A program made the position numbers and the translations under genes. From Nevskia sp. (GTDB lineage Bacteria; Pseudomonadota; Gammaproteobacteria; Nevskiales; Nevskiaceae), in the NCBI GenBank assembly GCA_031291075.1, contig JARLJS010000151.1, forward strand, positions 62,001 through 126,000: 64,000 nucleotides of DNA, read 5' to 3'. Shown in pieces: positions 1 through 64,000 of this stretch. A model generated the notes under the pieces. It made no database searches. It was not told the DNA's origin and saw nothing but the letters and a program-made list of their open reading frames with translations. Within the stretch, counting starts at the first letter, position 1. The number at the start of each line of letters is the position of its first letter.

Positions 1-173
1 AAGCCGGACAGCGGCATTCCTTCGAGCTCCGCCAGCTTGCCGAGGCCGGTCATGACGCCGACCGAGCGGTCTGCGGGCGTGCTCAGGTTTTTGTGGAGCA
101 CGACTTGCGAGCCCTTGAGCAGCGCGAAGTCGGTGAAGGTGCCGCCGATGTCGATGCCGACGCGATATCCCAC
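1..173 (-). CDS. hyuA: Hydantoinase A / acetone carboxylase beta-like subunit, N-terminal fragment
   Basis: Only the first 57 codons lie in the window; the gene continues past position 1. The translation begins VGYRVGIDIGGTFTDF, the nucleotide-binding signature at the N-terminus of the hydantoinase A / 5-oxoprolinase / acetone carboxylase family (ASKHA fold, ATP-dependent). The GTG start at 173 is preceded by a good ribosome site (GAGGAG) and follows the HyuB stop codon by 11 bases, so the two are co-transcribed. HyuA and HyuB form a heteromeric enzyme, but the family covers hydantoin and oxoproline hydrolysis and ketone carboxylation, and nothing here picks the substrate. In this catabolic setting a lactam, imide or ketone step is possible. 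Confidence 0.88.
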   Translation of the reverse strand, partial: MGYRVGIDIGGTFTDFALLKGSQVVLHKNLSTPADRSVGVMTGLGKLAELEGMPLSG

Positions 174-184
174 TGGTGCGCTCC

Positions 185-2005
185 TCAGGCTGCCTTTGCC
201 GCCTTGGCGGATTTCATCTGTTCCCTGAGCGCCAGCGTCGCCGCGAGGTCCACCGCAAGATCGTAGTTTTCGAGCGTGCCGGTCAGGACGACGCCGTACC
301 GTGTGCGGGCGGCCTCAAGGCTGACGTATTCGTCGAGCACATCTTCCTTGACCGCCTCCGGATCGCGCTCCAGGGGAGAGCCGAATCCGGCGCCGCCGCC
401 GTGCTGGTAGGCAATCACGGCGCCGGCGGGCAGCTGGGCCCGGGCGGTGAGTTCGATGCGGCGCTCGTTGGGGCTGCCGACCTCGAAGTGATTCAGGTAA
501 GGGCTGGCATCCTCCCCGCCGCACATGCCGCTGAGCGGATGCGCGGCGGACACCATCCAGGCCATGGCCATGGTCGGCTCCAGCACCTTCTTCACGTTGA
601 GGCTGCCGGGCTGGCCGCGCCACCGGCCGGGGCCGCCGGCATCGGTGGTCATCTCCCGGCTGATGTTCAGCACCGGGAAGCGCAGCTCGGCATCCTCGGC
701 TTCGGACAGCAGCAGGTTGCCCAGGGCCGCGGGGCAGGAGCCCCAGCCGTCGATGCCGGCGACGGCCGATACATCCATCGACCGCGCGTCGACGCCCTGG
801 TCCAGCCACATGCCGTGCTGGTCGAAGCCGATCACGGCGTTGGGCATGCCGATCTTGTAGACCTGGGGTTGGCAGCGTCCCGGGACGACCTTCGACAGGG
901 CCACCGCGACCGCCTCGGTGATTTCGCAGGCCGGGTGAAACGAGCCCAGGGCGGCAGGTGCGTTGGGCGGCGGCTGTGCGATGCAACCTTCCGGGATGCG
1001 GATATCCACCGCATGGAACAGGCCCTCGTTCTTGACGATGCCGGGGTCGACCATGGCGGCCAGCTGCACCATCACATAGCCACGGCTGTTGGCGAAGGTG
1101 TTCCAGACGCCGACGAGCTCGCGGCGGTCGTCGGTGCCTGCCAGGTCCACCGTGAGCTGATCGCCTTGCACGGTGCAGGTGACGTGGACCTTGACGTCCT
1201 TGGTGCCGAGGGTGTCGTGGTCGATGTATACCGTGCCTTCGTAGCTGCCGTCCGGCCAGCGCGCCACTTCCTCGCGGAAACGCTGCTCGGTGTGATCGAT
1301 GCTGTGGTTGATCGCCGCCTTGACGACGTCCGGGCCCCACTTGCGGATCAGGTCCTGCAGCCGTTTCACCGACATCTGCACGCCGCTGATCATCGCGGCG
1401 AGGTCGCCGGAGAAGGTGGCGAAGCGGTTGTTGCGCTCGACCAGGCGGATGATGTCGCGCCGCTTCTCGCCGCGGTGCACCAGCTTGACGCAAGGGATGG
1501 CCAGGCCTTCCGTGAAGATGTCGGTCGCCTCCAGCGTGAATCCCCCGGGGTCCTTGCCGCCGGTGTCACCCTGATGCGCCTGCAGGGCCTGGACCAGGAT
1601 CAGCTCGCCGTGGTCGTCATACACCGGCGCGTAGACGTTGTAGTCGGGCAGGTGTCCGCCGCCGCAGTCGGGGTCGTTGCCGAGAAACACGTCGCCCGGG
1701 CCCCAGTCATACTCCTGGACGTAGTCCAGGCCGTAGCGGACGGTGAGCTGGGACACGAAGGTCAGGTGCGGCGTGCCGATCGAGCCGGACGCGAGCCGGC
1801 CCTGCGCGTCGATGATGCTGGCGTTGCGTTCGTTCGACTGGTTGATGATCGGCGAGGAGGCGGATCGCCCCAGATGCGTGGCGGCCTCGAAGCAGATCGT
1901 CTCCAGCGCCCCGCGAATGATGCCCGCCGTGACCGGATCGACTTTGGCCGCGGTCGGCAGCGGCTTGCGCCTGGCGGCTAGCTTGCGGTTGAGCTCGAAT
2001 GACAC
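185..2005 (-). CDS. hyuB: Hydantoinase B / oxoprolinase family protein
   Basis: 606 residues, a usual length for the HyuB family, which pairs with HyuA as the second subunit of ATP-dependent hydantoinases, oxoprolinases and acetone-carboxylase-like enzymes. The family motif NDPDCGGGHLPD is at about residues 110-121, in a glycine-rich cytosolic protein. The start is GTG at 2005 with GGAG upstream. It sits 16 bases after the crotonase-fold gene and 11 bases before hyuA, so crotonase-hyuB-hyuA looks like one operon read leftwards. Family assignment is firm; the substrate is unknown. A very long antisense reading frame overlies it, which is a composition artefact. Confidence 0.9.
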   Translation of the reverse strand: MSFELNRKLAARRKPLPTAAKVDPVTAGIIRGALETICFEAATHLGRSASSPIINQSNERNASIIDAQGRLASGSIGTPHLTFVSQLTVRYGLDYVQEYDWGPGDVFLGNDPDCGGGHLPDYNVYAPVYDDHGELILVQALQAHQGDTGGKDPGGFTLEATDIFTEGLAIPCVKLVHRGEKRRDIIRLVERNNRFATFSGDLAAMISGVQMSVKRLQDLIRKWGPDVVKAAINHSIDHTEQRFREEVARWPDGSYEGTVYIDHDTLGTKDVKVHVTCTVQGDQLTVDLAGTDDRRELVGVWNTFANSRGYVMVQLAAMVDPGIVKNEGLFHAVDIRIPEGCIAQPPPNAPAALGSFHPACEITEAVAVALSKVVPGRCQPQVYKIGMPNAVIGFDQHGMWLDQGVDARSMDVSAVAGIDGWGSCPAALGNLLLSEAEDAELRFPVLNISREMTTDAGGPGRWRGQPGSLNVKKVLEPTMAMAWMVSAAHPLSGMCGGEDASPYLNHFEVGSPNERRIELTARAQLPAGAVIAYQHGGGAGFGSPLERDPEAVKEDVLDEYVSLEAARTRYGVVLTGTLENYDLAVDLAATLALREQMKSAKAAKAA

Positions 2006-2021
2006 GGCGTTCTCCTGCGCC

Positions 2022-2993
2022 TCAGGGCTTGCGCCGGTTGGAGCGGCTCAGGCGCCACTCCGGCGGATATTCCAGGTCCAGGTCCTTCACCACGTTGTTG
2101 AGGCCCTTGCCGAACACCTCGGCGCCCAGCTGGACGTCCGCGGCGCTGTCGCTCTTCATCATCGGCAACATGCCCTCGACGAAGCCGGTCAGCAGGCTGC
2201 CCATGTATTCGCCCCGATGCTGCTTGTACAGCTCCAGGAAGGTCTTTTGCACCGCCACCACGTCCGTGGGGCGGCTGCGTGAGCAGGCCAGCGCGTACTT
2301 TCGGGTCTCCTGCTCCAGCCGATCGAGGGGCACGACGCTATTGACGAAGTTGCACGCGTCCATCTCCTTGGCCGTGAAGGGGCGGCCGGTGAACAGCATC
2401 TCGGAGAACTTGCGCAGGCCGATGGTCTCCACCCAGGTCCACAGGCGCGGGCCCCAGCCGGCGTAGCGGAACGAAGGATGCCCGAACAGAGTGTCGTCGG
2501 AGCACACCAGCAGGTCGGCGTCGGCGGCCTGGTAAAAATGCCAGCCGTAGCAGTATCCCTTGGCTTCGACGATGCTGATCTTCTTGAACTCCTGCAGCGG
2601 CCGGCATCCGGCCCTGGCCTTGGAATAGTGGTCGGTGAGGCCGTGCAGGAAGCGAAAGCTGTTCTTGGGCGGATATTTGACGTCCGGGTCCTTGATGCCG
2701 AATTCGTGGAGCAAGGATACGTCCTGGTCCGATTCGGACAGCATCTCTTCCTGCTCCGGCAGATCGCCGCCGGTTCCGAAATGCGGGCCGGCGCCCCGGA
2801 TCACCAGCACCTTGACGTCGTCGTCAATATTGGCCTGGAACACCAGGTCGGCATAGACCTGGCGCATGCCGATGGTGGTGGCGTTGTGGCTATCGGCGCG
2901 GTCGAAGGTGAGATAGGCGATCTTGTTCTTCCGGTCTTTTTCGTAGCGAATGAATTTCTTCGCTTCGCGTTTCAGCTCGTCGATATCGATCAT
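2022..2993 (-). CDS. Crotonase-fold (enoyl-CoA hydratase/isomerase-like) protein lacking canonical glutamates
   Basis: 323 residues from the ATG at 2993; the frame stays open upstream, but family similarity begins just after this start (KFIRYEKDRKNKIAYLTF). Two oxyanion-hole segments are visible: GPHFGTGGDL (about 69-78) and AKGYCYGWHFYQAAD (about 144-158). At the positions of the two catalytic glutamates of classical enoyl-CoA hydratase I read Tyr154 and Ser174, so water addition by the textbook mechanism is unlikely. Other crotonase reactions (isomerisation, C-C hydrolysis, decarboxylation) are possible. The protein is longer than the usual 260 residues because of an insert at about 85-130. 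First gene of the crotonase-hyuB-hyuA operon. Confidence 0.82.
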   Translation of the reverse strand: MIDIDELKREAKKFIRYEKDRKNKIAYLTFDRADSHNATTIGMRQVYADLVFQANIDDDVKVLVIRGAGPHFGTGGDLPEQEEMLSESDQDVSLLHEFGIKDPDVKYPPKNSFRFLHGLTDHYSKARAGCRPLQEFKKISIVEAKGYCYGWHFYQAADADLLVCSDDTLFGHPSFRYAGWGPRLWTWVETIGLRKFSEMLFTGRPFTAKEMDACNFVNSVVPLDRLEQETRKYALACSRSRPTDVVAVQKTFLELYKQHRGEYMGSLLTGFVEGMLPMMKSDSAADVQLGAEVFGKGLNNVVKDLDLEYPPEWRLSRSNRRKP

Positions 2994-3338
2994 GGCGAGG
3001 CGGATCACCCTTTGGGTTGCAATCGTCTGGAGGCTGTGGAGCCTTGGGGCCCGGTCAGGCCGGGCCAGATCCCGAGAAGAACGGTCTGCCCAGGGAATGA
3101 CTTGCGAGGCTAGCACCGCAATCCGGCTTGGGTCCTGACATTTCGTGTACAACTCTCGACACTAGGCGCAACGGATGCCGCCGGCGGGTCAGGCGCGGCC
3201 GCGAGGGACACCTGCAACTGATCTGGTCCAGCCGCGCTCCCAGTCGAGTCCATGGGTGCAGTAGGGCGCCCCGGAAGGGGCATCGCAGCGATACGCTGCG
3301 CTGGCCCCGAATACATACCTGGGATTGGGAGGAGATCA
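2994..3338. other. Intergenic divergent promoter region
   Basis: 345 bases between the leftward crotonase operon and the rightward SDR gene, which must hold both promoters. I find no convincing gene and none of the palindromic operator families seen elsewhere in the window. A short imperfect repeat (GTGTAC, then CGACAC) near 3146-3162 is the only symmetrical element noticed. The ribosome site of the SDR (GGGAGGAG) ends the region. Confidence 0.5.
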
Positions 3339-4133
3339 ATGGTTGGACAGGCTTCCGACAAGCCGGTGGCACTGGTCACCGGTGCCAGTGCCGGCATTGG
3401 CGATGCGATCGTCAGGCGCCTGGCCCGCGGTGGGTATCGCATCGTGGCCGTCGCGCGCGGACAGGACCGGCTGGCGCAGCTCGCTCACGAGCTGGGATCC
3501 GTCACCGCGGTGGAAATCCTGGCGACCGACGTGGCCGCCGATGACGCGCCGCAGCGCGCAGTCGGGCTGGCCATGAAAGCCTTCGGACGGTTGGACTGCC
3601 TGGTCAACAACGCAGGTTCCGGCCGCTGGGCTCCACCGCGCGAGACCGACGATGCGATGATGAACGAGGTCATCGACATCAGCCTGAAGGCGCCCTTCCG
3701 CTTTTCGCGGGAGGCGCTGGGGGTGATGAAGCCAGGCTCTTCGATCATCACCATCGGTTCGGTGTACGGATTGGTCGGAGGCCTTAACGGGGGCATCTAC
3801 TGCGCCGTCAAGGCGGGACTGATCGGGATGACGCAGGCGCTGGCGGTGCAATACGGCGCAGGGGGCATTCGCGCCAACCTGGTGGCGCCCGGTGTGATCA
3901 AGACCGATATGACCAGGGACTACTGGGATAGCGAAGGCTTCCGGCGCACCAATCATGAGATGACGCCTTTCAACCGCGAGGGTACCGTGGCGGACGTTGC
4001 CAATACGGTCTACTTCCTGGTTTCCGAGGAAGGCAGCTATATCAACGGCCAGACCATAGCTCTCGACGGCGGCTGGTCGACCACCAAGTTCCTGTCCCTG
4101 GAGGCCCTGACCTGCAAGCGGGTCCCTGCGTGA
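3339..4133 (+). CDS. Short-chain dehydrogenase/reductase (SDR)
   Basis: 264 residues of classical SDR: cofactor motif TGASAGIG at 14-21, NNAG at about 90-93, and catalytic Ser141, Tyr154 and Lys158 (YCAVK). Such enzymes oxidise a secondary alcohol or reduce a ketone with NAD(P)H in the cytosol. The ATG at 3339 follows GGGAGGAG at ideal spacing, so the longer upstream frame is rejected. It is a close paralogue of the SDR at 35274-36047: both share QYGA.GIR, FRR.N.EMTP, INGQTI and a DGGWS.TK.LS end. It stands alone, divergent from the crotonase operon and convergent with the aldo/keto reductase gene. Substrate unknown. Confidence 0.9.
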   Translation: MVGQASDKPVALVTGASAGIGDAIVRRLARGGYRIVAVARGQDRLAQLAHELGSVTAVEILATDVAADDAPQRAVGLAMKAFGRLDCLVNNAGSGRWAPPRETDDAMMNEVIDISLKAPFRFSREALGVMKPGSSIITIGSVYGLVGGLNGGIYCAVKAGLIGMTQALAVQYGAGGIRANLVAPGVIKTDMTRDYWDSEGFRRTNHEMTPFNREGTVADVANTVYFLVSEEGSYINGQTIALDGGWSTTKFLSLEALTCKRVPA

Positions 4134-4140
4134 GGCTTGC

Positions 4141-4161
4141 GGGTGCGCGCGCGGCGCACCC
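4141..4161. terminator. Hairpin between convergent genes
   Basis: Perfect 8-bp stem GGGTGCGC / GCGCACCC with a 5-base loop, placed between the stop of the SDR (4133) and the stop of the leftward aldo/keto reductase (4171). Position and stability suit a bidirectional terminator, although there is no clear T-run on either side. Confidence 0.55.
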
Positions 4162-4170
4162 ACAGCACCC

Positions 4171-5235
4171 TCAGCGTTCGGCGACCCTGACGCCGCCGAA
4201 CATGGAGGTCATCGCCGCCGAGCGCAGGAGGGACTGCGGAAAGCCTGGTTCGACGCGGCTTGCCGCGTCGAGGCGCTCCACCTGTTCTTCGCCGAAGCAA
4301 ACATCCAGAGCGCCCAGGTTGTCCTGCAATTGCGCCCGCGTACGCGTGCCGAGGATCGGTGCGACGACGGCGGGGTTGAGCAAGGTCCACGCAAGAGCAA
4401 GCTGCGCCGGTGTGCAGCGCAGCTCTGCGGCAACCGCGTTGGCGACCCGGCTGATGGCAAGATTCCGCTCGTTCAAACGCCCGGTCGCCAGGTTGATGTC
4501 CTTGCGTGTGTCCAGCGTCGGGTTGGACCGACCGGGAAGCCGTTCCAGGTCGTTCGCGACGTACTTGCCGGCGAGCACGCCGCCTGCGAGCGGGGACCAC
4601 GGCAGCACGCCCATGCCCATTTCCCGCGCCATCGGGATCAGGTCGCGTTCCACCGTCCGCTCGGTCAGGTTATAAGGGATCTGCAGTGCAATGAGCGGGC
4701 TCCAGCCGCGCAGCTCGGCGATCGCCTGCATACGTGAGGCCTGCCACGCCGGCGTGTCCGACAGGCCCACGTAGAGGACTTTGCCGGCGCGCACCAGGTC
4801 GTCGAAGGCCCGCAGTATCTCCTCGACCGGCGTCCGTTCATCCCAGACATGAAGATAAAGCAGATCGATATAGTCGCTGTCGAGTCGCAGCAGGCTGTCC
4901 TCGACGGACCGGACCATGTTCTTGCGGTGATTGCCGCTCGCGTTCGGATCGCCCCGCCGCATCGTGAGGGAGTACTTGGTGGCGATGACGAAGCGCTCGC
5001 GCCGCCCGTGTACCAGCTTGGAGACGATCCGCTCCGATCCGCCGTCGGCATAGAAGTTGGCGGTGTCGACGAAGTTGCCGCCCTGCTCGGCGTAGATCTC
5101 GAAGATGCGACTCGCTTCCGCCTGGTCCGTTCCCCAGGCCTGGGGAACGCCGAAGGTCATGGTCCCCAAGGCGAGCGGAGAGACTCTCAGACCGGAGCGG
5201 CCCAGCAGCCGGTAGTTGTCAAGTCGCTCCGACAC
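4171..5235 (-). CDS. Aldo/keto reductase
   Basis: 354 residues of the aldo/keto reductase superfamily, a TIM-barrel NADPH-dependent carbonyl reductase. The catalytic tetrad is visible: Asp57 and Tyr62 (DTANFY), Lys87 (ATKYS) and His129 (LLYLHVWDERT). The C-terminal half carries the usual cofactor-binding LAWTLLNPAVVAPILGTRT segment. The start is GTG at 5235 with GGAGG just upstream; a nearby ATG at 5239 is out of frame. It follows the thiolase gene by 49 bases and is probably its operon partner. It may reduce an aldehyde or ketone intermediate; the substrate cannot be inferred. Confidence 0.9.
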   Translation of the reverse strand: MSERLDNYRLLGRSGLRVSPLALGTMTFGVPQAWGTDQAEASRIFEIYAEQGGNFVDTANFYADGGSERIVSKLVHGRRERFVIATKYSLTMRRGDPNASGNHRKNMVRSVEDSLLRLDSDYIDLLYLHVWDERTPVEEILRAFDDLVRAGKVLYVGLSDTPAWQASRMQAIAELRGWSPLIALQIPYNLTERTVERDLIPMAREMGMGVLPWSPLAGGVLAGKYVANDLERLPGRSNPTLDTRKDINLATGRLNERNLAISRVANAVAAELRCTPAQLALAWTLLNPAVVAPILGTRTRAQLQDNLGALDVCFGEEQVERLDAASRVEPGFPQSLLRSAAMTSMFGGVRVAER

Positions 5236-5284
5236 TCATCCTCCATCACGGACGGTCCGGGTCGACATTCCAGATGGAGGACAG

Positions 5285-6535
5285 TCAGACGCGTTCGATG
5301 ATCATTGCCGGCGCCATGCCGCCGGCGGCGCACATGGTGACCAGCCCGCGCCGGAGGTCGCGCCGCTCCAGTTCGTCGAGCAGCGTGCCGATCAGTATTG
5401 CCCCGGTCGCTCCGATGGGATGTCCAAGGGCGATGGCCCCGCCGTTGACGTTGATCTTCTCCCGGCTCAGGCGGAGGTCGCGCGCGAACTTCTCGATCAC
5501 CACCGCAAAGGCCTCGTTGACCTCCCACAGGTCGATGTCCTGCGGCGACAGCCCGGCGCGGGCCAGTACCTTCAGCGCCGCCGGGACCGGGCCGTTCAAC
5601 ATCAGCGTAGGGTCGTCGCCGATGTTCGCCGTGGCGACCACACGCGCGCGCGCCTTGAGTCCGCGCTTGCGCGCGTAGCTCTCGGAGGCCATCAGCAGTG
5701 CCGAGGCCCCGTCCACCACCCCCGACGAATTGCCCGCGTGATGAAAATGCTCGATCTTCAGGTCCGGATAGCGCTGATTGATCAGTTGGCGGAAGGTCGG
5801 GCCACTGCCCGAGGGCATGTCGGCGATCTGCGCAAAGCTCGGCTTGAGCGATGCCAGGTCGGCCGCAGTGGTGTCCGGGCGCGGGTGTTCGTCCCTGGCC
5901 AGGATCAGCTTGCCCTCGTCGTCGAGCACCGGGACGATCGAGCGATCGAAGTATTTCGAGGCGATGGCGTGCGCGGCCCGCCGCTGGCTCTCGAGCGCGA
6001 TCGCATCGAGCGCGCTGCGGCCGATCCCTTCCATGGAGGCAATGGCGTCGGCGCACACGCCCTGGTTGGATTGCGGGTGCTTCTTTTGCAGCCGCTGATT
6101 GCCTGTCCCGAGTCCGGGCGACTTGAACCCGGCCGCCATCTCCTGCTGGCTCAGCGCGGTGATCAGCGACATCATCTCCGTGCCGCCGGCGATGACGAGG
6201 TCTTCCATGCCGGCCTTGAGCTGCGCCGCCGCGAAACTCGCGGCGGTGAGGCCGCTGCCGCAGAAGCGGTCAAGCGTGACGCCGGAGACGCGGACGTCGA
6301 ACCCGGCGTCCAGCGCGGCCATGCGGCCCATGTCGCCGCCCTGCAAGCCCTTCTGCGCGCTGGTGCCCCAGATCACGTCATCGATGTCGGCGGTGTCGAG
6401 CTGATTGCGCTGCTGAAGTGCCTTCAGCACCGTGGCCGCCAGGTGTTGCGGATGCAGGCTGGCGAGCGCGCCTTTTCCGGGCTTGCCGATTCCACGTGGG
6501 GTGCGCACAGCGTCGATGATCAGAGCCTCGGACAC
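5285..6535 (-). CDS. Thiolase family acetyl-CoA acyltransferase
   Basis: 416 residues with the complete thiolase signature set: acyl-accepting Cys92 in DRFCGSGLTA, His372 in the GHPIGATGA motif and Cys402 in the terminal CAAGGMAPAM motif. It would cleave a 3-ketoacyl-CoA with CoA to release acetyl- or propionyl-CoA in the last step of a beta-oxidation round. Start is GTG at 6535 with a GGGA ribosome site. The sequence is of the FadA/AtoB type, not a lipid-transfer SCP2 thiolase. A near-consensus CAACANTGTTG operator lies 55 bases upstream, so it probably has its own regulated promoter rather than depending on the P450 gene behind it. The aldo/keto reductase follows. Confidence 0.92.
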   Translation of the reverse strand: MSEALIIDAVRTPRGIGKPGKGALASLHPQHLAATVLKALQQRNQLDTADIDDVIWGTSAQKGLQGGDMGRMAALDAGFDVRVSGVTLDRFCGSGLTAASFAAAQLKAGMEDLVIAGGTEMMSLITALSQQEMAAGFKSPGLGTGNQRLQKKHPQSNQGVCADAIASMEGIGRSALDAIALESQRRAAHAIASKYFDRSIVPVLDDEGKLILARDEHPRPDTTAADLASLKPSFAQIADMPSGSGPTFRQLINQRYPDLKIEHFHHAGNSSGVVDGASALLMASESYARKRGLKARARVVATANIGDDPTLMLNGPVPAALKVLARAGLSPQDIDLWEVNEAFAVVIEKFARDLRLSREKINVNGGAIALGHPIGATGAILIGTLLDELERRDLRRGLVTMCAAGGMAPAMIIERV

Positions 6536-6589
6536 GTCTCGTCTCCCTGCAATAGCCGAGCCTCATTATATGCACGAACTTGGCATGAT

Positions 6590-6600
6590 CGACAATGTTG
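6590..6600. promoter_or_regulatory. Candidate operator, CAACANTGTTG family (one mismatch)
   Basis: CGACAATGTTG, one mismatch from the palindrome CAACANTGTTG found in several promoters of this window. It lies 55 bases before the thiolase start, in the 136-base gap behind the P450 gene. On the minus strand the core AACAACATTGTCG matches the site at 32234-32246 at 12 of 13 positions. Confidence 0.45.
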
Positions 6601-6672
6601 TTGATTACTGTGTAACCGTGTCGACGGTATGCCTGTATCGGACGCGGCAAGCGGCGTTCGCGGGCCGATTGC

Positions 6673-8238
6673 CTATTGCTTGGCTCCCGTGAACGGATAC
6701 GAGCCCATGAATCCCGCCTTGACCTTGCCGCTCATCTGGTTGCCTTCGATGACGCCGGAGAATTCCACCTTGAGCTTCATCGGCTTGGTCACATGATTGA
6801 CCCAGCGGATGTTGTTTCCTTCCAGCTTGATGTCCGTGACCGGCGTGGTTACGCCCTGTCCCGTCTGGGTTCCGCTCAATTCGCCTCCGGCAAGCGTGAG
6901 TACCAGGGTGGAGGGCTGGGGACCGGTCGGACCCTTGACGACGACGTTCCAGGTTCCCTCCACGGTAGCAGGCATTGTCGGCGTCGCCGGCGTCGCCTCG
7001 ACCTTCTTCTCCTCTTTCTTCGGGGCCGCCGGGCGATGCCCCGGGCGGGTAAAGACGGGCATCGCATCCCATCCGCGAACGGTGGATGTCGACATCAGCA
7101 CCGCATTGTCGTAGTCCACCTCCCATTCGGGGAAGCGCTTGATCACCTCCTCCAGGGCCACGCGTCCTTCCAGGCGCGCAAGCGCCGAGCCCAGGCAGTG
7201 GTGGATGCCAAAGCCGAACACCATGTGCGGCGGCATCGGGCGGTGGATGTTGAAGCGGTCGCCCGCCTCATAGCGCCGCTCGTCGCGGTTGGCGGACGCG
7301 ATCAGGAACAGTATGGTGCTGCCCTTGGGGATCTTTTGGCCATGGACCTCGACGTCGCGGTTCACGAACCGGCCGACCTGGGGGCCGGGCGGCTCGAAGC
7401 GCAGGATTTCCTCGATCGCGGCCTGCGCCAGCGCCGGGTTTGCCGCGATCTGGCGGCGCTGATCCGGGTGCTCGGCCAGCACCTTGCCGGTCCAACCGAT
7501 CAGCCGGTTGGTGGTCTCGTTGCCGGCGCCGGCGATCATGTTGACCATCGCCAGGATTTCCTCGCGCGTAAGTTTGCGTAGGGTGCCGGTCTCGTCCTTG
7601 AACTCGGTATTGAGCAATTCGGTCATCAGATCGTCGGAGGGGTGCTTGGTGCGCCACTCGACGTATTCGTCGAAGCTTCCGCCCATCGTGTGGTCCACGC
7701 TGTACGCCATCGGCTTGCCGGCCTCGGTGCGCAGGGCCGTGTCGGCCTGCAGGCGCACGGCTTCCAGGTCCTTCTCGGGGATGCCCAGGAGCATGCCGAT
7801 CACGCGCATCGGCATCTGGGCGCCGAGATCGCCCACGAAATCGAACCGGTCGGCACCGACCAGGGGGTCGAGGCAGCGCGCGCAAAATTCGCGGATCCTG
7901 GGTTCCAGGGCATTCATGCGCTTGGGCGTGAACACCTTCGCCACCACCCCGCGGTGGACGGTATGCAACGGTGGGTCCTCCATGATGAACACGCCCCGGG
8001 GGAACCGGCTATCGGACTTGATGATCTCCAGGATGTCACCGCGTCCCGAGATGTAGGTCTCGCGGTCCATCAGGCCGCGCTCGCAGTCCTCGAACCGGCT
8101 GACGGCGTAGAAATCGTATTCCGCGTTGTAGTACAGCGGCGCTTCGTCGCGCAGGCGCTTGTACGTCGGGTAGGGGTTCTGCCTGATATCGACCCGGTAA
8201 GGATCAAACAGGATAGGGTTGCTGTCGTTTGTGCTCAT
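6673..8238 (-). CDS. Cytochrome P450 with C-terminal fused beta-rich domain
   Basis: 521 residues, about 110 longer than a usual soluble bacterial P450. The P450 core (1-400) has the I-helix AGAGNETT (236-243), the ExxR motif EEILR (276-280) and the haem loop FGFGIHHCLG with Cys348 as ligand; it is a cytosolic class I monooxygenase needing a ferredoxin. A charged, Pro/Ala-rich linker (about 400-425, KKEEKK) leads to a domain at 426-521. About 60 of its 96 residues are identical by eye to the stand-alone protein at 49683-49979. A related copy ends the molybdenum hydroxylase at 21053. No ferredoxin is adjacent. It is divergent from the TetR gene at 8525, its likely regulator. Start ATG 8238. 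Confidence 0.93.
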   Translation of the reverse strand: MSTNDSNPILFDPYRVDIRQNPYPTYKRLRDEAPLYYNAEYDFYAVSRFEDCERGLMDRETYISGRGDILEIIKSDSRFPRGVFIMEDPPLHTVHRGVVAKVFTPKRMNALEPRIREFCARCLDPLVGADRFDFVGDLGAQMPMRVIGMLLGIPEKDLEAVRLQADTALRTEAGKPMAYSVDHTMGGSFDEYVEWRTKHPSDDLMTELLNTEFKDETGTLRKLTREEILAMVNMIAGAGNETTNRLIGWTGKVLAEHPDQRRQIAANPALAQAAIEEILRFEPPGPQVGRFVNRDVEVHGQKIPKGSTILFLIASANRDERRYEAGDRFNIHRPMPPHMVFGFGIHHCLGSALARLEGRVALEEVIKRFPEWEVDYDNAVLMSTSTVRGWDAMPVFTRPGHRPAAPKKEEKKVEATPATPTMPATVEGTWNVVVKGPTGPQPSTLVLTLAGGELSGTQTGQGVTTPVTDIKLEGNNIRWVNHVTKPMKLKVEFSGVIEGNQMSGKVKAGFMGSYPFTGAKQ

Positions 8239-8307
8239 GGTGAATGCCTCACGGTTGGAAGGTCAGGCGTCCCGCGGTGCTTGGAGGTCCCGGGGCAGGC
8301 GGCCATA

Positions 8308-8331
8308 TGATACATGGTGACTCACAGTATC
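8308..8331. promoter_or_regulatory. Candidate operator between P450 and TetR genes
   Basis: TGATACATGGTG at 8308-8319 followed by GTATC at 8327-8331 forms an imperfect inverted repeat in the 286-base divergent promoter region. The first half matches at 11 of 12 positions TGATACATCGTG, which begins the perfect palindrome before the PQQ dehydrogenase (18916-18932). It is likely bound by the adjacent TetR protein, but this is inference. Confidence 0.4.
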
Positions 8332-8524
8332 GGCGCGCCGCGAAAGCGCTGTCAACGCGCCCGGTGCGGCCGACGCACTGCTGCTGTGTGGCAGGGCTGG
8401 TACGAGGCGTCGTCGCCAGGGATGGCAAGGGCATTTTGCTAATGTATGCGGATATCCACATGGGCACGCGCCGGCGACGACGATGAAGGGCGGCGGGTCG
8501 AAGGTTCTTGAGGTGAATGGGAAA

Positions 8525-9238
8525 ATGAAGAAGCCTCGCGCAAGGCGGACGGGCGATTTGTCCGGGGCGGCGCCGAAGCGCTCTCCGGCGCAGTCGGCAT
8601 CCAAGCCGGTCGACAAGGTCGGCCCCCCCGGCCTGTCTCATCGAGGCAAGACGGCGCCGGCACCGCTGGATACCCGGATGATCCGCTCCCGCGATGCCCT
8701 GCGCCGGGGATTGCTGGCCTTGCTCGAGCGAAAGCAGTTCGAGCAGATCACGATCCGTGACATTGCCGCCGAAGCCGGAGTCGGTTATGCAACGTTCTTT
8801 CGGCACCATCCTTCGAAAGAGGATCTGCTCGGCGCCATCGCCGCGGAGGAGATCGCGCAGTTGATGGAGCTGACCCTGCCGCTGCTGGATTCACGCGATA
8901 CCAGCATCTCCTGTCTGGCGCTGTGCACTTACATCGATCGCCACAGGACGCTGTGGTCGGCCCTGCTTGCTGGCGGTGCCGCCGCGACCTTGCGGGCCGA
9001 ATTCATCCGGCTCGCCAAGGAGGGGGCGTCCAGGGTGCGCTCCAGCCGCTGGATCCCGGTCGAACTGGGCGCCGTTTATGGCGTGGCCGCGACCATCGAG
9101 ATCCTGGCGTGGTGGCTGCACCAGCCTGCCGGAGCCTATTCGGTGGAGCAGGTTGCCGGGTATCTCGATCGCCTGGTCGTTGCACCGGCGACCGCGGCGG
9201 ATCAACGACCGGAGCCGGGTCGGCGCAACAGGCCTTGA
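8525..9238 (+). CDS. TetR/AcrR family transcriptional regulator
   Basis: 237 residues from the ATG at 8525, chosen because GAGGTG sits at good spacing; an in-frame ATG at 8483 would add 14 residues. A basic, disordered N-terminal tail of about 50 residues precedes a TetR helix-turn-helix (about 75-97, ITIRDIAAEAGVGYATFFRHH). The ligand-binding part shows the same LWS.LL.GGAA..LRAEF and ILAWWL segments as the TetR at 50071, so the two are paralogues. It is divergent from the P450 gene and probably represses it. Convergent with the FAD enzyme gene, with a gap of only 6 bases. Confidence 0.9.
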   Translation: MKKPRARRTGDLSGAAPKRSPAQSASKPVDKVGPPGLSHRGKTAPAPLDTRMIRSRDALRRGLLALLERKQFEQITIRDIAAEAGVGYATFFRHHPSKEDLLGAIAAEEIAQLMELTLPLLDSRDTSISCLALCTYIDRHRTLWSALLAGGAAATLRAEFIRLAKEGASRVRSSRWIPVELGAVYGVAATIEILAWWLHQPAGAYSVEQVAGYLDRLVVAPATAADQRPEPGRRNRP

Positions 9239-9244
9239 AAGCCC

Positions 9245-10912
9245 TTAAGCCTGCGTCCCTTCGGCAATGGCATGTCGCGCCGCCAGGTAGCCCCAGGTCA
9301 GCGCGGGGCCGATGCTCCCTCCGGGACCTACCTCCACGCCGCCCATAACCGAAGCGGTGGAGGTTCCGGTTGCGTAGAGTCCCGCGATCACGGTGCCGTC
9401 CGGCCGCAGTACGCGCGCGTGGGTATCGGTCAGCAAGCCGCCGTAGGTGCCCACGTCCCCGGGATAAAGCTGCACCGCGTAGAACGGGCCCCGGTCGATG
9501 GCGCCGAGCGTGTTGGATGGTTTGTGCAGGGGGTCGCCCACCCAGCGGTCATAGGGGTGGTCTCCGCGCTGGAAGTCCTCGTCACGACCGCTGCCGACGA
9601 AGCGGTTGAAGCGCTCGATCGTCGCTCGCAGCCGCGCTCCCTCCAGGCCGCACTGGGCGGCCAGCTTCTCGAGCGTGTCGCCCTGGCGCAGGAACTTCTC
9701 CTGGCTCCAGGATGGCGGCTTGCGGGTTCCCGGCATGGTGCCGGCAAGCATGTACGTGCACAGGTATTGGCTGTCGAAAACCATCCAGCTCGGCACGGCC
9801 GGCGCGGTCCGGTTGTGTTCCAGCATCCGGCGGCTGAACTCGGGATGTGAGCTGGCCTCGTTGGCGTAGCGGACCCCGGACTGGTCGACCACGATGGCGT
9901 GCGGCTTGCAGATATCGTTCTGCATCCCGGCCTGCAGCAGCTTGTCGGCGCTGCCCGGCGGGAGCGCGATCTGCATGCCGATGCGCTCGGACATCTGGGC
10001 GACCGCCGCGCCGATGCGCAGGCCTTCCTCGATCATGTCGCCGGTGTCCTCGGCAATCGTGCTGGACCACTGAGCCAGGGTTCCCGGAATGTAGCGGTCG
10101 AGCAGGCGCTGATTGCGCGCGAAGCCGCCTGCATCGATGAGCACCCCCAGGCGCGCGGCTATGCGGTGCTCGGCCTGGCCTTGGTTGACCAGAACGCCGG
10201 TCACGCGGCCTTCTTCCACGACCAGTTGCCGCACGGCGGTGTCCAGGCGGATTTCGGCGCCCGCCTTGAGCGATGCGTACAGAAGCTGACCCTGCAGCGC
10301 CTGTCCCGCGGTGCGCCGCTGGCGACCGGTCAGCTTGTCCGCGACGGTGCGGCCAATGATGTGGGCGAGTACCTTTTTTGCCGTCCAGCTGCGCTTGAGC
10401 AGCGGTAGCTGCATCGCTTCGTCCAGGTTGGCAGGCAGCGGCAGAAAACCGGGGCGCAGCCTGGCCGCCCACTCGCCCAGCCGATTGATGTCGAACAGTT
10501 CGGACACCACGGCCCGGCCCGGTACCGACGCGCCGGGGGCATCATAGTAGTCGGGCCACGATGGGATGCGGCGCAGCCGGATGCCCTGATCGGCCAGGAA
10601 GTCGATCATTTTGGGCGCCTGCTCGGCATAGGTGCAGCGGCGGGCGCGGCTGGCGCCGGGCCAGTCGTCGCGCTCGCCGACTACTGCGTCCAGATAGGCG
10701 GTGGCCGCCTCCAGGCTGTCGACGACGCCCGCATCCTTCATGTAACGGTTGTTGGGGATCCACATGACGCCGCCGGACGCCGCGGTGGTGCCGCCGGCGA
10801 GGCCCGACTTCTCGAGAATCAGGACGCTCCTGCCGGCCGCGCGCAAGGCCAGCGCTGCGCACATCGAGCCACCGCCGCTGCCGACCGCCACGAAGTCGAA
10901 GGTCTGGTCCAT
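9245..10912 (-). CDS. FAD-dependent dehydrogenase, 3-ketosteroid delta1-dehydrogenase-like
   Basis: 555 residues. The N-terminal Rossmann motif GSGGGSMCAA (11-20), then EKSGLAGGTTAASGGVMW, and the C-terminal block PGDVGTYGGLLTD and GLYATG, are typical of the FAD_binding_2 family that includes 3-ketosteroid delta1-dehydrogenases and fumarate-reductase-like enzymes. Such enzymes introduce a double bond next to a ring ketone. The frame is open far upstream, but the family start is the ATG at 10912. It lies 17 bases after the SDR gene in a leftward operon. Paralogue of 38391-40082. A steroid substrate is plausible but not proven; related enzymes act on other cyclic ketones. Confidence 0.85.
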   Translation of the reverse strand: MDQTFDFVAVGSGGGSMCAALALRAAGRSVLILEKSGLAGGTTAASGGVMWIPNNRYMKDAGVVDSLEAATAYLDAVVGERDDWPGASRARRCTYAEQAPKMIDFLADQGIRLRRIPSWPDYYDAPGASVPGRAVVSELFDINRLGEWAARLRPGFLPLPANLDEAMQLPLLKRSWTAKKVLAHIIGRTVADKLTGRQRRTAGQALQGQLLYASLKAGAEIRLDTAVRQLVVEEGRVTGVLVNQGQAEHRIAARLGVLIDAGGFARNQRLLDRYIPGTLAQWSSTIAEDTGDMIEEGLRIGAAVAQMSERIGMQIALPPGSADKLLQAGMQNDICKPHAIVVDQSGVRYANEASSHPEFSRRMLEHNRTAPAVPSWMVFDSQYLCTYMLAGTMPGTRKPPSWSQEKFLRQGDTLEKLAAQCGLEGARLRATIERFNRFVGSGRDEDFQRGDHPYDRWVGDPLHKPSNTLGAIDRGPFYAVQLYPGDVGTYGGLLTDTHARVLRPDGTVIAGLYATGTSTASVMGGVEVGPGGSIGPALTWGYLAARHAIAEGTQA

Positions 10913-10929
10913 CGTCGGGCTCTCCCTCC

Positions 10930-11667
10930 TCAACCGGGTTTGCGGGCGTGCAGCGAGATGTGGGTGGCGGTCAGGTCGGGCGGCAGGTTGATCAGCGCGC
11001 CGAAGATATTGGCGACCGAGTCGAACTGCGATATGGGACGTTCGCGCAGGTTGATCCCCGCCGCCATTGCCGCCTTGGCAAAGCGCATCTGCGCCTGCGG
11101 GTCGACGTTCCACACCTTGCCTTCCTCGAACATCTGTCCCGCGCGCACCGTCGTCACCCGGATCCCGCTGGGCTCGAGCTCGGTGTGCAGCCCCTCGGAA
11201 AAGCGCTCCAGGCCGGCCTTGGCCGACTGGTAGACCAGCAGGTGGGGGAACGGCACCTCGACCGATTCGCTGCTGACGTTGATGATCTGCGAGCCATGCC
11301 GCATCAGCGGGATGGCGGCGCGGGCGCACAGAATCGGACCTACCAGGTTGGTTGCGACGGTCTGCAGGATCTGTTGGTCGCTCGCCTCGACCACCTGGAA
11401 GGGCTCAAACACGGCGGCGTTGTTGATCAGTACGTCGATGTATGTGTGGCGCCGGGAGATGGTGGCGAAGGCGGCGCGTACCGAATCGGGTGAGGACACA
11501 TCGCAGGCCACTGCCAATGCCCGGTCTCCAAGTTCCGCGGCGACGGCCTCGACCCTGGAGGCGGTGCGCCCGAGCAGCACGATCGCGTGTCCCTCGGCGG
11601 CAAAGCGACGCGCCAGTGCCCGTCCCAGGCCCACCCCCGCGCCGGTGATGACGATGATCTTCGACAC
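10930..11667 (-). CDS. Short-chain dehydrogenase/reductase
   Basis: 245 residues from a GTG at 11667, preceded by a strong CGGAGGAG; the longer frame to 11715 lacks a better start. Cofactor motif TGAGVGLG follows the first strand, NNAA is in the usual place, and the active site is Ser (NVSSES) with YQSAK. The end (ITHISLHARKPG-like, ATHISLHARKPG) departs from the usual SDR C-terminus, so the last helix may differ. It lies between the EthD-like gene (gap 72 bases) and the KstD-like gene (gap 17). It probably interconverts the alcohol and ketone that the FAD enzyme then desaturates, which is inference from order. Confidence 0.87.
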   Translation of the reverse strand: MSKIIVITGAGVGLGRALARRFAAEGHAIVLLGRTASRVEAVAAELGDRALAVACDVSSPDSVRAAFATISRRHTYIDVLINNAAVFEPFQVVEASDQQILQTVATNLVGPILCARAAIPLMRHGSQIINVSSESVEVPFPHLLVYQSAKAGLERFSEGLHTELEPSGIRVTTVRAGQMFEEGKVWNVDPQAQMRFAKAAMAAGINLRERPISQFDSVANIFGALINLPPDLTATHISLHARKPG

Positions 11668-11739
11668 GATCTCCTCCGCTGTGTGGCGTTGTTGTCCATA
11701 TTCGGGCCAAGGCATCGCCGCGAATGCCGGGGTGAGGCC

Positions 11740-12507
11740 TCAGGTCTTGGCCGAGTACACGGCCAGATCCCCCGCGTAGGCGATGCCCCCGGACCAGAAG
11801 CGGTCGCCGCTGATCTTTTTGAAGTAGTGCACCGTGCGGGCGAACGATGCGGCCTGCGAGCGCGGCTGCATGCGGATGCCGCTGGGGCTGCGGCCGCCTG
11901 CGCGTGCGCTGAAGTCCTTGATGGTGAACCAGAGGTCATCGGTCTGTTGTGCGCACAGCACGAGTTGATCGCCGGGGCAGTAGCGACACGGTTCTATCTG
12001 AAAGGGCGACAGCGCGCCGCGCCGCATCGCCACGTGGCCCGGCACGTTGGTGACTTCGATGCTGTGCACGTTGTCGTACCAGTCCTGGTATTCCGCGAAG
12101 CGCCCGGCCACGTAGTTCGCCAGGATCACGCTCACGCCCGACAGCGGCTCGGACCGCCTCCAGTTCGGGCTGCCCTTCCACTCCGAGTACATGCTGTAGG
12201 TGTAGAGGCGTTCGTTCTCGCCGGAGTCGTCGATCATGCCCCCGTCGCGCGCCCCGGCGATCAGCGGACCCAGCGCGGGGATGTCGACGGAGGGTGTGGG
12301 CAGGTCGAAGTCGTAGATGCTGAGGAAGCGCCAGGGTTGGGCGATGTCCGGCATGATCTGCTCCGCCGTCACCTCGTACCGGTCGGCGGCATGAAAACCC
12401 CGCAGCCTCGTCAAGGCCGCGCGATGTGGTCCATCGAACCATGATGCGTAGTCGGCCTCGCGGCCGGCCGGAACATTGTGCAGGTGAAGCGTGGTGTGCA
12501 AGGACAT
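11740..12507 (-). CDS. Tandem EthD-like (dimeric alpha+beta barrel) protein
   Basis: 255 residues from the ATG at 12507 (AGAGAAG upstream). Two internal repeats are visible, both of form R..(D/E)Y..W(F/Y)D..H......(R/V)G: GREADYASWFDGPHR near the N-terminus and GRFAEYQDWYDNVHS in the second half. This is the hallmark of EthD/ABM-type ferredoxin-like domains, here in tandem so one chain could form a whole barrel. No enzyme function is assigned; relatives often accompany P450 systems or act on hydrophobic substrates. First gene before the SDR and KstD-like genes, with a CAACANTGTTG site about 100 bases upstream. No signal peptide. Confidence 0.65.
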   Translation of the reverse strand: MSLHTTLHLHNVPAGREADYASWFDGPHRAALTRLRGFHAADRYEVTAEQIMPDIAQPWRFLSIYDFDLPTPSVDIPALGPLIAGARDGGMIDDSGENERLYTYSMYSEWKGSPNWRRSEPLSGVSVILANYVAGRFAEYQDWYDNVHSIEVTNVPGHVAMRRGALSPFQIEPCRYCPGDQLVLCAQQTDDLWFTIKDFSARAGGRSPSGIRMQPRSQAASFARTVHYFKKISGDRFWSGGIAYAGDLAVYSAKT

Positions 12508-12605
12508 CGGACTTCTCTTGGTCGAAATTTTGAGCAAGGGTGATTTGCCGACCCTCTGTTCGTCACCGCCGTGTCCGCATGTTTCGCAGGATCGCGGGAG
12601 ATAGT

Positions 12606-12616
12606 CAACACTGTTG
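12606..12616. promoter_or_regulatory. Candidate operator CAACACTGTTG
   Basis: An exact match to the palindrome CAACANTGTTG in the 245-base divergent region between the EthD-like gene (start 12507, leftward) and the ferredoxin-SDR-P450-amidohydrolase operon (start 12753). It is about 100 and 137 bases from the two starts, so it could control both. Confidence 0.55.
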
Positions 12617-12752
12617 TAGTGTAACGCCAATTGTGAGATAAAGACCACGCCGCCGGGCAGAGGGCCGCAGCAGCAGAGCCGGCCCGCCTGCGGGTGGCTC
12701 CAAGCGGCGGGGACGTTGCCCGATCGCCGGATACCCTGGAGCAGGAGGAGTC

Positions 12753-12950
12753 GTGAAAATTCGCATCGACAAAGCCAAGTGCGTAGGTAACGCACGATGT
12801 GCAGCCGTATCGGCGGAGTTGTTTCCGTTGAACGACGAGGGCTATATCGCAGTCGAGGAAATCGACGTGCCGCCGGGCATGGAAGAAGCCGCGTTGCGCG
12901 GGGCGCGGGCCTGCCCGGAGCGCATCATCGTGGTCGAGGAAGGCAAGTAG
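12753..12950 (+). CDS. 3Fe-4S ferredoxin
   Basis: 65 residues, GTG start at 12753 behind GGAGGAG. The cysteines are Cys10 and Cys16 (CVGNARC, spacing C-x5-C) and the distal Cys54 in ACPER. The C-x5-C spacing leaves room for only three cluster cysteines, which marks the small single-cluster ferredoxins that feed electrons to bacterial class I P450s. It opens the operon that includes the P450 at 13869, its probable partner. No ferredoxin reductase is present anywhere in the window, so the reductase must come from elsewhere. Confidence 0.93.
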   Translation: MKIRIDKAKCVGNARCAAVSAELFPLNDEGYIAVEEIDVPPGMEEAALRGARACPERIIVVEEGK

Positions 12951-13003
12951 GCCGGCCGTGCCGTCCGCAGGCCTGGAAACCAAGATCCAAAAAGGTGGGA
13001 CCA

Positions 13004-13843
13004 ATGTCTGACATGTTGAGCTACAAGAACAAGCGGGTCGTGATCAGCGGCTGCTTTTCCGGAATGGGGGAGGCGACCGCCAAGCTGTTGTTGAAGCTCG
13101 GAGCGGAAGTGCACGGCCTCGACTACAAGGACTGCAAGCTCGATCTGGCGTCCTTCACCAACGTCGATCTGCGCGACCCGGCAAATATCGATGCTGCCGT
13201 GGGCAAGATCGGTGGAAGGGTCGACGCACTGTTCAACTGCGCCGGGCTGCCGCAGACCTTTCCGGCGCTGGACGTGATGAAGGTGAACTACGCCGGCACG
13301 CGCCGCTTGACCGAGAAGGTGCTGCCCTTGATGTCGCCCGGCGGCGCCGTCGTCAGCATCTCGTCCAACGGCGGACTGGGGTGGAGCCGCCGGATTCCGA
13401 CCATCATGCAGTTGCTGAAGATCGACGACTACGAGAGCAGCGTGAAGTGGTGCCAGGACAACGCCGAGACCGTGCGCGAGGGGTACGCCTTTTCCAAGGA
13501 ATGCATCATCGTCTGGACCATGATGATGTCCACTCCGTTGATCAAGCGCGGCATCCGCATCAACTGCACCATGCCCGGCCCCACCCAGACGCCGATGATG
13601 GCGCAGTTCGAAGCCGCGACCTCGGCCGCGGTGCTGGACGCGGCCGCTCAGCCGATCAATCGCCGCTCGACGCCCGAGGAGCAGGCGGCTGCACTGGTGT
13701 TCCTGAACAGTGGCGTGGCGGGCTACATCAACGGTGTCGCGCTTCCGGTGGATGGCGGTTTCATGGGCGGCGTGGCCACCGGCCAGGTGGACCTCCAGGC
13801 GATGATGGCCAACGCCGGGGCGGCCAAGCCGTCCAAGCCCTAG
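13004..13843 (+). CDS. SDR of the 3alpha-hydroxysteroid dehydrogenase/carbonyl reductase type
   Basis: 279 residues from the ATG at 13004 (AAAGGTGGG upstream). The nucleotide site reads SGCFSGMGEATAKLLLKLGAEVHGLD and the active site EGYAFSKE gives Tyr and Lys (YxxxK). The central Cys-Ala-Gly (FNCAGLPQT) in place of NNAG and the large insert before the active site recall the 3alpha-HSD/carbonyl reductase of Comamonas. That supports a cyclic alcohol/ketone substrate, though the exact one is unknown. It lies between ferredoxin and P450 in one operon, suggesting it oxidises the hydroxyl group the P450 installs. Confidence 0.85.
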   Translation: MSDMLSYKNKRVVISGCFSGMGEATAKLLLKLGAEVHGLDYKDCKLDLASFTNVDLRDPANIDAAVGKIGGRVDALFNCAGLPQTFPALDVMKVNYAGTRRLTEKVLPLMSPGGAVVSISSNGGLGWSRRIPTIMQLLKIDDYESSVKWCQDNAETVREGYAFSKECIIVWTMMMSTPLIKRGIRINCTMPGPTQTPMMAQFEAATSAAVLDAAAQPINRRSTPEEQAAALVFLNSGVAGYINGVALPVDGGFMGGVATGQVDLQAMMANAGAAKPSKP

Positions 13844-13868
13844 ATACGATTCCCCGCCGGAGAACCCG

Positions 13869-15122
13869 ATGACTGCTGCCACTCTCAGCGCCGCCGTGCC
13901 CAAGCCGGCGCACGTTCCGGACGGCGCCGTGTACGACTTCGACATGTTCGCGGATCCTGCATACTGTGCCGACCCCCACGAGCGTGTGCTGGACCTGGTT
14001 CGCAACGCGCCTCCAGTGTTCTGGACCCCGCGCAACGGTGGTCACTGGATGCTGCTGAGCCACGCGGCGATCTTCAGCGCCGCGCGGGATACGGAATCGT
14101 TCTCCAGCGAGATGATCCCGATGGACCACATCAAGGCCATGCTGGCCAAGATGCCGCCGGGGACTCCACATATTCCGGTCGTCGTGCCCATCTGCGTCGA
14201 TCCGCCGGCGCACACCAAGTACCGTGCGCCGCTGAATCGCCCGTTCGGACCCAAGGCAATCAACGCGCTCAAGGACAGCATCAGGGCGCTGGCCAATGAG
14301 CTGATCGACAAGGTTGCCGCGCGCGGACACTGCGAATTCATGCGGGAGATCGCCGAGCCGCTGCCGGTCAGCGTATTCCTGAAGATGATGGGGCTGCCGC
14401 TGGAACGCATGGGCGAGTACCGCGAACTGGTGCGGGCGCACCTGTCGGATCCGGAACCCGATCCACGCAACGTGGTCAAGAAGCTGTGGCAGATCACCGC
14501 GAGCATGCGGGATACCCTGCTCGAGCGCCGGGCCCAGCCGCGGGACGATCTGATCAGCCTGCTGTGGCAGACGCAGATCGATGGCAATCCGCTGACCATG
14601 GACGACATGGAAAACTACTGCGCCCTGCTGTTCATCGCCGGTCTGGACACCGTGATGAACGGCATGGGGCATGGGGTGCGGCATCTCGCCCGCGACCAGG
14701 CGCTGCAGGCGGAGCTGCGCAAGAACCCGCAGCGCGTCAACGACGCCACCGAAGAGCTGCTGCGTCGCTATACCTTCACGATACCGCCCCGCATCGTGGG
14801 CAAGGACTTGGTGTTCGAGGGCATCCCGATGAAGAAAGGCGAGCGGGTCATGCTGTTCCTGCCCGCTGCCGACCTCGATCCGAAGGAATACCCCAACCCG
14901 GAGCGATTCGACCTGGACCGGCAGAACAGCGTGCACATCGCCTTCAACGCCGGGCCGCATCGCTGCCTCGGGTCGCACCTGGCGCGTGTCGAGCTGCAGA
15001 TCATCTACGAGCAGATGCTGTCGCGTCTGCCCGCGTTCCGGCTCGATCCGTCGAATCCGCCGGCGTTTCACGGTGGACACGTGGTGGGCGTCGACTCGCT
15101 GCATCTGGTCTGGACGCCCTAG
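13869..15122 (+). CDS. Cytochrome P450
   Basis: 417 residues, a normal length for a soluble bacterial P450. I-helix FIAGLDTVMN with the acid/threonine pair, ExxR in EELLRR, and haem loop FNAGPHRCLGSHLAR with the cysteine ligand. The B-C region (PICVDPPAHTKYR) is typical. It follows the SDR by 25 bases and precedes the amidohydrolase by 24, in the operon opened by the 3Fe-4S ferredoxin at 12753, its probable electron donor. It would hydroxylate the hydrophobic substrate; the site is unknown. Unlike the P450 at 6673 it has no extra C-terminal domain. Confidence 0.94.
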   Translation: MTAATLSAAVPKPAHVPDGAVYDFDMFADPAYCADPHERVLDLVRNAPPVFWTPRNGGHWMLLSHAAIFSAARDTESFSSEMIPMDHIKAMLAKMPPGTPHIPVVVPICVDPPAHTKYRAPLNRPFGPKAINALKDSIRALANELIDKVAARGHCEFMREIAEPLPVSVFLKMMGLPLERMGEYRELVRAHLSDPEPDPRNVVKKLWQITASMRDTLLERRAQPRDDLISLLWQTQIDGNPLTMDDMENYCALLFIAGLDTVMNGMGHGVRHLARDQALQAELRKNPQRVNDATEELLRRYTFTIPPRIVGKDLVFEGIPMKKGERVMLFLPAADLDPKEYPNPERFDLDRQNSVHIAFNAGPHRCLGSHLARVELQIIYEQMLSRLPAFRLDPSNPPAFHGGHVVGVDSLHLVWTP

Positions 15123-15146
15123 GGCGCGTCGTCAGAGGACACTGCA

Positions 15147-16478
15147 ATGAAGATGAACGACATGATGATCATCAGCGTGGATGATCACATCAGCGAACCG
15201 CCCGGCATGTTCGACCGGCACCTGGCGGGCGACGATTTGAAGACGGCGCCCCGGTTCCTCACGCTGGAGGACGGCACCAGCTACTGGGAATACCAGGGCA
15301 TGAAGATGCCCTCGGTGGGACTCAACGCCGTCGTCGGCCGTCCGCTGGACGAGTACGGCATGGAGCCCACCTCGCTGCAGCAGCTGCGCAAGGGCTGCTA
15401 CGACCCCGCGGCGCGCATCGATGACATGAACGTCAACGGCATCGCCGCCTCGCTGAATTTCGGCAGCTTCCCCGGCTTCGACGGCGGCCGCTTCCACAAG
15501 GCGCCCGACCGGGCCAAAGCCCTGGTGCATATGCGCGCCTACAACGACTGGCACATCGACGAGTGGTGCGGATCTGCGCCCGGTCGGTTCATCCCCTGCG
15601 CCCTGCTGCCGACCTGGGACATGAAGGCCACGGTCGAGGAAATCGCGCGCATCGCCAGGAAGGGCTGCGGCGCCGTCTCGATCAACGAGAATCCGACGGT
15701 GCAAGGGCTGCCCAGCATCCACAACAGCTACTGGGAGCCGATGTGGAAGGCCATCGTGGATCACGATATCGCCATCTGCCTGCACATCGGCGCCGGCAAT
15801 CCGGCGCCGCACGCGTCGATGGAATCGCCGATCGAGGCCTGGATCACCACCATGCCGATGTCGATCGCCACGGGGGCGGCCGACTGGCTCAACCTCGAGG
15901 CGCTGCTGCGCTACCCGGACCTGAGGATCGCCTTGTCCGAAGGCGGCATCGGCTGGATCCCGTACTTCCTGGAGCGCGCCGACTTCAGCCACGAACGGCA
16001 CAAGGCCTGGACGCATTCGCACCTGAACAACCGCAAGCCCAGCGAGGTGTTCAAGAAGCACTTCATGACCTGCTTCATCGACGATGCATTCGGACTCAGG
16101 AATCTCGATGCCTTGAACGAGGACCTGGTGGCCTATGAGTGCGACTACCCGCATTCGGACAGCCTGTGGCCGAAGGTGCCCGAAACCCTGTGGGAGAGTG
16201 TCAAGCACCTGAGCGACGTACAGATCGACAAGGTCACGCATAGCAACGCGATGCGGTTCTTCCGCTTCGATCCGTTCAAAAGCCACGCGCGCGAACAGCT
16301 ACAGGTCGGCGCGTTGCGGGCCAAGGCGACAGCCGACGGGGTGGATGTGACACCGCGTTCGAGTGGTGGGGCCAAACCGCTGGCCGAAGGCGAGCAGGCT
16401 CGTCCGATCACGTCGGGGGATTTGATGCGGATGTTCGCCCACCACGCCAAGGCGGACAAGAAGCCGGAAACCGCCTAG
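15147..16478 (+). CDS. Amidohydrolase-2 family metal-dependent hydrolase
   Basis: 443 residues. The TIM-barrel amidohydrolase_2 pattern is clear: VDDHISEP near the N-terminus supplies a metal-binding His, CLHIGAG a further His, and ECDYPHSDS the acid and His near the C-terminus. This family includes decarboxylases such as ACMSD and hydrolases that cleave C-C bonds of ring-opened intermediates, so a ring-cleavage or decarboxylation role fits, but neither is proven. The C-terminal 50 residues are extended and polar. Last gene of the ferredoxin-SDR-P450 operon, 24 bases after the P450, with AGAGG before the start. Confidence 0.85.
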   Translation: MKMNDMMIISVDDHISEPPGMFDRHLAGDDLKTAPRFLTLEDGTSYWEYQGMKMPSVGLNAVVGRPLDEYGMEPTSLQQLRKGCYDPAARIDDMNVNGIAASLNFGSFPGFDGGRFHKAPDRAKALVHMRAYNDWHIDEWCGSAPGRFIPCALLPTWDMKATVEEIARIARKGCGAVSINENPTVQGLPSIHNSYWEPMWKAIVDHDIAICLHIGAGNPAPHASMESPIEAWITTMPMSIATGAADWLNLEALLRYPDLRIALSEGGIGWIPYFLERADFSHERHKAWTHSHLNNRKPSEVFKKHFMTCFIDDAFGLRNLDALNEDLVAYECDYPHSDSLWPKVPETLWESVKHLSDVQIDKVTHSNAMRFFRFDPFKSHAREQLQVGALRAKATADGVDVTPRSSGGAKPLAEGEQARPITSGDLMRMFAHHAKADKKPETA

Positions 16479-16529
16479 ACGCCATTCTGGGCCGGTGTGA
16501 CCCGCGCACCGGTTCGTCACCCGGGGGCT

Positions 16530-17012
16530 CTAGCGGGTATCGGCCCGCGCCGGCAACGGCTCGTCCGTGCCGGCTGTCGACATCGCCGTCAGCAGATTGC
16601 CGCGGACGCGCTCCAGCAGGGTCAGCAGCTGCGTTTGCTCGGATTTGTCGAGGCTGACGAAGGCGTCCCGTCGCGCCCGGTCGGCAATCGCCCAGATCCG
16701 CTTTACCAGGGGCAGAGCCGATTCGGTGAGGAACAGCCGGTGCGCCCGCCGATCCTCCGGGTCCGGCCTGCGCTCCACCCAGCCGTCGCGTTCCATCCGG
16801 TCCAGGTGTCGCACCAGCGTCATCGGATCGATGTCCGTCATCGACGCCAGCTGGGTCTGATTGATCCCCTGGTTGCGTTCCAGGTGAACGAGCACCTTGC
16901 ACTGTTCCAGGCTCAGGCCGAGCCTTGCCCGGGCCGCGTGCCGCTCGAAGTTTCTCGAGGTGAGTCGAGAGACATCCTTCAGCAGGAAGCCGAAATCGCG
17001 ATTGGCCGGCAT
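16530..17012 (-). CDS. MarR family transcriptional regulator
   Basis: 160 residues. A winged helix-turn-helix covers about 30-105: LSLEQCKVLVHLERNQGINQ, then the recognition helix TLVRHLDRMERDGW and the wing RRPDPEDRRAHRLFLT, all typical of MarR proteins, which bind palindromic operators as dimers and release on binding aromatic or CoA ligands. It is convergent with the amidohydrolase operon. A one-mismatch CAACANTGTTG site lies 76 bases before its start, so it could be autoregulated and be the factor for the whole operator family; the TetR proteins are rival candidates. Confidence 0.9.
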   Translation of the reverse strand: MPANRDFGFLLKDVSRLTSRNFERHAARARLGLSLEQCKVLVHLERNQGINQTQLASMTDIDPMTLVRHLDRMERDGWVERRPDPEDRRAHRLFLTESALPLVKRIWAIADRARRDAFVSLDKSEQTQLLTLLERVRGNLLTAMSTAGTDEPLPARADTR

Positions 17013-17087
17013 GGGGACAAAAGCGCCGTTGCGCCCGGATGTTTGTTCAAGTGGTTCGACAGCTGCGCGAAAGCATAGCAGTTATAC

Positions 17088-17098
17088 AACAACGTTGC
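17088..17098. promoter_or_regulatory. Candidate operator, CAACANTGTTG family (one mismatch)
   Basis: CAACAACGTTG differs from CAACANTGTTG at one position and contains the perfect 8-bp palindrome CAACGTTG. It lies in the 120-base gap between the TetR stop (17133) and the MarR start (17012), in the MarR promoter. Confidence 0.45.
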
Positions 17099-17132
17099 CT
17101 ATTTCAAACTCCAGGGCCGCCGCTGGACACGC

Positions 17133-17726
17133 TCAGGGGCCGGGTCTGCGCCCGCTGCGGATCGCTTCCTCGACCAGCTTGATCGCCCACACCGTCGCCC
17201 GGGTGGCGCTTTTGGGGTCGAGCAGCCATTCGCCCAGCATGCGCTCGTAGGTGGGCACGTTCCACAACACATCCAGCAATGCCGCCGCCATCAGCCGCTC
17301 AACCTGCGGCCAGTCGGGGGTCGCCCGTGTGACGGCTCCCAGCAGTGCACCACGGCGCGTCTGGTCGATCACCGCAAAGCTGGGATCCTTGACCGGCTCG
17401 GGCGAAACCGCGAATGAAGTCAGATACTCGAACAGGCGGCTGGTTACTTTGGCAAAATCCCGCAGTTCCAGTCCCTCGAGGTCGACCCCGGATTCCTCGA
17501 CCAACCGCTGCAGGATGGCATCGCGAAGCTTGCGCTCGGTGGAAAAATGGCGATGCACCGTGCGTTCGGTCACTCCCGCAAGCTCGCCGACGGCGCGGAA
17601 GGTGAGGCCCTGCCAGTCCCAGCGTGGAAGTTTATGGACGATCTTCACGCCGGCGGAAACGATGCGGCTGCGGGTTTCCTCCGCTTGCTGGCGCCGGAGC
17701 GGGCTGTTGTAGCTTCTGCGCTTCAC
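17133..17726 (-). CDS. TetR family transcriptional regulator
   Basis: 197 residues from a GTG at 17726 (CGGGA upstream); the open frame runs on to 18293, but that part overlaps the SDR gene antisense and carries no family similarity. The N-terminal DNA-binding domain has AEETRSRIVSAG and a recognition helix LAGVTERTVHRHFSTERKLRDAI, the TetR pattern. The rest is helical ligand-binding sequence without a recognised subfamily. It is divergent from the SDR at 17956 and probably controls it or its own promoter. It is separated from MarR by 120 bases. Confidence 0.85.
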   Translation of the reverse strand: MKRRSYNSPLRRQQAEETRSRIVSAGVKIVHKLPRWDWQGLTFRAVGELAGVTERTVHRHFSTERKLRDAILQRLVEESGVDLEGLELRDFAKVTSRLFEYLTSFAVSPEPVKDPSFAVIDQTRRGALLGAVTRATPDWPQVERLMAAALLDVLWNVPTYERMLGEWLLDPKSATRATVWAIKLVEEAIRSGRRPGP

Positions 17727-17851
17727 GATTGGTTTCCCGTCTTGTCGCGTCTCGTCTGGTCCGGTCCGTCCCGGCGCCTGGTCATTTTCCAAGCCCCGGC
17801 GCGCAGCAGCATATGCCGCTTGCAGCAATGGAAGGGCGAGGTTGTTCTGAT

Positions 17852-17865
17852 CAACATACCAGTTG
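17852..17865. promoter_or_regulatory. Inverted repeat between TetR and SDR genes
   Basis: CAACATACCAGTTG has 4-bp arms CAAC/GTTG around six bases, within the 229-base divergent region. It is a weak candidate for the operator of the adjacent TetR protein and does not fit the CAACANTGTTG spacing. Confidence 0.25.
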
Positions 17866-17955
17866 CATATTCTACAAACCACTCGGCGCGGGCAGCGCCT
17901 GAGCCAAAGCACCAGCGCCTCGCCAGGCGGCGCCGATCGGGAGGAAATGCCACGT

Positions 17956-18867
17956 ATGACTTGCAAATGGACCGTCGAGCTGATGCCGTCGCAGGCCGGC
18001 AAGACGGCGGTGGTGACGGGTGCCAACAGCGGCCTGGGACTGGAATCGGTCGTGGCCCTTGCCCGCGCGGGGGCGAGGGTGGTGATGGCGTGCCGGGATC
18101 CGCACAAGGCGGCGGCGGCGCTCGCCGAGGTCCGGCAGCGCGTGCCGCAGGGCCAGGTCGAGCCGATGAGCCTGGATCTGGCGAGCCTGGGCTCGGTGCG
18201 GCAGTTCGCGGACGCGTTTCGTGGGCGCCATTCGCGCCTGGATCTGCTCATCAACAACGCGGGCATCCTGGGCGTGCCCCTGACCCGGACCACGGAAGGC
18301 TTCGAAGGTCATATGGGTACCAACCACCTGGGCCACTTTGCCCTCACCGGCTTGCTGAGCGATACCCTGCTCGCCACCCCCGGAGCACGGATCATCACCG
18401 TGGGCAGCATGGGGCACTGGAACGCCAGGGGGCTCGACCTGGATGACTTGAATTTCGAGCGCTCCAGGTACACGCCCTTCGCCGCGTACTGCAGGAGCAA
18501 GCTGGCGAACCTTCTGTTCGTGCTGGAACTATCCCGGCGCCTGGCCGCCAGGGGTTCCGGCGTGATTGCCGCAGCTGCGCATCCGGGCGGGGCGGCCACC
18601 AACATCCAGCCGGCGGGCAGCAGGATCGTGAAGGCCATCGCGCTGCGATTCTTCATCAACACCGCGGCGCAGGGCGCGCTTCCGACGCTCTACGCGGCTA
18701 CCGCGCCGGACGTACGGAGCAATGACTACTTCGGGCCCGACGGCTTCCTCGGCATGCGCGGCTATCCGGGCGTCGCGCGGCGGCATCGGGCGGCGCGCGA
18801 TGCCGCCGCGGCCCGACGCCTTTGGGAGTTGTCCGAATCGCTGACCGGGATCGCCTATCTCGGCTGA
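17956..18867 (+). CDS. Short-chain dehydrogenase (retinol dehydrogenase/WWOX-like)
   Basis: 303 residues from the ATG at 17956, with GGAGG 11 bases upstream; an in-frame ATG at 17947 is too close to that site. Cofactor motif TGANSGLGLE and VVMACRDPHKA are those of the retinol-dehydrogenase-like SDR branch. NNAGI, TVGSMGHWNARG and AYCRSK (catalytic Tyr/Lys) complete the active site. These enzymes handle lipophilic alcohols and aldehydes. It lies upstream of the PQQ dehydrogenase with a 177-base gap holding its own candidate operator, so the two are probably separate units. Confidence 0.87.
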   Translation: MTCKWTVELMPSQAGKTAVVTGANSGLGLESVVALARAGARVVMACRDPHKAAAALAEVRQRVPQGQVEPMSLDLASLGSVRQFADAFRGRHSRLDLLINNAGILGVPLTRTTEGFEGHMGTNHLGHFALTGLLSDTLLATPGARIITVGSMGHWNARGLDLDDLNFERSRYTPFAAYCRSKLANLLFVLELSRRLAARGSGVIAAAAHPGGAATNIQPAGSRIVKAIALRFFINTAAQGALPTLYAATAPDVRSNDYFGPDGFLGMRGYPGVARRHRAARDAAAARRLWELSESLTGIAYLG

Positions 18868-18915
18868 ACGGCGGGCCTTGCCGGCGTGTCGTGGTTTTGC
18901 GGCGGCGTGGCGATG

Positions 18916-18932
18916 TGATACATCGTGTATCA
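18916..18932. promoter_or_regulatory. Perfect 17-bp palindrome before the PQQ dehydrogenase
   Basis: Arms TGATACA and TGTATCA around TCG form a perfect inverted repeat, 113 bases before the chosen start at 19045. A similar half site, TGATACATGGTG, lies between the P450 and TetR genes at 8308, so one TetR-type repressor might serve both promoters. Confidence 0.5.
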
Positions 18933-19044
18933 TTGTGATGTGGGTGTGGGTAATTAAAAATAGCAGCACAGGCGCCGTGGTTGACCGGCCCGCACTATTG
19001 ACGTCATAGTTGTGACACCAAATATTCCTATGGAACCATTGTCG

Positions 19045-21009
19045 ATGCGCTCGAATCGGTTCGGTACCCGCTTCGCGGGCCGATGGCTGCTGTGTTGCGG
19101 GCTCGCCGCTGCGATGTCGGTGGCCAGTGCCGCGGACCGGCCCGCGGATTCCTATCAGCATGGAACCAAGTATTCGCCTCTCGAGCAGATCAATCGCTCG
19201 AATGTGGCCAAGCTGGAACTGGCCTGGGAATACCACACTGGCGACTTGCCGCCCAAGGATCTGCGCAACACGCTGATGGCGTTCGAGGACGAGCCCAGCC
19301 TGATTGACGGCAACCTGGTGATTTGCACCACCTCACGCCGCCTGATCGCGCTCGATCCACAGACCGGCAAGCAGCGCTGGGTATTCGACCCGCAGGACCC
19401 CAAGCTCGGCATGCGCAAGTGTCGTGGGGTCGCGCATTGGGTCGACCCGCAGGCGGCCGAGGGCGCCGCTTGCAAGTCGCGAATTTTCCTAGGGACCGCT
19501 AACTACCGCCTGATGGCTATCGACGCCAGAACCGGCAGGTCCTGCGAGGACTTCGGAGACCACGGACAGGTCCAGATGACGATCAGCAAGCCGCAGCTGT
19601 TTCCCGGTGAAGTGGTGGCGACCTCCAACCCGGCGGTGGTCAGTGGCGTGGTCGTCGTCGGATCGGCGGTTGCCGACGATCAGCGGGTCGATGCGCCGAG
19701 CGGGCGGGTGCTGGCTTTCGATGCGCGCACCGGCAAGCCGCGCTGGCAATTCGATCCGGTGCCGCGCGATCCCGCCGATCCCGCGATGAAGACCTGGGCC
19801 AACGGCACCGAAGGTTATGGCGCCGGCAATGTCTGGTCATCGATGGCCGTGGACGAGGCCCATGACCTGGTCTATCTGCCCACCACCAGCCCGTCCAGTG
19901 ATTTCTACGGCGGCGGTCGGGCCGGCGACAACCGCTACTCGACCGCGGTGGTGGCGCTGCGGGGCTCCACCGGCCAGTTGGTGTGGGATCAGCAGATCGT
20001 GCACCACAACATCTTCGACTACGACGTTCCCACCGAGCCGATGCTGATCGATCTGCCGCAGCCCGGCGGATCGACCGTCCCGGCGCTGGTGCAGAACACC
20101 AAGATGGGCCTCATCTTCGTGTTCAACCGCCTCACCGGCGAGCCGCTGGTGCCCATCGTCGAACGGCCGGTGCCGACCGCGGGCGCGGTGCCGGGCGAGG
20201 TGCCATCCCCCACGCAGCCCTTTCCGCAGGGGATGCCGACACTGGCGCCGCAATCCTTCGGGCCCGACGATGCCTGGGGGTTCTCGGCCATCGACCGCTG
20301 GCTCTGCCGCAGGAAGATCGAGCGATACGATCCCAGCACCATCTATCTGCCCCCCAGCGCAAAGGGCACTATCTTCTCGCCCTCCGTCGGCGGCGGTCCC
20401 AATTGGGGCGGCGGCGCCTACGACCCGGACAGCCACATCATGGTGGTCCCCTCCAACCGGGTACCCACCGTAGTGACCCTGATCCCGCGGGCGCAGGCCA
20501 AGCTGAGCGATGACCAGGCCATCGAGAGCGGCGGCGTCATGATCTTCAAGAATCTCGGGGCGCCGTACGTGCCGCAGATCGAGCCGCTGCTGTCGCCCGC
20601 GGGCGCGCCCTGTTCAGCGCCGCCGTGGGCCGCGCTGACGGCGGTGGACCTGGTCACTCACAAGATCGTGTGGGAGGTGCCGCTCGGCAGCATCGAGAAG
20701 ATGATGCCGGTGCACCTGCCCTGGCACATCGACATGGATTTCGACCTGGGTACGCCGGGCGCGGGCGGTCCGCTGTTGACGGCCGGCGGCCTGGTGTTCA
20801 TCGGCTACACCCTGGACGATACCCTGCGGGCGTTCGATCTGCACACCGGCAAGGTGCTGTGGAAGGCTGATCTTCCCGCCGCCGGTACCGCCGTGCCGGT
20901 CACCTACGAGGTCGGTGGAGAGCAGTACATCGTCATCCCCGCCGGGGGACACAGCATGTACCACTCCACGCTCGGCGATTCGGTCGTCGCCTACAAGCTC
21001 AAGCATTAA
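19045..21009 (+). CDS. PQQ-dependent dehydrogenase, periplasmic
   Basis: 654 residues from the ATG at 19045; ATG 19030 and GTG 19012 are in-frame alternatives. The 19045 start gives a clean signal peptide (RSNRFGTRF, hydrophobic core, ASA then ADRP), so the enzyme is exported. The body is an eight-bladed quinoprotein propeller: WEYHTGDL at the start, repeated W/GK tryptophan-docking blocks (ALDPQTGKQRW, AFDARTGKPRW, AFDLHTGKVLW), and cysteines that may bridge (CRGVAH, C). It would oxidise an alcohol or aldehyde in the periplasm and pass electrons to ubiquinone or a cytochrome. No cytochrome domain and no PQQ biosynthesis genes are present here. Confidence 0.9.
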   Translation: MRSNRFGTRFAGRWLLCCGLAAAMSVASAADRPADSYQHGTKYSPLEQINRSNVAKLELAWEYHTGDLPPKDLRNTLMAFEDEPSLIDGNLVICTTSRRLIALDPQTGKQRWVFDPQDPKLGMRKCRGVAHWVDPQAAEGAACKSRIFLGTANYRLMAIDARTGRSCEDFGDHGQVQMTISKPQLFPGEVVATSNPAVVSGVVVVGSAVADDQRVDAPSGRVLAFDARTGKPRWQFDPVPRDPADPAMKTWANGTEGYGAGNVWSSMAVDEAHDLVYLPTTSPSSDFYGGGRAGDNRYSTAVVALRGSTGQLVWDQQIVHHNIFDYDVPTEPMLIDLPQPGGSTVPALVQNTKMGLIFVFNRLTGEPLVPIVERPVPTAGAVPGEVPSPTQPFPQGMPTLAPQSFGPDDAWGFSAIDRWLCRRKIERYDPSTIYLPPSAKGTIFSPSVGGGPNWGGGAYDPDSHIMVVPSNRVPTVVTLIPRAQAKLSDDQAIESGGVMIFKNLGAPYVPQIEPLLSPAGAPCSAPPWAALTAVDLVTHKIVWEVPLGSIEKMMPVHLPWHIDMDFDLGTPGAGGPLLTAGGLVFIGYTLDDTLRAFDLHTGKVLWKADLPAAGTAVPVTYEVGGEQYIVIPAGGHSMYHSTLGDSVVAYKLKH

Positions 21010-21028
21010 GGAAGGCCTGATCAACCGT

Positions 21029-21050
21029 CGCCCCGGCGCAAGCCGGGGCG
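21029..21050. terminator. Bidirectional hairpin terminator
   Basis: A perfect 9-bp stem CGCCCCGGC / GCCGGGGCG closed by a GCAA tetraloop sits between the convergent stops of the PQQ dehydrogenase (21009) and the molybdenum hydroxylase large subunit (21053). No T-run follows, but placement and stability argue for transcription termination in both directions. Confidence 0.6.
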
Positions 21051-21052
21051 CG

Positions 21053-23785
21053 CTATCGCTCGATCCGCTCTCCAGTCAACTTGGCGCTGCCGAAGATGCC
21101 CATCTTGACCTTGCCGGTGAGCTTGTCGCCGTCGAAGCGGATGTCGTACTTGAGCGTGAGCGACATCGGCTTGGTGACTTTCAGATCGAACTTCAGATTG
21201 TTGCCGTCCAGGACCCCTTGAAAGTTTTCGGTGCCGATATCGCTGATCAGTGAGCCGGTGACGCTGTTGCCGGCGGATTTGAAGCGCCCGTTGAAGGTCT
21301 GCGGACCCAGCGGGGTGGCGAGTACCAGCTTCCACGTCCCGTCGATGCTGCTGTCGGCGGCCGGCGGCGGTACCTGCGCTGCCAGCGGGGACGGGACGGG
21401 CTGGACGTCGGTAGGGGCGGGCGCGGCGGGGATCGCGGCCGGGGGGGCGTGGCCAGGCGCTTTCGGCGCCAGCGAGCGCCCCTCGATGACCTCGAGGATG
21501 CGGGTGGGCGTGAGCGGGAGCTCCAGCGGGATGGGGCCGAAGGGCGCGAGCGCATCGGCAATGGCGTTGACCAGCGTCGGCGGCCCGATGATGCAGCCGC
21601 CTTCGCCCACGCCTCTGAAGCCGCCCACCGCCTGGGAGGGCGTGTTGGCGTGAATGTATTCGAAGTCCGGCGTATCGGAGATGGCCGGCAGCAGGTAGTC
21701 CTTGTAGGTGACGGCGGTGGGATTGCCGCGTGCGTCGAAGCTGACCTGTTCCATCAGCACGCAGCCGATCGCCTGGGTCAGTCCGCCCGCGATCTGCCCC
21801 TCGACCACGGCGGGATGGATCATCACGCCGCAATCCTCGCTGCAGAGCCAACGCTTGATCTTCACGAACCCCGTCTCGGCGTCGACCTCCACGATGCAGG
21901 CGTGCGCGGCGCTGGTGAGGGTCAGCGGCGGCGGCCGGTACCGGTACTGCACCTCGAGGCCCGCCTCCATGCCGGGCGGCAGGCGTTCCGGCTCGCCGTA
22001 AGCAAGCTCGGCGATCTCGCGCAGGCTGCGCGTCTTGTCGGGCTCTCCTACCACGCGGATTACGCCGGCTTCGATGCGGACCTGCGCCGGATCGGCTTCG
22101 AGCAGATGGGCGGCAATGCGCTTGATCTTGTCGGCGAGGAGTTCCGCCGCCTTGATGGAGGCACCGCCGCCCGCGACGGCCTGGCGGCTGCCCGAGGCAC
22201 CTGCGCCGAACCCGCCGCGGGAACTGTCGTCTTCGAAAATCGACACATCCTCGAACGGCACCCCCAGGTGGTCGGCGATGATCTGGGCCATGGTGGTCTG
22301 GGTGCCGTGACCCTGGGAATGCGTGCTGAGGACCGCCGTGACCTTGCCGGTGGGCTCGACGCGGATCTGCGCCACGTCGCTGGCCAGGACGCTGATGCCG
22401 GCGCTCCCCGCGGTGGGCTCGATATAGGTCGCGAAGCCCAGGCCGAGGTAACGTCCCTGCGTGCGCGCAGCCGCCTGCTCGGCGCGGAACGCCGCGACGT
22501 CCAGGTGCTCAAGCAGAATCTCCAGGCATTCGGCCGGCGTGATGTCCTCCAGCGGGATGCCGAACGGCGTCGTGCACGGCTGGTCGGCGCGCGTCACGAG
22601 GTTGCGGCGCCGGATTTCGATGGGGTCGATGCCGATCTTGCGCGCGGCGATGTCCAGGACCGTTTCACGCGCCAGCGATTCCATCGCCCAGGGCCCGCGG
22701 TACGCCGCCAGGCCAGCGGTGTTGGTGTACCAGCCGCGGGTGTAGAAGCTGAAGCCCGGCATCTTGTGGGCGGCCCACAGGAACATCGACACGGCGATGT
22801 TGCAGTCCGCGCCATGCGGGTAGGCGCCGTTGTTGAGGTGATAATCCGCGTGCGAGGCCAGCAAATGACCCTGGGCGTCGAAAGCGACCCGCAGCGTCAT
22901 TTCCTGCTCGCGGGCCTGGTTGGCGGCGGTGAGGTTTTCGAGCCGGTCCTCGATCCATTTCAGCGGCCGGCCCAGAACGATGCCGGCGGCGACCACTGCG
23001 ATCTCCTCACGCCAGGGCTGCACCTTCAGGCCGAAGGAGCCGCCGACGTCCTTGGAGATGACCCGTACGCTCATCTGCGGCATGCCCAGCGCCAGCGAGA
23101 TGTATCGCGCCGCCATCTGCGGACTCTGGCAGGAGATGTAGACGGTGAGCTCGCCGTCACCGTGCTTGTCTACCACCACGCCGCGCGTTTCGATCGGCGA
23201 CTGGGCCACGCGCTGATGCTTGATGGTGGCGGTCACCAGGTGCGGGGCCTGCGCCAGTCGCTGCTCGATGTCCTCGTCGTGCTCCTCGCCCATGGCGATG
23301 GCGGCGTTGGTGTCGGTGTCCGGGTGCACCAGCGGCCCGCTGCGGGCGTCGTCCAGGGTGACGACGGGATCTTCCTCGTCGTACTCGACCGTTACCAGGC
23401 CCGCGGCGTCCTCGGCCAGGTAGCGATCCCGGGCGGCAACCAGGGCGACCGGATCGCCGACATAGGCGACGCGCTGCGTCGCCAGCGGCGCAATGGCGAT
23501 GGCCGGCGCACTCAGGTAGAAGCTGAGCATGTTGATCTTGAAGCGGGCCAGGTCCCCGGCGGTCAGGACCGCGTACACTCCCGGCGCTTCGCGCGCGAGG
23601 GAGGTGTCGATCGAGCGGATGCGTCCCCGCGCGATCGGACTGCGCACGAACGCCACGTGGAGCATGCCGGGCAATTCGACGTCGTCGACATAGACGCCCT
23701 GTCCGCGCAACAGACGCTCGTCTTCCTTGCGCGGTACCCGCTGGCCGACGTAGCGGGCGGCTTCGACCGGTTTCATCTCGTTCAC
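21053..23785 (-). CDS. Xanthine dehydrogenase-family molybdopterin subunit (CoxL-like) with C-terminal fused domain
   Basis: 910 residues against the usual 770-800. The GTG start at 23785 overlaps the upstream stop as GTGA and has AAGGAGA before it, which settles the start; an ATG lies three codons later. The core has the Moco-binding pattern (GRPLKWIEDR, AYRGPWAMES near the active-site loop, GVGEGG with the essential Glu near the end). True CO dehydrogenase has AYRCSFR, so this is a hydroxylase of another kind. A Pro/Ala-rich linker (about 765-812) leads to a 97-residue domain (814-910) related to the P450 tail and to the protein at 49683. It would hydroxylate a substrate carbon using water, as part of a CoxLMS-type complex. 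Confidence 0.92.
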   Translation of the reverse strand: MNEMKPVEAARYVGQRVPRKEDERLLRGQGVYVDDVELPGMLHVAFVRSPIARGRIRSIDTSLAREAPGVYAVLTAGDLARFKINMLSFYLSAPAIAIAPLATQRVAYVGDPVALVAARDRYLAEDAAGLVTVEYDEEDPVVTLDDARSGPLVHPDTDTNAAIAMGEEHDEDIEQRLAQAPHLVTATIKHQRVAQSPIETRGVVVDKHGDGELTVYISCQSPQMAARYISLALGMPQMSVRVISKDVGGSFGLKVQPWREEIAVVAAGIVLGRPLKWIEDRLENLTAANQAREQEMTLRVAFDAQGHLLASHADYHLNNGAYPHGADCNIAVSMFLWAAHKMPGFSFYTRGWYTNTAGLAAYRGPWAMESLARETVLDIAARKIGIDPIEIRRRNLVTRADQPCTTPFGIPLEDITPAECLEILLEHLDVAAFRAEQAAARTQGRYLGLGFATYIEPTAGSAGISVLASDVAQIRVEPTGKVTAVLSTHSQGHGTQTTMAQIIADHLGVPFEDVSIFEDDSSRGGFGAGASGSRQAVAGGGASIKAAELLADKIKRIAAHLLEADPAQVRIEAGVIRVVGEPDKTRSLREIAELAYGEPERLPPGMEAGLEVQYRYRPPPLTLTSAAHACIVEVDAETGFVKIKRWLCSEDCGVMIHPAVVEGQIAGGLTQAIGCVLMEQVSFDARGNPTAVTYKDYLLPAISDTPDFEYIHANTPSQAVGGFRGVGEGGCIIGPPTLVNAIADALAPFGPIPLELPLTPTRILEVIEGRSLAPKAPGHAPPAAIPAAPAPTDVQPVPSPLAAQVPPPAADSSIDGTWKLVLATPLGPQTFNGRFKSAGNSVTGSLISDIGTENFQGVLDGNNLKFDLKVTKPMSLTLKYDIRFDGDKLTGKVKMGIFGSAKLTGERIER

Positions 23786-24267
23786 GCCGGTTCTCCTTGC
23801 GTGCCGCCGCCAAGCTTTTGCGCGGCACGGCGAATCCCCTGGTATCCGGTGCAGCGGCAGACATGACCCGACAGGGCGGCGAGCAGGCTGTCGGCGCCGG
23901 GCGGCCCGGTGCCGCTGGTGAGCGCCGCCAGCGTCATCACGATGCCCGGCGTGCAGAAGCCGCATTGCAGGCCGAATTCGTCGCGCAGCGCCTGCTGGAC
24001 CGGGTGCAGGCCGCCGTCGGCCCCGGCCAGTCCCTCGACCGTGGTGACGGCGGCGCCATCCGCCTGCACGGCGAGCATGAGGCAGGCGCGCACCGCCGCT
24101 CCGTCCACGACGACGGTGCAGGCCCCGCATACGCCGTGCTCGCAGCCGACGTGGACGCCGGTGTAGCCGCAATGCATCCGCAGGAAATCGCTGAGCAGCA
24201 ACCGACCCTCGACACTGGCGTCGTGGCGCCGACCGTTGATGGTGACCTGAATGCCGTGGACGCTCAC
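23782..24267 (-). CDS. 2Fe-2S subunit of molybdenum hydroxylase (CoxS-like)
   Basis: 161 residues with both cluster sites of the xanthine oxidase small subunit: the plant-type site GCEHGVCGACTVVVDG with the further Cys in VRACLM, and the helical site CGFCTPGI plus CRCTGYQGI. It passes electrons from the molybdenum centre to FAD. Start GTG 24267 overlaps the medium-subunit stop as GTGA; its own stop overlaps the large-subunit GTG the same way, so translation of the operon is coupled. A longer open frame upstream is the antisense/medium-subunit overlap and is rejected. Cytosolic, no Tat signal. Confidence 0.95.
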   Translation of the reverse strand: MSVHGIQVTINGRRHDASVEGRLLLSDFLRMHCGYTGVHVGCEHGVCGACTVVVDGAAVRACLMLAVQADGAAVTTVEGLAGADGGLHPVQQALRDEFGLQCGFCTPGIVMTLAALTSGTGPPGADSLLAALSGHVCRCTGYQGIRRAAQKLGGGTQGEPA

Positions 24268-25127
24268 TGGTGCACCTGCAGGGCTTCGCTCAAGGCGCGC
24301 GCGAACACACGCCGACCCACGGTCCGGCGGTACGCGGCCGTGGCGTGGTGATCGTCGAAGGGATCGGTATCGGCAACCGCCAGCCCGGCCAGTTTGTCGA
24401 AGTCGAGCCCGGCGACGGGTTGTCCGACCAGCGCCTGTTCCGCCTGGCGGGCCTTGATCGGCGTCGGCCCCATGCCGAACCACGCCAGGCCGGCGCGCTC
24501 GATGTGGCCGTCCTTCACCGCGACAGCGCCGGTGAGACCGACCAGCGCGAAATCACCGGGCCGCATCGCCACCTCGCGGAACACGTTGACGGTGCCGGAT
24601 GGCCAATCGGGAAACTGGATCGACACGACCAGCTCGTCCTGCGCCAGCGCGGTCATGTAGGGGCCCAGGTACAGATCGGCCGCGGCGATGCGGCGGCTGC
24701 CGCGCACGGAGCGCGCCTCCACCGAGGCGCCGAGCGCCACCGCGGTGGCCGGCAGCTCGGCGGCGGGTTCGCCGAGGGCGATCGAGCCGCCGATGGTGCC
24801 GCGGTTGCGCGTCTGGTGATGCCCGACATGGCGCGTAGCGGTGACCAGCAGGGGCAGGGATTTCGCCAGCGTGGAATCCGCGATGGCTTCGTTCTGGCGC
24901 GTGACCGGTCCGATGCGCGTGTATCCCTCGGAGCGCGTCACGCCGCGCAGCGCGGCGATGCGGTTGATGTCGACCAGGATAAAGGGCTGGCTCATGCGCA
25001 GCGCCAGCAGCGGCATCAGGGTCTGGCCGCCGGCGAGGATGGTGGCTCCGCCACCGGCCTCGGCCAGTTGCGCGCAGGCTTCCTCGATCGTCGCCGGGGC
25101 GATGTAGTCGAACGGAGCGGGTTTCAC
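24264..25127 (-). CDS. FAD-binding subunit of molybdenum hydroxylase (CoxM-like)
   Basis: 287 residues of the CO dehydrogenase flavoprotein type: FAD pyrophosphate site AGGQTLMPLLALR (about 32-44), then TRHVGHHQTRNRGTIGGSIA (middle), the second FAD contact, and a CO_deh_flav C-terminal domain. It transfers electrons from the 2Fe-2S subunit to the final acceptor. Start is GTG at 25127, overlapping the stop of the CoxG-like gene as GTGA; the stop overlaps the next gene as GTGA. These overlaps show that the four proteins are made together. Confidence 0.94.
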   Translation of the reverse strand: MKPAPFDYIAPATIEEACAQLAEAGGGATILAGGQTLMPLLALRMSQPFILVDINRIAALRGVTRSEGYTRIGPVTRQNEAIADSTLAKSLPLLVTATRHVGHHQTRNRGTIGGSIALGEPAAELPATAVALGASVEARSVRGSRRIAAADLYLGPYMTALAQDELVVSIQFPDWPSGTVNVFREVAMRPGDFALVGLTGAVAVKDGHIERAGLAWFGMGPTPIKARQAEQALVGQPVAGLDFDKLAGLAVADTDPFDDHHATAAYRRTVGRRVFARALSEALQVHQ

Positions 25128-25879
25128 CGCCGCGCCTCCTCGACGAGTCGCGCCAGCAGCTTGGGATCGAGCATAACCACGGGCGCCGCCGAGCGGCGGC
25201 CAAATTCAAAGCCCGTCGCCGCGACGATCATTACGAGCAGGCCGATGGACAGCCCCATCCAATCCGACTCGCCGCCGCCACGAGGCGCGTGCCCGACGAG
25301 GTAGCCGACCAGCGCCGAAAATGACAGGGCCAGCATCCATACCCAGGAAGGGCCGCGCGAAGGAACAGTCCCGGTCGCCGCCGACGGCAGCGAGGCCGGC
25401 AACGCCCCTTGGGCAGGCGCTGCGACGGCGGCCGGCGGCGGCCCGACGATGGATCCAAACTCCTGGAAGAACCTCCCGGCAAGCTGCTTCGCGGTGGCGT
25501 CGATGATGGGGCCGCCGAGTTGCGCCAGGCGCCCGCCGATCTGGGCATCAACCTCGTAGGACAGCAGGGTGCCTTCCGCGCCTTCGCTGGCAAGCCGTAC
25601 CCGGGTGCTGCTCTTCACGAAGCCGACCGTGCCGCCCTGGCCTTCGATGGTCATGGTGTAACCGCGCGGTGGATCGATGTCCGAAAGCGTGACCATGCCG
25701 TTGAATCGCGCGCCGATCGGGCCGATCTTGATTTCCGCCACCGCGCGCATCCGCTCGGCGGATTCCTTCACCATCGACTGACACCCCGGGACGCAGCGCT
25801 TGAGGATGTCAGGATCGTACAGCGCCTCCCAAACCCGCTGGGTCGGCGCGGCGATCCTCTGCTGTCCAGTCATTTGCAT
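25124..25879 (-). CDS. CoxG-like SRPBCC protein with two C-terminal membrane segments
   Basis: 251 residues; ATG 25879 chosen (AGAGAG upstream), ATG 25873 also possible. The first 145 residues are a carbon-monoxide-dehydrogenase subunit G domain (SRPBCC fold): Q.I.AP...VW.AL.DP..L..C.PGC and IKIGPIGARFNG. CoxG proteins anchor and mature Cox-type hydroxylases at the membrane. After a Pro/Ala linker come two hydrophobic segments (about 179-197 and 207-226), giving a membrane hairpin. First gene of the GTGA-coupled operon, so the hydroxylase is probably recruited to the inner membrane. The SRPBCC pocket could also bind a lipophilic ligand, which is speculation. Confidence 0.88.
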   Translation of the reverse strand: MQMTGQQRIAAPTQRVWEALYDPDILKRCVPGCQSMVKESAERMRAVAEIKIGPIGARFNGMVTLSDIDPPRGYTMTIEGQGGTVGFVKSSTRVRLASEGAEGTLLSYEVDAQIGGRLAQLGGPIIDATAKQLAGRFFQEFGSIVGPPPAAVAAPAQGALPASLPSAATGTVPSRGPSWVWMLALSFSALVGYLVGHAPRGGGESDWMGLSIGLLVMIVAATGFEFGRRSAAPVVMLDPKLLARLVEEARR

Positions 25880-26421
25880 GGAATCAAATCTCTCTGTGGA
25901 GTCTTTGGTAAGTGCTGCACTCGATCGAAGCGACCACGGTTTGCGGGAAGTGGCGTTGCGCCAACGGGGCAAGAGCTGTGGTCATAGAATAGTTACTGTC
26001 AGTTATATGACGCTAATTGCGCGGGTGTGTCCTGGGAAAAGCCCATGCCGCATACGGAGATTGACCGGCTGCGCAATGAGAGTTGACCGGCGCCAAGGCT
26101 ACGGGAGGTGGCTCAAGCCTTGCTTTGCTGATCGTAAAGCGCCACATCAGTTCTCCGTTGGCTTGTAATAGGGCTTTGGTGTACTTGCACCACCGAACGT
26201 GCGGCAGGACCATCCCGCTGTCCGGCGAAGCTGCGAAACCCGTCGGCAGGCCGCAACGACGACGCTATCGACAATAGCACAACACTGGTGTTCAATACAC
26301 GGGCGGTCAATAACATGAAGCGCGGAATCGTGGACGCCGTGCCACGCGCGGCTTAGCGGTTTCAGAATCCAAAACGGCCTGCTTTCGCCGTGCGCGAGAC
26401 AAGATCGAGAGGAGAGGGTGG
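25880..26421. other. Intergenic region between the hydroxylase operon and the TonB receptor
   Basis: 542 bases separate the leftward CoxG-like gene and the rightward receptor gene. Short frames occur but none has a plausible ribosome site with family-like sequence. The only ordered element is the operator-like site at 26280-26292, about 130 bases before the receptor start. AT-richer stretches around 25985-26020 and 26265-26315 may hold the two promoters. Confidence 0.5.
26280..26292. promoter_or_regulatory. Candidate operator before the TonB receptor
   Basis: CAACACTGGTG is one mismatch from CAACANTGTTG, and the overlapping AACACTGGTGTT is itself an inverted repeat (AACAC/GTGTT). It is about 130 bases before the receptor start and would put uptake under the same regulator as the catabolic promoters. 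Confidence 0.45.
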
Positions 26422-29127
26422 ATGAAACGAAAGTTCGCCATTGCGGCCATCGCGTTGGGCATTAGCCTTGGCCTGGTGTCGACTTGCGCCTTCGGGCAGT
26501 CCAGCAGCAGCGGTGGCGGCGCGCAGTCCGGCGGCAGTGGCGGCAGCGACCTGGAAAAGTTGCTTTCGGGTGCCGGGGTGAGCACCGAGCCCGAGTCTTC
26601 GACATCGTCGTCTTCGTCGGGCGCTGCCTCCGCATCCTCGTCCTCGGGTGCGCAGGCGCAGAGCCCTGCCGCAGGGACGTCGCCGACGGCCGCACAGCCC
26701 GCTGCACCTGCGTCTCCGATCGGCCTGCCCACCACGGCGGCGGCCCCGCCGGCCCCGCAGACGGAGAGAGCGAATTCCAACCGCCTGGAGGAGATCGTCG
26801 TCACCGCCGAACGGCGCGAGGAGCGGCTGCAGGACGTTCCAATCTCCATTTCCGTTTTCACGCAGAAGCAGCTCGCCAATGCGAACATCAGCAATCCGAG
26901 CGACCTGGCGCTGTATACGCCGTCGCTGTCCGTGAACCCCCGCTTCGGCAGCGACAACGCCTCGTTCTCGATCCGCGGGTTCACCCAGGACCTTAGGACC
27001 ACGGCCTCGGTGGGGGTCTATTTCGCCGAGGTCGTCGCTCCGCGCGGGCAGAGTTCGCAGACCTCGGGCGACGGCGCCGCACCGGGCGAACTGTTCGACC
27101 TGCAAAACATCCAGGTGCTGAAGGGACCGCAGGGCACGCTGTTCGGGCGCAACACCACGGGCGGCGCGGTGCTGCTCGTTCCCAACAAGCCCGGCGACGA
27201 GTTGGAGGGCTATTACGAACAGTCGGTGAGCGACTACGACGGTTTCCGGGAACAGGGGGTGATCAATTTTCCGGTGACGCCGAACTTCAAGCTGCGCCTG
27301 GCCATCGACAAGAATCAGCGCGACGGCTACCTCACCAACGTCCTGAACATCGGCGCCAGTCGATTCGGCGACCTGAATGTCCTGTCCGCGCGTGCCAGCG
27401 CCCTGTGGAATATCACTCCTTCCGTCGACAACTACACGATCTACAGTTTTTCGGATTCGGACAACACAGGCAGTACCGCGCGCCTGTTCGCGTGTAATAC
27501 CGCCCCCACCGAGCTGTTCACCATCGCGATCAATGTCCTGGTCGGGCCAGGTTGCAGGGCGCAGCTTGCGGCCCAGGTCGCCAATGGCCAGAACGGGTTC
27601 TACGACCTCGAAAGTTCGATCAGGACGCCCATCACCGCGATTCACGAAAGGCGCGTGATCAATACCACCACCTGGCGCATCGACGACGCTCTCACCCTGA
27701 AGGATATCTTCGGCTTTGCGCACCTGCTGACCCAGAACGGCTCGTCGATATTCGGCACGCACTTCCACGAGTCGCTCGATGCCAACCCGAACCGGGAATG
27801 GAGCGCCGGAGCGTCCCTGGTCTCTCCGTACGAGCCGGTGACCAACCAAAACACCTTCGTGGAGGAGCTTCAGCTGCAGGGGCGCTCCTTCGCGGACAAG
27901 CTGCAGTGGCAGACCGGCGCCTATTTCGAGCACAGCCTGCCGAACGGGTACTCCGGCAACATCTCGGCCGACGTCATTTCCTGCCAGCTCTCCACCATCG
28001 AAGACCCCAATCCGGCCCACTTCAACTGCTTCGATCCAAGCTTCGGTCTGCTCGGCAGCGTCCTGTACCAGCAATACAAGCAGGACTATCTGAACCGGGC
28101 GGTGTACAGCCAGGCCACCTACAATTTCACCGATCAGCTCAGCGCGATCCTGGGGCTGCGCTATACCTGGGACAAGGCCAGCGGCTACGGCATCAAGACC
28201 CGGTACACGTTCGCGCTGATCACCGAGCTGGCACCCAGGATCCAGATCTCGACGCCCAACGTCGAAAGCCAGGCGCCCACCGGCCAGCTCGAGCTCAGCT
28301 ACAAGCCGATCGAGGGTGCGATGGTGTACGGGAAATATGTGCGCGGCTACCGTCAAGGCAGTATTGTCCTGGCGGCGGACCCCGGCCTCGATACGTTCAA
28401 GCCGGAACATATCAATTCCTACGAGTTCGGGGGGAAGGGCGAGTTCGGCGGCCCCGTGCCCGGCCAGTTGAACTTCGCGATCTTCTACAACGCCCTGGCC
28501 AACCAACAGTTACAGCTCGGGTACATCTCAACCGGGGCGGGCACGACCACGACGATCGTGAATGCGGGCAGGTCCGACGTCGCCGGAGCGGAGGCCGACG
28601 GCGTGTTCCAGCTCACCGATAGCCTGCGGTTGACGCTTTCATGGTCCCGCCTGATCACCAAGCTCGCCGAGGAGCAGAACGAAACCGCGAGAGTCGCGCA
28701 ATACGCCGGCTTTTTGGGTGGACTGTCGGTCACGCCGATCGCGATTCCGGGCGAAACCCTGCCGTTCGCGCCCAACCATGCGGAAGTCGCCACGCTGAGT
28801 TATCGACTTCCCATCTCCGAAGATTTTGGCCCGGTCGATGTCGCGGCAACCTACTCCTACGTCGGGACCATCCGGGCAGGCGCTTCGACGCAGACGCCCT
28901 ATGCGGAGCTGCCGGGTCATCCGCTGCTCAACCTCAACCTCAACTGGACATCGGTGTTCAACAAGCCGATCGACGTCTCACTTTTCGCCACCAACGTACT
29001 GAACAGGGAATATACGACCTACGTCTCAGCGACGTACTCCACGCTGGGATACGACAGTCGCATTGTCGGTGCGCCGCAAATGTTCGGCACGCGCCTGCGT
29101 TACAATTTTGGCGCCTACGCGCACTGA
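26422..29127 (+). CDS. TonB-dependent outer-membrane receptor
   Basis: 901 residues, ATG behind GGAGAGGGTGG. A signal peptide (KRKFAIAAIALGISLGLVSTCAFG) precedes an unusually long low-complexity stretch rich in Ser, Gly, Ala and Pro (about 25-115). Next comes the TonB-box-like EEIVVTAERRE, the plug (DVPISISVF to QVLKGPQGTLFGRNTTGGAV) and a 22-strand barrel ending in the aromatic strand RLRYNFGAYAH. The type is that of Sphingomonas- and Caulobacter-style receptors for carbohydrates, terpenoids or aromatics. Energy would come from a TonB system such as that at 55477-59657. It is convergent with the ligase gene and has an operator-like site upstream. Confidence 0.95.
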   Translation: MKRKFAIAAIALGISLGLVSTCAFGQSSSSGGGAQSGGSGGSDLEKLLSGAGVSTEPESSTSSSSSGAASASSSSGAQAQSPAAGTSPTAAQPAAPASPIGLPTTAAAPPAPQTERANSNRLEEIVVTAERREERLQDVPISISVFTQKQLANANISNPSDLALYTPSLSVNPRFGSDNASFSIRGFTQDLRTTASVGVYFAEVVAPRGQSSQTSGDGAAPGELFDLQNIQVLKGPQGTLFGRNTTGGAVLLVPNKPGDELEGYYEQSVSDYDGFREQGVINFPVTPNFKLRLAIDKNQRDGYLTNVLNIGASRFGDLNVLSARASALWNITPSVDNYTIYSFSDSDNTGSTARLFACNTAPTELFTIAINVLVGPGCRAQLAAQVANGQNGFYDLESSIRTPITAIHERRVINTTTWRIDDALTLKDIFGFAHLLTQNGSSIFGTHFHESLDANPNREWSAGASLVSPYEPVTNQNTFVEELQLQGRSFADKLQWQTGAYFEHSLPNGYSGNISADVISCQLSTIEDPNPAHFNCFDPSFGLLGSVLYQQYKQDYLNRAVYSQATYNFTDQLSAILGLRYTWDKASGYGIKTRYTFALITELAPRIQISTPNVESQAPTGQLELSYKPIEGAMVYGKYVRGYRQGSIVLAADPGLDTFKPEHINSYEFGGKGEFGGPVPGQLNFAIFYNALANQQLQLGYISTGAGTTTTIVNAGRSDVAGAEADGVFQLTDSLRLTLSWSRLITKLAEEQNETARVAQYAGFLGGLSVTPIAIPGETLPFAPNHAEVATLSYRLPISEDFGPVDVAATYSYVGTIRAGASTQTPYAELPGHPLLNLNLNWTSVFNKPIDVSLFATNVLNREYTTYVSATYSTLGYDSRIVGAPQMFGTRLRYNFGAYAH

Positions 29128-29148
29128 CGCGGCCCGGGGCGGGACAGC

Positions 29149-29165
29149 GCCGGCCTCAGGCCGGC
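29149..29165. terminator. Hairpin at the convergent junction
   Basis: GCCGGCC-TCA-GGCCGGC forms a perfect 7-bp stem with a 3-base loop just after the TonB receptor stop; the loop is the stop codon of the convergent ligase gene. A second hairpin (CCGGCTG-AAA-CAGCCGG, 29161-29177) overlaps it. It could end receptor transcription; evidence is only structural. Confidence 0.4.
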
Positions 29166-30655
29166 TGAAACAGCCGGCGCACTTCGCGGCGGAGCAGCTT
29201 GCCCATTTCGTTGTAGGGCAGCGCCTCGACGAAGAGAACGCGCTCGGGAACCCGGGACGACCGGAGCCGGTTGCGGACCAGGGTCTGCAGCTCGGCCTCT
29301 CCGGGCCGGGCATGTTGCGGCCGCACCACCACGGCGACCCCGACGGCCTCGCCCCATTCCAGCGACGCAACCGCAACGGCGGCGGCATCGCCGATCGCCG
29401 GATGCGAGAGCAGGACATCCTCGATCTCCCCGGGCGAGATGTTCTCGCCACCGCGTACGATGACGTCGTCGGCCCGCCCGGCCAGGAACAAGTAGCCCTC
29501 CGCATCCAGCCAGCCGGCGTCGCGGGTGGGAAACCAGCCCTCGGCATCGATGGCGCTGCGTTCGCGGTACTCGCCGGACACCTGTTCGCCCCGTACGTAG
29601 ATCTCGCCGCGCTCGCCGGGTGCGAGCGCCCGGCCTTCCTCGTCGCGGATCTGCAGTTCCACCGTCGGCAGCGGGCGACCGACCGATCCCAGGCGTGCCC
29701 TGACGTGGGCAACGTCGGAACGATGGGCGGCCCGGTGATCGTCGGGCCCCAGCAGCGCGATGGTGGAGCTGGTCTCGGTCAGGCCATAAGCGTTGGTGAA
29801 ATCGGCGTTCGGGAACAGGGTCAGCGCACGATCGATCAGTTCTGTCGGCATGCGGCCACCGCCGTACGCGATGGCCCGGAGGGCCGACAGGTCCGGGCGC
29901 ACCCCGGCGTCGATCCTTCCGATGATGCGGGATAGCATGGTGGGTACCACGAATGCGTGCGTGGCGCGTTGCGCGGCGGCCAGGCCCAGCCAGGTATCCG
30001 CGTCGAAGGACGGCAGGAACACGATCCTGCGCATCGCGTAGGTTGAACTGAGCAGGGCGGCGATGCCGGCGATGTGATAAGGCGGCACGCTGACGACGGC
30101 CGCCTCCGCGGGGTCTGCGGAAAGGAACTCGACCGTACCCAGGATGTAGGAGACGAGATTGGCGTGCCGAAGCACGGCGGCCTTGGGTGCCGCCGTCGTG
30201 CCGCTGGTGAAGATCTGCACCGCGACGCCGTCGTCGCGCTCCTGGATGTCCGCCGCGCCGGCAGCGTTGCTTTCGCTGGCCGCGACGAAGTCCGCCCGCG
30301 TCCACAGCCGGTTTCCGCCGTCCGGATCCAGCCGGCGGACACGCTCGACGTCGCCGATCACCGCCGCCGGCGCGATGCGCTTGAGCAGCGCGGCGAGGTC
30401 GGCGTCGGCGAGCCGGTAGTTGAGAGGCACGTACGGCACGCCGGCGATCGCAGCGCCGAACAGGCCGATGGCCGCCGCCTCGCTGTTTTCGTCGAGCAGC
30501 GCCACGTGGCAGGCGCCGCTGTCGGCGATGCACGCGGCCGCACCCCGGGCGGCCTGCAGCAGCGTGCCGTATGACCAGGGCCGCCCGGTGCAGACCAGGC
30601 CGACACGATCCGCATCGGCTTCCGCCGCCATCTGCAGGAGAAGCGAGAGATTCAT
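29156..30655 (-). CDS. AMP-dependent acyl-CoA synthetase/ligase
   Basis: 499 residues of the ANL superfamily. The ATP P-loop reads QIFTSGTTAAPKAAV, the adenylate block AYGLTETSS, the hinge region GWFPTRDAGWLD and RADDVIVRGGENISPGEIEDVL. The C-terminal catalytic Lys is in the EMGKLLRREVRRLF segment. It activates a carboxylic acid with ATP to an acyl-AMP and then a CoA thioester. Start at 30655, 15 bases after the small conserved gene; CoA-transferase, small protein and ligase make a leftward operon. Substrate unknown; one of four ligases in the window. Confidence 0.92.
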   Translation of the reverse strand: MNLSLLLQMAAEADADRVGLVCTGRPWSYGTLLQAARGAAACIADSGACHVALLDENSEAAAIGLFGAAIAGVPYVPLNYRLADADLAALLKRIAPAAVIGDVERVRRLDPDGGNRLWTRADFVAASESNAAGAADIQERDDGVAVQIFTSGTTAAPKAAVLRHANLVSYILGTVEFLSADPAEAAVVSVPPYHIAGIAALLSSTYAMRRIVFLPSFDADTWLGLAAAQRATHAFVVPTMLSRIIGRIDAGVRPDLSALRAIAYGGGRMPTELIDRALTLFPNADFTNAYGLTETSSTIALLGPDDHRAAHRSDVAHVRARLGSVGRPLPTVELQIRDEEGRALAPGERGEIYVRGEQVSGEYRERSAIDAEGWFPTRDAGWLDAEGYLFLAGRADDVIVRGGENISPGEIEDVLLSHPAIGDAAAVAVASLEWGEAVGVAVVVRPQHARPGEAELQTLVRNRLRSSRVPERVLFVEALPYNEMGKLLRREVRRLFQPA

Positions 30656-30670
30656 CGGGTTACGGAAGTT

Positions 30671-30964
30671 TCAGTCGGACGAGGGCAGCGGCTTGGCGTC
30701 CTTGACCTGCAGCGGAACGCCCCCGATGGAGAGGGAACCCTGGCCCGCCTTGACGCACAGCAGTTCGATCGTGCCGGTGGCGTCGACGTAGCGCTTGCCG
30801 ATCATGGTTCCGGCGGCAAGGGCGGGATTCATCGTCTGGCGCTGGGCCGGCCGTTCCTCGCACATGGGCACCCCCGCGCACTCCACCACTCCGCCGCTGC
30901 TGCCGCGGATGACCATCACTTCCGTGTCGCAGGCAGCGCTCTTGAGTTTTTTTCCGGGTTTCAT
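30671..30964 (-). CDS. Small conserved protein of unknown function
   Basis: 97 residues beginning MKPGKKLKSAACDTEVMVIR. It contains CAGVPMC, then LLCVKAGQGSLSIGGVPL, with four cysteines and no signal peptide or membrane segment. I recognise the pattern (K.L.S..CDTEV.V.R; G.PM; LLC.KAG.GSL) as a small protein often found beside acyl-CoA synthetase genes in actinobacteria and proteobacteria, but no function is known to me. Here it lies between the CoA-transferase (10 bases) and the ligase (15 bases), which suggests a partner role in CoA-ester formation. The cysteines could bind a metal. Confidence 0.75.
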   Translation of the reverse strand: MKPGKKLKSAACDTEVMVIRGSSGGVVECAGVPMCEERPAQRQTMNPALAAGTMIGKRYVDATGTIELLCVKAGQGSLSIGGVPLQVKDAKPLPSSD

Positions 30965-30974
30965 CGACTGATGC

Positions 30975-32201
30975 TCAGGCGATCGCGCCGGAGGATTTGA
31001 GTTTCTCGATGCGCTCCCACTCCAGGCCCAGTTCCAGCAGCAGCGCTTCGGTGTGCTCGGATGCCTGGGGTGCGCGCGTGGTCCTGACCGGCTCGTGGTT
31101 GAACTGTACTGGGCCGCGCACGAGCTTGATGGGCGCGCCGCCGTCGCTCGCCTCCACCTCGAACAGCATGTCGTTGGCCAGGGCCTGCTCGTCGGTGGCC
31201 AGCTCCAGCAGGCTCTGGATCGGCGCCCATTGGCCGGTCATCGTCTTCAGATGCTGCCGCCAGTATTCGAACGGCTGTTTGGCGAATGCCGCCGCGATCA
31301 GCTCGCCGGCCTCCTTCCAGTGTTGCATCAGCGCCTTGGCCTCGCAGAAGCGGGGATCGTCCGCCGCCTCCGGGACGCCCAGGTGGGCGAAGGTATCGCG
31401 GATGTGCGGCCCCGGCGTGAGGATGCACAGGTTGATGGTGCCGCCGTCGGAGGTGCGGTAGTTGCCGGTGAGGGGATTGCCCGGATTGCCTCCCGATGAC
31501 GGCATGCGGTTGCGCATCACCTTGCCGGCCTCGATGAAGAGGTCGATGGCGCTGCCGGCGGCCCACCAGGCCGTGCTGAGCAGCGATACGTCCAGCTCCA
31601 GCGCTTCCCCCGTGCGTTCCCGGTGAAACAGCGCCGCGGCGATACCGCCGGCGATATTCATGCCGCCGATGGAGTCACCGAACGCGGCGATGCCCTGCGT
31701 GAGCGGCGCTCCCAGCTCCTCCGGCGACATGGCGTGCCCGATGCCGCTGCGCGACCAGAAGGCGGTGCCGTCGAAGCCGCCGACATCGCGTTCCGGCCCC
31801 TTGTCCCCGTAGGCGCTGCCCCGCGCGTAGATGATCCTCGGATTGACCGCACGGATGTGCTCGACGTCGAATTTCATCCTGCTGCGCTGGGACGGCAGGT
31901 AGTTGGTGAGAAACACGTCGGCGGTCCTGGCGATCTCGTAGATCAGTTCGATTCCCTCCGCCGTGGAGATGTCGATGCCGACGCTGCGCTTGCCGCGATT
32001 GGGGTGCTCCATCATGGTATGGCGAAGCGGGTTGATCTTCATTCCGCCCATGTTGATGAAGCCGCGCTGCGTGTCGCCGCGCTGCGGGTGCTCGACCTTG
32101 ATCACGTCCGCGCCCCAGTCGGCCAGGATGCCGCCCGCCGCGGGCACGAACGTGAATTGCGCAACCTCGAGGACCCGTACACCTTTCATCACGTGGGTCA
32201 T
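30975..32201 (-). CDS. Class III (CaiB/BaiF) CoA-transferase
   Basis: 408 residues from the ATG at 32201 behind GGAGGAAGG; upstream frame to 32249 rejected. Typical features are the N-terminal [49 protein letters not shown], and the [15 protein letters not shown] block containing the conserved active-site Asp. These enzymes move CoA between carboxylic acids (formyl, succinyl, carnitine, bile-acid type). First gene of an operon with the small protein and a ligase, which together would prepare CoA esters. A CAACANTGTTG operator lies about 35 bases upstream. Confidence 0.92.
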
Positions 32202-32233
32202 GCGCCTTCCTCCCTGCAGCCGGTACAGTAATA

Positions 32234-32246
32234 AACAACATTGTTG
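32234..32246. promoter_or_regulatory. Candidate operator CAACATTGTTG before the CoA-transferase operon
   Basis: An exact CAACANTGTTG palindrome at 32236-32246, within AACAACATTGTTG, about 35 bases before the CoA-transferase start and inside the 105-base gap behind the extended SDR gene. The surrounding AT-rich bases (ATAAACAACATTG, GCATATATAA) look like a promoter. Confidence 0.55.
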
Positions 32247-32306
32247 CATATATAAGGGACGGCTGCCAGAACCGGCCTCATGCCGCTGGGCGCCGCCGTC
32301 CCCGCG

Positions 32307-33329
32307 TCATGCCGGTGCCGGGTGCGGCGACTGCCGGTCTCTCCGCGCAAACCAGGCGACCGCGTCCTTGACGGTCTCGGCGATGGGGCGCGGCTTCCAG
32401 TCCAGGTCCCCGCGGGCTTTGCCGTGGTCCATTTCGCGGAAGACGTCGGACAGGAAAATGGCGTCGGCGCGGATCAGGTAATCCTTGCGGCGCAGCAGCT
32501 TGAACACGCGCTCGATGGTCGATGCGGCGAGTTGCGCAACTGGTAGTGGCATCACCAGCGGCGGCTTATGGCCGAGTTCGGCCGCGGCGAGGGTGTAGAA
32601 GTCCCGGTTGCTGATGTACTCGTTGGCGATGATATAGCGCTCGCCGGTCCTGCCGCGCTGTTCGGCTAGGAGGGCCGCCTCGGCCACGTCGCGGATATCG
32701 ACGGTCGGTGCGCCCGCTTCCCAGGTCAATCGAACCTTGCCCCGCGCCACATCCCACAGCATCCGCCCGTGAGGCGTGGGCTGGTAATCATCCGGCCCGT
32801 AGGTATTGGCGACACACAGGGCGACACCCGGAAGCCCGCGCTCCCGGCAGTACGCCAGGAATCTGCGCTCGGCCTCCAGCCGGATCAGGATGTAGGCCGG
32901 TGCCCGATCCCGCCAGTTGAACTCGATCTCCTCCGTCACCGGACCGTCGGCGTTGAGGCCCAGGGTCCCCATGCTGCTGGTGAAGATGAACCTGCGGATA
33001 TTGCAGGCCAGAGCGGTGTCCATGGTGTTGACCAGGCCTTCAACATTGTTGCGGTACATCGGAGTGGTGTCGGTCAGCCAGAACCGCGGGTCAACAACAC
33101 AATGAAACACGCTGCCACAGCCTGCCATCGCGGCATGCAAGGACGGCGGATCGAGCACATCACCGTAATGGCGCTCGACGGGCAGGCCGTCGAGCGCTTC
33201 GGTCCGGCTGGTCTTGCGCAGCAGCACCCTCACCCTGCGGCCGCGACGCGCCAGCAGGCGCGCCGTGTGGCTACCGACGAAGCCGCTGGCCCCGGTGACG
33301 AGTACTGGCTGCTCGGGCGGATCGTGCAT
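32307..33329 (-). CDS. NAD-dependent epimerase/dehydratase (extended SDR, 3beta-HSD-like)
   Basis: 340 residues from the ATG at 33329. Extended-SDR cofactor motif TGASGFVGSHTARLL near the N-terminus, conserved VFHCVVDPRFW and YRNNVEGLVN, then FTSSMGTLG. The catalytic Tyr is in PAYILIRLEAERRF, but the residue four on is Arg where YxxxK would have Lys. Family members oxidise 3beta-hydroxysteroids or reduce dihydroflavonols and sugars. It lies 26 bases after the ligase gene in a leftward pair. Function could be oxidoreductase with a changed catalytic base; the Lys-to-Arg change leaves activity uncertain. Confidence 0.82.
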   Translation of the reverse strand: MHDPPEQPVLVTGASGFVGSHTARLLARRGRRVRVLLRKTSRTEALDGLPVERHYGDVLDPPSLHAAMAGCGSVFHCVVDPRFWLTDTTPMYRNNVEGLVNTMDTALACNIRRFIFTSSMGTLGLNADGPVTEEIEFNWRDRAPAYILIRLEAERRFLAYCRERGLPGVALCVANTYGPDDYQPTPHGRMLWDVARGKVRLTWEAGAPTVDIRDVAEAALLAEQRGRTGERYIIANEYISNRDFYTLAAAELGHKPPLVMPLPVAQLAASTIERVFKLLRRKDYLIRADAIFLSDVFREMDHGKARGDLDWKPRPIAETVKDAVAWFARRDRQSPHPAPA

Positions 33330-33355
33330 GTGAGGCGGTCCCGTCAGGGGCAGGC

Positions 33356-35005
33356 TTAGGGTGTCGGCGGGCGCTCGTTCGCGGCCAAGGCCGCGCGAAT
33401 CCGGTGCTTGAGAACCTTGCCGGCGTCGTTCTTGGGCAGAGCGTCCCACAGCACGACCTGCTCCGGCGCCTTGAACATCGCAACACCTTGCTCACGCAGG
33501 AAGTTGCGCAGCCCGGCGACGTCCGGACCCGCTGCGGAGCGGGGCACGATGACCGCGCAGGCGCGCTCGCCGGTCCTGGCGTCAGGAACGCCCACGATGG
33601 CGATCTCGGCGATCTGTGGATGGCCCAGCAGGATATCCTCCACTTCCTTGGGCGAAATATTCTCGCCGTTGCGAATGATGATGTCCTTGGCCCGGCCCGT
33701 GATGACGAGATAGGTTTCGTCCACGAAGCGCGCCAGATCGCCGGTGCGGAAATAGCCTTCCTCGTCGAAGCTGGACGCCTCGTCCTCGGGATGGAGGTAA
33801 CCCACCAGCATCTGCGGACCTCGTGCGTGGACTTCGCCTTCACCCGCGGGCGCGGAGTCGTGGCCCACCAGCCTGATCTCCGCCAGGCCGGGCCGGCCGT
33901 CGGTGTCGGCCGCCTGTTCAGCCTCGTCAGGCCGCGTCGAGCCGACGGTGGTGACGGGCACCTCGGTGGAGCCATAAACCCTCGTCACCACGGCGCCTTC
34001 GAGGTAGGACGCCGCACTGCGGATCAAGGACGGCGGCACCGATGCGCCGCCGCAGACAAACACCTTCAATGTGGGCAGCCGTGTGCCGGCGTGGCGCGCC
34101 GCCGCGAGAAGCTGCTCGAGAAAGGGCGTGGCTCCCGCCATGTGGGTGCAGCCTTCGGCCTCGATCAGGCGCACGGCTTCGTCGGCGTCCCAGCGCTCCA
34201 TCAGCACCGCCGTGGCGCCGAGCAGCAGCGGACCCTCGAAGGCGTAGATCGAACCCCCGATGTGGCTGATGGGCGAGGGCACCAGGAACCTGTCGCCAGG
34301 TTCTACCCGCCAGTGCTGGCGGATCTGGCAGATCAGGGCGTGCAGCGAGTTGTGCGTGTGCAGCACGCCCTTGGAGCGCCCGGTTGTTCCGGACGTGTAG
34401 AGCACCATCCGCACGGCATCCGGCTCCTGATCGGGGAAGGGGGCGCGGAAGCCGGTGTCCTGCAGCAAGGTTTCGTAGGCGATGTGGGGCCCGGCGCTGC
34501 CGCGCAGGACCACCACCTGAGGAGGCGCCTGCATTTGTGCGCCGACCCGGCTGAGCATCGCCGCGTAGTCGTGCTGGCGGAAGCTCGCGGGTATGAATAT
34601 CAGCCGGGTGCCGGCATCCTGCAGCACAAACTGCAGCTCGCGATCACGCAGCGAGGGCAGGATCGGGTTGACGACCATTCCCGCCAGGGTTGCGGCGAGA
34701 TAGATCACCGCCGCTTCGTGCCAGTTGGGCAGCATGAAGGACACCACGCTGCCGGTGGGCATCCGCGCCAGCAGGGCGTGCGCGAGCCGGGTGGCCTGCA
34801 GGTGCAGGCCGGCGCAATCGATTCGCTGGCCGCCCTCGACCAGCAACACCCGCTGCGGGGTCGCGGCGGCGGCGCGTTGCAGGGAATCGGCCAGGGTTTC
34901 GCGAATCCAAAGGCCCTGGTCATAGGCACGCCCGGCACGGCCCTCATCCCAACGAATGGATCGACCGGCAATCAGCCGGCGACCGGGAGTTGTCTCATTC
35001 GGCAT
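33356..35005 (-). CDS. AMP-dependent acyl-CoA synthetase/ligase
   Basis: 549 residues from the ATG at 35005 (no strong ribosome site; a TTG at 35029 is an alternative). ATP P-loop VLYTSGTTGRSKGVL, adenylate block VYGSTEVPVTT, GYFRTGDLARFVD, the hinge GRAKDIIIRNGENISPKEVEDIL and the C-terminal KNDAGKVLKHRIR with the acyl-adenylation Lys are all present, so the enzyme looks complete. It is of the cyclohexanecarboxylate/medium-chain acid ligase type. It leads the pair with the extended SDR and is divergent from the SDR operon at 35274. Substrate unknown. Confidence 0.92.
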   Translation of the reverse strand: MPNETTPGRRLIAGRSIRWDEGRAGRAYDQGLWIRETLADSLQRAAAATPQRVLLVEGGQRIDCAGLHLQATRLAHALLARMPTGSVVSFMLPNWHEAAVIYLAATLAGMVVNPILPSLRDRELQFVLQDAGTRLIFIPASFRQHDYAAMLSRVGAQMQAPPQVVVLRGSAGPHIAYETLLQDTGFRAPFPDQEPDAVRMVLYTSGTTGRSKGVLHTHNSLHALICQIRQHWRVEPGDRFLVPSPISHIGGSIYAFEGPLLLGATAVLMERWDADEAVRLIEAEGCTHMAGATPFLEQLLAAARHAGTRLPTLKVFVCGGASVPPSLIRSAASYLEGAVVTRVYGSTEVPVTTVGSTRPDEAEQAADTDGRPGLAEIRLVGHDSAPAGEGEVHARGPQMLVGYLHPEDEASSFDEEGYFRTGDLARFVDETYLVITGRAKDIIIRNGENISPKEVEDILLGHPQIAEIAIVGVPDARTGERACAVIVPRSAAGPDVAGLRNFLREQGVAMFKAPEQVVLWDALPKNDAGKVLKHRIRAALAANERPPTP

Positions 35006-35273
35006 GACGGCGGCTGTGCGCAGGACCAACGCGTTGAGAGGCAGGTAAACAATGCATCTTAGATGGTCCGGAAGGCATCGCCGACCCGGGAACGGCCGGC
35101 TCTTCAGTCCGGATCAAGGGCGATGTCATCGCTGATCAATACGTGCGCCGTGCCGCTGCCGTAGATTCACTCCGAATCGGAGTCGCCGCGGGCGTTCCGA
35201 CGCTGTTGTGCGCTGCAGCAGTGCGACCGGGCAGCGTACAGTGTCTCGTTGGGAGAGGGAGTGGGCCAACACT

Positions 35274-36047
35274 ATGCAGATCGCCATCGTCACGGGTGCA
35301 AGCAGCGGGATCGGCTTCGGCACCGCCGTCAAGCTCGCCCAGATGGGCATGGCCGTGTTGGGTGTGGGCCGGGACGAGAAGAAACTCGCGGCCATGGCTG
35401 CGGCGGCGGGTGAGCCTGAACGCGTCGCCACCCTGGCTGTCGACCTGACACTGGATGCCGCGCCGCAGCAGGTGGTGAACGCGGCGGTGTCGCGCTGGGG
35501 CAGGGTGGATTTTCTCGTCAACAATGCCGGTGTCGGCAGTCCAAAGCCGCTGCATGAAACCGACGACGCCAGCCTCGATTACTTTCTGAACCTGATGTTG
35601 CGTGCTCCCTTTCGTCTTGCGCGCGAAGTGCTGCCGCACATGCAGAAGGGCTCCGCGATCATCAACGTTACCTCGACGTTTGCCGTCGTGGGGGGGCTGC
35701 GCGGCGGCGCCTACTCCGCCGCCAAAGCGGGTCTCACCGGTCTGACCAGGCACATCGCCTGCCAGTACGGGGCCGCCGGCATTCGCTGCAACGCGGTGGC
35801 GCCCGGCGTGACGGTGACCCCGATGACCGAAGGCCGCCTGAACGACGAGCGCTTCCGGCGCATGAACGTCGAGATGACACCGCACTATCGCCTGGGCAGC
35901 GTGGAGGACGTCGCGTCCACCATTGCCTTTCTCTGTTCGCCCGGTGGCAGTTTCATCAATGGCCAGACTATCGTCGTCGATGGCGGCTGGAGCTCGACCA
36001 AGTATCTGTCCGATTTCGGCCTGACTTCCGCTTGGACGCCGTCGTAG
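35274..36047 (+). CDS. Short-chain dehydrogenase/reductase
   Basis: 257 residues from the ATG at 35274 (GGGAGAGGGAG upstream). Cofactor motif [22 protein letters not shown] and YSAAK give a complete classical SDR. It is a paralogue of the SDR at 3339-4133: both carry ETDDA, LRAPFR/LKAPFR, QYGA.GIR, INGQTI and DGGWS.TK.LS. It opens the operon SDR, CMD-like protein, ligase, KstD-like FAD enzyme and E2-like acyltransferase. It may make the ring ketone that the FAD enzyme desaturates, as inferred from order. Confidence 0.9.
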
Positions 36048-36084
36048 AGTCACAGCCGGACGCCAAGGCTTAACGTCAAGGGTC

Positions 36085-36723
36085 ATGAACATGCAAGATG
36101 AGGTCACACCGCGAATCGCTCCCCTGCTCCCACCCCAGTGGGGGCAGGCCGAGCTGGACGCGCTCGGCGCGGCGCCCGGTGCGCGGGACTTTGTCCTCTC
36201 GAACTGGCAGAGCGACCCCCGGGGGCTTCACGGCCTGGGCGTGATGCTGCGTCACCCGGCGGCGACCAAGGCCTTCCTGACCTTCAACAACCACGTTTCG
36301 GCGGTCGGCACGATCCCCAAGCGGACGCGGGAACTGCTCATTCTGCGCATCAGCTGGCTACGCCGTTCGGAATACGAATTCGTACAGCATGTGGTGCTGG
36401 GCAAGCGCTTCGGCCTGGGCGATGCGGATATCGATCGGCTGCAGGTCGGGCCCGAGGCTCCTGGGTGGGACCCGGTCGACGCCGATCTGTTACGCGCGGT
36501 GGATGAATTGAACGCCGACGCGCGCATCGGCGACGCGACCTGGGCAAAGCTGTCCGCCACCTTCACGCTCGAGCAGCTGATCGATATCGTCTATACCGTC
36601 GGCTGCTATGAAATTGCGGCAATGATGTTCAAGACACTGGGCGCGCAGCTGGAGCCGGGGGTGTGTCCGCTGGGTCCGGAAGCGCGTGCCCGCATGTACG
36701 GCGGGAGGGAACCCGGTGGCTGA
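36085..36723 (+). CDS. Carboxymuconolactone decarboxylase (AhpD-like) family protein
   Basis: 212 residues. The CMD core is recognisable as [35 protein letters not shown] at about 77-112, the family's R.REL.ILR...L..SEYE..QH pattern. The CxxC pair of peroxidase-type AhpD is absent (the site reads LRRSE), so it is not a disulphide reductase. A decarboxylase or hydrolase-like role for a lactone intermediate is possible but unproven. Starts 37 bases after the SDR; its stop overlaps the ligase start by 8 bases, so translation is coupled. Confidence 0.85.
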
Positions 36724-38380
36724 CTCGACCATCCGCGGCAAGCCGCTTGCCGATGAAGCCCTGGGCGCGCTCACCATGGGCGGCTTTCTGCGCGAGGTCT
36801 GCGCCGCCAACGCGCAGAAGGAGGCGCTGGTCTTTCATCATCCCGATGGCGGGGTGGTGCGGCGTAGCTACGCCCAGGTGTGGGATGACGCCATGGCGGT
36901 GGCACGCGCGCTGGCCGCACGCGGGGTGACCAAGGAAACGCGCGTGGGGCTGCTCGCCACCAACCGTCCGGAGTGGATCACGGCGATGTTCGGGATCGCA
37001 CTGGCCGGTGGCACCTGCGTGGCATTGAGCACCTTTGCGAAGGGGCCGGAGCTGGAATACCAGTTACGCATCGCCGACGTGTCGTTGTTGATCTTCGAGC
37101 GCTCGGTCCTCGGCCGGGATTTCGGCGTCGAGCTGCTCCAGCTGTGCCCGGACCTGGCAAGCGCCCAGGTGCCGGTGCAGTCGCAACGATTGCCGTTCCT
37201 GCGGCGCGCCGTGTGCATCGGCGGCGACTCGCCGGCGCCGGCCATCGAGCGCTGGGACCGGTTCCTGCAGGGGCCGCTGGCGGACGTGGCACTGGTCGAG
37301 GCCATGAGTGCGGCAACCGCGCCGACGGATCGCGGCTTCGTCTTCTTCTCGTCGGGGTCCACCGCCAAACCCAAGGCCATCCAGCACACGCACCGCGCGG
37401 CCGCCATCCAGTGCTGGCGCTGGCGCGCCATCTTTGGGGTGGATCCCCAGGTGCGTACCTGGACCGCCAATGGCCTGTTCTGGTCGGGCAATTTCTGCAT
37501 GGCATTGGGCGCCACCTTCGCCGCCGGCGGATGCCTGGTACTGCAAAGCAGCTTCAATCCGGGTGAGGCCCTGCATCTCATGCAGGCTGAACGGGTGAGC
37601 CTGCCGCTGGCCTGGCCGCACCAGTGGGCCCGCCTGGTTGACGATGCCGGGTGGAAAGAGGTGGACCTGGGCACGCTGCGCTATGTCGGCGAGACCTCGC
37701 CGTTGCGTACGCATCCCACCGTCCACAGCAGTTGGCAGGAGCCGGTATCGGCCTACGGCAGCACGGAAACGTTCACGCTCGTGACGGTCTATCCCAGCGG
37801 CACGCCGGCTTCGATCGCGGCGGGCAACAACGGCCTGCCGCTGCCCGGCAACACCATCCGCGTCGTCGATCCCCTGACCGGGCAGGTGCTGCCGCGCGGC
37901 GAGGCCGGGGAGATCGCGGTCAAGGGCCCGACGCTCATGCTCGGGTACCTGTGGCTGCCGGCGGAGGAGACTTTCGACGGCGAAGGCTTTTTCCGCACCG
38001 GGGACGGCGGCTTTGTCGATGATGAAGGCCGCTTGCATTGGCAGGGGCGTCTGAACGACATCATCAAGACCGGCGGTGCCAACGTCTCGCCGCTGGAGAT
38101 CAACGCCGTGCTCGAGCAGTGCCCCGGCATCAAGATGGCTGCGACAGTCGGGATTCCGCACGACACGCTCGGGGAAATGGTGGTCGCATGCATCGTGCTG
38201 CAGCAGGATGCCGGCCTGGACGAAAGTGGGGTGCGTCGCTTCGTATCACAGCATCTTTCCAGCTACAAGGTGCCGCGCCGCGTGCTGTTCCTGGAGGAAT
38301 CCGACCTGCAGCTGTCATCGTCCAACAAGGTCAAGACCGGCCAGCTCCGCGAGCTGGCGGCGCGGCGGTTGGCGGAGTAA
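36716..38380 (+). CDS. AMP-dependent acyl-CoA synthetase/ligase
   Basis: 554 residues from a GTG at 36716, chosen for GGGAGGG at ideal spacing and the 8-base overlap with the CMD stop. P-loop [14 protein letters not shown], adenylate block [24 protein letters not shown], hinge [23 protein letters not shown] and the terminal [15 protein letters not shown] with the expected Lys. It activates an acid to its CoA ester. Longest ligase here, with an N-terminal extension of about 25 residues. In the operon between the CMD-like protein and the FAD enzyme, so it probably acts on the same ring system; substrate unknown. Confidence 0.92.
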
Positions 38381-38390
38381 GGCCGGCGCG

Positions 38391-40082
38391 GTGACTGGCT
38401 TCGACGAGGTGTTCGACTTTGTCGTCGCAGGCAGCGGCGGCGGCTCCATGTGCGCGGCGCTGGTCGCCCGCGCCAGCGGTAAATCGGTCCTGATCCTGGA
38501 AAAAACCGGCCTCGTGGGTGGGACCACGGCACGCTCCGGCGGCGTGATGTGGCTGCCGAACAACCCGTTCATGCAGCGTGACGGCGTCGAGGACAGCCTC
38601 GAGCGCGCGACGGCCTACCTGGAAGGGCTGCTCGACGGGCAGGTCGACGCTCCGGGCTCGACGCCGGTCCGCCGCCGCCAATATCTGATCGAAGCGCCGC
38701 GCATGCTGGACTTCCTCGGGCGTCAGGGCATCGAGCTCGACCGGGTCAAGGATTGGCCGGACTACTATGACGAACGCCCCGGCGGATCCGTACCGGGCCG
38801 GACCGTGGTGGCCCGGCTGTTCGATGTCAATGAACTGGGCTCGTGGTCAAGCAGGCTCAGGCCCAGCTTCGTGCAGATTCCGCTGCCGGCGTCCCTGGAG
38901 GAGATGCTGGAGCTGCCGGCCTACAAGCGCTCGTGGCGGGTGAAACTGCTGATGCTGAAGCTGGTGCTGCGGGCGCTGATCGCCCGGCTGACGGGCAGGC
39001 GCTGGGTGGCGGGAGGAGCCGCCCTGCAGGGCCGCATGCTGCAGGCGGCGCTGCGTGCCGGCACCGAGATCCGCACCGACTCGCCGGTGTCCGAGCTGAT
39101 CGTCGAGGACGGTGTGGTGAAGGGTTTGGTGACCACGAAAGATGGAGGCCCGTGGCGGGTCGGGGCGCGCCAGGGCGTGCTGGCGAACGCAGGCGGCTTT
39201 GCGCGCAACCAGTCCATGCGCGATCGCTACCTGCCGGGAACGTCGGTGCAATGGACCCTGGCGGCGCCCGGCGACACCGGCGAGATGATCGAGGAAATGA
39301 TGCGGCACGGCGCCGCCGTGGCGCAGATGGACGAGCGGGTCGGCAACCAGTTGACCATCCCTCCCGGCATGGAGGACAGCGAGATCAAACCCACCGCGCA
39401 GTCGATGACGGCGGCCCCGCACGCCATCCTGGTGGATCAGACCGGCGTGCGCTACATGAACGAGGGCGGCTCCTACATGGCTTACGTCAAGGCCATGATG
39501 GAGCGCAACAGGACGGTGCCCGCCGTGCCGAGCTGGGCGGTGTTCGACAGCCAGTACATGGCCAAGTACATGCTCGCGGGCACCATGCCGGGCAAGGCCA
39601 AGCCTCGGCGCTGGTACGAGGAGGGCTACCTGAGGAAGGCGGACAGTATCCACGACCTGGCCTGCCAGCTCCGCCTCCAGCCCGCCACCCTGCTGGCGAC
39701 GATCGCGCGCTTCAACCGCTTCGTGGCCGGTAACCATGACGAGGACTTCCACCGCGGCGAGCGCGCCTACGACCGCTGGCTGGGCGACGAATTCCAGCAG
39801 CCCTCGCCGGCGCTGGGTGCCATCGATAAGCCGCCGTACTACGCGGTGCCGGTGTATCCCGGCGACGTCGGCACCTTCGGCGGCGTCGTCACGGACGAAT
39901 TCGCGCGCGTGCTGCGCAGCGACGGCAGCGTGATCGCGGGGCTCTACGCCACGGGGGTGTCGACCGCGTCCGTGATGGGGCGCTTCTATCCCGGCGCCGG
40001 CTGCAGCATCGGCCCATCCTTCGTCTGGGGCTACGTCGCGGCCTGCCACGCCATGGGGACGGGCGTCGACCCGCAGCGCTGA
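38391..40082 (+). CDS. FAD-dependent dehydrogenase, 3-ketosteroid delta1-dehydrogenase-like
   Basis: 563 residues from a GTG at 38391 (10 bases after the ligase stop; the long upstream frame overlaps the ligase and is rejected). FAD motif AGSGGGSMCAALVA, EKTGLVGGTTARSGGVMWLPNN, the inner FAD contact (NAGGFARNQ) and the C-terminal PGDVGTFGGVVTDEFARVL and GLYATGVSTASVMG blocks match the paralogue at 9245-10912 along the whole length. It would desaturate a ring ketone or CoA thioester, with electrons going to a quinone or similar acceptor. The two copies probably serve different intermediates. Confidence 0.85.
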   Translation: MTGFDEVFDFVVAGSGGGSMCAALVARASGKSVLILEKTGLVGGTTARSGGVMWLPNNPFMQRDGVEDSLERATAYLEGLLDGQVDAPGSTPVRRRQYLIEAPRMLDFLGRQGIELDRVKDWPDYYDERPGGSVPGRTVVARLFDVNELGSWSSRLRPSFVQIPLPASLEEMLELPAYKRSWRVKLLMLKLVLRALIARLTGRRWVAGGAALQGRMLQAALRAGTEIRTDSPVSELIVEDGVVKGLVTTKDGGPWRVGARQGVLANAGGFARNQSMRDRYLPGTSVQWTLAAPGDTGEMIEEMMRHGAAVAQMDERVGNQLTIPPGMEDSEIKPTAQSMTAAPHAILVDQTGVRYMNEGGSYMAYVKAMMERNRTVPAVPSWAVFDSQYMAKYMLAGTMPGKAKPRRWYEEGYLRKADSIHDLACQLRLQPATLLATIARFNRFVAGNHDEDFHRGERAYDRWLGDEFQQPSPALGAIDKPPYYAVPVYPGDVGTFGGVVTDEFARVLRSDGSVIAGLYATGVSTASVMGRFYPGAGCSIGPSFVWGYVAACHAMGTGVDPQR

Positions 40083-40083
40083 G

Positions 40084-40094
40084 CAACACTGTCG
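40084..40094. promoter_or_regulatory. Candidate operator, CAACANTGTTG family (one mismatch)
   Basis: CAACACTGTCG, one mismatch from CAACANTGTTG, lies immediately after the FAD-enzyme stop and 35 bases before the E2-like gene. It suggests a separate promoter for the acyltransferase inside the 46-base gap. Confidence 0.4.
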
Positions 40095-40128
40095 GTTACC
40101 AATATGGCATCCATGTATACTGGAAAAT

Positions 40129-40935
40129 ATGACTGAAAAGACTGCCGCTCTGCCGTGGCCGCCGGACGATCTGTCAACCTACGGCCCGGTCGAGGCGAAG
40201 CCGGTCAGCCGCGCCCAGCACTACGTGGGGCGCGTCATGCATCGCAACTGGACGCTGATCCCCCACGTCACTCATCACGATGACGCCGACATCACGGTGT
40301 TCGAGCAACGCCGCAAGGACTGGAATGCCGCGCATCCGGAGCGGAAGCGCTCGCTGCTGTCGGCCCTGGTAAAGGCGTCGGTGGAGGCGCTGCAGCGCTA
40401 TCCGCGCTTCAACAGCGCCCTGACTGCCGACGGTGCCACCTTGATGCGCAGGGGATACTTCCATATCGGCGTCGCGGTGGACGTGCCGGACGGCCTGCTG
40501 GTGCCGGTGCTGCGCAACTGCGACAGCAAGAGCATCGACGAGATCAACACGGAGGTGGCCCGCATTTCGGACAAGGCCCGCACCAAGGGGCTTGCCCTGG
40601 CGGAAATGTCCGGCGGCTGCTTCACGCTTTCGTCCTTGGGGCATATCGGGGGCACCGGCTTCACCCCGATCATCAACGCGCCCGAGGTGGCGATCCTGGG
40701 TGTGTGCCGGGCGCGGGAGCGCTTCCTTCCCGATGCCCAGGGCCGGCCGGTCCTGCGGCAACTGCTGCCGCTGTCCTTGAGCTATGACCATCGTGTCATC
40801 AATGGCGCCGACGCGGCACGTTTTCTGCGCGCCATCGCACAGTGGCTTGACACGTATGAGTTCGGAAATGGCACGGAGCCCGGGGAGAATCCATGCGTGA
40901 ACGCGCCTTTTGCAGAACATAAAGCGGTTAATTAG
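40129..40935 (+). CDS. Orphan 2-oxoacid dehydrogenase E2 catalytic-domain acyltransferase
   Basis: 268 residues covering only the chloramphenicol-acetyltransferase-like catalytic domain of dihydrolipoamide acyltransferases. It has IPHVTHHDDADIT near the N-terminus, INAPEVAILGVCRARER, and the active-site LSYDHRVINGADAARFL with the catalytic His. There is no lipoyl domain and no E1-binding domain, and no E1 or E3 gene is nearby. It therefore probably transfers an acyl group between CoA esters, or acts with a lipoyl protein encoded elsewhere. Start ATG 40129 lacks a strong ribosome site. Last structural gene before the TetR gene. Confidence 0.87.
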   Translation: MTEKTAALPWPPDDLSTYGPVEAKPVSRAQHYVGRVMHRNWTLIPHVTHHDDADITVFEQRRKDWNAAHPERKRSLLSALVKASVEALQRYPRFNSALTADGATLMRRGYFHIGVAVDVPDGLLVPVLRNCDSKSIDEINTEVARISDKARTKGLALAEMSGGCFTLSSLGHIGGTGFTPIINAPEVAILGVCRARERFLPDAQGRPVLRQLLPLSLSYDHRVINGADAARFLRAIAQWLDTYEFGNGTEPGENPCVNAPFAEHKAVN

Positions 40936-40968
40936 CTACAATTGGCATATTTTCGAGGGTGCTCACAC

Positions 40969-41649
40969 ATGCCGGACGATGTTTCCTTCGCCGAAAGAAA
41001 GACGCAGAAGGGCAAGCGCAACCCGGAGAACACGCGCGCAACCATTCTGCGCGCGGCGGGAAAGCTGCTGGCCAAGGTCGGCCCGGAAGGCTTGAGCGTG
41101 TCGCAGGTTGCGCAGCTCGCCGGCGTGAACCGGGGCACGGCCTACCAGCACTTTCCGACCCGCGAGCTGCTGCTCAAGGCGACTACCGCCTGGGTCAGCG
41201 AACAGCTCAATCGCGCGGTGTTCGGCGAGGAGGCTACGGCGAGGGACGCGGTGCTCGACCCGCAGAAGGTGGCGGAACACCTCACCGTATTTGCCATGGA
41301 AAACCCGGAACTGGGCCGCGTCTGGCTGATGGAGGTGCTCAGCTCGAGCCGGCCGACGGGCGATCCGTTCTGGAACCAGTACCGCGAACGCCTGGAAGGA
41401 TTCGCCAAATCGGACCTGGCCCAGCCCGGCATCGACGTCGACGTGCATTCCGTCGTGATGCTGATCGGCACCTTCCTGTGGCCCGTATTCGCCAGGGCGC
41501 ACGTGCGCACGGCCAAGGAACGCCAGCAGATGGCCAAGCGGTTTTCCAATGAAATGCTGCGGCTGAGCCTGCACGGCACCATGCGGCCGGAGAAGTTTGC
41601 GGAATTGAACGCCAAGCTGAGCAAGACGCCGAGCGGGCGTCTGCGCTGA
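40969..41649 (+). CDS. TetR family transcriptional regulator
   Basis: 226 residues from the ATG at 40969 (GAGGG upstream; the frame to 40942 adds nothing family-like). DNA-binding helices: NTRATILRAAGKLLAKVGPEGLSVSQVAQLAGVNRGTAYQHF (about 19-60), the standard TetR HTH; the C-terminal 150 residues form the ligand domain. It lies 33 bases after the E2-like gene and ends at a strong hairpin terminator. Probably regulates the 35-41 kb operon or the 41.9 kb operon beyond it; which cannot be told from sequence. Confidence 0.9.
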   Translation: MPDDVSFAERKTQKGKRNPENTRATILRAAGKLLAKVGPEGLSVSQVAQLAGVNRGTAYQHFPTRELLLKATTAWVSEQLNRAVFGEEATARDAVLDPQKVAEHLTVFAMENPELGRVWLMEVLSSSRPTGDPFWNQYRERLEGFAKSDLAQPGIDVDVHSVVMLIGTFLWPVFARAHVRTAKERQQMAKRFSNEMLRLSLHGTMRPEKFAELNAKLSKTPSGRLR

Positions 41650-41656
41650 GTCGCGA

Positions 41657-41682
41657 GCCGGCCCGGCGGCAGCCGGGCCGGC
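41657..41682 (+). terminator. Strong hairpin terminator
   Basis: A perfect 11-bp stem GCCGGCCCGGC / GCCGGGCCGGC with GGCA loop directly after the TetR stop (41649), followed by a short T-run (CCGTTTCC at about 41695). It probably ends the operon that began at 35274. Confidence 0.65.
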
Positions 41683-41785
41683 GCTACGGCTCCCCCGTTT
41701 CCTCAAAGTCCTGTCTGTGCCAGGGGCCGGCGCCCTGGCCCCGGGTACCCATTCGCGGCGCAACGCCGCACGGCGACAAAACTCA

Positions 41786-41816
41786 TCAACAGTGTTGACG
41801 ATCAATAGCCGTTGAT
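41786..41816. promoter_or_regulatory. Double operator upstream of the SDR-MaoC-SDR operon
   Basis: TCAACAGTGTTGA (41786-41798) is a perfect 13-bp palindrome and an exact CAACANTGTTG member. ATCAATAGCCGTTGAT (41801-41816) is an adjacent inverted repeat with 5-bp arms. They lie about 100 bases before the SDR start at 41918 and look like tandem regulator sites. Confidence 0.55.
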
Positions 41817-41917
41817 TTAGCTTTGTTGCGGGCCGGGCTGCTCGACGACCGTGGTTGGCCGACGCCGGCGATGTCGAAATACCGCCAAAACACATGCCGG
41901 GAGGAGCCCGCACAACC

Positions 41918-42661
41918 ATGTCACTCGCAGGCAAGACCGCGATCGTTACAGGAGCCGCCTCGGGCATCGGCCTGGCCACCGCCCGCCGTCTGGCCGAGGC
42001 TGGCGCCAGCGTGGCCATCTGGGATCTCAACGAGCAGGCCGCCCGGGCCGCGGTGACGGAGTTGACCGGTGCGGGCCGCCGCGCGATGGCCGTCCGCGCG
42101 GACGTTTCCAAACGGACCGAGGTGGATGCCGCGGTGCGGCTGGTGCGCGACACCTTTGGGCCGATCGGCATCCTGGTGAACAATGCCGGCATGTCGGCAT
42201 TCAATCCATTCATGGAGATCACCGAGGAGCTGTGGGACCGCGTGATGACGGTGAATCTCAAGAGCATGCTGATCTGCACCCAGGCCGTGCTGCCGGACAT
42301 GCTGCAGAAAGGCTGGGGTCGCATCATCAACGTGTCGTCGTCCAGTGCGCAGTCGGGCGCCGCCAGGATGGTCCATTATGCCGCTTCCAAGGGCGGGGTC
42401 ATCGGCTTCACCAAGGCCCTGGCCCAGGAGCTCGCTCCCACCGGTATCACCGTCAACAACGTGCCGCCGGGTTTCGTGGACACGCCGATGTTGCGGGCCG
42501 AGCTCAAGGATCGCGTCGACCAGATCGCGGCTGCCTCGCCGATGAAGAGGCCGGGTCGCCCCGAGGACATGGCGGCTGCGATCGCGTTTCTCGCATCGGA
42601 GGAAGCCGGCTATATCACCGGTCACACCTTGAGCGTGAACGGCGGCCGGTACTCTTCGTAG
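41918..42661 (+). CDS. Short-chain dehydrogenase/reductase
   Basis: 247 residues from the ATG at 41918 (GGGAGGAG upstream; ATG 41894 is in frame but poorly placed). TGAASGIG cofactor motif, NNAGMS, NVSSSSAQ and YAASK: a complete classical SDR of the FabG/3-hydroxyacyl-CoA type, and PPGFVDTPM near the end. It opens the operon SDR, MaoC-like protein, SDR. Since both neighbours act on hydroxyacyl or enoyl-CoA intermediates, a 3-hydroxyacyl-CoA dehydrogenase role is plausible, but a free alcohol is not excluded. Confidence 0.88.
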   Translation: MSLAGKTAIVTGAASGIGLATARRLAEAGASVAIWDLNEQAARAAVTELTGAGRRAMAVRADVSKRTEVDAAVRLVRDTFGPIGILVNNAGMSAFNPFMEITEELWDRVMTVNLKSMLICTQAVLPDMLQKGWGRIINVSSSSAQSGAARMVHYAASKGGVIGFTKALAQELAPTGITVNNVPPGFVDTPMLRAELKDRVDQIAAASPMKRPGRPEDMAAAIAFLASEEAGYITGHTLSVNGGRYSS

Positions 42662-42731
42662 TCCGCGCGCGCCGTTGCGCGGCCCCTTTCGCCATGCTCT
42701 TAGTGTTCATCCGCCTTTCCCATTGCAAGCT

Positions 42732-43898
42732 ATGAACGACCTGACTCTCGACTGTTCCGACATCGACCGCTACCTGGGCAAGCCGATGCAACCGGCCCGC
42801 ATCAAGGACCCCCTGGCGGCCAACGACATCCGGCGCTGGGCCCAGGCCATGCATTATCCGAACCGGCTGCACTACGACGAGGAATATGCGATGGAGAGCC
42901 GCTTCGGCCGGCTCGTCGCCCCCCAGTCATTCGCGGTCGCCACCGACGATGGTCACGGCGCCGGCCCGGCCTGCGTCGGCGCGATCCCCGATTCCCACCT
43001 GATCTTCGGCGGCGACGAGTGGTGGTTCCATGGCCCGCAGATCTACCCGGGGGACCTGGTGCACAACGAGCGTGTCCCGTTCGACTACGTGGTGAAAGAG
43101 ACCAAGTTTGCGGGCCCGACCTGCTTTCAGCGCGGCGACAACAATTACTACAACGCCCAGGGCGAAAAAATCGCGACGCAGCGCTCCACCAGCATCCGCT
43201 ACCTGGCGGCGGCGGCCCGCGAAATGAGTTCACTGACGGCGACCGAGGATCCCGAGTGGACCGACGCGCAGATCCGTGAACTGGAGGACAAGAAGTTCGA
43301 ATATGTCAGAACACTCCATGACCTGGGGCATGGCCGGCGCTGGTGGGATGAGGTCAGCATCGGTGCACAGTTGCCGACACGCATCTTCGGGCCGCACAGC
43401 GTCGCCAGTTTCACCACCGAGTGGCGCGCCTATATCTTCACCACCTGGGGCGGAGTCCATCGCCGTACGGACCTGGACCTGGCGGCCCTGGGCTTTACCG
43501 AGGACATGGCCGGTCACGAGAACGATCCGGTGATGGAGCGACAGAATCCTGAGCTGACCGACGGCGCCTACTACGGTCCTTCGCGCGGCCACCTGTTTCC
43601 CCGCTGGGCGCGCTACATCGGCATGCCCCGCGCCTACGGATATGGCGCATCCATGGGCGCCTGGATTCTCGATTACTTTGCCGGCTGGGCGGGCGAGTGG
43701 GGGCGGGTGATCCATTCGAACAGCGCGTATCGGGGTCCCGCTTTCTCGGGCGACATCACCGTGATGAACGCCAGCGTAATCGACAAACGCATCGACGAGC
43801 ACGGCAGGCCCATCGTGCAGGTGGACTGCAAGATGACCAATCAGGCCGGCGTCGTGCTGGCGACGGCCAGGGCCGAAATCGAACTGCCGAGGAAGTGA
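42732..43898 (+). CDS. MaoC-like double hot-dog dehydratase (FAS1-like)
   Basis: 388 residues from the ATG at 42732. The N-terminal half (about 20-150) fits the MaoC_dehydrat_N (FAS1-like) hot-dog: DIRRWAQAMHYPNRLHYDEEYAMESRFGRLVAPQSF, with the D/H region and the conserved (I/V)AP. The C-terminal half (about 225-385) is a second hot-dog: VSIGAQLPTRIFGPHSVASFTTEWRAYIFTTW. Such proteins hydrate or dehydrate enoyl/hydroxyacyl-CoA in the cytosol. It lies between two SDR genes, consistent with hydration of an enoyl-CoA followed by oxidation. Substrate unknown. Confidence 0.72.
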   Translation: MNDLTLDCSDIDRYLGKPMQPARIKDPLAANDIRRWAQAMHYPNRLHYDEEYAMESRFGRLVAPQSFAVATDDGHGAGPACVGAIPDSHLIFGGDEWWFHGPQIYPGDLVHNERVPFDYVVKETKFAGPTCFQRGDNNYYNAQGEKIATQRSTSIRYLAAAAREMSSLTATEDPEWTDAQIRELEDKKFEYVRTLHDLGHGRRWWDEVSIGAQLPTRIFGPHSVASFTTEWRAYIFTTWGGVHRRTDLDLAALGFTEDMAGHENDPVMERQNPELTDGAYYGPSRGHLFPRWARYIGMPRAYGYGASMGAWILDYFAGWAGEWGRVIHSNSAYRGPAFSGDITVMNASVIDKRIDEHGRPIVQVDCKMTNQAGVVLATARAEIELPRK

Positions 43899-43955
43899 GG
43901 GCTTGAGGTCGGAGGCGGGCGGCCTGGCCGGTTACGAACATTTTATGGAGGCAGC

Positions 43956-44735
43956 ATGAATATTGATTCCTCGCTTGGCGCCGTGGTCACCGGTGGCGCA
44001 TCGGGCCTGGGTCTGGCGACCGTCAAGGCCTTGCGGGCCGCCGGCGCCAAGGTGGCGATCTTCGATCTCAATCCGGAGAGCGGCGAAAAGGCCGCGGCGG
44101 AGACCGGCGCCACGTTTTGCCGCTGCGACGTCCTGTCCGATGAAAGCGTCGACCAGGCCTTTGCCGCGGCGCGTGCCGCGCAGGGACAGGAGCGCGTACT
44201 GGTGTGTTGCGCCGGCGGCGGCAATGCCATTCCGACGGCCCGTCGCGACAAGACGAGCGGCGAGATCAAGATTTTTCCATCCGATCAGTTCGAATGGGTG
44301 CTGCGCCTGAACACGGTCGGCACCTTCCGCTGCATCACCCGCGCCGCGGCCGGCATGATGACCCTCGATCCTGTCGAGGGCGAACGCGGCGTGCTGATCA
44401 ACACGGCGTCGGCGGCCGCCACCGAGGGTCAAATGGGCCAGGCCGCGTATTCCGCCGCCAAGGCCGCCATCGTCGGCATGACCCTGACCATCGCCCGCGA
44501 CCTCGCGCGCGAGGGGATACGCGTCAACACCATCCAGCCGGGGATATTCGACACGCCCGCCATGGCCCGCGCCACACCCCAGATGCTTGAGGCACTGGGC
44601 AAGATGGTGCCGTTTCCTTCCCGCCTGGGGCAGCCCGACGAGTATTCCAGCCTGGCCCTGGAGATGATCCGGAACCGCTACCTGAACGGCGAGACCGTGC
44701 GCCTGGACGGGGCGATCCGCATGCAGCCGCGCTGA
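43956..44735 (+). CDS. Short-chain dehydrogenase (3-hydroxyacyl-CoA dehydrogenase type II-like)
   Basis: 259 residues, ATG behind TGGAGGC. TGGASGLGLATV cofactor motif, VCCAGGGNAIPT in place of NNAG, NTASAAATEGQMGQAAYSAAKAAIVGM active site (Ser, Tyr, Lys), and PGIFDTPA. The CAGG in place of NNAG, the GQ(M)GQ..YSA.K pattern and PGIFDTP are characteristic of HSD17B10 / type II 3-hydroxyacyl-CoA dehydrogenases. It would oxidise a 3-hydroxyacyl-CoA or hydroxysteroid-like CoA ester. It is 57 bases after the MaoC-like gene and convergent with the ligase gene. Confidence 0.87.
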   Translation: MNIDSSLGAVVTGGASGLGLATVKALRAAGAKVAIFDLNPESGEKAAAETGATFCRCDVLSDESVDQAFAAARAAQGQERVLVCCAGGGNAIPTARRDKTSGEIKIFPSDQFEWVLRLNTVGTFRCITRAAAGMMTLDPVEGERGVLINTASAAATEGQMGQAAYSAAKAAIVGMTLTIARDLAREGIRVNTIQPGIFDTPAMARATPQMLEALGKMVPFPSRLGQPDEYSSLALEMIRNRYLNGETVRLDGAIRMQPR

Positions 44736-44759
44736 CGATCCGGCTGCCGGGACGATTGC

Positions 44760-46241
44760 TCAGCCGGCTGTCGCCTCGAACAGCTTGCGTACCTCGGCCT
44801 GTTCGACCTTTAACGAGGGCGTGCGCGGCAATTGGTCGACGAAGCGCCAATGCACCGGCACGCAGGTGGCCGGCAGGTGCTCGCGTACCAGGGCTTCCAG
44901 CTCGCTCACCGTGGGGGCCGCAAGGCTGGGCTTGAGCTGGATGGCTACGGCCGGGACCTGGCCGAGCCGCTCATGCGGGACCCCGACGGCGGCGGCGGCG
45001 GAAATCGCTGGGTGCAGCATCAGCGTGCGCTCGATGCTTTCCGGCAGGATCTTGAAGCCGCCGCGCATGATCGCGCTGTCCCTGCGGCCGCGGTGAAACA
45101 GGAAGCCGTCGGAATCGATCAGGGCGATGTCGCTGGTGCGAATCCATTGCGCGCCGATGCGCGGTGAAACCACTTCGAGGACACCTTCCGTGCCTGGCGG
45201 CAACACCGCCCCGCTGTCGGGGTCGACGATGCGGAGCCGTGCTCCGGGCAGAGCCCGGCCCACGCTGCCGAACTTGCTTTGGCCCCAGACCGAGTGCAGC
45301 TCCTCGGTCATGGCGGCCACCGGGCCGGCGAATTCGGTGGCGCCGTAGGAAAGCAGTATCGGTACCCGGTAGCGCTCCTCGAAGGCGCGATGCACCGTGG
45401 GATCCAGCGGTGCCGCGCCGGTGCCGAGCCGGCGCAGGCACGCCAGGTCCGCCGGCGGGATATTGGCCTCGAGTACCATCTGCACCCCGGCCGGCGGCAG
45501 CCCGCTCGCCTGCGGGCGGTAACGGACCAGGTAGTCGTGCCAGCCCGCGACGGTGAAGCGCTCGAGCAGGACCGCCCGCTGGCCCTTGAGCAGCGGCGGC
45601 AGGGTGCTGTAGAGCCCGGAGATGTTGCCGAGCGGAAAGAACAGCAGGGTGGGAGGGGCCGAGGAAAGATCGCCGGCCGGAGCGCCGAGAAAATGCCTGG
45701 CGATGAGTTCGTAACTGACGGCGAACGGCTTCGGGGCTCCGGTGGTGCCGCTGGTCAGGATTTCGATCCGTGGAGCCGCTTCACCGGCAGCTGGTTCGCC
45801 GCGCGGCGCCGCATCGGAATCGGCCGGCAGGCTCGCACCGGTCGCATCCAGTGCGATGCCGATGCCGCCCTGGGCCCGTAGCGTCGATACGACAGGCTCC
45901 GAGAAGTCCGCCCGGGCTGCGACGAAAATCGGAGCGGCAAGGCGCTCCAGGTTGCGGGCGATCGCCGACGGCGATTGGAACGCATAGATCATGCGCACCG
46001 TTCGCCGCCTGGCCAGCAATCCAAGCAGCGCCGCGACGGCGTCCGGGTGGTTACGGGGCATGAAGGCCACCGGTGCTTCCGGCGGGACGGCGCTGGTCTG
46101 GAGCAGCGCCGCCACGTGATCGGCCACCCGCCGCAGCTCGCCCCAGGTGTACCAGCGTCCTTCAAACTCGATGGCGGCCTGGCTGGATGGCCGGTTCAGC
46201 GCGGCGGCGCACCAGTCCTCGAGCGGACGAACGTCTTGCAC
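44760..46241 (-). CDS. AMP-dependent acyl-CoA synthetase/ligase
   Basis: 493 residues, GTG start at 46241. P-loop EILTSGTTGAPKPFAV, SYGATEFAGPV adenylate block, SDIALIDSDGFLFHRGRRDSAIMRGGFKILPESIERTLM hinge, and a C-terminal LPRTPSLKVEQAEVRKLF segment with the final Lys. An ANL ligase for an organic acid. Only 9 bases separate it from the upstream aldehyde dehydrogenase gene; the pair would take an aldehyde to an acid and then to its CoA ester, an inference from order. Leftward, convergent with the SDR at 43956. Confidence 0.9.
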   Translation of the reverse strand: MQDVRPLEDWCAAALNRPSSQAAIEFEGRWYTWGELRRVADHVAALLQTSAVPPEAPVAFMPRNHPDAVAALLGLLARRRTVRMIYAFQSPSAIARNLERLAAPIFVAARADFSEPVVSTLRAQGGIGIALDATGASLPADSDAAPRGEPAAGEAAPRIEILTSGTTGAPKPFAVSYELIARHFLGAPAGDLSSAPPTLLFFPLGNISGLYSTLPPLLKGQRAVLLERFTVAGWHDYLVRYRPQASGLPPAGVQMVLEANIPPADLACLRRLGTGAAPLDPTVHRAFEERYRVPILLSYGATEFAGPVAAMTEELHSVWGQSKFGSVGRALPGARLRIVDPDSGAVLPPGTEGVLEVVSPRIGAQWIRTSDIALIDSDGFLFHRGRRDSAIMRGGFKILPESIERTLMLHPAISAAAAVGVPHERLGQVPAVAIQLKPSLAAPTVSELEALVREHLPATCVPVHWRFVDQLPRTPSLKVEQAEVRKLFEATAG

Positions 46242-46250
46242 CGATGGAGC

Positions 46251-47714
<1,464 letters not shown>

Positions 47715-47832
47715 GTTCAGGCTCTCCTAGTGGATGGGACAACGGACCGCACAGCCCCGCTTCGCCCCCCGGCGGACGATCCGCCCCGATGGGGGCCTCA
47801 GCCGTCCGACGGGTGTGGACGGCGACTTCGTA

Positions 47833-47851
47833 TAATCATCATCGTTGATTA
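47833..47851. promoter_or_regulatory. Inverted repeat upstream of the aldehyde dehydrogenase
   Basis: TAATCA and TGATTA arms spaced by seven bases form a 19-bp interrupted palindrome, 120 bases before the leftward aldehyde dehydrogenase start. It could be a regulator site, but only the symmetry supports it. Confidence 0.3.
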
Positions 47852-47894
47852 GTACGTCAAGTTGGCGGCGACGCTCCCGGCATCAAATCATCAG

Positions 47895-47930
47895 CGCTGT
47901 TGACAACAGCGGCGCGGAACGTTTTACTAT
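47895..47930 (+). promoter_or_regulatory. Promoter with palindrome over the -35 box, P450 operon
   Basis: TTGACA at 47900-47905 and TACTAT at 47925-47930 (spacing 19) resemble a sigma-70 promoter. The -35 is embedded in a perfect 17-bp palindrome, CGCTGTTGACAACAGCG (47895-47911). The arms are in TGTTG-N-CAACA order, the reverse of the CAACANTGTTG family, so a different protein may bind. Confidence 0.4.
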
Positions 47931-47948
47931 GAAACACAGTGGTTCATA
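47928..47948. promoter_or_regulatory. Shared 21-bp operator, copy 1 (P450 operon)
   Basis: Near-perfect palindrome with outer arms TATGAA/TTCATA and inner CAC/GTG; only one base pair in the arms is unpaired. It overlaps the putative -10 and the first transcribed bases, about 65 bases before the P450 ATG at 48011. It matches 18 of 21 positions with the site at 55262-55282 before the TonB operon. Probable target of the TetR protein at 50071, inferred from position. Confidence 0.65.
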
Positions 47949-48010
47949 TCAACGCCGCCCGTGAAAGCTCTGCCGCGACCGGGCGGGCAAGCGCGTCGGA
48001 GAATCAAGCA

Positions 48011-49294
48011 ATGGGCAGTTTCGAGCGTGTCGACTTCTTCACGGATCTTTCCCTGGTGGACGATCCCTACCCGTATTTCGATTACCTGCGCAGCCAGGGG
48101 TCGGTGACCAGGCTGCCGCACCGCAACGTCGTCGCCGTCACCGGCCACGAGGAGGCGCTGGCCGTCCTCAACGACGCCCAGACCTTTTCCTCGGCGGTGG
48201 CAGTCGGCGGGCCGATTCCGGATCTGCCGTTCGTGCCGCAGGGAGACGACATCAGCGCCCAGCTCGAGGAATATCGCGAGCAGATGTACGCCTACGGCGC
48301 CATCGTCACCATGGACGGCGCCAGGCATGCGAAAAGCCGCGCCCTGCTGATGCGGCTGTTCACCCCGAGCCGGCTGAAGAAGAACGAGGAATTCATCCTG
48401 GGCCAGGCCGACCGGCAGATCGACGAGTTCATCGGCCAGGGCCGCTTCGAGCTGCTCAAGCAGTACGCCTCGCCGTTCGCCCTGCTGGTCATCGCCGACC
48501 TGCTGGGCCTGTCGGAAAGCGACCGCAAGACGTTCCGCGATCAGGCCTTCGAGGTGCCCCAGCAGATGGGCGCCGATGCGCAGGTCGAAAGCAGCGCGGC
48601 GGAGTTCTTCGGCTTCGTCTTCAACTACTTCGAAGAGTACATCTCCAGCCGCCGCGAACAGCCGACCGGCGATATCCTCACTGATCTTGCGATCGCGAGG
48701 TATCCGGACGGCTCGCTGCCCGAGGTTGCGGATGTCGCCTGGGTCGCCGCCTTCCTGTTCGGCGCCGGCCAGGACACCACGGCACGCCTGCTGTCCGCCT
48801 GTCTGCAGGTGCTGGGCGAGCGTCCCGACCTGCAGTCGCTGTTGCGGGCGGATCCCGGGCGCATTCCGGATTTCATCGAGGAGGCGCTGCGCATGGACGG
48901 TGCGGTCAAGCATGCGGCACGGCTGGCGCTACGCTCCACCCGGATCGGCGGCGTGGACATTCCTGCCGGTACGGTTGTCTCCCTGTTCTACGGAGCCTGC
49001 AACCGCGATCCGCGCAAGTTCGAAAACCCCAACGAGTTCCGGCTGGGCCGACCGAATGTGAAGGAGCATCTGGGCTTCGGGCGCGGCGCGCATACCTGCG
49101 CCGGGGCGGCGCTGGCACGGGCCGAGGTGCGGGTGAGCCTCGAACGGATGCTGCAGCGGATGGACGATATCCGCATCGCCGAGGCGTTTCACGGCAAGCC
49201 CGGACAGCGCCGGTTCTCCCATGAGCCCACCTATGTCCTGCGCGGGCTGAAAGAGTTGCACCTGGAATTCACCCGGGCGGGCGGCGGGGGCTGA
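48011..49294 (+). CDS. Cytochrome P450
   Basis: 427 residues from the ATG at 48011 (GGAG upstream; a GTG at 47939 would extend into the operator). I-helix [10 protein letters not shown], ExxR in EEALRMD, haem loop [15 protein letters not shown] with the cysteine. The usual GxH is conserved. It opens the operon P450, 2Fe-2S ferredoxin (2 bases on), stand-alone small domain protein, TetR, SDR. This is a self-sufficient unit for a hydroxylation apart from the reductase, which is missing. Third P450 of the window and not closely related to the other two. Confidence 0.94.
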
Positions 49295-49296
49295 AG

Positions 49297-49614
49297 ATGC
49301 CGAAGCTGACGATCACGACGCGCGGTGGGCAGGCGCGTGCGGTGGAGGCCCAAGCGTCGCGAACCCTGATGGATGCGATTCGCGACGAGGGCCTGGCCGA
49401 GCTGCAGGCCCTGTGCGGCGGCTGTTGTTCCTGTGCCACCTGTCATGTCTATGTCGATCCCGCGTTCGCGGACCGCCTGCCGCCGCTCGGCGAAGATGAG
49501 GACGCTCTGCTGAGCGGATCGGATCATCGCACGGGTGCGTCGCGCTTATCCTGTCAGATCCGGATACTCGAATCGCTGGAAGGGCTGCGGGTGACGATCG
49601 CGCCGGAGGGATAG
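49297..49614 (+). CDS. 2Fe-2S ferredoxin (adrenodoxin/putidaredoxin type)
   Basis: 105 residues. Cysteine pattern is C-x5-C-x2-C ([15 protein letters not shown], ligands about Cys40, Cys46 and Cys49) and a distal Cys86 in LSCQIRI, with the usual [12 protein letters not shown] segment, marking the P450/Rieske-type donor ferredoxins. It begins two bases after the P450 stop, so it is co-translated and almost certainly its electron donor. An extra Cys sits inside the cluster loop (CGGCCSC). A ferredoxin reductase is not encoded in the window. Confidence 0.95.
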
Positions 49615-49682
49615 TGTGAACCCCGAGATCCGGGGAGGGTAAGACAGTGATCCACGTTTTTTCAGGCAGGGGAGCAATCACC

Positions 49683-49979
49683 ATGTCAGTTGCAGGAAAA
49701 TGGAACGTCACCATCAAGGCACCGACCGGCCCGCAGACCACGGTACTGGAGCTCAAGGAGGTCGATGGCGAGCTCACGGGCACCCAGTCGGGGCAGGGAA
49801 CGACGACCGAGGTGACCGGTGCAAGCTATGACGGGACCAAGCTGTCCTGGATCAATCATGTCACCAAGCCGATGAAGATGAAGGTCGAGTTCACGGCCAC
49901 GGTCGAAGGCACGCAGATGACCGGCAAGGTCAAGGCTGGCTTCATGGGTTCGTACCCGTTTACCGGCGTCAAGGAATAA
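49683..49979 (+). CDS. Small stand-alone protein with the recurrent fusion domain
   Basis: 98 residues from the ATG at 49683 (GGGGAG upstream; an upstream in-frame codon is less likely). The whole protein is one domain: G.W.V..K.PTGPQ, L.L....GELTGTQSGQG, NHVTKPMKMKVEF and GKVKAGFMGSYPFTG. About 60 of 96 residues are identical by eye with the C-terminal domain of the P450 at 6673, and it is related to the tail of the molybdenum hydroxylase at 21053. The alternating strand pattern suggests a small beta-barrel (calycin-like), perhaps binding lipophilic substrate. No signal peptide. Function unknown; it sits between ferredoxin and TetR in the P450 operon. Confidence 0.8.
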   Translation: MSVAGKWNVTIKAPTGPQTTVLELKEVDGELTGTQSGQGTTTEVTGASYDGTKLSWINHVTKPMKMKVEFTATVEGTQMTGKVKAGFMGSYPFTGVKE

Positions 49980-50070
49980 GGGGCGTGTCACCGCAGGAGG
50001 GCAGGGGCGCGGGCGGGGCTGGCTCCGGGCCACCGGGCCCGGTTGTTCGTGGTGCGCCGGGGGACTCTCC

Positions 50071-50814
50071 GTGAACAGTGCCCTGCCGGTTTCGGCCACA
50101 AAGGCCGCCCAGAAAATCTACCAGCCCCACTTGTCCACTGCGCGCGATGCCCGCGCCGTGCGCACCCGCGAGGCATTGAGGCGCGCATTGCTGCAACTGC
50201 TCGAGGTCGAGGCGTTCGAGCACATCACGATCCGGCATATCACGACGGAGGCGGGCATCGGCTACACCACGTTCTTCCGGCACCACCCGACGAAGGAATC
50301 GCTTCTCGATGACCTGGCGGCGGTGCAGATTCGCCGCCTGATCGATCTCACCATGCCGCAAATGGAGATCACCAACACGCGCGCCGCCTCGGAGGCCCTG
50401 TTTGCCTACGTCGATGGGCAGCGTCGATTGTGGTCGACGCTGCTGACCGGAGGCGCGGCCGGAGCCCTTCGCGCCGAGTTCCTGCGCATCTCGCGGGAAA
50501 TTGCCGCAACCATGCCGCGTCCCGGCATCTGGCCGCCGGCGGAGGTGGCGATCCGGCTGGTGGTGAGCGGAACCATTGAACTGCTCGCCTGGTGGCTGCG
50601 GCAAAGCGATCCGATATCGATCAAGGAGGTGGCCGAAATCCATGATTGTGTCGTGGTCCAGCCGGCCATCAACAATCCCGATATAAAAGGCGCCGTGCGA
50701 TCCAAAGCTGAAGTGGCCAGGAATAAGGCCGCAGGCCGGCGCAAGCCCGCTGCGCCCGGCCGCAAGGCGCAGGCTCGCGGCCGTGGCAAGACCGCGGCGG
50801 CTACCTCCAAGTAG
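50071..50814 (+). CDS. TetR family regulator with histone-H1-like C-terminal tail
   Basis: 247 residues, GTG start behind a GGGGA site. The N-terminal HTH is ITIRHITTEAGIGYTTFFRHHPTKESLL (about 51-78); the ligand domain resembles the TetR at 8525 (LWSTLLTGGAA, LRAEFLRI, LLAWWLRQ). Unlike that paralogue it ends in about 40 Ala/Lys/Arg/Pro-rich residues (AGRRKPAAPG, RGRGKTAAAT), a disordered basic tail like those of bacterial histone-H1-type proteins, which could add non-specific DNA binding. In the P450-ferredoxin operon. Likely ligand-responsive repressor of the 21-bp operator. Confidence 0.9.
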   Translation: MNSALPVSATKAAQKIYQPHLSTARDARAVRTREALRRALLQLLEVEAFEHITIRHITTEAGIGYTTFFRHHPTKESLLDDLAAVQIRRLIDLTMPQMEITNTRAASEALFAYVDGQRRLWSTLLTGGAAGALRAEFLRISREIAATMPRPGIWPPAEVAIRLVVSGTIELLAWWLRQSDPISIKEVAEIHDCVVVQPAINNPDIKGAVRSKAEVARNKAAGRRKPAAPGRKAQARGRGKTAAATSK

Positions 50815-50822
50815 GCGATACC

Positions 50823-51617
50823 GTGCCGGATTCGCTGCATCTCGACGGCCGGGTCGCGTTCGTCAGCGGCGCGGGGCGAGGTGCGGGCCGGGCGATTGCA
50901 CTGGCGCTGGCACGCCACGGCGCCGGCGGCGTGGCCGTCAATGATTTCGTCCCGGAGCGCGCGGCGGCCGTGGCCGGGGAGATCCTGGCACTGGGTGTGC
51001 CCGCCATCGCGGTTCCAGCGGACGTGGCTGATCACGCGGCAATCCGCGCCGCGCTGAGCCAGGCCGCAACGCTCGGGCCGGTCACCATCCTGGTCAACAA
51101 CGCCGGCAATGCCGGGCCACGCGACCGGATGGGGCTCGCCCCCGTGTTCTGGGAAACGGATCCTGCCGACTGGGACTGTTTCCTTCACACCAACCTGCGG
51201 GGTGTGATGAATTGCTGCCATGCCGCGCTGCCGGGAATGGTGGCGCAGCAGCGCGGCCGGATCGTGACGATCATCTCGGACGCCGGCCGTGTCGGCGAGG
51301 CGCGGCTGGCAGTTTATGCGGCCGCCAAGGCCGGGGCGGCCGGGTTCATGCGGTCCATTGCGCGCGAGGTGGGGCGATTCGGCATCACGGCGAACTGTGT
51401 TTCGCTGTCGACGCTCGAACCCGCGCTCGAGGAACCGGAAAGGAGCCGGTTCATGGCGAGCGAGCGCGCCAAGGATCTGATCTCGCGCTATGTGATCCGT
51501 CGCTTCGGGACCCCCGAGGACGTGGCGATGATGGTCTGCTTCCTCTGCTCGGACGCGGCCGGCTGGATCTCCGGGCAAACCTACCCTGTCAACGGCGGCT
51601 ACAGCTTTTCACTGTAG
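50823..51617 (+). CDS. Short-chain dehydrogenase/reductase
   Basis: 264 residues, GTG at 50823, eight bases after the TetR stop. SGAGRGAGRAIALAL cofactor motif, NNAGNAG, IISDAGRVGEARLAVYAAAK (active-site Ser and YxxxK), and SGQTYPVNGGYSF at the end. A complete classical SDR. Ser of the catalytic triad lies in the IISDAG segment. Last gene of the P450 operon, so it probably oxidises the alcohol the P450 makes. Convergent with the SDR at 51634, separated by 16 bases only. Confidence 0.88.
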   Translation: MPDSLHLDGRVAFVSGAGRGAGRAIALALARHGAGGVAVNDFVPERAAAVAGEILALGVPAIAVPADVADHAAIRAALSQAATLGPVTILVNNAGNAGPRDRMGLAPVFWETDPADWDCFLHTNLRGVMNCCHAALPGMVAQQRGRIVTIISDAGRVGEARLAVYAAAKAGAAGFMRSIAREVGRFGITANCVSLSTLEPALEEPERSRFMASERAKDLISRYVIRRFGTPEDVAMMVCFLCSDAAGWISGQTYPVNGGYSFSL

Positions 51618-51633
51618 ACCCGGGTGCCGGTGG

Positions 51634-52572
51634 TCAGCGGGTCGAACCACCTCGACGCGCCATCTCGAAGCTGCGGCGAATGTGGTCGGCCTGGCCCGAC
51701 GGCACCGCCGGCAGCGCCCATGCGCCCTCGATGTCGCCGATCGCCTGGATGTGTTCGGCCACCTGCTCGATGGTCCAGGAAGGCCGGTACAGGCCAGGCG
51801 TTTCGGCGACATAGGCCTTGGCCACCCGTCCCGCCATCGAGACCAGCATCTCGCCCGTGATCGAACAGGATTCGTGTGCCAGCCAGCCCACCACCGGCGC
51901 CACCAGCTCTGGCCCCATCGGCGGGTAGGCCGAAGTATCCAGGCCCTCGGCCATCCGGGTCACCGCTCCGGGTGCGATGATGTTGCACTTGACCCCTTCG
52001 GCAGCCCCTTCGAGGGCGGCAACGTTGCACAGGCCGATCATGCCGGTCTTGGCCACGGCGTAGTTGGCGACGTTGTGGTTGCCGTAAAGGCCGCTGACCG
52101 AGGAGGTCAATACGATACGACCATAGCCGGCCTCGCACATCACGGGAAAAGCCGGTCGAAGGACGTGGAAAGCGCCCCGCAGATGCACATCCAGGACAGT
52201 TTCAAAGTCCTCGTAACTCATCTGCTTCAGCGGGGCGCGGCGGACGATCCCCGCGTTGTGGATCAGGATGTCGAGCCGGCCGTAGTGGTCGAGGGCCGAC
52301 TGGATGATGGCCTTGCCGCCCTCGGGCGTGGCCACCGAAGCGGTAGAGGCGACGGCCCGGCCTCCGGCAGAGGCGATTTCCCGCACCACCTCCTGCGCCG
52401 GGCCGGAATCGACCCCATCCCCCTTCAGGCTGGCGCCGGGATCGTTGACGACGACCTTTGCGCCCCTGGCGGCGAGGAGCAGGGCGTAGGCCCGTCCCAG
52501 GCCGCGGCCGGCACCGGTGATCACGGCGACGCGTTCGTCGAATCTAAGCTCGGCCACTGAATGCTTCTCCAT
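51634..52572 (-). CDS. Short-chain dehydrogenase (HSD17B4/MFE-2 N-domain-like)
   Basis: 312 residues. TGAGRGLGRAYALLLAARGAKVVVND, then HNAGI, TSSVSGLYGNHNVANYAVAK (Ser, Tyr, Lys), IIAPGAVTRM. The order and the VVVND(P/L) strand end match the (3R)-hydroxyacyl-CoA dehydrogenase domain of peroxisomal multifunctional enzyme 2 (HSD17B4), with a C-terminal extension after 250. It would oxidise a hydroxyacyl-CoA or a steroid-like hydroxyl. Last gene of a leftward unit TauD, Rieske, SDR, 53 bases after the Rieske gene. Confidence 0.88.
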   Translation of the reverse strand: MEKHSVAELRFDERVAVITGAGRGLGRAYALLLAARGAKVVVNDPGASLKGDGVDSGPAQEVVREIASAGGRAVASTASVATPEGGKAIIQSALDHYGRLDILIHNAGIVRRAPLKQMSYEDFETVLDVHLRGAFHVLRPAFPVMCEAGYGRIVLTSSVSGLYGNHNVANYAVAKTGMIGLCNVAALEGAAEGVKCNIIAPGAVTRMAEGLDTSAYPPMGPELVAPVVGWLAHESCSITGEMLVSMAGRVAKAYVAETPGLYRPSWTIEQVAEHIQAIGDIEGAWALPAVPSGQADHIRRSFEMARRGGSTR

Positions 52573-52625
52573 GCTTATTGGCGGATCACGCGCTCGCCCA
52601 TGGGCGGCGCCGCAACCGGCTCAAG

Positions 52626-53999
52626 CTATCGCAGCCGCTTGGGCGTGCCGGTCCCCATGTACGCCGACAGGACCCGGTGGAAGTTGGTGACTTTCCGTTC
52701 CTGGTGCGGATTGGGCAGGGTGCCGCGGAAGCCGCGGGACTTCATGCCGCGCTGCACCGCGGCCATGTTCGAAAAATCCTGCGTCAGCACCTTGCCCCAT
52801 TTCTCGGCGTTCGGCTCCGAGTACACCCACTGGGTTTTCGGTTCCTGGCCCGCGGGGTAGCGCTCGATCGCGTACGACTCGAAGATGCACTTGCTCGTAT
52901 CATCGCCGTAGGGCCTGGCCCGATAGCACAGCGCGAACGTGACGCCCTGAAGGATCGACATATTCGGGAAAATGCTCCAGGCCAGGCCTGCTTCGGCCAT
53001 CTGTTCCGGCGAAATCGTCGGCCAGATCACCCCGCGGGCGGCATCGTCCGCCTTCGCCGCCGCGAGCCAGTGCTTGATCACCTCCGGCGCCGGGGTGCCT
53101 TCGGGCAGTTCGTCGACCAGCCGCTTCGCCGCATTGACCAGCGTTTCGGTGGTGCTGGCATTGTTCACCGTGGTGTAGATCTCGTTCTGCAACTCGTAGG
53201 TGGAGACGCGCGGATCCTTGCCCTTGCCAGCCCGGGTGATGGTGCTGCTCTGCTTCATCTTGAGCGCCGGATCCCGTTCGTCGAATCCGCTGACGCCGTG
53301 AAGCCGGTGTGCCTTGCTGTAGGCGTAGTACTGGCCATAGGCAAGAAGCTGCGAGTGAGTCCCCTCGACGTGATACGGCTCCATGAAGGCCTCGATGGCG
53401 GCCTTCCAGTTGCAATCGAAGATCACCCACTGCCGCCACTTGTAGCGCATCTGCTCGAAGGAAAACGGGTCGAGGATGCTTGCCGCCGGCTCCAGGTATT
53501 CGCGCAAGGGCACGCAGGCAGGATCCATGTTGATGAAGATCCACCCGCCCCAGGTGTCGACCCTGACCCCGGGGAGCCGCGTGCGCTCGTCGGTCAGCGC
53601 CCCTTTCCAATCCATCTCGTCGAGCTTGAAGGTGCACTTGCCTTCGAGGTCGTAGCGCCAGCCGTGAAAGCCGCAGACGAACTGCTTGCGCGTGCCACAG
53701 GCGCTGTGCTGGCCGGCAGGCGTGTCCACCAGTTGACGCCCGCGATGCGAGCAGACGTTGTGGTATGCCTTGATCGTCTCGGGCGTGGTACGCACGATGA
53801 CGATGGAATCGGCGCCCACGTTGTAGGTGATGAAATCCCCGACCTGGGGGATCTCCTCGACGCGTCCCGCGTGCTGCCAGACCCGCGCCCACAACCTGTC
53901 GCCCTCGGCATCGGCGTAGTCCCTGGACAGGTACGCTTCCACCGGGAAGGTCAACGGCTCGGACAACTCCTCGATGTCGATGGAGACCGGTTTGTTCAT
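52626..53999 (-). CDS. Rieske aromatic-ring-hydroxylating oxygenase alpha subunit
   Basis: 457 residues. Rieske 2Fe-2S ligands Cys83/His85 (CSHRGRQL) and Cys109/His112 (CGFHGWRY), with an unusually long 23-residue spacing. The mononuclear iron is bound by His210 and His215 (EAFMEPYHVEGTH). The Asp that bridges the two centres in naphthalene dioxygenase is replaced by Glu207 (EPYH), a variant seen in the EAFMEGYH branch. It is a terminal oxygenase for a hydrophobic substrate, and needs a reductase that is not in the window. Middle gene of TauD, Rieske, SDR. Confidence 0.93.
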   Translation of the reverse strand: MNKPVSIDIEELSEPLTFPVEAYLSRDYADAEGDRLWARVWQHAGRVEEIPQVGDFITYNVGADSIVIVRTTPETIKAYHNVCSHRGRQLVDTPAGQHSACGTRKQFVCGFHGWRYDLEGKCTFKLDEMDWKGALTDERTRLPGVRVDTWGGWIFINMDPACVPLREYLEPAASILDPFSFEQMRYKWRQWVIFDCNWKAAIEAFMEPYHVEGTHSQLLAYGQYYAYSKAHRLHGVSGFDERDPALKMKQSSTITRAGKGKDPRVSTYELQNEIYTTVNNASTTETLVNAAKRLVDELPEGTPAPEVIKHWLAAAKADDAARGVIWPTISPEQMAEAGLAWSIFPNMSILQGVTFALCYRARPYGDDTSKCIFESYAIERYPAGQEPKTQWVYSEPNAEKWGKVLTQDFSNMAAVQRGMKSRGFRGTLPNPHQERKVTNFHRVLSAYMGTGTPKRLR

Positions 54000-54088
54000 G
54001 TCACGCTCCTCACCCGTAGGCGTCTATGGCCGACAAGGCCGGCGTCATCCGCGACAGACGATCGCCAGCTCATGACTCTGTGCGAGCT

Positions 54089-54904
54089 TCAGACGAACGA
54101 TTCTTCACCCTGCAATTTGGTCCGATGCAACAAGCGGCCCGACTTCGGATCGTACGGTGTCGCGCGATGCATGGTCCCGGTGTTGTCCCAGATGACGGTG
54201 TCGCCAACCGACCATTTGTGGCGGTAGACGAACTGGGGTTGGGTTGCCCACTCGCGCAGGCGCACCAGCAGGGCGGCGCTCTTGCGGTAGTCCATATCGA
54301 CGACGTGCCGTGCCGTGCAGCCGATCACCAGGGACTTGCGTCCCGAGCGGTGCTTCCACACCAGCGGCAATTCCTGGTCGCCGATGGACATCATGCCCTT
54401 GAGCACTTGCGAATTCGGCTCCGGGTCGTAGTAGAACAGCGAATTCCAGGCGGAATGCATCACGCGCAAGCCCTCGCACTCCTTCTGGTCCTCGGCGGGC
54501 AGGTCATCATAGGCTGCATAGGTATTGCAGAACTCGGTATCGCCCCCGCTTGGGGAGAGCACCTTGGCGGAAAGGATCGAGGCCAGGATCGGCACCTTGT
54601 TCATGGTGCCGTCGATGTGCCAATACCAGGAGCCTTTCAGATAGTCGGCGCGCTCGTTGGCCGAGGTATCCAGCGTCACCTTGTAGACAATCTCGCCCGC
54701 CTGCTCGGGTGCCGACTTGCCCAGCGTCTCGGTAAAGGCGACCTGCTCCTCGTCGTTGAAACCGACTCGAGGAAAGACCAGCACCCCGCGCTGTTCGAGC
54801 AACTCGCGAATCCGGGCCGCACGGGTCCCGCTGAGCAGCGTCTCCTTGTCCGCCTGGATTTCTGTCGCGATGCGGGGGCTCAGGTCCCTGGTGGAAAATG
54901 TCAC
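54089..54904 (-). CDS. TauD/TfdA family Fe(II)/2-oxoglutarate dioxygenase
   Basis: 271 residues from a GTG at 54904 with AAGGAGA upstream; the longer frame to 55051 has no better start. Iron ligands His96 and Asp98 (WHIDGT) and distal His246 (TMHRATPYD) are present, with Arg257 or Arg261 for 2-oxoglutarate in the C-terminal part. It would hydroxylate an unactivated carbon or cleave an ether/ester with O2 and 2-oxoglutarate. Opens the leftward unit with the Rieske oxygenase and SDR. Substrate unknown; taurine is not indicated. Confidence 0.92.
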   Translation of the reverse strand: MTFSTRDLSPRIATEIQADKETLLSGTRAARIRELLEQRGVLVFPRVGFNDEEQVAFTETLGKSAPEQAGEIVYKVTLDTSANERADYLKGSWYWHIDGTMNKVPILASILSAKVLSPSGGDTEFCNTYAAYDDLPAEDQKECEGLRVMHSAWNSLFYYDPEPNSQVLKGMMSIGDQELPLVWKHRSGRKSLVIGCTARHVVDMDYRKSAALLVRLREWATQPQFVYRHKWSVGDTVIWDNTGTMHRATPYDPKSGRLLHRTKLQGEESFV

Positions 54905-55476
54905 TGCGCGTCTCCTTTGAAGATGTCGGGCGTCAGGGCCTATTGAAGGCGCGAGAGGCCGCGTCCGGAAGCGGTGTCCGCTCACGTCCGCACGGAAAGA
55001 CCGTTGCTGCGGGCATAGGCTGTTGAGGGGGGGGGCTTTCGAAGAGCTCAAGACCCTGCAGGCTGGGACAAAACCTTACCGCGCGATATAGTAGTAGTCA
55101 ACAACGGTGTGTAGTAGTATTGATCGCGGCAAGGCACAAGCCCGCTGGCACATGGGGTACGCCCCTTCACCAGACCGCTGCGAATGCGTCCCTGGTGGCC
55201 GGCGGCGATCGCCGCGAGTCGTTACGGGCGGACCTGGCCGGGTTGACAAGCGGTATTGACTTATGAAACATAATGGTTCACAACCTAAGAATCAGCCGCT
55301 GCAACGCCGGGCTCGGTTTGTGAGCGTGGCAATGCCTGCGGGTCGTACATTGCAGGTGCAAGGGCTTGCAGAGGGCTGAAGAGGATGTAGTCAGAACGAC
55401 GGCCGCAATGCAGCGGGGCCAAGATAAATAATGAGTCCGCACGGGGTGTCGGGCCCGGTAGCCGGTGGAGGAGCAG
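54905..55476. other. Intergenic divergent region, TauD unit and Exb/TonB operon
   Basis: 572 bases with no supported gene. It holds a run of nine G near 55026-55034, a weak AT-rich patch (GTAGTAGTC...GTAGTAGTAT, 55091-55120) with a repeated GTAGTAGT, and the shared 21-bp operator at 55262-55282. TTGACA at 55243 and TTGACT at 55256 are possible -35 boxes for the rightward operon. Confidence 0.5.
55262..55282. promoter_or_regulatory. Shared 21-bp operator, copy 2 (Exb/TonB operon)
   Basis: Same element as 47928-47948, identical at 18 of 21 positions, with core TATGAAACA and TGGTTCA. It lies about 215 bases before the DUF3450 start, next to two TTGAC boxes, so the Exb/TonB energising operon appears to be regulated together with the P450 operon. 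Confidence 0.65.
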
Positions 55477-56247
55477 ATGAGCATCAACAGACGTCGCATT
55501 CGGCGCGTGGCCATGACAACGGCAGTCTTGGCGGGGCTGTCCGGACTCGGCTCTTATGCCGCCTCGCTCAACGATGTTGTCGCCAGCAGCGACCGCTACA
55601 TGGTTGCGCAGGCCGACAGCCAGAAGCGCGTGGACAAGCTGGCGGACGAGCGTGAGAACATGGCGGAGGAGTACCGCGATACCCTGCGCCAGATGGACAG
55701 CCTCAAGCTCTACAACCATCAGCTGGATGCCCAGTTGAAGGATCAGCTGGCCGAGATGGACACCATCCGCGGCGAGGAGCGGACCATCGACACGGCCAAT
55801 ATCGAGATCCTGCCGCTGATGCAGGACATGCTGGCGACGCTCAAGCAATTCATCGAACTGGACATGCCCTTCCTGCTGGAGGAGCGCAAGGCGAGGATCG
55901 CCAAGCTCGAGGAGATGATGCCGCGCGCGGACGTCACCGTTTCCGAAAAGTTCCGCCGTATCGTCGAGACCTACCAGATCGAAATCGACTACGGACGCAC
56001 CCTTGAGGTCTACAGCGGCAGGGTCGAGGACAAGGACGTCGATTTCCTGCGGATCGGCCGCACTGCCTTGTTGTTCCAGACGCCGAATGGCAGCGAAACG
56101 GGTTACTGGGACCGCCACCAGCAGAAATGGGTGGTCGACAACGGCGAGGCCGACGACGTGCGGCAGGGCCTGAAGATTGCCCGCAAGCAGACGGCTCCAG
56201 ATCTCATCGTTGCTCCGGTGCTGGCGGCGGCCAGTGGAGGCAAATGA
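55477..56247 (+). CDS. DUF3450 domain-containing protein (TonB system)
   Basis: 256 residues, ATG 55477 behind GGAGGAG (a GTG at 55465 would add four residues). A cleavable signal peptide (MSINRRRIRR..., ALAGLSGLGSYAAS) precedes a long coiled coil (about 35-105, KRVDKLADERENMAEEY) and a C-terminal globular part. DUF3450 proteins always accompany ExbB/TonB gene sets and are thought to be periplasmic partners; no biochemical role is known. First gene of the operon; its stop overlaps the next start as ATGA. Confidence 0.88.
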   Translation: MSINRRRIRRVAMTTAVLAGLSGLGSYAASLNDVVASSDRYMVAQADSQKRVDKLADERENMAEEYRDTLRQMDSLKLYNHQLDAQLKDQLAEMDTIRGEERTIDTANIEILPLMQDMLATLKQFIELDMPFLLEERKARIAKLEEMMPRADVTVSEKFRRIVETYQIEIDYGRTLEVYSGRVEDKDVDFLRIGRTALLFQTPNGSETGYWDRHQQKWVVDNGEADDVRQGLKIARKQTAPDLIVAPVLAAASGGK

Positions 56248-57638
56248 GCATGTTATCCGTACATTCCAGGTCGGGCGCCCGGATCACCGCGGTACTGGCC
56301 TTCGCTCTACCGTTCGTTTGCGGCCAGGCCGTGGCGCAGAAGGCCGCGACCGTAGATGATCTGCTGCAACAGGTAAAGAACGCCGACGTCCGCGACGCGG
56401 CCCTGAACAGCAAGCGCGAACAGGAGTTCGCGTCCGCGCGCGATCAGCAGGCCAAACTACTGTCGGACGCCAAGAGCGCCAAGGCGGCCCTCGACGCCCA
56501 GTCGGCGGCAATGCAGAAGCAGTTCGAGCAGAACGACAAGGAAATCACCCAGCTGACGCAGGAGCGCGACTCCAAGGCCGGCAATCTGGGCGAGCTCTAC
56601 GGCGCCATGCGCCAGGCCGCCGGCGACTTCGCTTCGGCGGCGCGCAATTCGATCATCACGGTGCAATTCCCCGATCGCATCGCCTTTCTCGATCGCATCG
56701 CGCAGACCAAGACGATGCCGCCGATGTCGGACCTCAGGCGCTTCTGGTTCGAAATGCAGCGGGAGATGACCGAGGGTGGCAAGACTGTGCGCTTCCCGGC
56801 CGCCGTGGTCGAGCCCAATGGCAACCGCAGCGATAAGACCGTCACGCGCATCGGGCCGTTCGTCGCGATCGCCGATGGACGTTTCCTGGCGTACGACACC
56901 GGGGCGGAAGCCTTTGCCGAGCCGCCCAAGCAGCCGCCGCACGAGTTCCGCCACATCGCCGCTTCATTCGAGCAGGCGACCTCCGGTTATCAGCGCATGG
57001 TGATCGACCCCACCCGCGGCGTGCTGATCACGCTGTTCTCGGAACGGCCGACCGTGGTCGACCGCATAGCACTCGGGGGCTGGGTCTCCTACGTCATTCT
57101 GGGGGTCGGCTTCATCGGCGCATTGCTGGCGCTGTTCCAGTTCGTCTATCTCACCTTCACCAGCATGAAGGTGCGCCACCAGCTTGCGAACATGAACCAG
57201 CTCCGCCACGACAATCCGGTGGGCCGTGTGATGCTGGCCTTCAAGGGAGAAGAGATTCCCAAGGACGAGAACGCGGAGATCGTCGAACTGCGCATCTCGG
57301 AGGCGGTCCTCAGGGAGCTGCCGCCGATCCAGCGCATCCAACCTTTCCTCAAGCTGGTGGTGGCCGCCGGTCCCTTGCTCGGCCTGGTCGGTACCGTCAT
57401 CGGCATGATCGAGACGTTCCAGAGCATCACGGAGTCCGGTTCCGGCGATCCCAAGCTGATGGCGGCGGGCATCGGGCGCGCTATGATCGCGACCGTATTG
57501 GGCCTGTCGGTGGCGATCCCGACGCTGTTCATCAACTCTGCGCTCGCAACGCGTTCCAAGCGGCTGGTCCAGATCCTCGACGAGCAAAGCACCGGGCTGC
57601 TCGCCGAGACCCTCGAAGCGCGCCTGGCTCATGCCTAA
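56244..57638 (+). CDS. exbB: MotA/TolQ/ExbB proton channel protein with N-terminal periplasmic domain
   Basis: 464 residues, ATG overlapping the DUF3450 stop (ATGA); an ATG two codons on is also possible. An N-terminal signal peptide (ALPFVCGQAVAQ) and a coiled coil (about 50-130) form a long periplasmic part not present in classical ExbB. Membrane segments are near 285-305 (YVILGVGFIGALLALFQFVYL), 375-395 (LLGLVGTVIGMI) and 420-440, with the MotA/TolQ signature PLLGLVGTVIGMIETFQ and IGRAMIATVLGLSVAIP. It powers TonB with the proton gradient. First of two ExbB-type genes. Confidence 0.93.
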   Translation: MSMLSVHSRSGARITAVLAFALPFVCGQAVAQKAATVDDLLQQVKNADVRDAALNSKREQEFASARDQQAKLLSDAKSAKAALDAQSAAMQKQFEQNDKEITQLTQERDSKAGNLGELYGAMRQAAGDFASAARNSIITVQFPDRIAFLDRIAQTKTMPPMSDLRRFWFEMQREMTEGGKTVRFPAAVVEPNGNRSDKTVTRIGPFVAIADGRFLAYDTGAEAFAEPPKQPPHEFRHIAASFEQATSGYQRMVIDPTRGVLITLFSERPTVVDRIALGGWVSYVILGVGFIGALLALFQFVYLTFTSMKVRHQLANMNQLRHDNPVGRVMLAFKGEEIPKDENAEIVELRISEAVLRELPPIQRIQPFLKLVVAAGPLLGLVGTVIGMIETFQSITESGSGDPKLMAAGIGRAMIATVLGLSVAIPTLFINSALATRSKRLVQILDEQSTGLLAETLEARLAHA

Positions 57639-58155
57639 GCTGATACTGGCGCCTTACCAAGCCGTTGCCGGTCTGGTCGGCGCCGGCGGCCCGGCGGTGC
57701 TGTGCATCTTCCTGGCCGGCGTGCTCATGTGGATGCTGATCTTCGAGCGTTTCTGGTTCTTCCGCTGGCGTCTTCCCATGCTGGTCGAGCGCTCGCTGGC
57801 GTCCTGGTATGCCCGTCCCGAACATCAGTCATGGGCTGCACACCAGATCCGCAAGGCGGTGATCTCCAGGCTCAATGCCGAAATGTGCGACCGCCTGCCG
57901 GTGCTCAAGGTCCTGGTGCCCCTGTGCCCCCTGATCGGCCTGGTCGGCACGGTCACCGGCATGCTGGAGGTGTTCGATTCCATGGCCCTGCTGGGCTCGG
58001 CCGATGCCCGCACCATGGCCAGCGGGGTGTCCAAGGCGATGAACTGCACCATGACCGGATTGGCGGTGAGTGTGTCCGGCATGTATCCCGTGTTCCAGTT
58101 TCAAGCCACCATCCGCCGTCAGACCGAGTTGCTGGCCGACAGCTTCAAATTCTAG
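57631..58155 (+). CDS. exbB: MotA/TolQ/ExbB proton channel protein (short form)
   Basis: 174 residues; its start overlaps the upstream stop by 8 bases. Three membrane segments: AVLCIFLAGVLMWMLIF, LCPLIGLVGTVTGMLE and AMNCTMTGLAVSVSGMY, with PLIGLVGTVTGMLEVFDSMA as the family signature. It is the short ExbB form paired with the long one before it. It forms the inner-membrane motor with ExbD. Confidence 0.92.
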   Translation: MPKLILAPYQAVAGLVGAGGPAVLCIFLAGVLMWMLIFERFWFFRWRLPMLVERSLASWYARPEHQSWAAHQIRKAVISRLNAEMCDRLPVLKVLVPLCPLIGLVGTVTGMLEVFDSMALLGSADARTMASGVSKAMNCTMTGLAVSVSGMYPVFQFQATIRRQTELLADSFKF

Positions 58156-58164
58156 GAGAGCGAC

Positions 58165-58590
58165 ATGCGGCGGCTGGGCCGGTATTCCGCGATGGAGGAA
58201 GAGGACGAGCAGGAACACGGCATCGATCTCGCGCCGATGCTGGACTTCGTGCTCAACCTGCTGATCTTCTTCATCATCACCGCGGCGTTCAGCAAGGAAC
58301 TGGGCCTGGTCTTGTCGCGGCCGCCGCCTTCTAACCAGAACAAGCAGAACCAGGACGATTCGACCATGTACATTGCGGTGCATCGAAACGGCGAGATCTC
58401 GATCGATCAGCGCGTGGTCGACCCCGATGCGGTGCGGGCGAACGTCGAGCGCTTCCACGCCGAAAAGCCGGAAGGCCCGGTCATCGTCGTCTCCGACGTG
58501 AAAGCCCCGACAGGGGTGGTGGTGGGGGTCATGGACGAGGTGCGCCAGGGCGGTGTCACCAACGTCTCGATCGCCCCTTCCGGGCTGTAG
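58165..58590 (+). CDS. exbD: ExbD/TolR biopolymer transport protein
   Basis: 141 residues. One N-terminal membrane helix (IDLAPMLDFVLNLLIFFIITAAF) carries the essential Asp (PMLDF) found in ExbD/TolR; the rest is periplasmic (VIVVSDVKAPTGVVVGVMDEVRQGGV). It works with ExbB to convert proton flow into TonB motion. It is the first of two ExbD genes, 9 bases after the short exbB. Confidence 0.92.
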   Translation: MRRLGRYSAMEEEDEQEHGIDLAPMLDFVLNLLIFFIITAAFSKELGLVLSRPPPSNQNKQNQDDSTMYIAVHRNGEISIDQRVVDPDAVRANVERFHAEKPEGPVIVVSDVKAPTGVVVGVMDEVRQGGVTNVSIAPSGL

Positions 58591-58602
58591 GAAGGCTGAT
58601 CC

Positions 58603-59013
58603 ATGCGCGCCCGCCGCCACGAATCCGACGAAGGCCACCATGGTATCGACCTGGCGCCGATGCTGGACTTCGTCCTCAACCTGCTCATCTTCTTCATCAT
58701 CATCACCTCGTTCGTCAAACAGACCGGCGTCAAGATCGTGCGGCCGGATGCGCTCACCGCGCAGCACGTGGACACCGGCAACATCCTCATCGCCGTGCGC
58801 CCGAACGGCGACATCTGGATGGACCGCCAGAAGGTCACGCTGCCGCAGGTGCGGGCGCTGATCGAGCGCATGCACGCGGAGCGCCCGGAGGACACGGTGG
58901 TGATCACCGCGGACAAGGACGCGGAAACCGGGCAGATGATGAAGGTGATGGAACAGGTGAAGGCCGGCGGAATCAGCACGGTCTCGATCGCCGCCAAGCA
59001 CGACGGCGGATAG
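58603..59013 (+). CDS. exbD: ExbD/TolR biopolymer transport protein (second copy)
   Basis: 136 residues, paralogue of the preceding gene with the same IDLAPMLDFVLNLLIFF membrane helix and its Asp, and a periplasmic domain ending VKAGGISTVSIAAKHD. The two ExbD proteins probably form a heterodimer in the motor, as seen for paired ExbD genes in other bacteria. It is 12 bases from the first copy and 11 from the tonB gene. Confidence 0.92.
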   Translation: MRARRHESDEGHHGIDLAPMLDFVLNLLIFFIIITSFVKQTGVKIVRPDALTAQHVDTGNILIAVRPNGDIWMDRQKVTLPQVRALIERMHAERPEDTVVITADKDAETGQMMKVMEQVKAGGISTVSIAAKHDGG

Positions 59014-59024
59014 GGCAGGCGACC

Positions 59025-59657
59025 ATGCGGGCGATGGCTGGACCTCTGCGCTTCGTGTCGGCGTTCGCTTGCGGACTGGCGGTGCTGGTGGTCATGTTCT
59101 GGCTGCTGCACGCCCTCATCGTGTACAACGGCTCCGTGCCGAAAAAGTTCGATGTGCTACCGACCATCGACTTCGTGCGCCTCAAGAAAAGCCTGGAGGT
59201 CGAATCCAGGGAGCGCAAGCCGCCCCAGATGCCGGAAAAGATGCAGGCTCCGCCCCAGATGCCGACGCAGCATTTTGCCATGGAGTCCACGCAGGGTGGC
59301 GTCACCATCGGTCCGATGAAGGTGGACAAGAACGTGGCGCAGAACACCAATTTCGCGCTGGCGGCCTCGGATGGCGACTACCTGCCGATCGTCAAGGTCG
59401 CACCCATGTACCCCGAATCGGCTGCCTCGCGCGGCATCGAGGGCTACGTGCTCCTGCAGTTCACCGTTACCGAAACAGGTGCTGTCGAAGATCCCCAGGT
59501 TATCGAGGCACAGCCGTCGGGCGTATTCGACGACGCGGCCAAGAAGGCCGTGTTGCGCTTCAAATACAAGCCGCGCGTGGAAAACGGCAAGCCGGTGCGG
59601 GTGCAGGGGGTCAAGCAGGTCATCACCTTCAAGCTCGACAAGAAAAGCGCAGGATGA
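59025..59657 (+). CDS. tonB: TonB family energy-transducing protein
   Basis: 210 residues. An N-terminal membrane anchor (ACGLAVLVVMFWLLHALIV), a short proline-containing periplasmic spacer (KPPQMPEKMQAPPQMPTQ) and a C-terminal TonB domain with YPESAASRGIEGYVLLQFTVTETGAVEDPQVIEAQPSGVFDDAAKKAVLRFKYKP, the classic YP.....G..G.V...F.V...G pattern. It links the ExbB/ExbD motor to outer-membrane receptors such as 26422-29127. Its stop overlaps the TPR gene start (ATGA). Confidence 0.94.
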   Translation: MRAMAGPLRFVSAFACGLAVLVVMFWLLHALIVYNGSVPKKFDVLPTIDFVRLKKSLEVESRERKPPQMPEKMQAPPQMPTQHFAMESTQGGVTIGPMKVDKNVAQNTNFALAASDGDYLPIVKVAPMYPESAASRGIEGYVLLQFTVTETGAVEDPQVIEAQPSGVFDDAAKKAVLRFKYKPRVENGKPVRVQGVKQVITFKLDKKSAG

Positions 59658-60973
59658 GCATTTCTATCCCTTTCGTGCACGGTTGCGATCGTCGCCGGCT
59701 GGCCGTTCTGGGGGGCATCCTGCTGGCGTCGATAGTCGCGTTTGCCGGCACGGCGGCGCTGCCGGGCCTGGCCGCGGAAAGGCCCGAAAAGCCCAAAACG
59801 GTCATTACCCAGTCGCTGAGCCAGAAGGTCTACAAGCAGATGGAGCAGGCGCAGAAGGCGTTTGAAGCCAAGGACTTCAAGACCGCCGAAAGCGTGCTGG
59901 ACGGCATCAAGGCCGGTTACGACAAGCTCAACGACTTCGAGAAGGCGACGCTGTGGAACCTGTACGCCGCGGTGTTCCGCAACGAGAACGACAATAAGCG
60001 CGCCATCGATGCCTACTTCAACCTGCTCAAGCAGAACAACCTGCCGGAAGGCCTGCACAACGATGCCCTGTTCTCCCTGGCCCAGACCTATTTTCTCGTT
60101 GACAACTACCTTGATGCGATCAAGGTCCTGAAGAAGTGGATCGCAGTGGTCTCCGAACCGCAGCCGGACGCCTACATCCTCGAGGCACAGGCGTACTACC
60201 AGCTCAATCAGTACGAGCAGGCCAAGGCCCCGATCCTCGAAGCGCTGCGCATCGCCAAGAAGAACGGGCAGCCCTTCAAGGAGAACTGGCTCGCCCTGCT
60301 GCGTGCCGCGTACTTCGAGACCAAGGACTACAAGGATGCGACCACCGTGCTCGATATCCTGGTGGCGCAATATCCAAAGGCCAGTTACCTGATGCAGCTG
60401 TCGGGCATGTACGGCCTGATGGGAGATCAGGGCAAACAGGCCGACATCATGAACGTCGCCTACCTGAACGGGATGATTGGCGCCGCCCCGGACCTGCTCA
60501 ACATGGCGCGCCTGTATATGGCGCAAGGCGCGCCGCAGCGCGCGGTGGATCTGCTCCTGGGCAAGATGCGGGACAAGACCCTGGCGGCGGATGCGGAGAC
60601 CCTGCAGCTGCTGGCCCAGGCCCAGACGATGGCGCGCGATACCGAGCAGTCGGTGCCGGTATTGACCAGGCTGGGCGAGCTGACCGGCGAGTCGCGGAAC
60701 TACGTCTTTCTCGGCCAGGCCTATTCCCAGCTTGGGCAATGGGACAAGGCGGCGGATGCCTACCAATCCGCGCTGCGTGGCAAGGATGTGTCCAATCCGG
60801 CGGGGATCCACATGCAGCTTGGCACGGCGTACTACAACGCCAACAAGCTGCAACAGGCCGCCGCCGCTTTTGGCGCGGCCGCCGCTTCGCCCGCCGAGGC
60901 TCTTGCAGCCGGCAACTGGGTGAAGTTCATCAACGCCGAGCTGCAGCGCGATGCGGCGATGGAAAGGCGCTGA
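59654..60973 (+). CDS. TPR-repeat protein of the TonB operon
   Basis: 439 residues from the ATG overlapping the tonB stop. Signal or membrane anchor near residues 15-40 (LAVLGGILLASIVAFAGTAAL), then about 10 tetratricopeptide repeats (ALFSLAQTYFLVDNYLDAI, LEAQAYYQLNQYEQAKAPILEAL, LLRAAYFETKDYKDATTVL, VFLGQAYSQLGQWDKAADAYQSAL). A periplasmic scaffold for the TonB machine, typical of this operon type. One-base overlap with the propeller gene. Confidence 0.88.
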   Translation: MSISIPFVHGCDRRRLAVLGGILLASIVAFAGTAALPGLAAERPEKPKTVITQSLSQKVYKQMEQAQKAFEAKDFKTAESVLDGIKAGYDKLNDFEKATLWNLYAAVFRNENDNKRAIDAYFNLLKQNNLPEGLHNDALFSLAQTYFLVDNYLDAIKVLKKWIAVVSEPQPDAYILEAQAYYQLNQYEQAKAPILEALRIAKKNGQPFKENWLALLRAAYFETKDYKDATTVLDILVAQYPKASYLMQLSGMYGLMGDQGKQADIMNVAYLNGMIGAAPDLLNMARLYMAQGAPQRAVDLLLGKMRDKTLAADAETLQLLAQAQTMARDTEQSVPVLTRLGELTGESRNYVFLGQAYSQLGQWDKAADAYQSALRGKDVSNPAGIHMQLGTAYYNANKLQQAAAAFGAAAASPAEALAAGNWVKFINAELQRDAAMERR

Positions 60974-62574
60974 TGCCGGTGTTCTCGCCATCGTCCCGTT
61001 TCACCGCGCCGCAGGCGTCCTTCGTCGCCGGCGACTGGAAGCTGGAGCGGCTGACGCCGCCCAGCCGCCTGTATGGCGCCAATGGCTTGAGGACCGGGGC
61101 GGATGGCCGCGTCTACGTGGCGCAGGTCAGCGGCAGCCAGATCAGCGCGATCGATATCGACAGCGGCGCCGTCGAGACCATCAGCCCGATGGGCGGCGAC
61201 ATCGTCGGCCCGGACGACCTGGTGTTCGACGAGCAGGGCGACCTCTACGTGACGGAATTCACCGAGGGTCGCGTCAGCGTGCTCACCGCGAAGGGCGACT
61301 GCCGCGTGATACTCGACCAGATGCCATCTGCGAACCCGATCGCCATGCACCAGGGCCGCCTGCTGGCCGGCGAATGCCGGCCCGGCGGGCGCATCATGGA
61401 ACTGGACCTGGACGGCGGGGCGCCCCGCGTGATCGTGGCCGACGTGCCGATGCCCAATGCGATGGAGGTCGGGCCGGACGGCAAGCTGTACTTTCCGGTG
61501 ATGGGCACCAACGAAATCTGGCGTGTGGACCTCAAGGGCGGCGCACCCGAAAAAGTGGCCGGTGACCTTGGTGTTCCCGATTCGGTCAAGTTCGACTCCA
61601 AGGGCTACATCATCTCCACCCAGGTGGGCAGCGGGGAGGTCCTGCGCATCGATCCGCGCAACGGCGAGCGCACGGTGCTCGCGACCATCGCGCCGGGGCT
61701 GGACAACTGCACCTTCGTCGGCGAGCGCCTGTTCGTCTCCAGCATCTCCGGCCAGGTCAATGAAATTCTCGCCGACGGGCGGGTGCGGCCCCTGGTGCCG
61801 GATGGCCTCAACTGGCCGCTGGGCCTGGCGATGGGGGCCGACGGTGTCCTGTACGTCGCCGATGGAGCATTCGTCTATACCCTTGCGCCCGGCGATCCCT
61901 TGCAGGTGGCGGGGATGCTCTTCACGCCCGGCTGCCCCGGCTATGTCCGCGGCATCGTTGCAACGCGCCCCGGTGAGGTGGTCGTAACCACCGCGCTCGG
62001 TCACGTCGCGCGCTGGAACCCGGCGGCGCAGACCAGCGAGGTACTTGCCAGCGGCTTCGACCAGCTCCATGGCGTGGCGGTGGCCGGGGATGGCACCGTA
62101 GTCGTGGCGGAGCGCGGCACCGGCCGGGTCCTGGCGGTGCGCGCTGGCCAGGTGGAGAACCTGGCCAGCGGCCTCCGCCAGCCCAGCGGCGTTGCGATCG
62201 CGGCGGACGGGACCTGCCTGGTGTCGGAGGGCGCCGGCGGACGTATCGTAAAGCTGTCCGGTGGCCGCGCCGAGACCGTGCTCGACGACCTGGCGCAGCC
62301 GCAGGGTCTGGTGGTCTGCGGCTCGCGGCTCTACGTGGTCGCGGCAGGTGCGCGGGAACTGGTCGAGTACGACCTTGCGCGCCGCGTCCGCCGCACAATT
62401 GCCAGCGGTCTGCCGATCGGTGCGCCGGAGGGCGTCACGCCTAAATTCCTGCGCGGCGTACCGCCGCTGTCGGGGCCGATGGGCCCGTTTGCCGGCATCG
62501 CGGCCGGCCCTGACGGTACGCTCTACGTGTCCGCGGATGCCGAGGGTAGCGTGCTGGCCTTGCGTCCGGTGTAA
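60973..62574 (+). CDS. SMP-30/NHL-type beta-propeller protein
   Basis: 533 residues, ATG one base into the TPR stop (TGATG). The sequence is made of repeated blades of form G.(V/L)Y(V/F)..... (DGRVYVAQVSGSQISAIDI, DGKLYFPVMGTNEIWRVDL, DGVLYVADGAFVYTLAPGD, DGTCLVSEGAGGRIVKLSG, DGTLYVSADAEGSVLAL), the SMP-30/gluconolactonase or NHL pattern. No signal peptide is evident, so it may be cytosolic. A lactonase is possible; two propellers may be present given the length. Downstream end of the TonB operon. Confidence 0.82.
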   Translation: MPVFSPSSRFTAPQASFVAGDWKLERLTPPSRLYGANGLRTGADGRVYVAQVSGSQISAIDIDSGAVETISPMGGDIVGPDDLVFDEQGDLYVTEFTEGRVSVLTAKGDCRVILDQMPSANPIAMHQGRLLAGECRPGGRIMELDLDGGAPRVIVADVPMPNAMEVGPDGKLYFPVMGTNEIWRVDLKGGAPEKVAGDLGVPDSVKFDSKGYIISTQVGSGEVLRIDPRNGERTVLATIAPGLDNCTFVGERLFVSSISGQVNEILADGRVRPLVPDGLNWPLGLAMGADGVLYVADGAFVYTLAPGDPLQVAGMLFTPGCPGYVRGIVATRPGEVVVTTALGHVARWNPAAQTSEVLASGFDQLHGVAVAGDGTVVVAERGTGRVLAVRAGQVENLASGLRQPSGVAIAADGTCLVSEGAGGRIVKLSGGRAETVLDDLAQPQGLVVCGSRLYVVAAGARELVEYDLARRVRRTIASGLPIGAPEGVTPKFLRGVPPLSGPMGPFAGIAAGPDGTLYVSADAEGSVLALRPV

Positions 62575-62632
62575 TCGGCCGGAGGTCGGCGCGGGCGCCG
62601 GTTCACCCGGGTGTCTGAACCAATATGCGCCG

Positions 62633-64000
62633 ATGCTTCTGAGAGACCAGAATCTCCGCGATCTTCCCGGTCCGCTGGCGGACATCGCGACCGAGCACCG
62701 GATCGCAGCGCGCGTCCTGGCCCTGATCGATCAGCAGGTCGGAGTCCTGGAGAATCGGCGCCGACCTGACCTGCGGCTGCTACGCGAAGCTCTGCATTTC
62801 TTCGTGAACGTGCTCGATCGGGTTCACCACCCGCGGGAGGACCTGATCTTCGAGCGGATACAGGGGCGCGGGAATGGCGGCGCCGATGAGGAGATGAACC
62901 GGTTTCGTGTCGACCACGAGGAGCTGCGCTTATCCGGCCTGGCGCTTCTGGACCAGATCCACAAGCTCAAGCTGGCGGCGCGCGGTGCGGAGCGGAAGGC
63001 CCTCGGCCAAGACCTCGCTGCCTACAGTGCCAGCATGCGGCACCACATGCGCATGGAGGAGACGCGCATCTATGAACCGGCCCGCAGCCTGCTGTCGGAC
63101 AGCGACTGGTGGGATATCGAAAACCGGCTTGCCAGCCTGCCGCAGCCGATCTGTGGGCTGGACCAGGCGCCGGAGTATCGGTGGCTGCTGGATCGCTATC
63201 TCAATGAGGTCGCCGTGGTCTCGGTGGGAAAACTGCCCTTTGCATGGATCGACCGCGTGGCGTCGTCGGTGGAGCGTGCCGTACACACTGGCGCGGCCGT
63301 GTCCCGGCTCCCCTCGCGCATTCTGCGCCTGGCTGGACGCAGTTCGCGTCACATGGCCAGGACGGTTCTGGCGGTACGCAGCATCCCGACGGCCATTGCT
63401 GCCTGCGAGGCGGTTTCGGCAGAGTGCGTTACCGAGGGAAGGGCGGCTTATGTTCTGCTAAGGGATTCGGTTCGTGCAACGGCGGCGTTTGAATCCCTGC
63501 CGGGTTCTGGCGGCGAGGGTCAAGGCATACGGACGCTCCGCTCGGAAGCTGATCTGCTCGGCTTTGGCGAGTCGCCCGCAGCGCGCGCCGGCAAGGCGTC
63601 GGTCAGCTGGCAGGCGGCATGCGCCAGCCTCGTGTTCCGGGCGGTTCTGAAGCCGCTGCTGGCCGGACCAGCCCTGCGGCTGGCGGCCATGCCGTACCTG
63701 CGGACCCCGGCCAAGGCTCCACGCGGGTTCCAGGTCGTTCCTGTGGAGCAGGCGGGCTTTGTCGGCCGCCGCATCCAGCCATTGCAAGGCGCAGCGGCGA
63801 GCCGGACGATCCTCTACCTTCCCGGGGGAGCGTTCATCTTTCCCGCCTTCAGCGGTCACCTGTATGTTCTGGCCTACCTGAGCAGGAAGTGCGAAGCGCA
63901 GGGCCTGCTGGTGGACTATCGTCTGGCGCCGCAGCATCCGTTTCCCGCCAGCCTCGACGATGCCCTGGCGGCGTACTGTTACTTGCTCGACACGGGCGTT
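62633..64000 (+). CDS. Hemerythrin domain fused to an alpha/beta hydrolase (HSL type), partial
   Basis: 456 codons to the window edge, no stop; from the ATG at 62633 (a nearby ATG at 62625 hits a stop at once). Residues 1-155 are a hemerythrin cation-binding domain: EHR (22), HFFVNVLDRVHHPREDLIFER (His55, His65/66, Glu69), DHEEL (His95) and RHHMRMEETRIYEP (His137/138, Glu142/143). After a linker, about 390-456 carry YLPGGAFIF (oxyanion hole, PGGA in place of HGGG) and DYRLAPQHPFPASLDDALAAY, the hormone-sensitive-lipase family. The nucleophile Ser lies beyond the window. 58 bases after the propeller gene, so probably same operon. Confidence 0.85.
   Translation, partial: MLLRDQNLRDLPGPLADIATEHRIAARVLALIDQQVGVLENRRRPDLRLLREALHFFVNVLDRVHHPREDLIFERIQGRGNGGADEEMNRFRVDHEELRLSGLALLDQIHKLKLAARGAERKALGQDLAAYSASMRHHMRMEETRIYEPARSLLSDSDWWDIENRLASLPQPICGLDQAPEYRWLLDRYLNEVAVVSVGKLPFAWIDRVASSVERAVHTGAAVSRLPSRILRLAGRSSRHMARTVLAVRSIPTAIAACEAVSAECVTEGRAAYVLLRDSVRATAAFESLPGSGGEGQGIRTLRSEADLLGFGESPAARAGKASVSWQAACASLVFRAVLKPLLAGPALRLAAMPYLRTPAKAPRGFQVVPVEQAGFVGRRIQPLQGAAASRTILYLPGGAFIFPAFSGHLYVLAYLSRKCEAQGLLVDYRLAPQHPFPASLDDALAAYCYLLDTGV

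Follow-up and report, generated by a model that had tools for sequence, protein, structure and literature searches.

A predicted 19-bp operator in a catabolic island of Nevskia sp. and a TetR-family protein as its best candidate regulator

A stretch of 64,000 nucleotides from Nevskia sp. (contig JARLJS010000151.1, positions 62,001 to 126,000; hereafter the window) contains several copies of the palindrome CAACANTGTTG in front of putative catabolic genes. This arrangement raises the question as to whether the copies are operators of one regulon and, if so, which protein reads them. The initial annotation suggested a single regulator for genes of uptake, activation and cleavage, possibly the MarR-type protein encoded in the window. 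The idea of a single regulator is well supported by the analysis below, but MarR is not a likely choice. Instead, sequence comparisons suggest with a probability of roughly 0.78 that the motif is the 19-bp operator of one TetR-family regulator, with the protein encoded at 40969–41649 as the best candidate, possibly along with a second, similar copy.

The predicted operator and its distribution

At no more than one mismatch, CAACANTGTTG occurs nine times in the window. The expectation from shuffled sequence is 0.88, and none of 100 shuffles reached nine (largest count, four), which confirms that this family of copies is real. Four copies are exact (starting at 12606, 32236, 33041 and 41787) and five have one mismatch (6590, 17087, 26280, 40084 and 55569). 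The three exact copies that had been named previously are all present, but the fourth, at 33041–33051, had been missed; the copy before MarR is also genuine, except that it starts at 17087 and not at 17088. By our gene models, all but two copies are intergenic, as claimed, and the two exceptions, in the epimerase gene and in a DUF3450 gene, are probably chance copies.

The full predicted operator is a 19-bp palindrome that approximates TAAwCAACAnTGTTGwTTA. The flanking columns are conserved even though they were not used in site selection: T occupies position -4 in 33 of the 42 half-sites from the window's 195-kb contig (C28, 3.5% of the genome). Sites were scored with a 19-bp matrix built from 22 C28 sites, and predicted operators are listed at scores of at least 15 (Table 1). 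An iteratively refined matrix drifted to weaker sites; the final counts are those of the uniterated matrix. This matrix finds 27 non-overlapping sites on C28, 26 of them intergenic and spread over about 160 kb, as compared to a mean of 0.55 (maximum 21) for 272 column-permuted matrices; the C28 counts are partly circular because the matrix was built from sites of this contig, unlike the tests on other genomes. The predicted operator precedes about two dozen operons of the ~160-kb stretch. In the window, the sites listed in the initial annotation stand, but the list was incomplete: it did not contain those at 47833–47851 and 55095–55113 (two-mismatch) or the weaker one at 47885. No site scoring at least 15 was found upstream of the operon of the 3-ketosteroid-dehydrogenase-like gene (38391–40082).

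Table 1. Predicted operators, isolated cores and associated genes in the window. The name "EthD-like" is taken from the initial annotation (no Pfam match at 0.001); "ferredoxin-like" was judged by eye.
Feature	Position	Strand	Context	Score or evidence
Predicted operator TGATCGACAATGTTGTTGA	6586–6604		~60 bp upstream of thiolase gene (5285–6535, -)	23.6; thiolase by Pfam
Predicted operator TAGTCAACACTGTTGTAGT, exact core 12606–12616	12602–12620		Between EthD-like operon (-) and 65-aa ferredoxin-like ORF (12753–12950, +), then SDR gene	25.8
Predicted operator TATACAACAACGTTGCCTA	17083–17101		~80 bp upstream of MarR gene (16530–17012, -); directly past stop of TetR-like gene (17133–17726, -)	23.6; MarR by Pfam
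Weaker predicted operator AGCACAACACTGGTGTTCA	26276–26294		~137 bp upstream of TonB-dependent receptor gene (26422–29127, +)	17.1
Predicted operator TAAACAACATTGTTGCATA, exact core	32232–32250		~40 bp upstream of CoA-transferase III gene (30975–32201, -)	29.4, highest on C28
Exact core, probably chance	33041–33051		Within epimerase/3beta-HSD-like gene (32307–33329, -)	Without flanks; 19-mer below 15
Weaker predicted operator TGAGCAACACTGTCGGTTA	40080–40098		~40 bp upstream of E2-like gene (40129); next gene TetR	18.7
2-Oxoacid dehydrogenase acyltransferase catalytic core (E2-like)	40129–40935	+	First gene of presumed TetR operon	PF00198, E 1.2e-67
TetR-family regulator, best candidate binder	40969–41649	+	ORF may start at 40942	PF00440
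Predicted operator TCATCAACAGTGTTGACGA, exact core	41783–41801		~126 bp upstream of SDR gene (41918 or 41855, +) of SDR-MaoC-SDR operon	27.2
Predicted operator TAATCATCATCGTTGATTA, two core mismatches, strong flanks	47833–47851		Divergent promoter of aldehyde dehydrogenase (46251–47714, -) and P450 (48011–49294, +) genes	25.9
Second, weaker predicted operator	47885–47903		Same divergent promoter	17.2
Predicted operator TAGTCAACAACGGTGTGTA	55095–55113		~200 bp upstream of TauD/TfdA-type dioxygenase gene (54089–54904, -)	18.9
One-mismatch core, probably chance	55569–55579		Within DUF3450 gene	Not among sites of at least 15

The site before the CoA-transferase III gene overlaps the start of this gene's longest ORF (to 32249). 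The TetR-like gene at 17133–17726 falls under the Pfam cut-off, yet its product is similar to the TetR protein at 40969.

Across the 5,648,424 bases of the genome, the exact core occurs eight times, each time on C28, and the reversed pattern once. Cores with up to one mismatch number 54, as compared to 23 for the reversed-pattern control. Of these 54, 24 lie on C28, where 21 are intergenic in a contig with an intergenic fraction of 10.3%. Among the 30 cores elsewhere, 21 were examined, and 17 of these are coding and four intergenic. The same gene caller applied to the C28 cores gives 20 intergenic and four coding (Fisher p = 2e-5 versus elsewhere), so that the intergenic enrichment named as supportive in the initial annotation is present on C28. 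A search of the literature for the operator letters, judged by title, gave no operator of this kind; one of the papers concerns, according to its title, the bacterial regulator Fur of Enterococcus faecalis (PMC6056675).

Candidate regulators

The protein encoded at 40969–41649, which was among the TetR candidates named from the outset, appears to fit the operator best. It contains a TetR_N helix-turn-helix domain (PF00440, 42.9 bits with a cut-off of 24), and its AlphaFold model adopts a TetR-type all-helical fold (mean pLDDT 83.9). The titles of the 50 Foldseek matches listed point to TetR-type regulators (TM 0.40–0.62 by query). The segment VNRGTAYQHF is conserved in 48 of 51 homologues and is identical in the second copy (C28:176231–176923), which shares 64% identity with the candidate overall; as candidate operator-binding factors the two are indistinguishable by sequence.

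The same motif recurs among promoters of TetR homologues. A de novo search, run without a matrix on 30 such promoters (250 bp each, from genomes outside our set of 85 genomes of the order), returned TnAACAnCAnTGnTGTTnA, a CAACAnTGTTG palindrome, in 20 of 30 with a score of 243, as compared to 67–75 in three shuffles. Of 51 TetR loci, 24 have a site at p <= 0.01 (200 letter shuffles) in the 330 bp ahead of the gene; the other 27 have no significant site in this interval. In Nevskia sp. itself no site lies in the 330 bp immediately upstream of tetR (p = 0.39), and the only one is the weak site in the promoter of the presumed E2-like–TetR operon.

Two proteins track the sites from genome to genome: this TetR and an IclR-family protein encoded outside the window (C28:142930–143748). 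In the order set IclR does so slightly better (11 of 11, versus 11 of 13 for TetR), and the 11 genomes that combine IclR with 7–19 pattern matches all carry TetR. TetR is present and the regulon absent in G027 and G069 (two and zero matches), and G120 also combines TetR with zero matches. In G105 the sole pattern match sits in the TetR promoter; the reversed control also gives one.

The co-occurrence with IclR and a published consensus made this protein the candidate that we first favoured as the one binding CAACAnTGTTG. An IclR orthologue (E below 1e-100) occurs in 11 of the 85 genomes, precisely those with 7–19 matches and IclR, and only three of the 74 genomes without it reach seven (G042 with 16, G043 and G054 with seven each; the latter two have a control of two). 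The operator centre AACAnTGTT is also that of the IclR group 2 consensus TGRAACAN1-2TGTTYCA (PMC8222616). However, the next position outward is R in this consensus and C in 41 of our 42 half-sites, which were selected at no more than one mismatch from a core that itself has C there, so that the consensus is not matched. In close relatives (L080–L083) a site lies upstream of IclR, although it may serve the divergent neighbour gene, and Sphingobium contains some intermediate-looking sites (L118, L119 and L137). The promoters of IclR argue against this assignment. At p <= 0.01, 45 of 64 contain another palindrome and 14 the CAACA type. When the 55 IclR promoters from outside the order set were all searched de novo, this other palindrome, TATAGAATnnnATTCTATA, was returned in 37 with a score of 591 (one shuffle, 101), and it occurs away from IclR in only two of 65 loci (L096 and L098). 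An earlier de novo run on 30 IclR promoters had found TATAGAATnnnATTCTATA in 24.

A comparison of 50 IclR-bearing genomes points in the same direction, since more than five pattern matches occur only where TetR is present. The 34 genomes with TetR have a median of 5.5 matches, and 16 of them have at least seven; the 16 without TetR, which include G130 despite a weak TetR hit (E 2.9e-21), have a median of 1.5 and at most five. The difference in match number gives p = 1.3e-4, or 0.002 after subtraction of the per-genome reversed-pattern control, and both values overstate the case because genomes of relatives do not count as independent samples. The genomes with TetR together hold 281 matches (control 73) and those without it 30 (control 4); relative to control, matches are therefore no more frequent where TetR is present. 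The raw counts of G087, G118 and G090 mean little because their reversed-pattern controls are high (9 versus 10 matches, 21 versus 10 and 14 versus 8, respectively). Given the palindrome in its own promoters and the TetR comparisons, we consider it unlikely that IclR is the operator-binding factor and that TATAGAATnnnATTCTATA represents another form of the CAACAnTGTTG site.

Much less probable still is another island regulator as the binding factor, be it the TetR encoded at C28:27177–27839, a further TetR or an AraC protein. The gene at 27177 does have an exact core ~122 bp upstream, but it was rejected since close homologues occur in only two of 60 relatives (G028, 61%; G001, 58%). No other island regulator has a homologue in all sampled relatives (part of each genome was sampled), except the TetR encoded at 176231, which hits the same loci as the candidate (C28:102969, which is window position 40969).

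In favour of the MarR protein (16530–17012) are a one-mismatch copy ~80 bp upstream of its gene and close homologues in the regulon-bearing genomes G001 and G035. We rejected it on distribution as very improbable, because three of the five regulon-bearing relatives searched have no close MarR (G023, best 33%; G028, best E 1.5e-5; G048, no hit). The search covered 60 related genomes, with the regulon genomes G066, G068, G073, G076 and G077 lying outside it; homologues at 52–60% identity occur in seven of the 60, two with the regulon and five without it (G003, G006, G007, G011 and G012). Finally, an origin of the copies by chance or from codon usage, with no regulatory role, is hardly credible: coding DNA can hold such palindromes, as in G042, where 16 matches occur without TetR or IclR and are read as chance because all five inspected sites (four of these matches and one exact core) are coding, but the confinement of the exact copies to C28, the intergenic position of nearly all matrix sites, the conserved flanks and the abundance of sites in relatives that have the island all speak against it.

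Proposed function and comparison with known systems

Our best reading of the sequence data is that TetR represses a large island, possibly steroid- or terpenoid-degrading, and belongs to its own regulon. As is typical of the family, a TetR dimer would occupy the operator at the promoters that drive about two dozen operons across the ~160-kb catabolic island, and the bound protein would block transcription. A pathway substrate or a CoA-thioester intermediate may then bind the C-terminal domain and lift the block, the substrate presumably being a steroid- or terpenoid-like polycycle. Since the presumed E2-like–TetR operon carries a weaker site, TetR would also regulate itself. If this is true, one matrix marks the operons of one programme in a large catabolic island and in fragmented relatives, and could yield a biosensor part. 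TetR and IclR, although co-inherited, are told apart by their own-promoter motifs, and therefore both roles are directly testable.

KstR and KstR2 are TetR-family proteins that repress cholesterol catabolism in Actinobacteria. The system proposed here resembles KstR in that one self-regulated TetR repressor would control a large catabolic gene set of the steroid type through a palindromic operator found at many of its promoters. In contrast, the KstR motif, TnnAACnnGTTnnA, has a spacing of 2 instead of 3, and KstR is actinobacterial. According to PMC8700777, which names both proteins, very few bacterial regulators have been linked to steroid degradation. The same paper describes EdcR of Caenibius tardaugens, a TetR-like regulator connected to estradiol, with a proteobacterial steroid cluster that likewise contains genes for P450, MaoC, acyl-CoA dehydrogenase, a lipid-transfer protein, VOC, indolepyruvate ferredoxin oxidoreductase and a TonB receptor. 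The operator proposed there for EdcR, TnnCnnTACnAnTnGTAnnGnnA, differs from the 19-mer described here, which has another core and lies in about two dozen promoters; the window contains no match to it at up to two mismatches (0.30 expected). PheR of Sphingobium sp. SHPJ-2, a regulator connected to phenanthrene (PMC13273656), is similar in that one repressor is tied to catabolic and TonB uptake genes, but it belongs to the IclR family, has the minimal motif GCAACG and was shown to bind at least one promoter.

The regulator proposed here would join the known catabolic repressors of the TetR family, of which KstR and EdcR are examples. More tentatively, this undescribed TetR might be the proteobacterial counterpart of KstR, conserved along with the operator in Solimonas-type and other Gammaproteobacteria and as far as Sphingobium and Novosphingobium, and controlling the path of a steroid- or terpenoid-like polycycle from uptake to beta-oxidation through ~27 operators in one genome, beside an IclR with its own, different operator.

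Placement and conservation of the operator

At no more than one mismatch, the 11-bp sequence CAACANTGTTG occurs nine times in the window, compared with 0.88 expected copies, and none of 100 shuffles reaches this number. The initial annotation had listed three exact copies in promoters. These three stand, but the window holds four exact copies, and the fourth (at 33041) lies within a gene. Throughout the genome (5,648,424 bases, 302 contigs searched) all eight exact copies fall on C28, the 195,082-base contig that accounts for 3.5% of the genome and includes the window as C28:62001-126000. The reversed pattern, our control, has one exact copy in the whole genome. Gene calling on C28 with a home-made codon model gave 164 genes and 10.3% intergenic DNA. 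A comparison of intergenic with coding frequency, as proposed in the initial annotation, shows an intergenic preference on C28: this contig holds 24 cores that differ from the pattern by one base or none, and 21 of them are intergenic. As a control, of the 21 cores inspected elsewhere (from a total of 30), 17 are coding and four intergenic, with a best matrix score of 14.3 among these 21.

Conservation extends beyond the core. In columns that were not used for selecting the C28 sites, 33 of 42 half-sites have T at position -4 (and its mirror), and 36 of 42 have A or T at -1. Because these flanks are conserved, we put the operator at about 19 bp (roughly TAAwCAACAnTGTTGwTTA). From 22 C28 sites we derived a matrix that detects 27 non-overlapping sites on this contig at a threshold score of at least 15; 26 are intergenic and one overlaps a modelled start codon. 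By comparison, 272 permuted matrices find 0.55 sites on average and 21 at most. The window contains ten of the 27 sites, all intergenic, and its two coding copies score below 15. At two places, paired operators lie about 50 bp apart in one divergent promoter (see table), an arrangement that may reflect cooperative or two-sided control.

Genes behind the operator and a possible substrate

Within the window, sites precede genes for a thiolase, EthD-like and ferredoxin-SDR proteins, MarR, a TonB receptor, a type III CoA-transferase, the E2-like protein with TetR, SDR-MaoC-SDR, an aldehyde dehydrogenase and P450, and a TauD-type dioxygenase. On C28 outside the window they precede, among others, a TetR gene, acrylyl-CoA reductase, an MFS transporter and the VOC-like/indolepyruvate ferredoxin oxidoreductase pair, an acyl-CoA dehydrogenase and CoA-transferase, a Rieske oxygenase and IclR, SDR genes, a ferredoxin-reductase-like gene, 2-oxoacid dehydrogenase E1, WS/DGAT, AraC and a ChsH2-Ltp2-like pair, and a double acyl-CoA dehydrogenase.

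Coordinates of features on C28 and in the window
Feature	Location	Remark
TetR	window 40969-41649 (+)	second copy C28:176231-176923
IclR	C28:142930-143748	outside window
MarR	window 16530-17012	
TetR 27177	C28:27177-27839	
VOC-like protein (by eye), then 1161-aa indolepyruvate ferredoxin oxidoreductase	C28:45080-49075	operator in front
E1 alpha, E1-beta-like gene, stand-alone 76-aa lipoyl-like domain (by eye)	C28:163188-165408	2-oxoacid dehydrogenase pieces
E2 catalytic core, 268 aa	window 40129-40935	~60 kb from E1 pieces
3-ketosteroid-delta-1-dehydrogenase-like	window 38391-40082	operon without own site
340-aa ORF	C28:128043-129065 (-)	just beyond window
Paired operators	C28:172090 + 172139	
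Paired operators	window 47833 + 47885	

The substrate may be steroid- or terpenoid-like, as suggested by the ChsH2/Ltp2-like pair, a P450 (best solved match CYP150A6, E 2e-153) and the 3-ketosteroid-delta-1-dehydrogenase-like protein (best solved match 7p18, E 8.5e-86; below NCBIfam cut-offs). The 2-oxoacid dehydrogenase complex is split in pieces, with an operator before both parts. The 340-aa ORF joins a zinc-ribbon/HTH segment, presumably IS1595-like, to a TetR-type domain that shares 55% identity with another TetR (window 8525-9238) across 176 aa. The frame may encode a genuine fusion, or a transposase remnant may lie in frame ahead of a TetR gene. The legend to the edc estradiol cluster names both VOC and indolepyruvate ferredoxin oxidoreductase genes (PMC8700777).

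Candidate regulators

In an order-level sample of 85 genomes we counted matches to TMRWCAACANTGTTGWYKA with at most two mismatches. All 11 genomes with an IclR orthologue (E <1e-100) contain 7-19 matches (control 0-3). The 74 others have a median of two, and three of them reach at least seven (G042 16, G043 7, G054 7). TetR occurs in the same 11 genomes, so distribution leaves both proteins as candidates. The published IclR group 2 consensus, as given in PMC8222616, has the centre AACAnTGTT, identical to that of the operator.

Scanning public genomes with an IclR alignment yielded 65 IclR loci. Of 64 IclR promoters, 45 contain another palindrome at p <=0.01 and 14 contain the CAACA type. De novo motif search, given no matrix, returned TATAGAATnnnATTCTATA in 37 of the 55 IclR promoters that do not belong to the order set. 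In most IclR homologues from Gamma- and Alphaproteobacteria this highly conserved 19-bp palindrome is located some 25-155 bp upstream of where the match starts (-103, -81 and -85 at loci L092, L084 and L139), and palindromes of its type stand away from IclR at 2 of 65 loci. It is probably IclR's own operator.

For TetR, the same kind of search in 30 promoters (best-match loci from 30 of the 35 genomes with a TetR match) recovered TnAACAnCAnTGnTGTTnA in 20, with a score of 243 against 67-75 for three shuffles. The C28 matrix places a site (p <=0.01, at most 330 bp upstream) at 24 of 51 TetR loci; at 18 of these, the centre of the site is 36-133 bp upstream of the nominal start. The single pattern match in a Novosphingobium metagenome bin (G105) is located in the TetR promoter. 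Of 50 IclR-bearing genomes, 34 have a TetR homologue (E <=1e-40), and 16 of these 34 reach at least seven matches; none of the other 16 genomes does so (maximum five). Match numbers differ with p = 1.3e-4 (control-subtracted p = 0.002), values that overstate the evidence because related genomes are not independent. Of 51 TetR homologues, 48 retain the segment VNRGTAYQHF, which is taken as the recognition helix from what is known of the family; the second C28 copy is one of the 48. Together, these comparisons support TetR as the putative factor for the operator.

Several observations speak against this assignment. In its own genome TetR has no site directly upstream, and a weak one precedes its presumed operon only. 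No clear upstream site is found at 27 of 51 homologue loci, and two TetR-bearing genomes of the order (G027 and G069) are free of the regulon. Matches in the 50 IclR-bearing genomes sum to 281 (control 73) with TetR and 30 (control 4) without, and the ratio to control is no higher in TetR-bearing genomes.

MarR, put forward in the initial annotation as the possible single regulator, does not track the regulon: close homologues occur in 7 of 60 relatives, two with the regulon and five without, and are absent from three of five regulon genomes. TetR 27177, another TetR gene on C28, has close homologues in just two of the 60 relatives.

Proposed regulation and known systems

In the most likely mechanism, by analogy with the family, a TetR dimer would sit on the 19-bp palindrome and block transcription, and the substrate or a CoA-ester intermediate would release it. 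The regulon takes in the presumed TetR operon, the promoters of MarR, the IclR region, AraC and TetR 27177, and enzymes for steps that range from uptake to beta-oxidation. Because it spans other regulators together with these enzymes, it resembles a master switch placed over local regulators.

Among the papers listed by a literature search with the operator letters, no title points to a bacterial operator of this kind. KstR is a TetR repressor of steroid catabolic genes. EdcR is another, with the proposed operator TnnCnnTACnAnTnGTAnnGnnA (PMC8700777), which is absent from the window. TetR repression of steroid catabolic genes is already known, and the regulon described here may be a further case.
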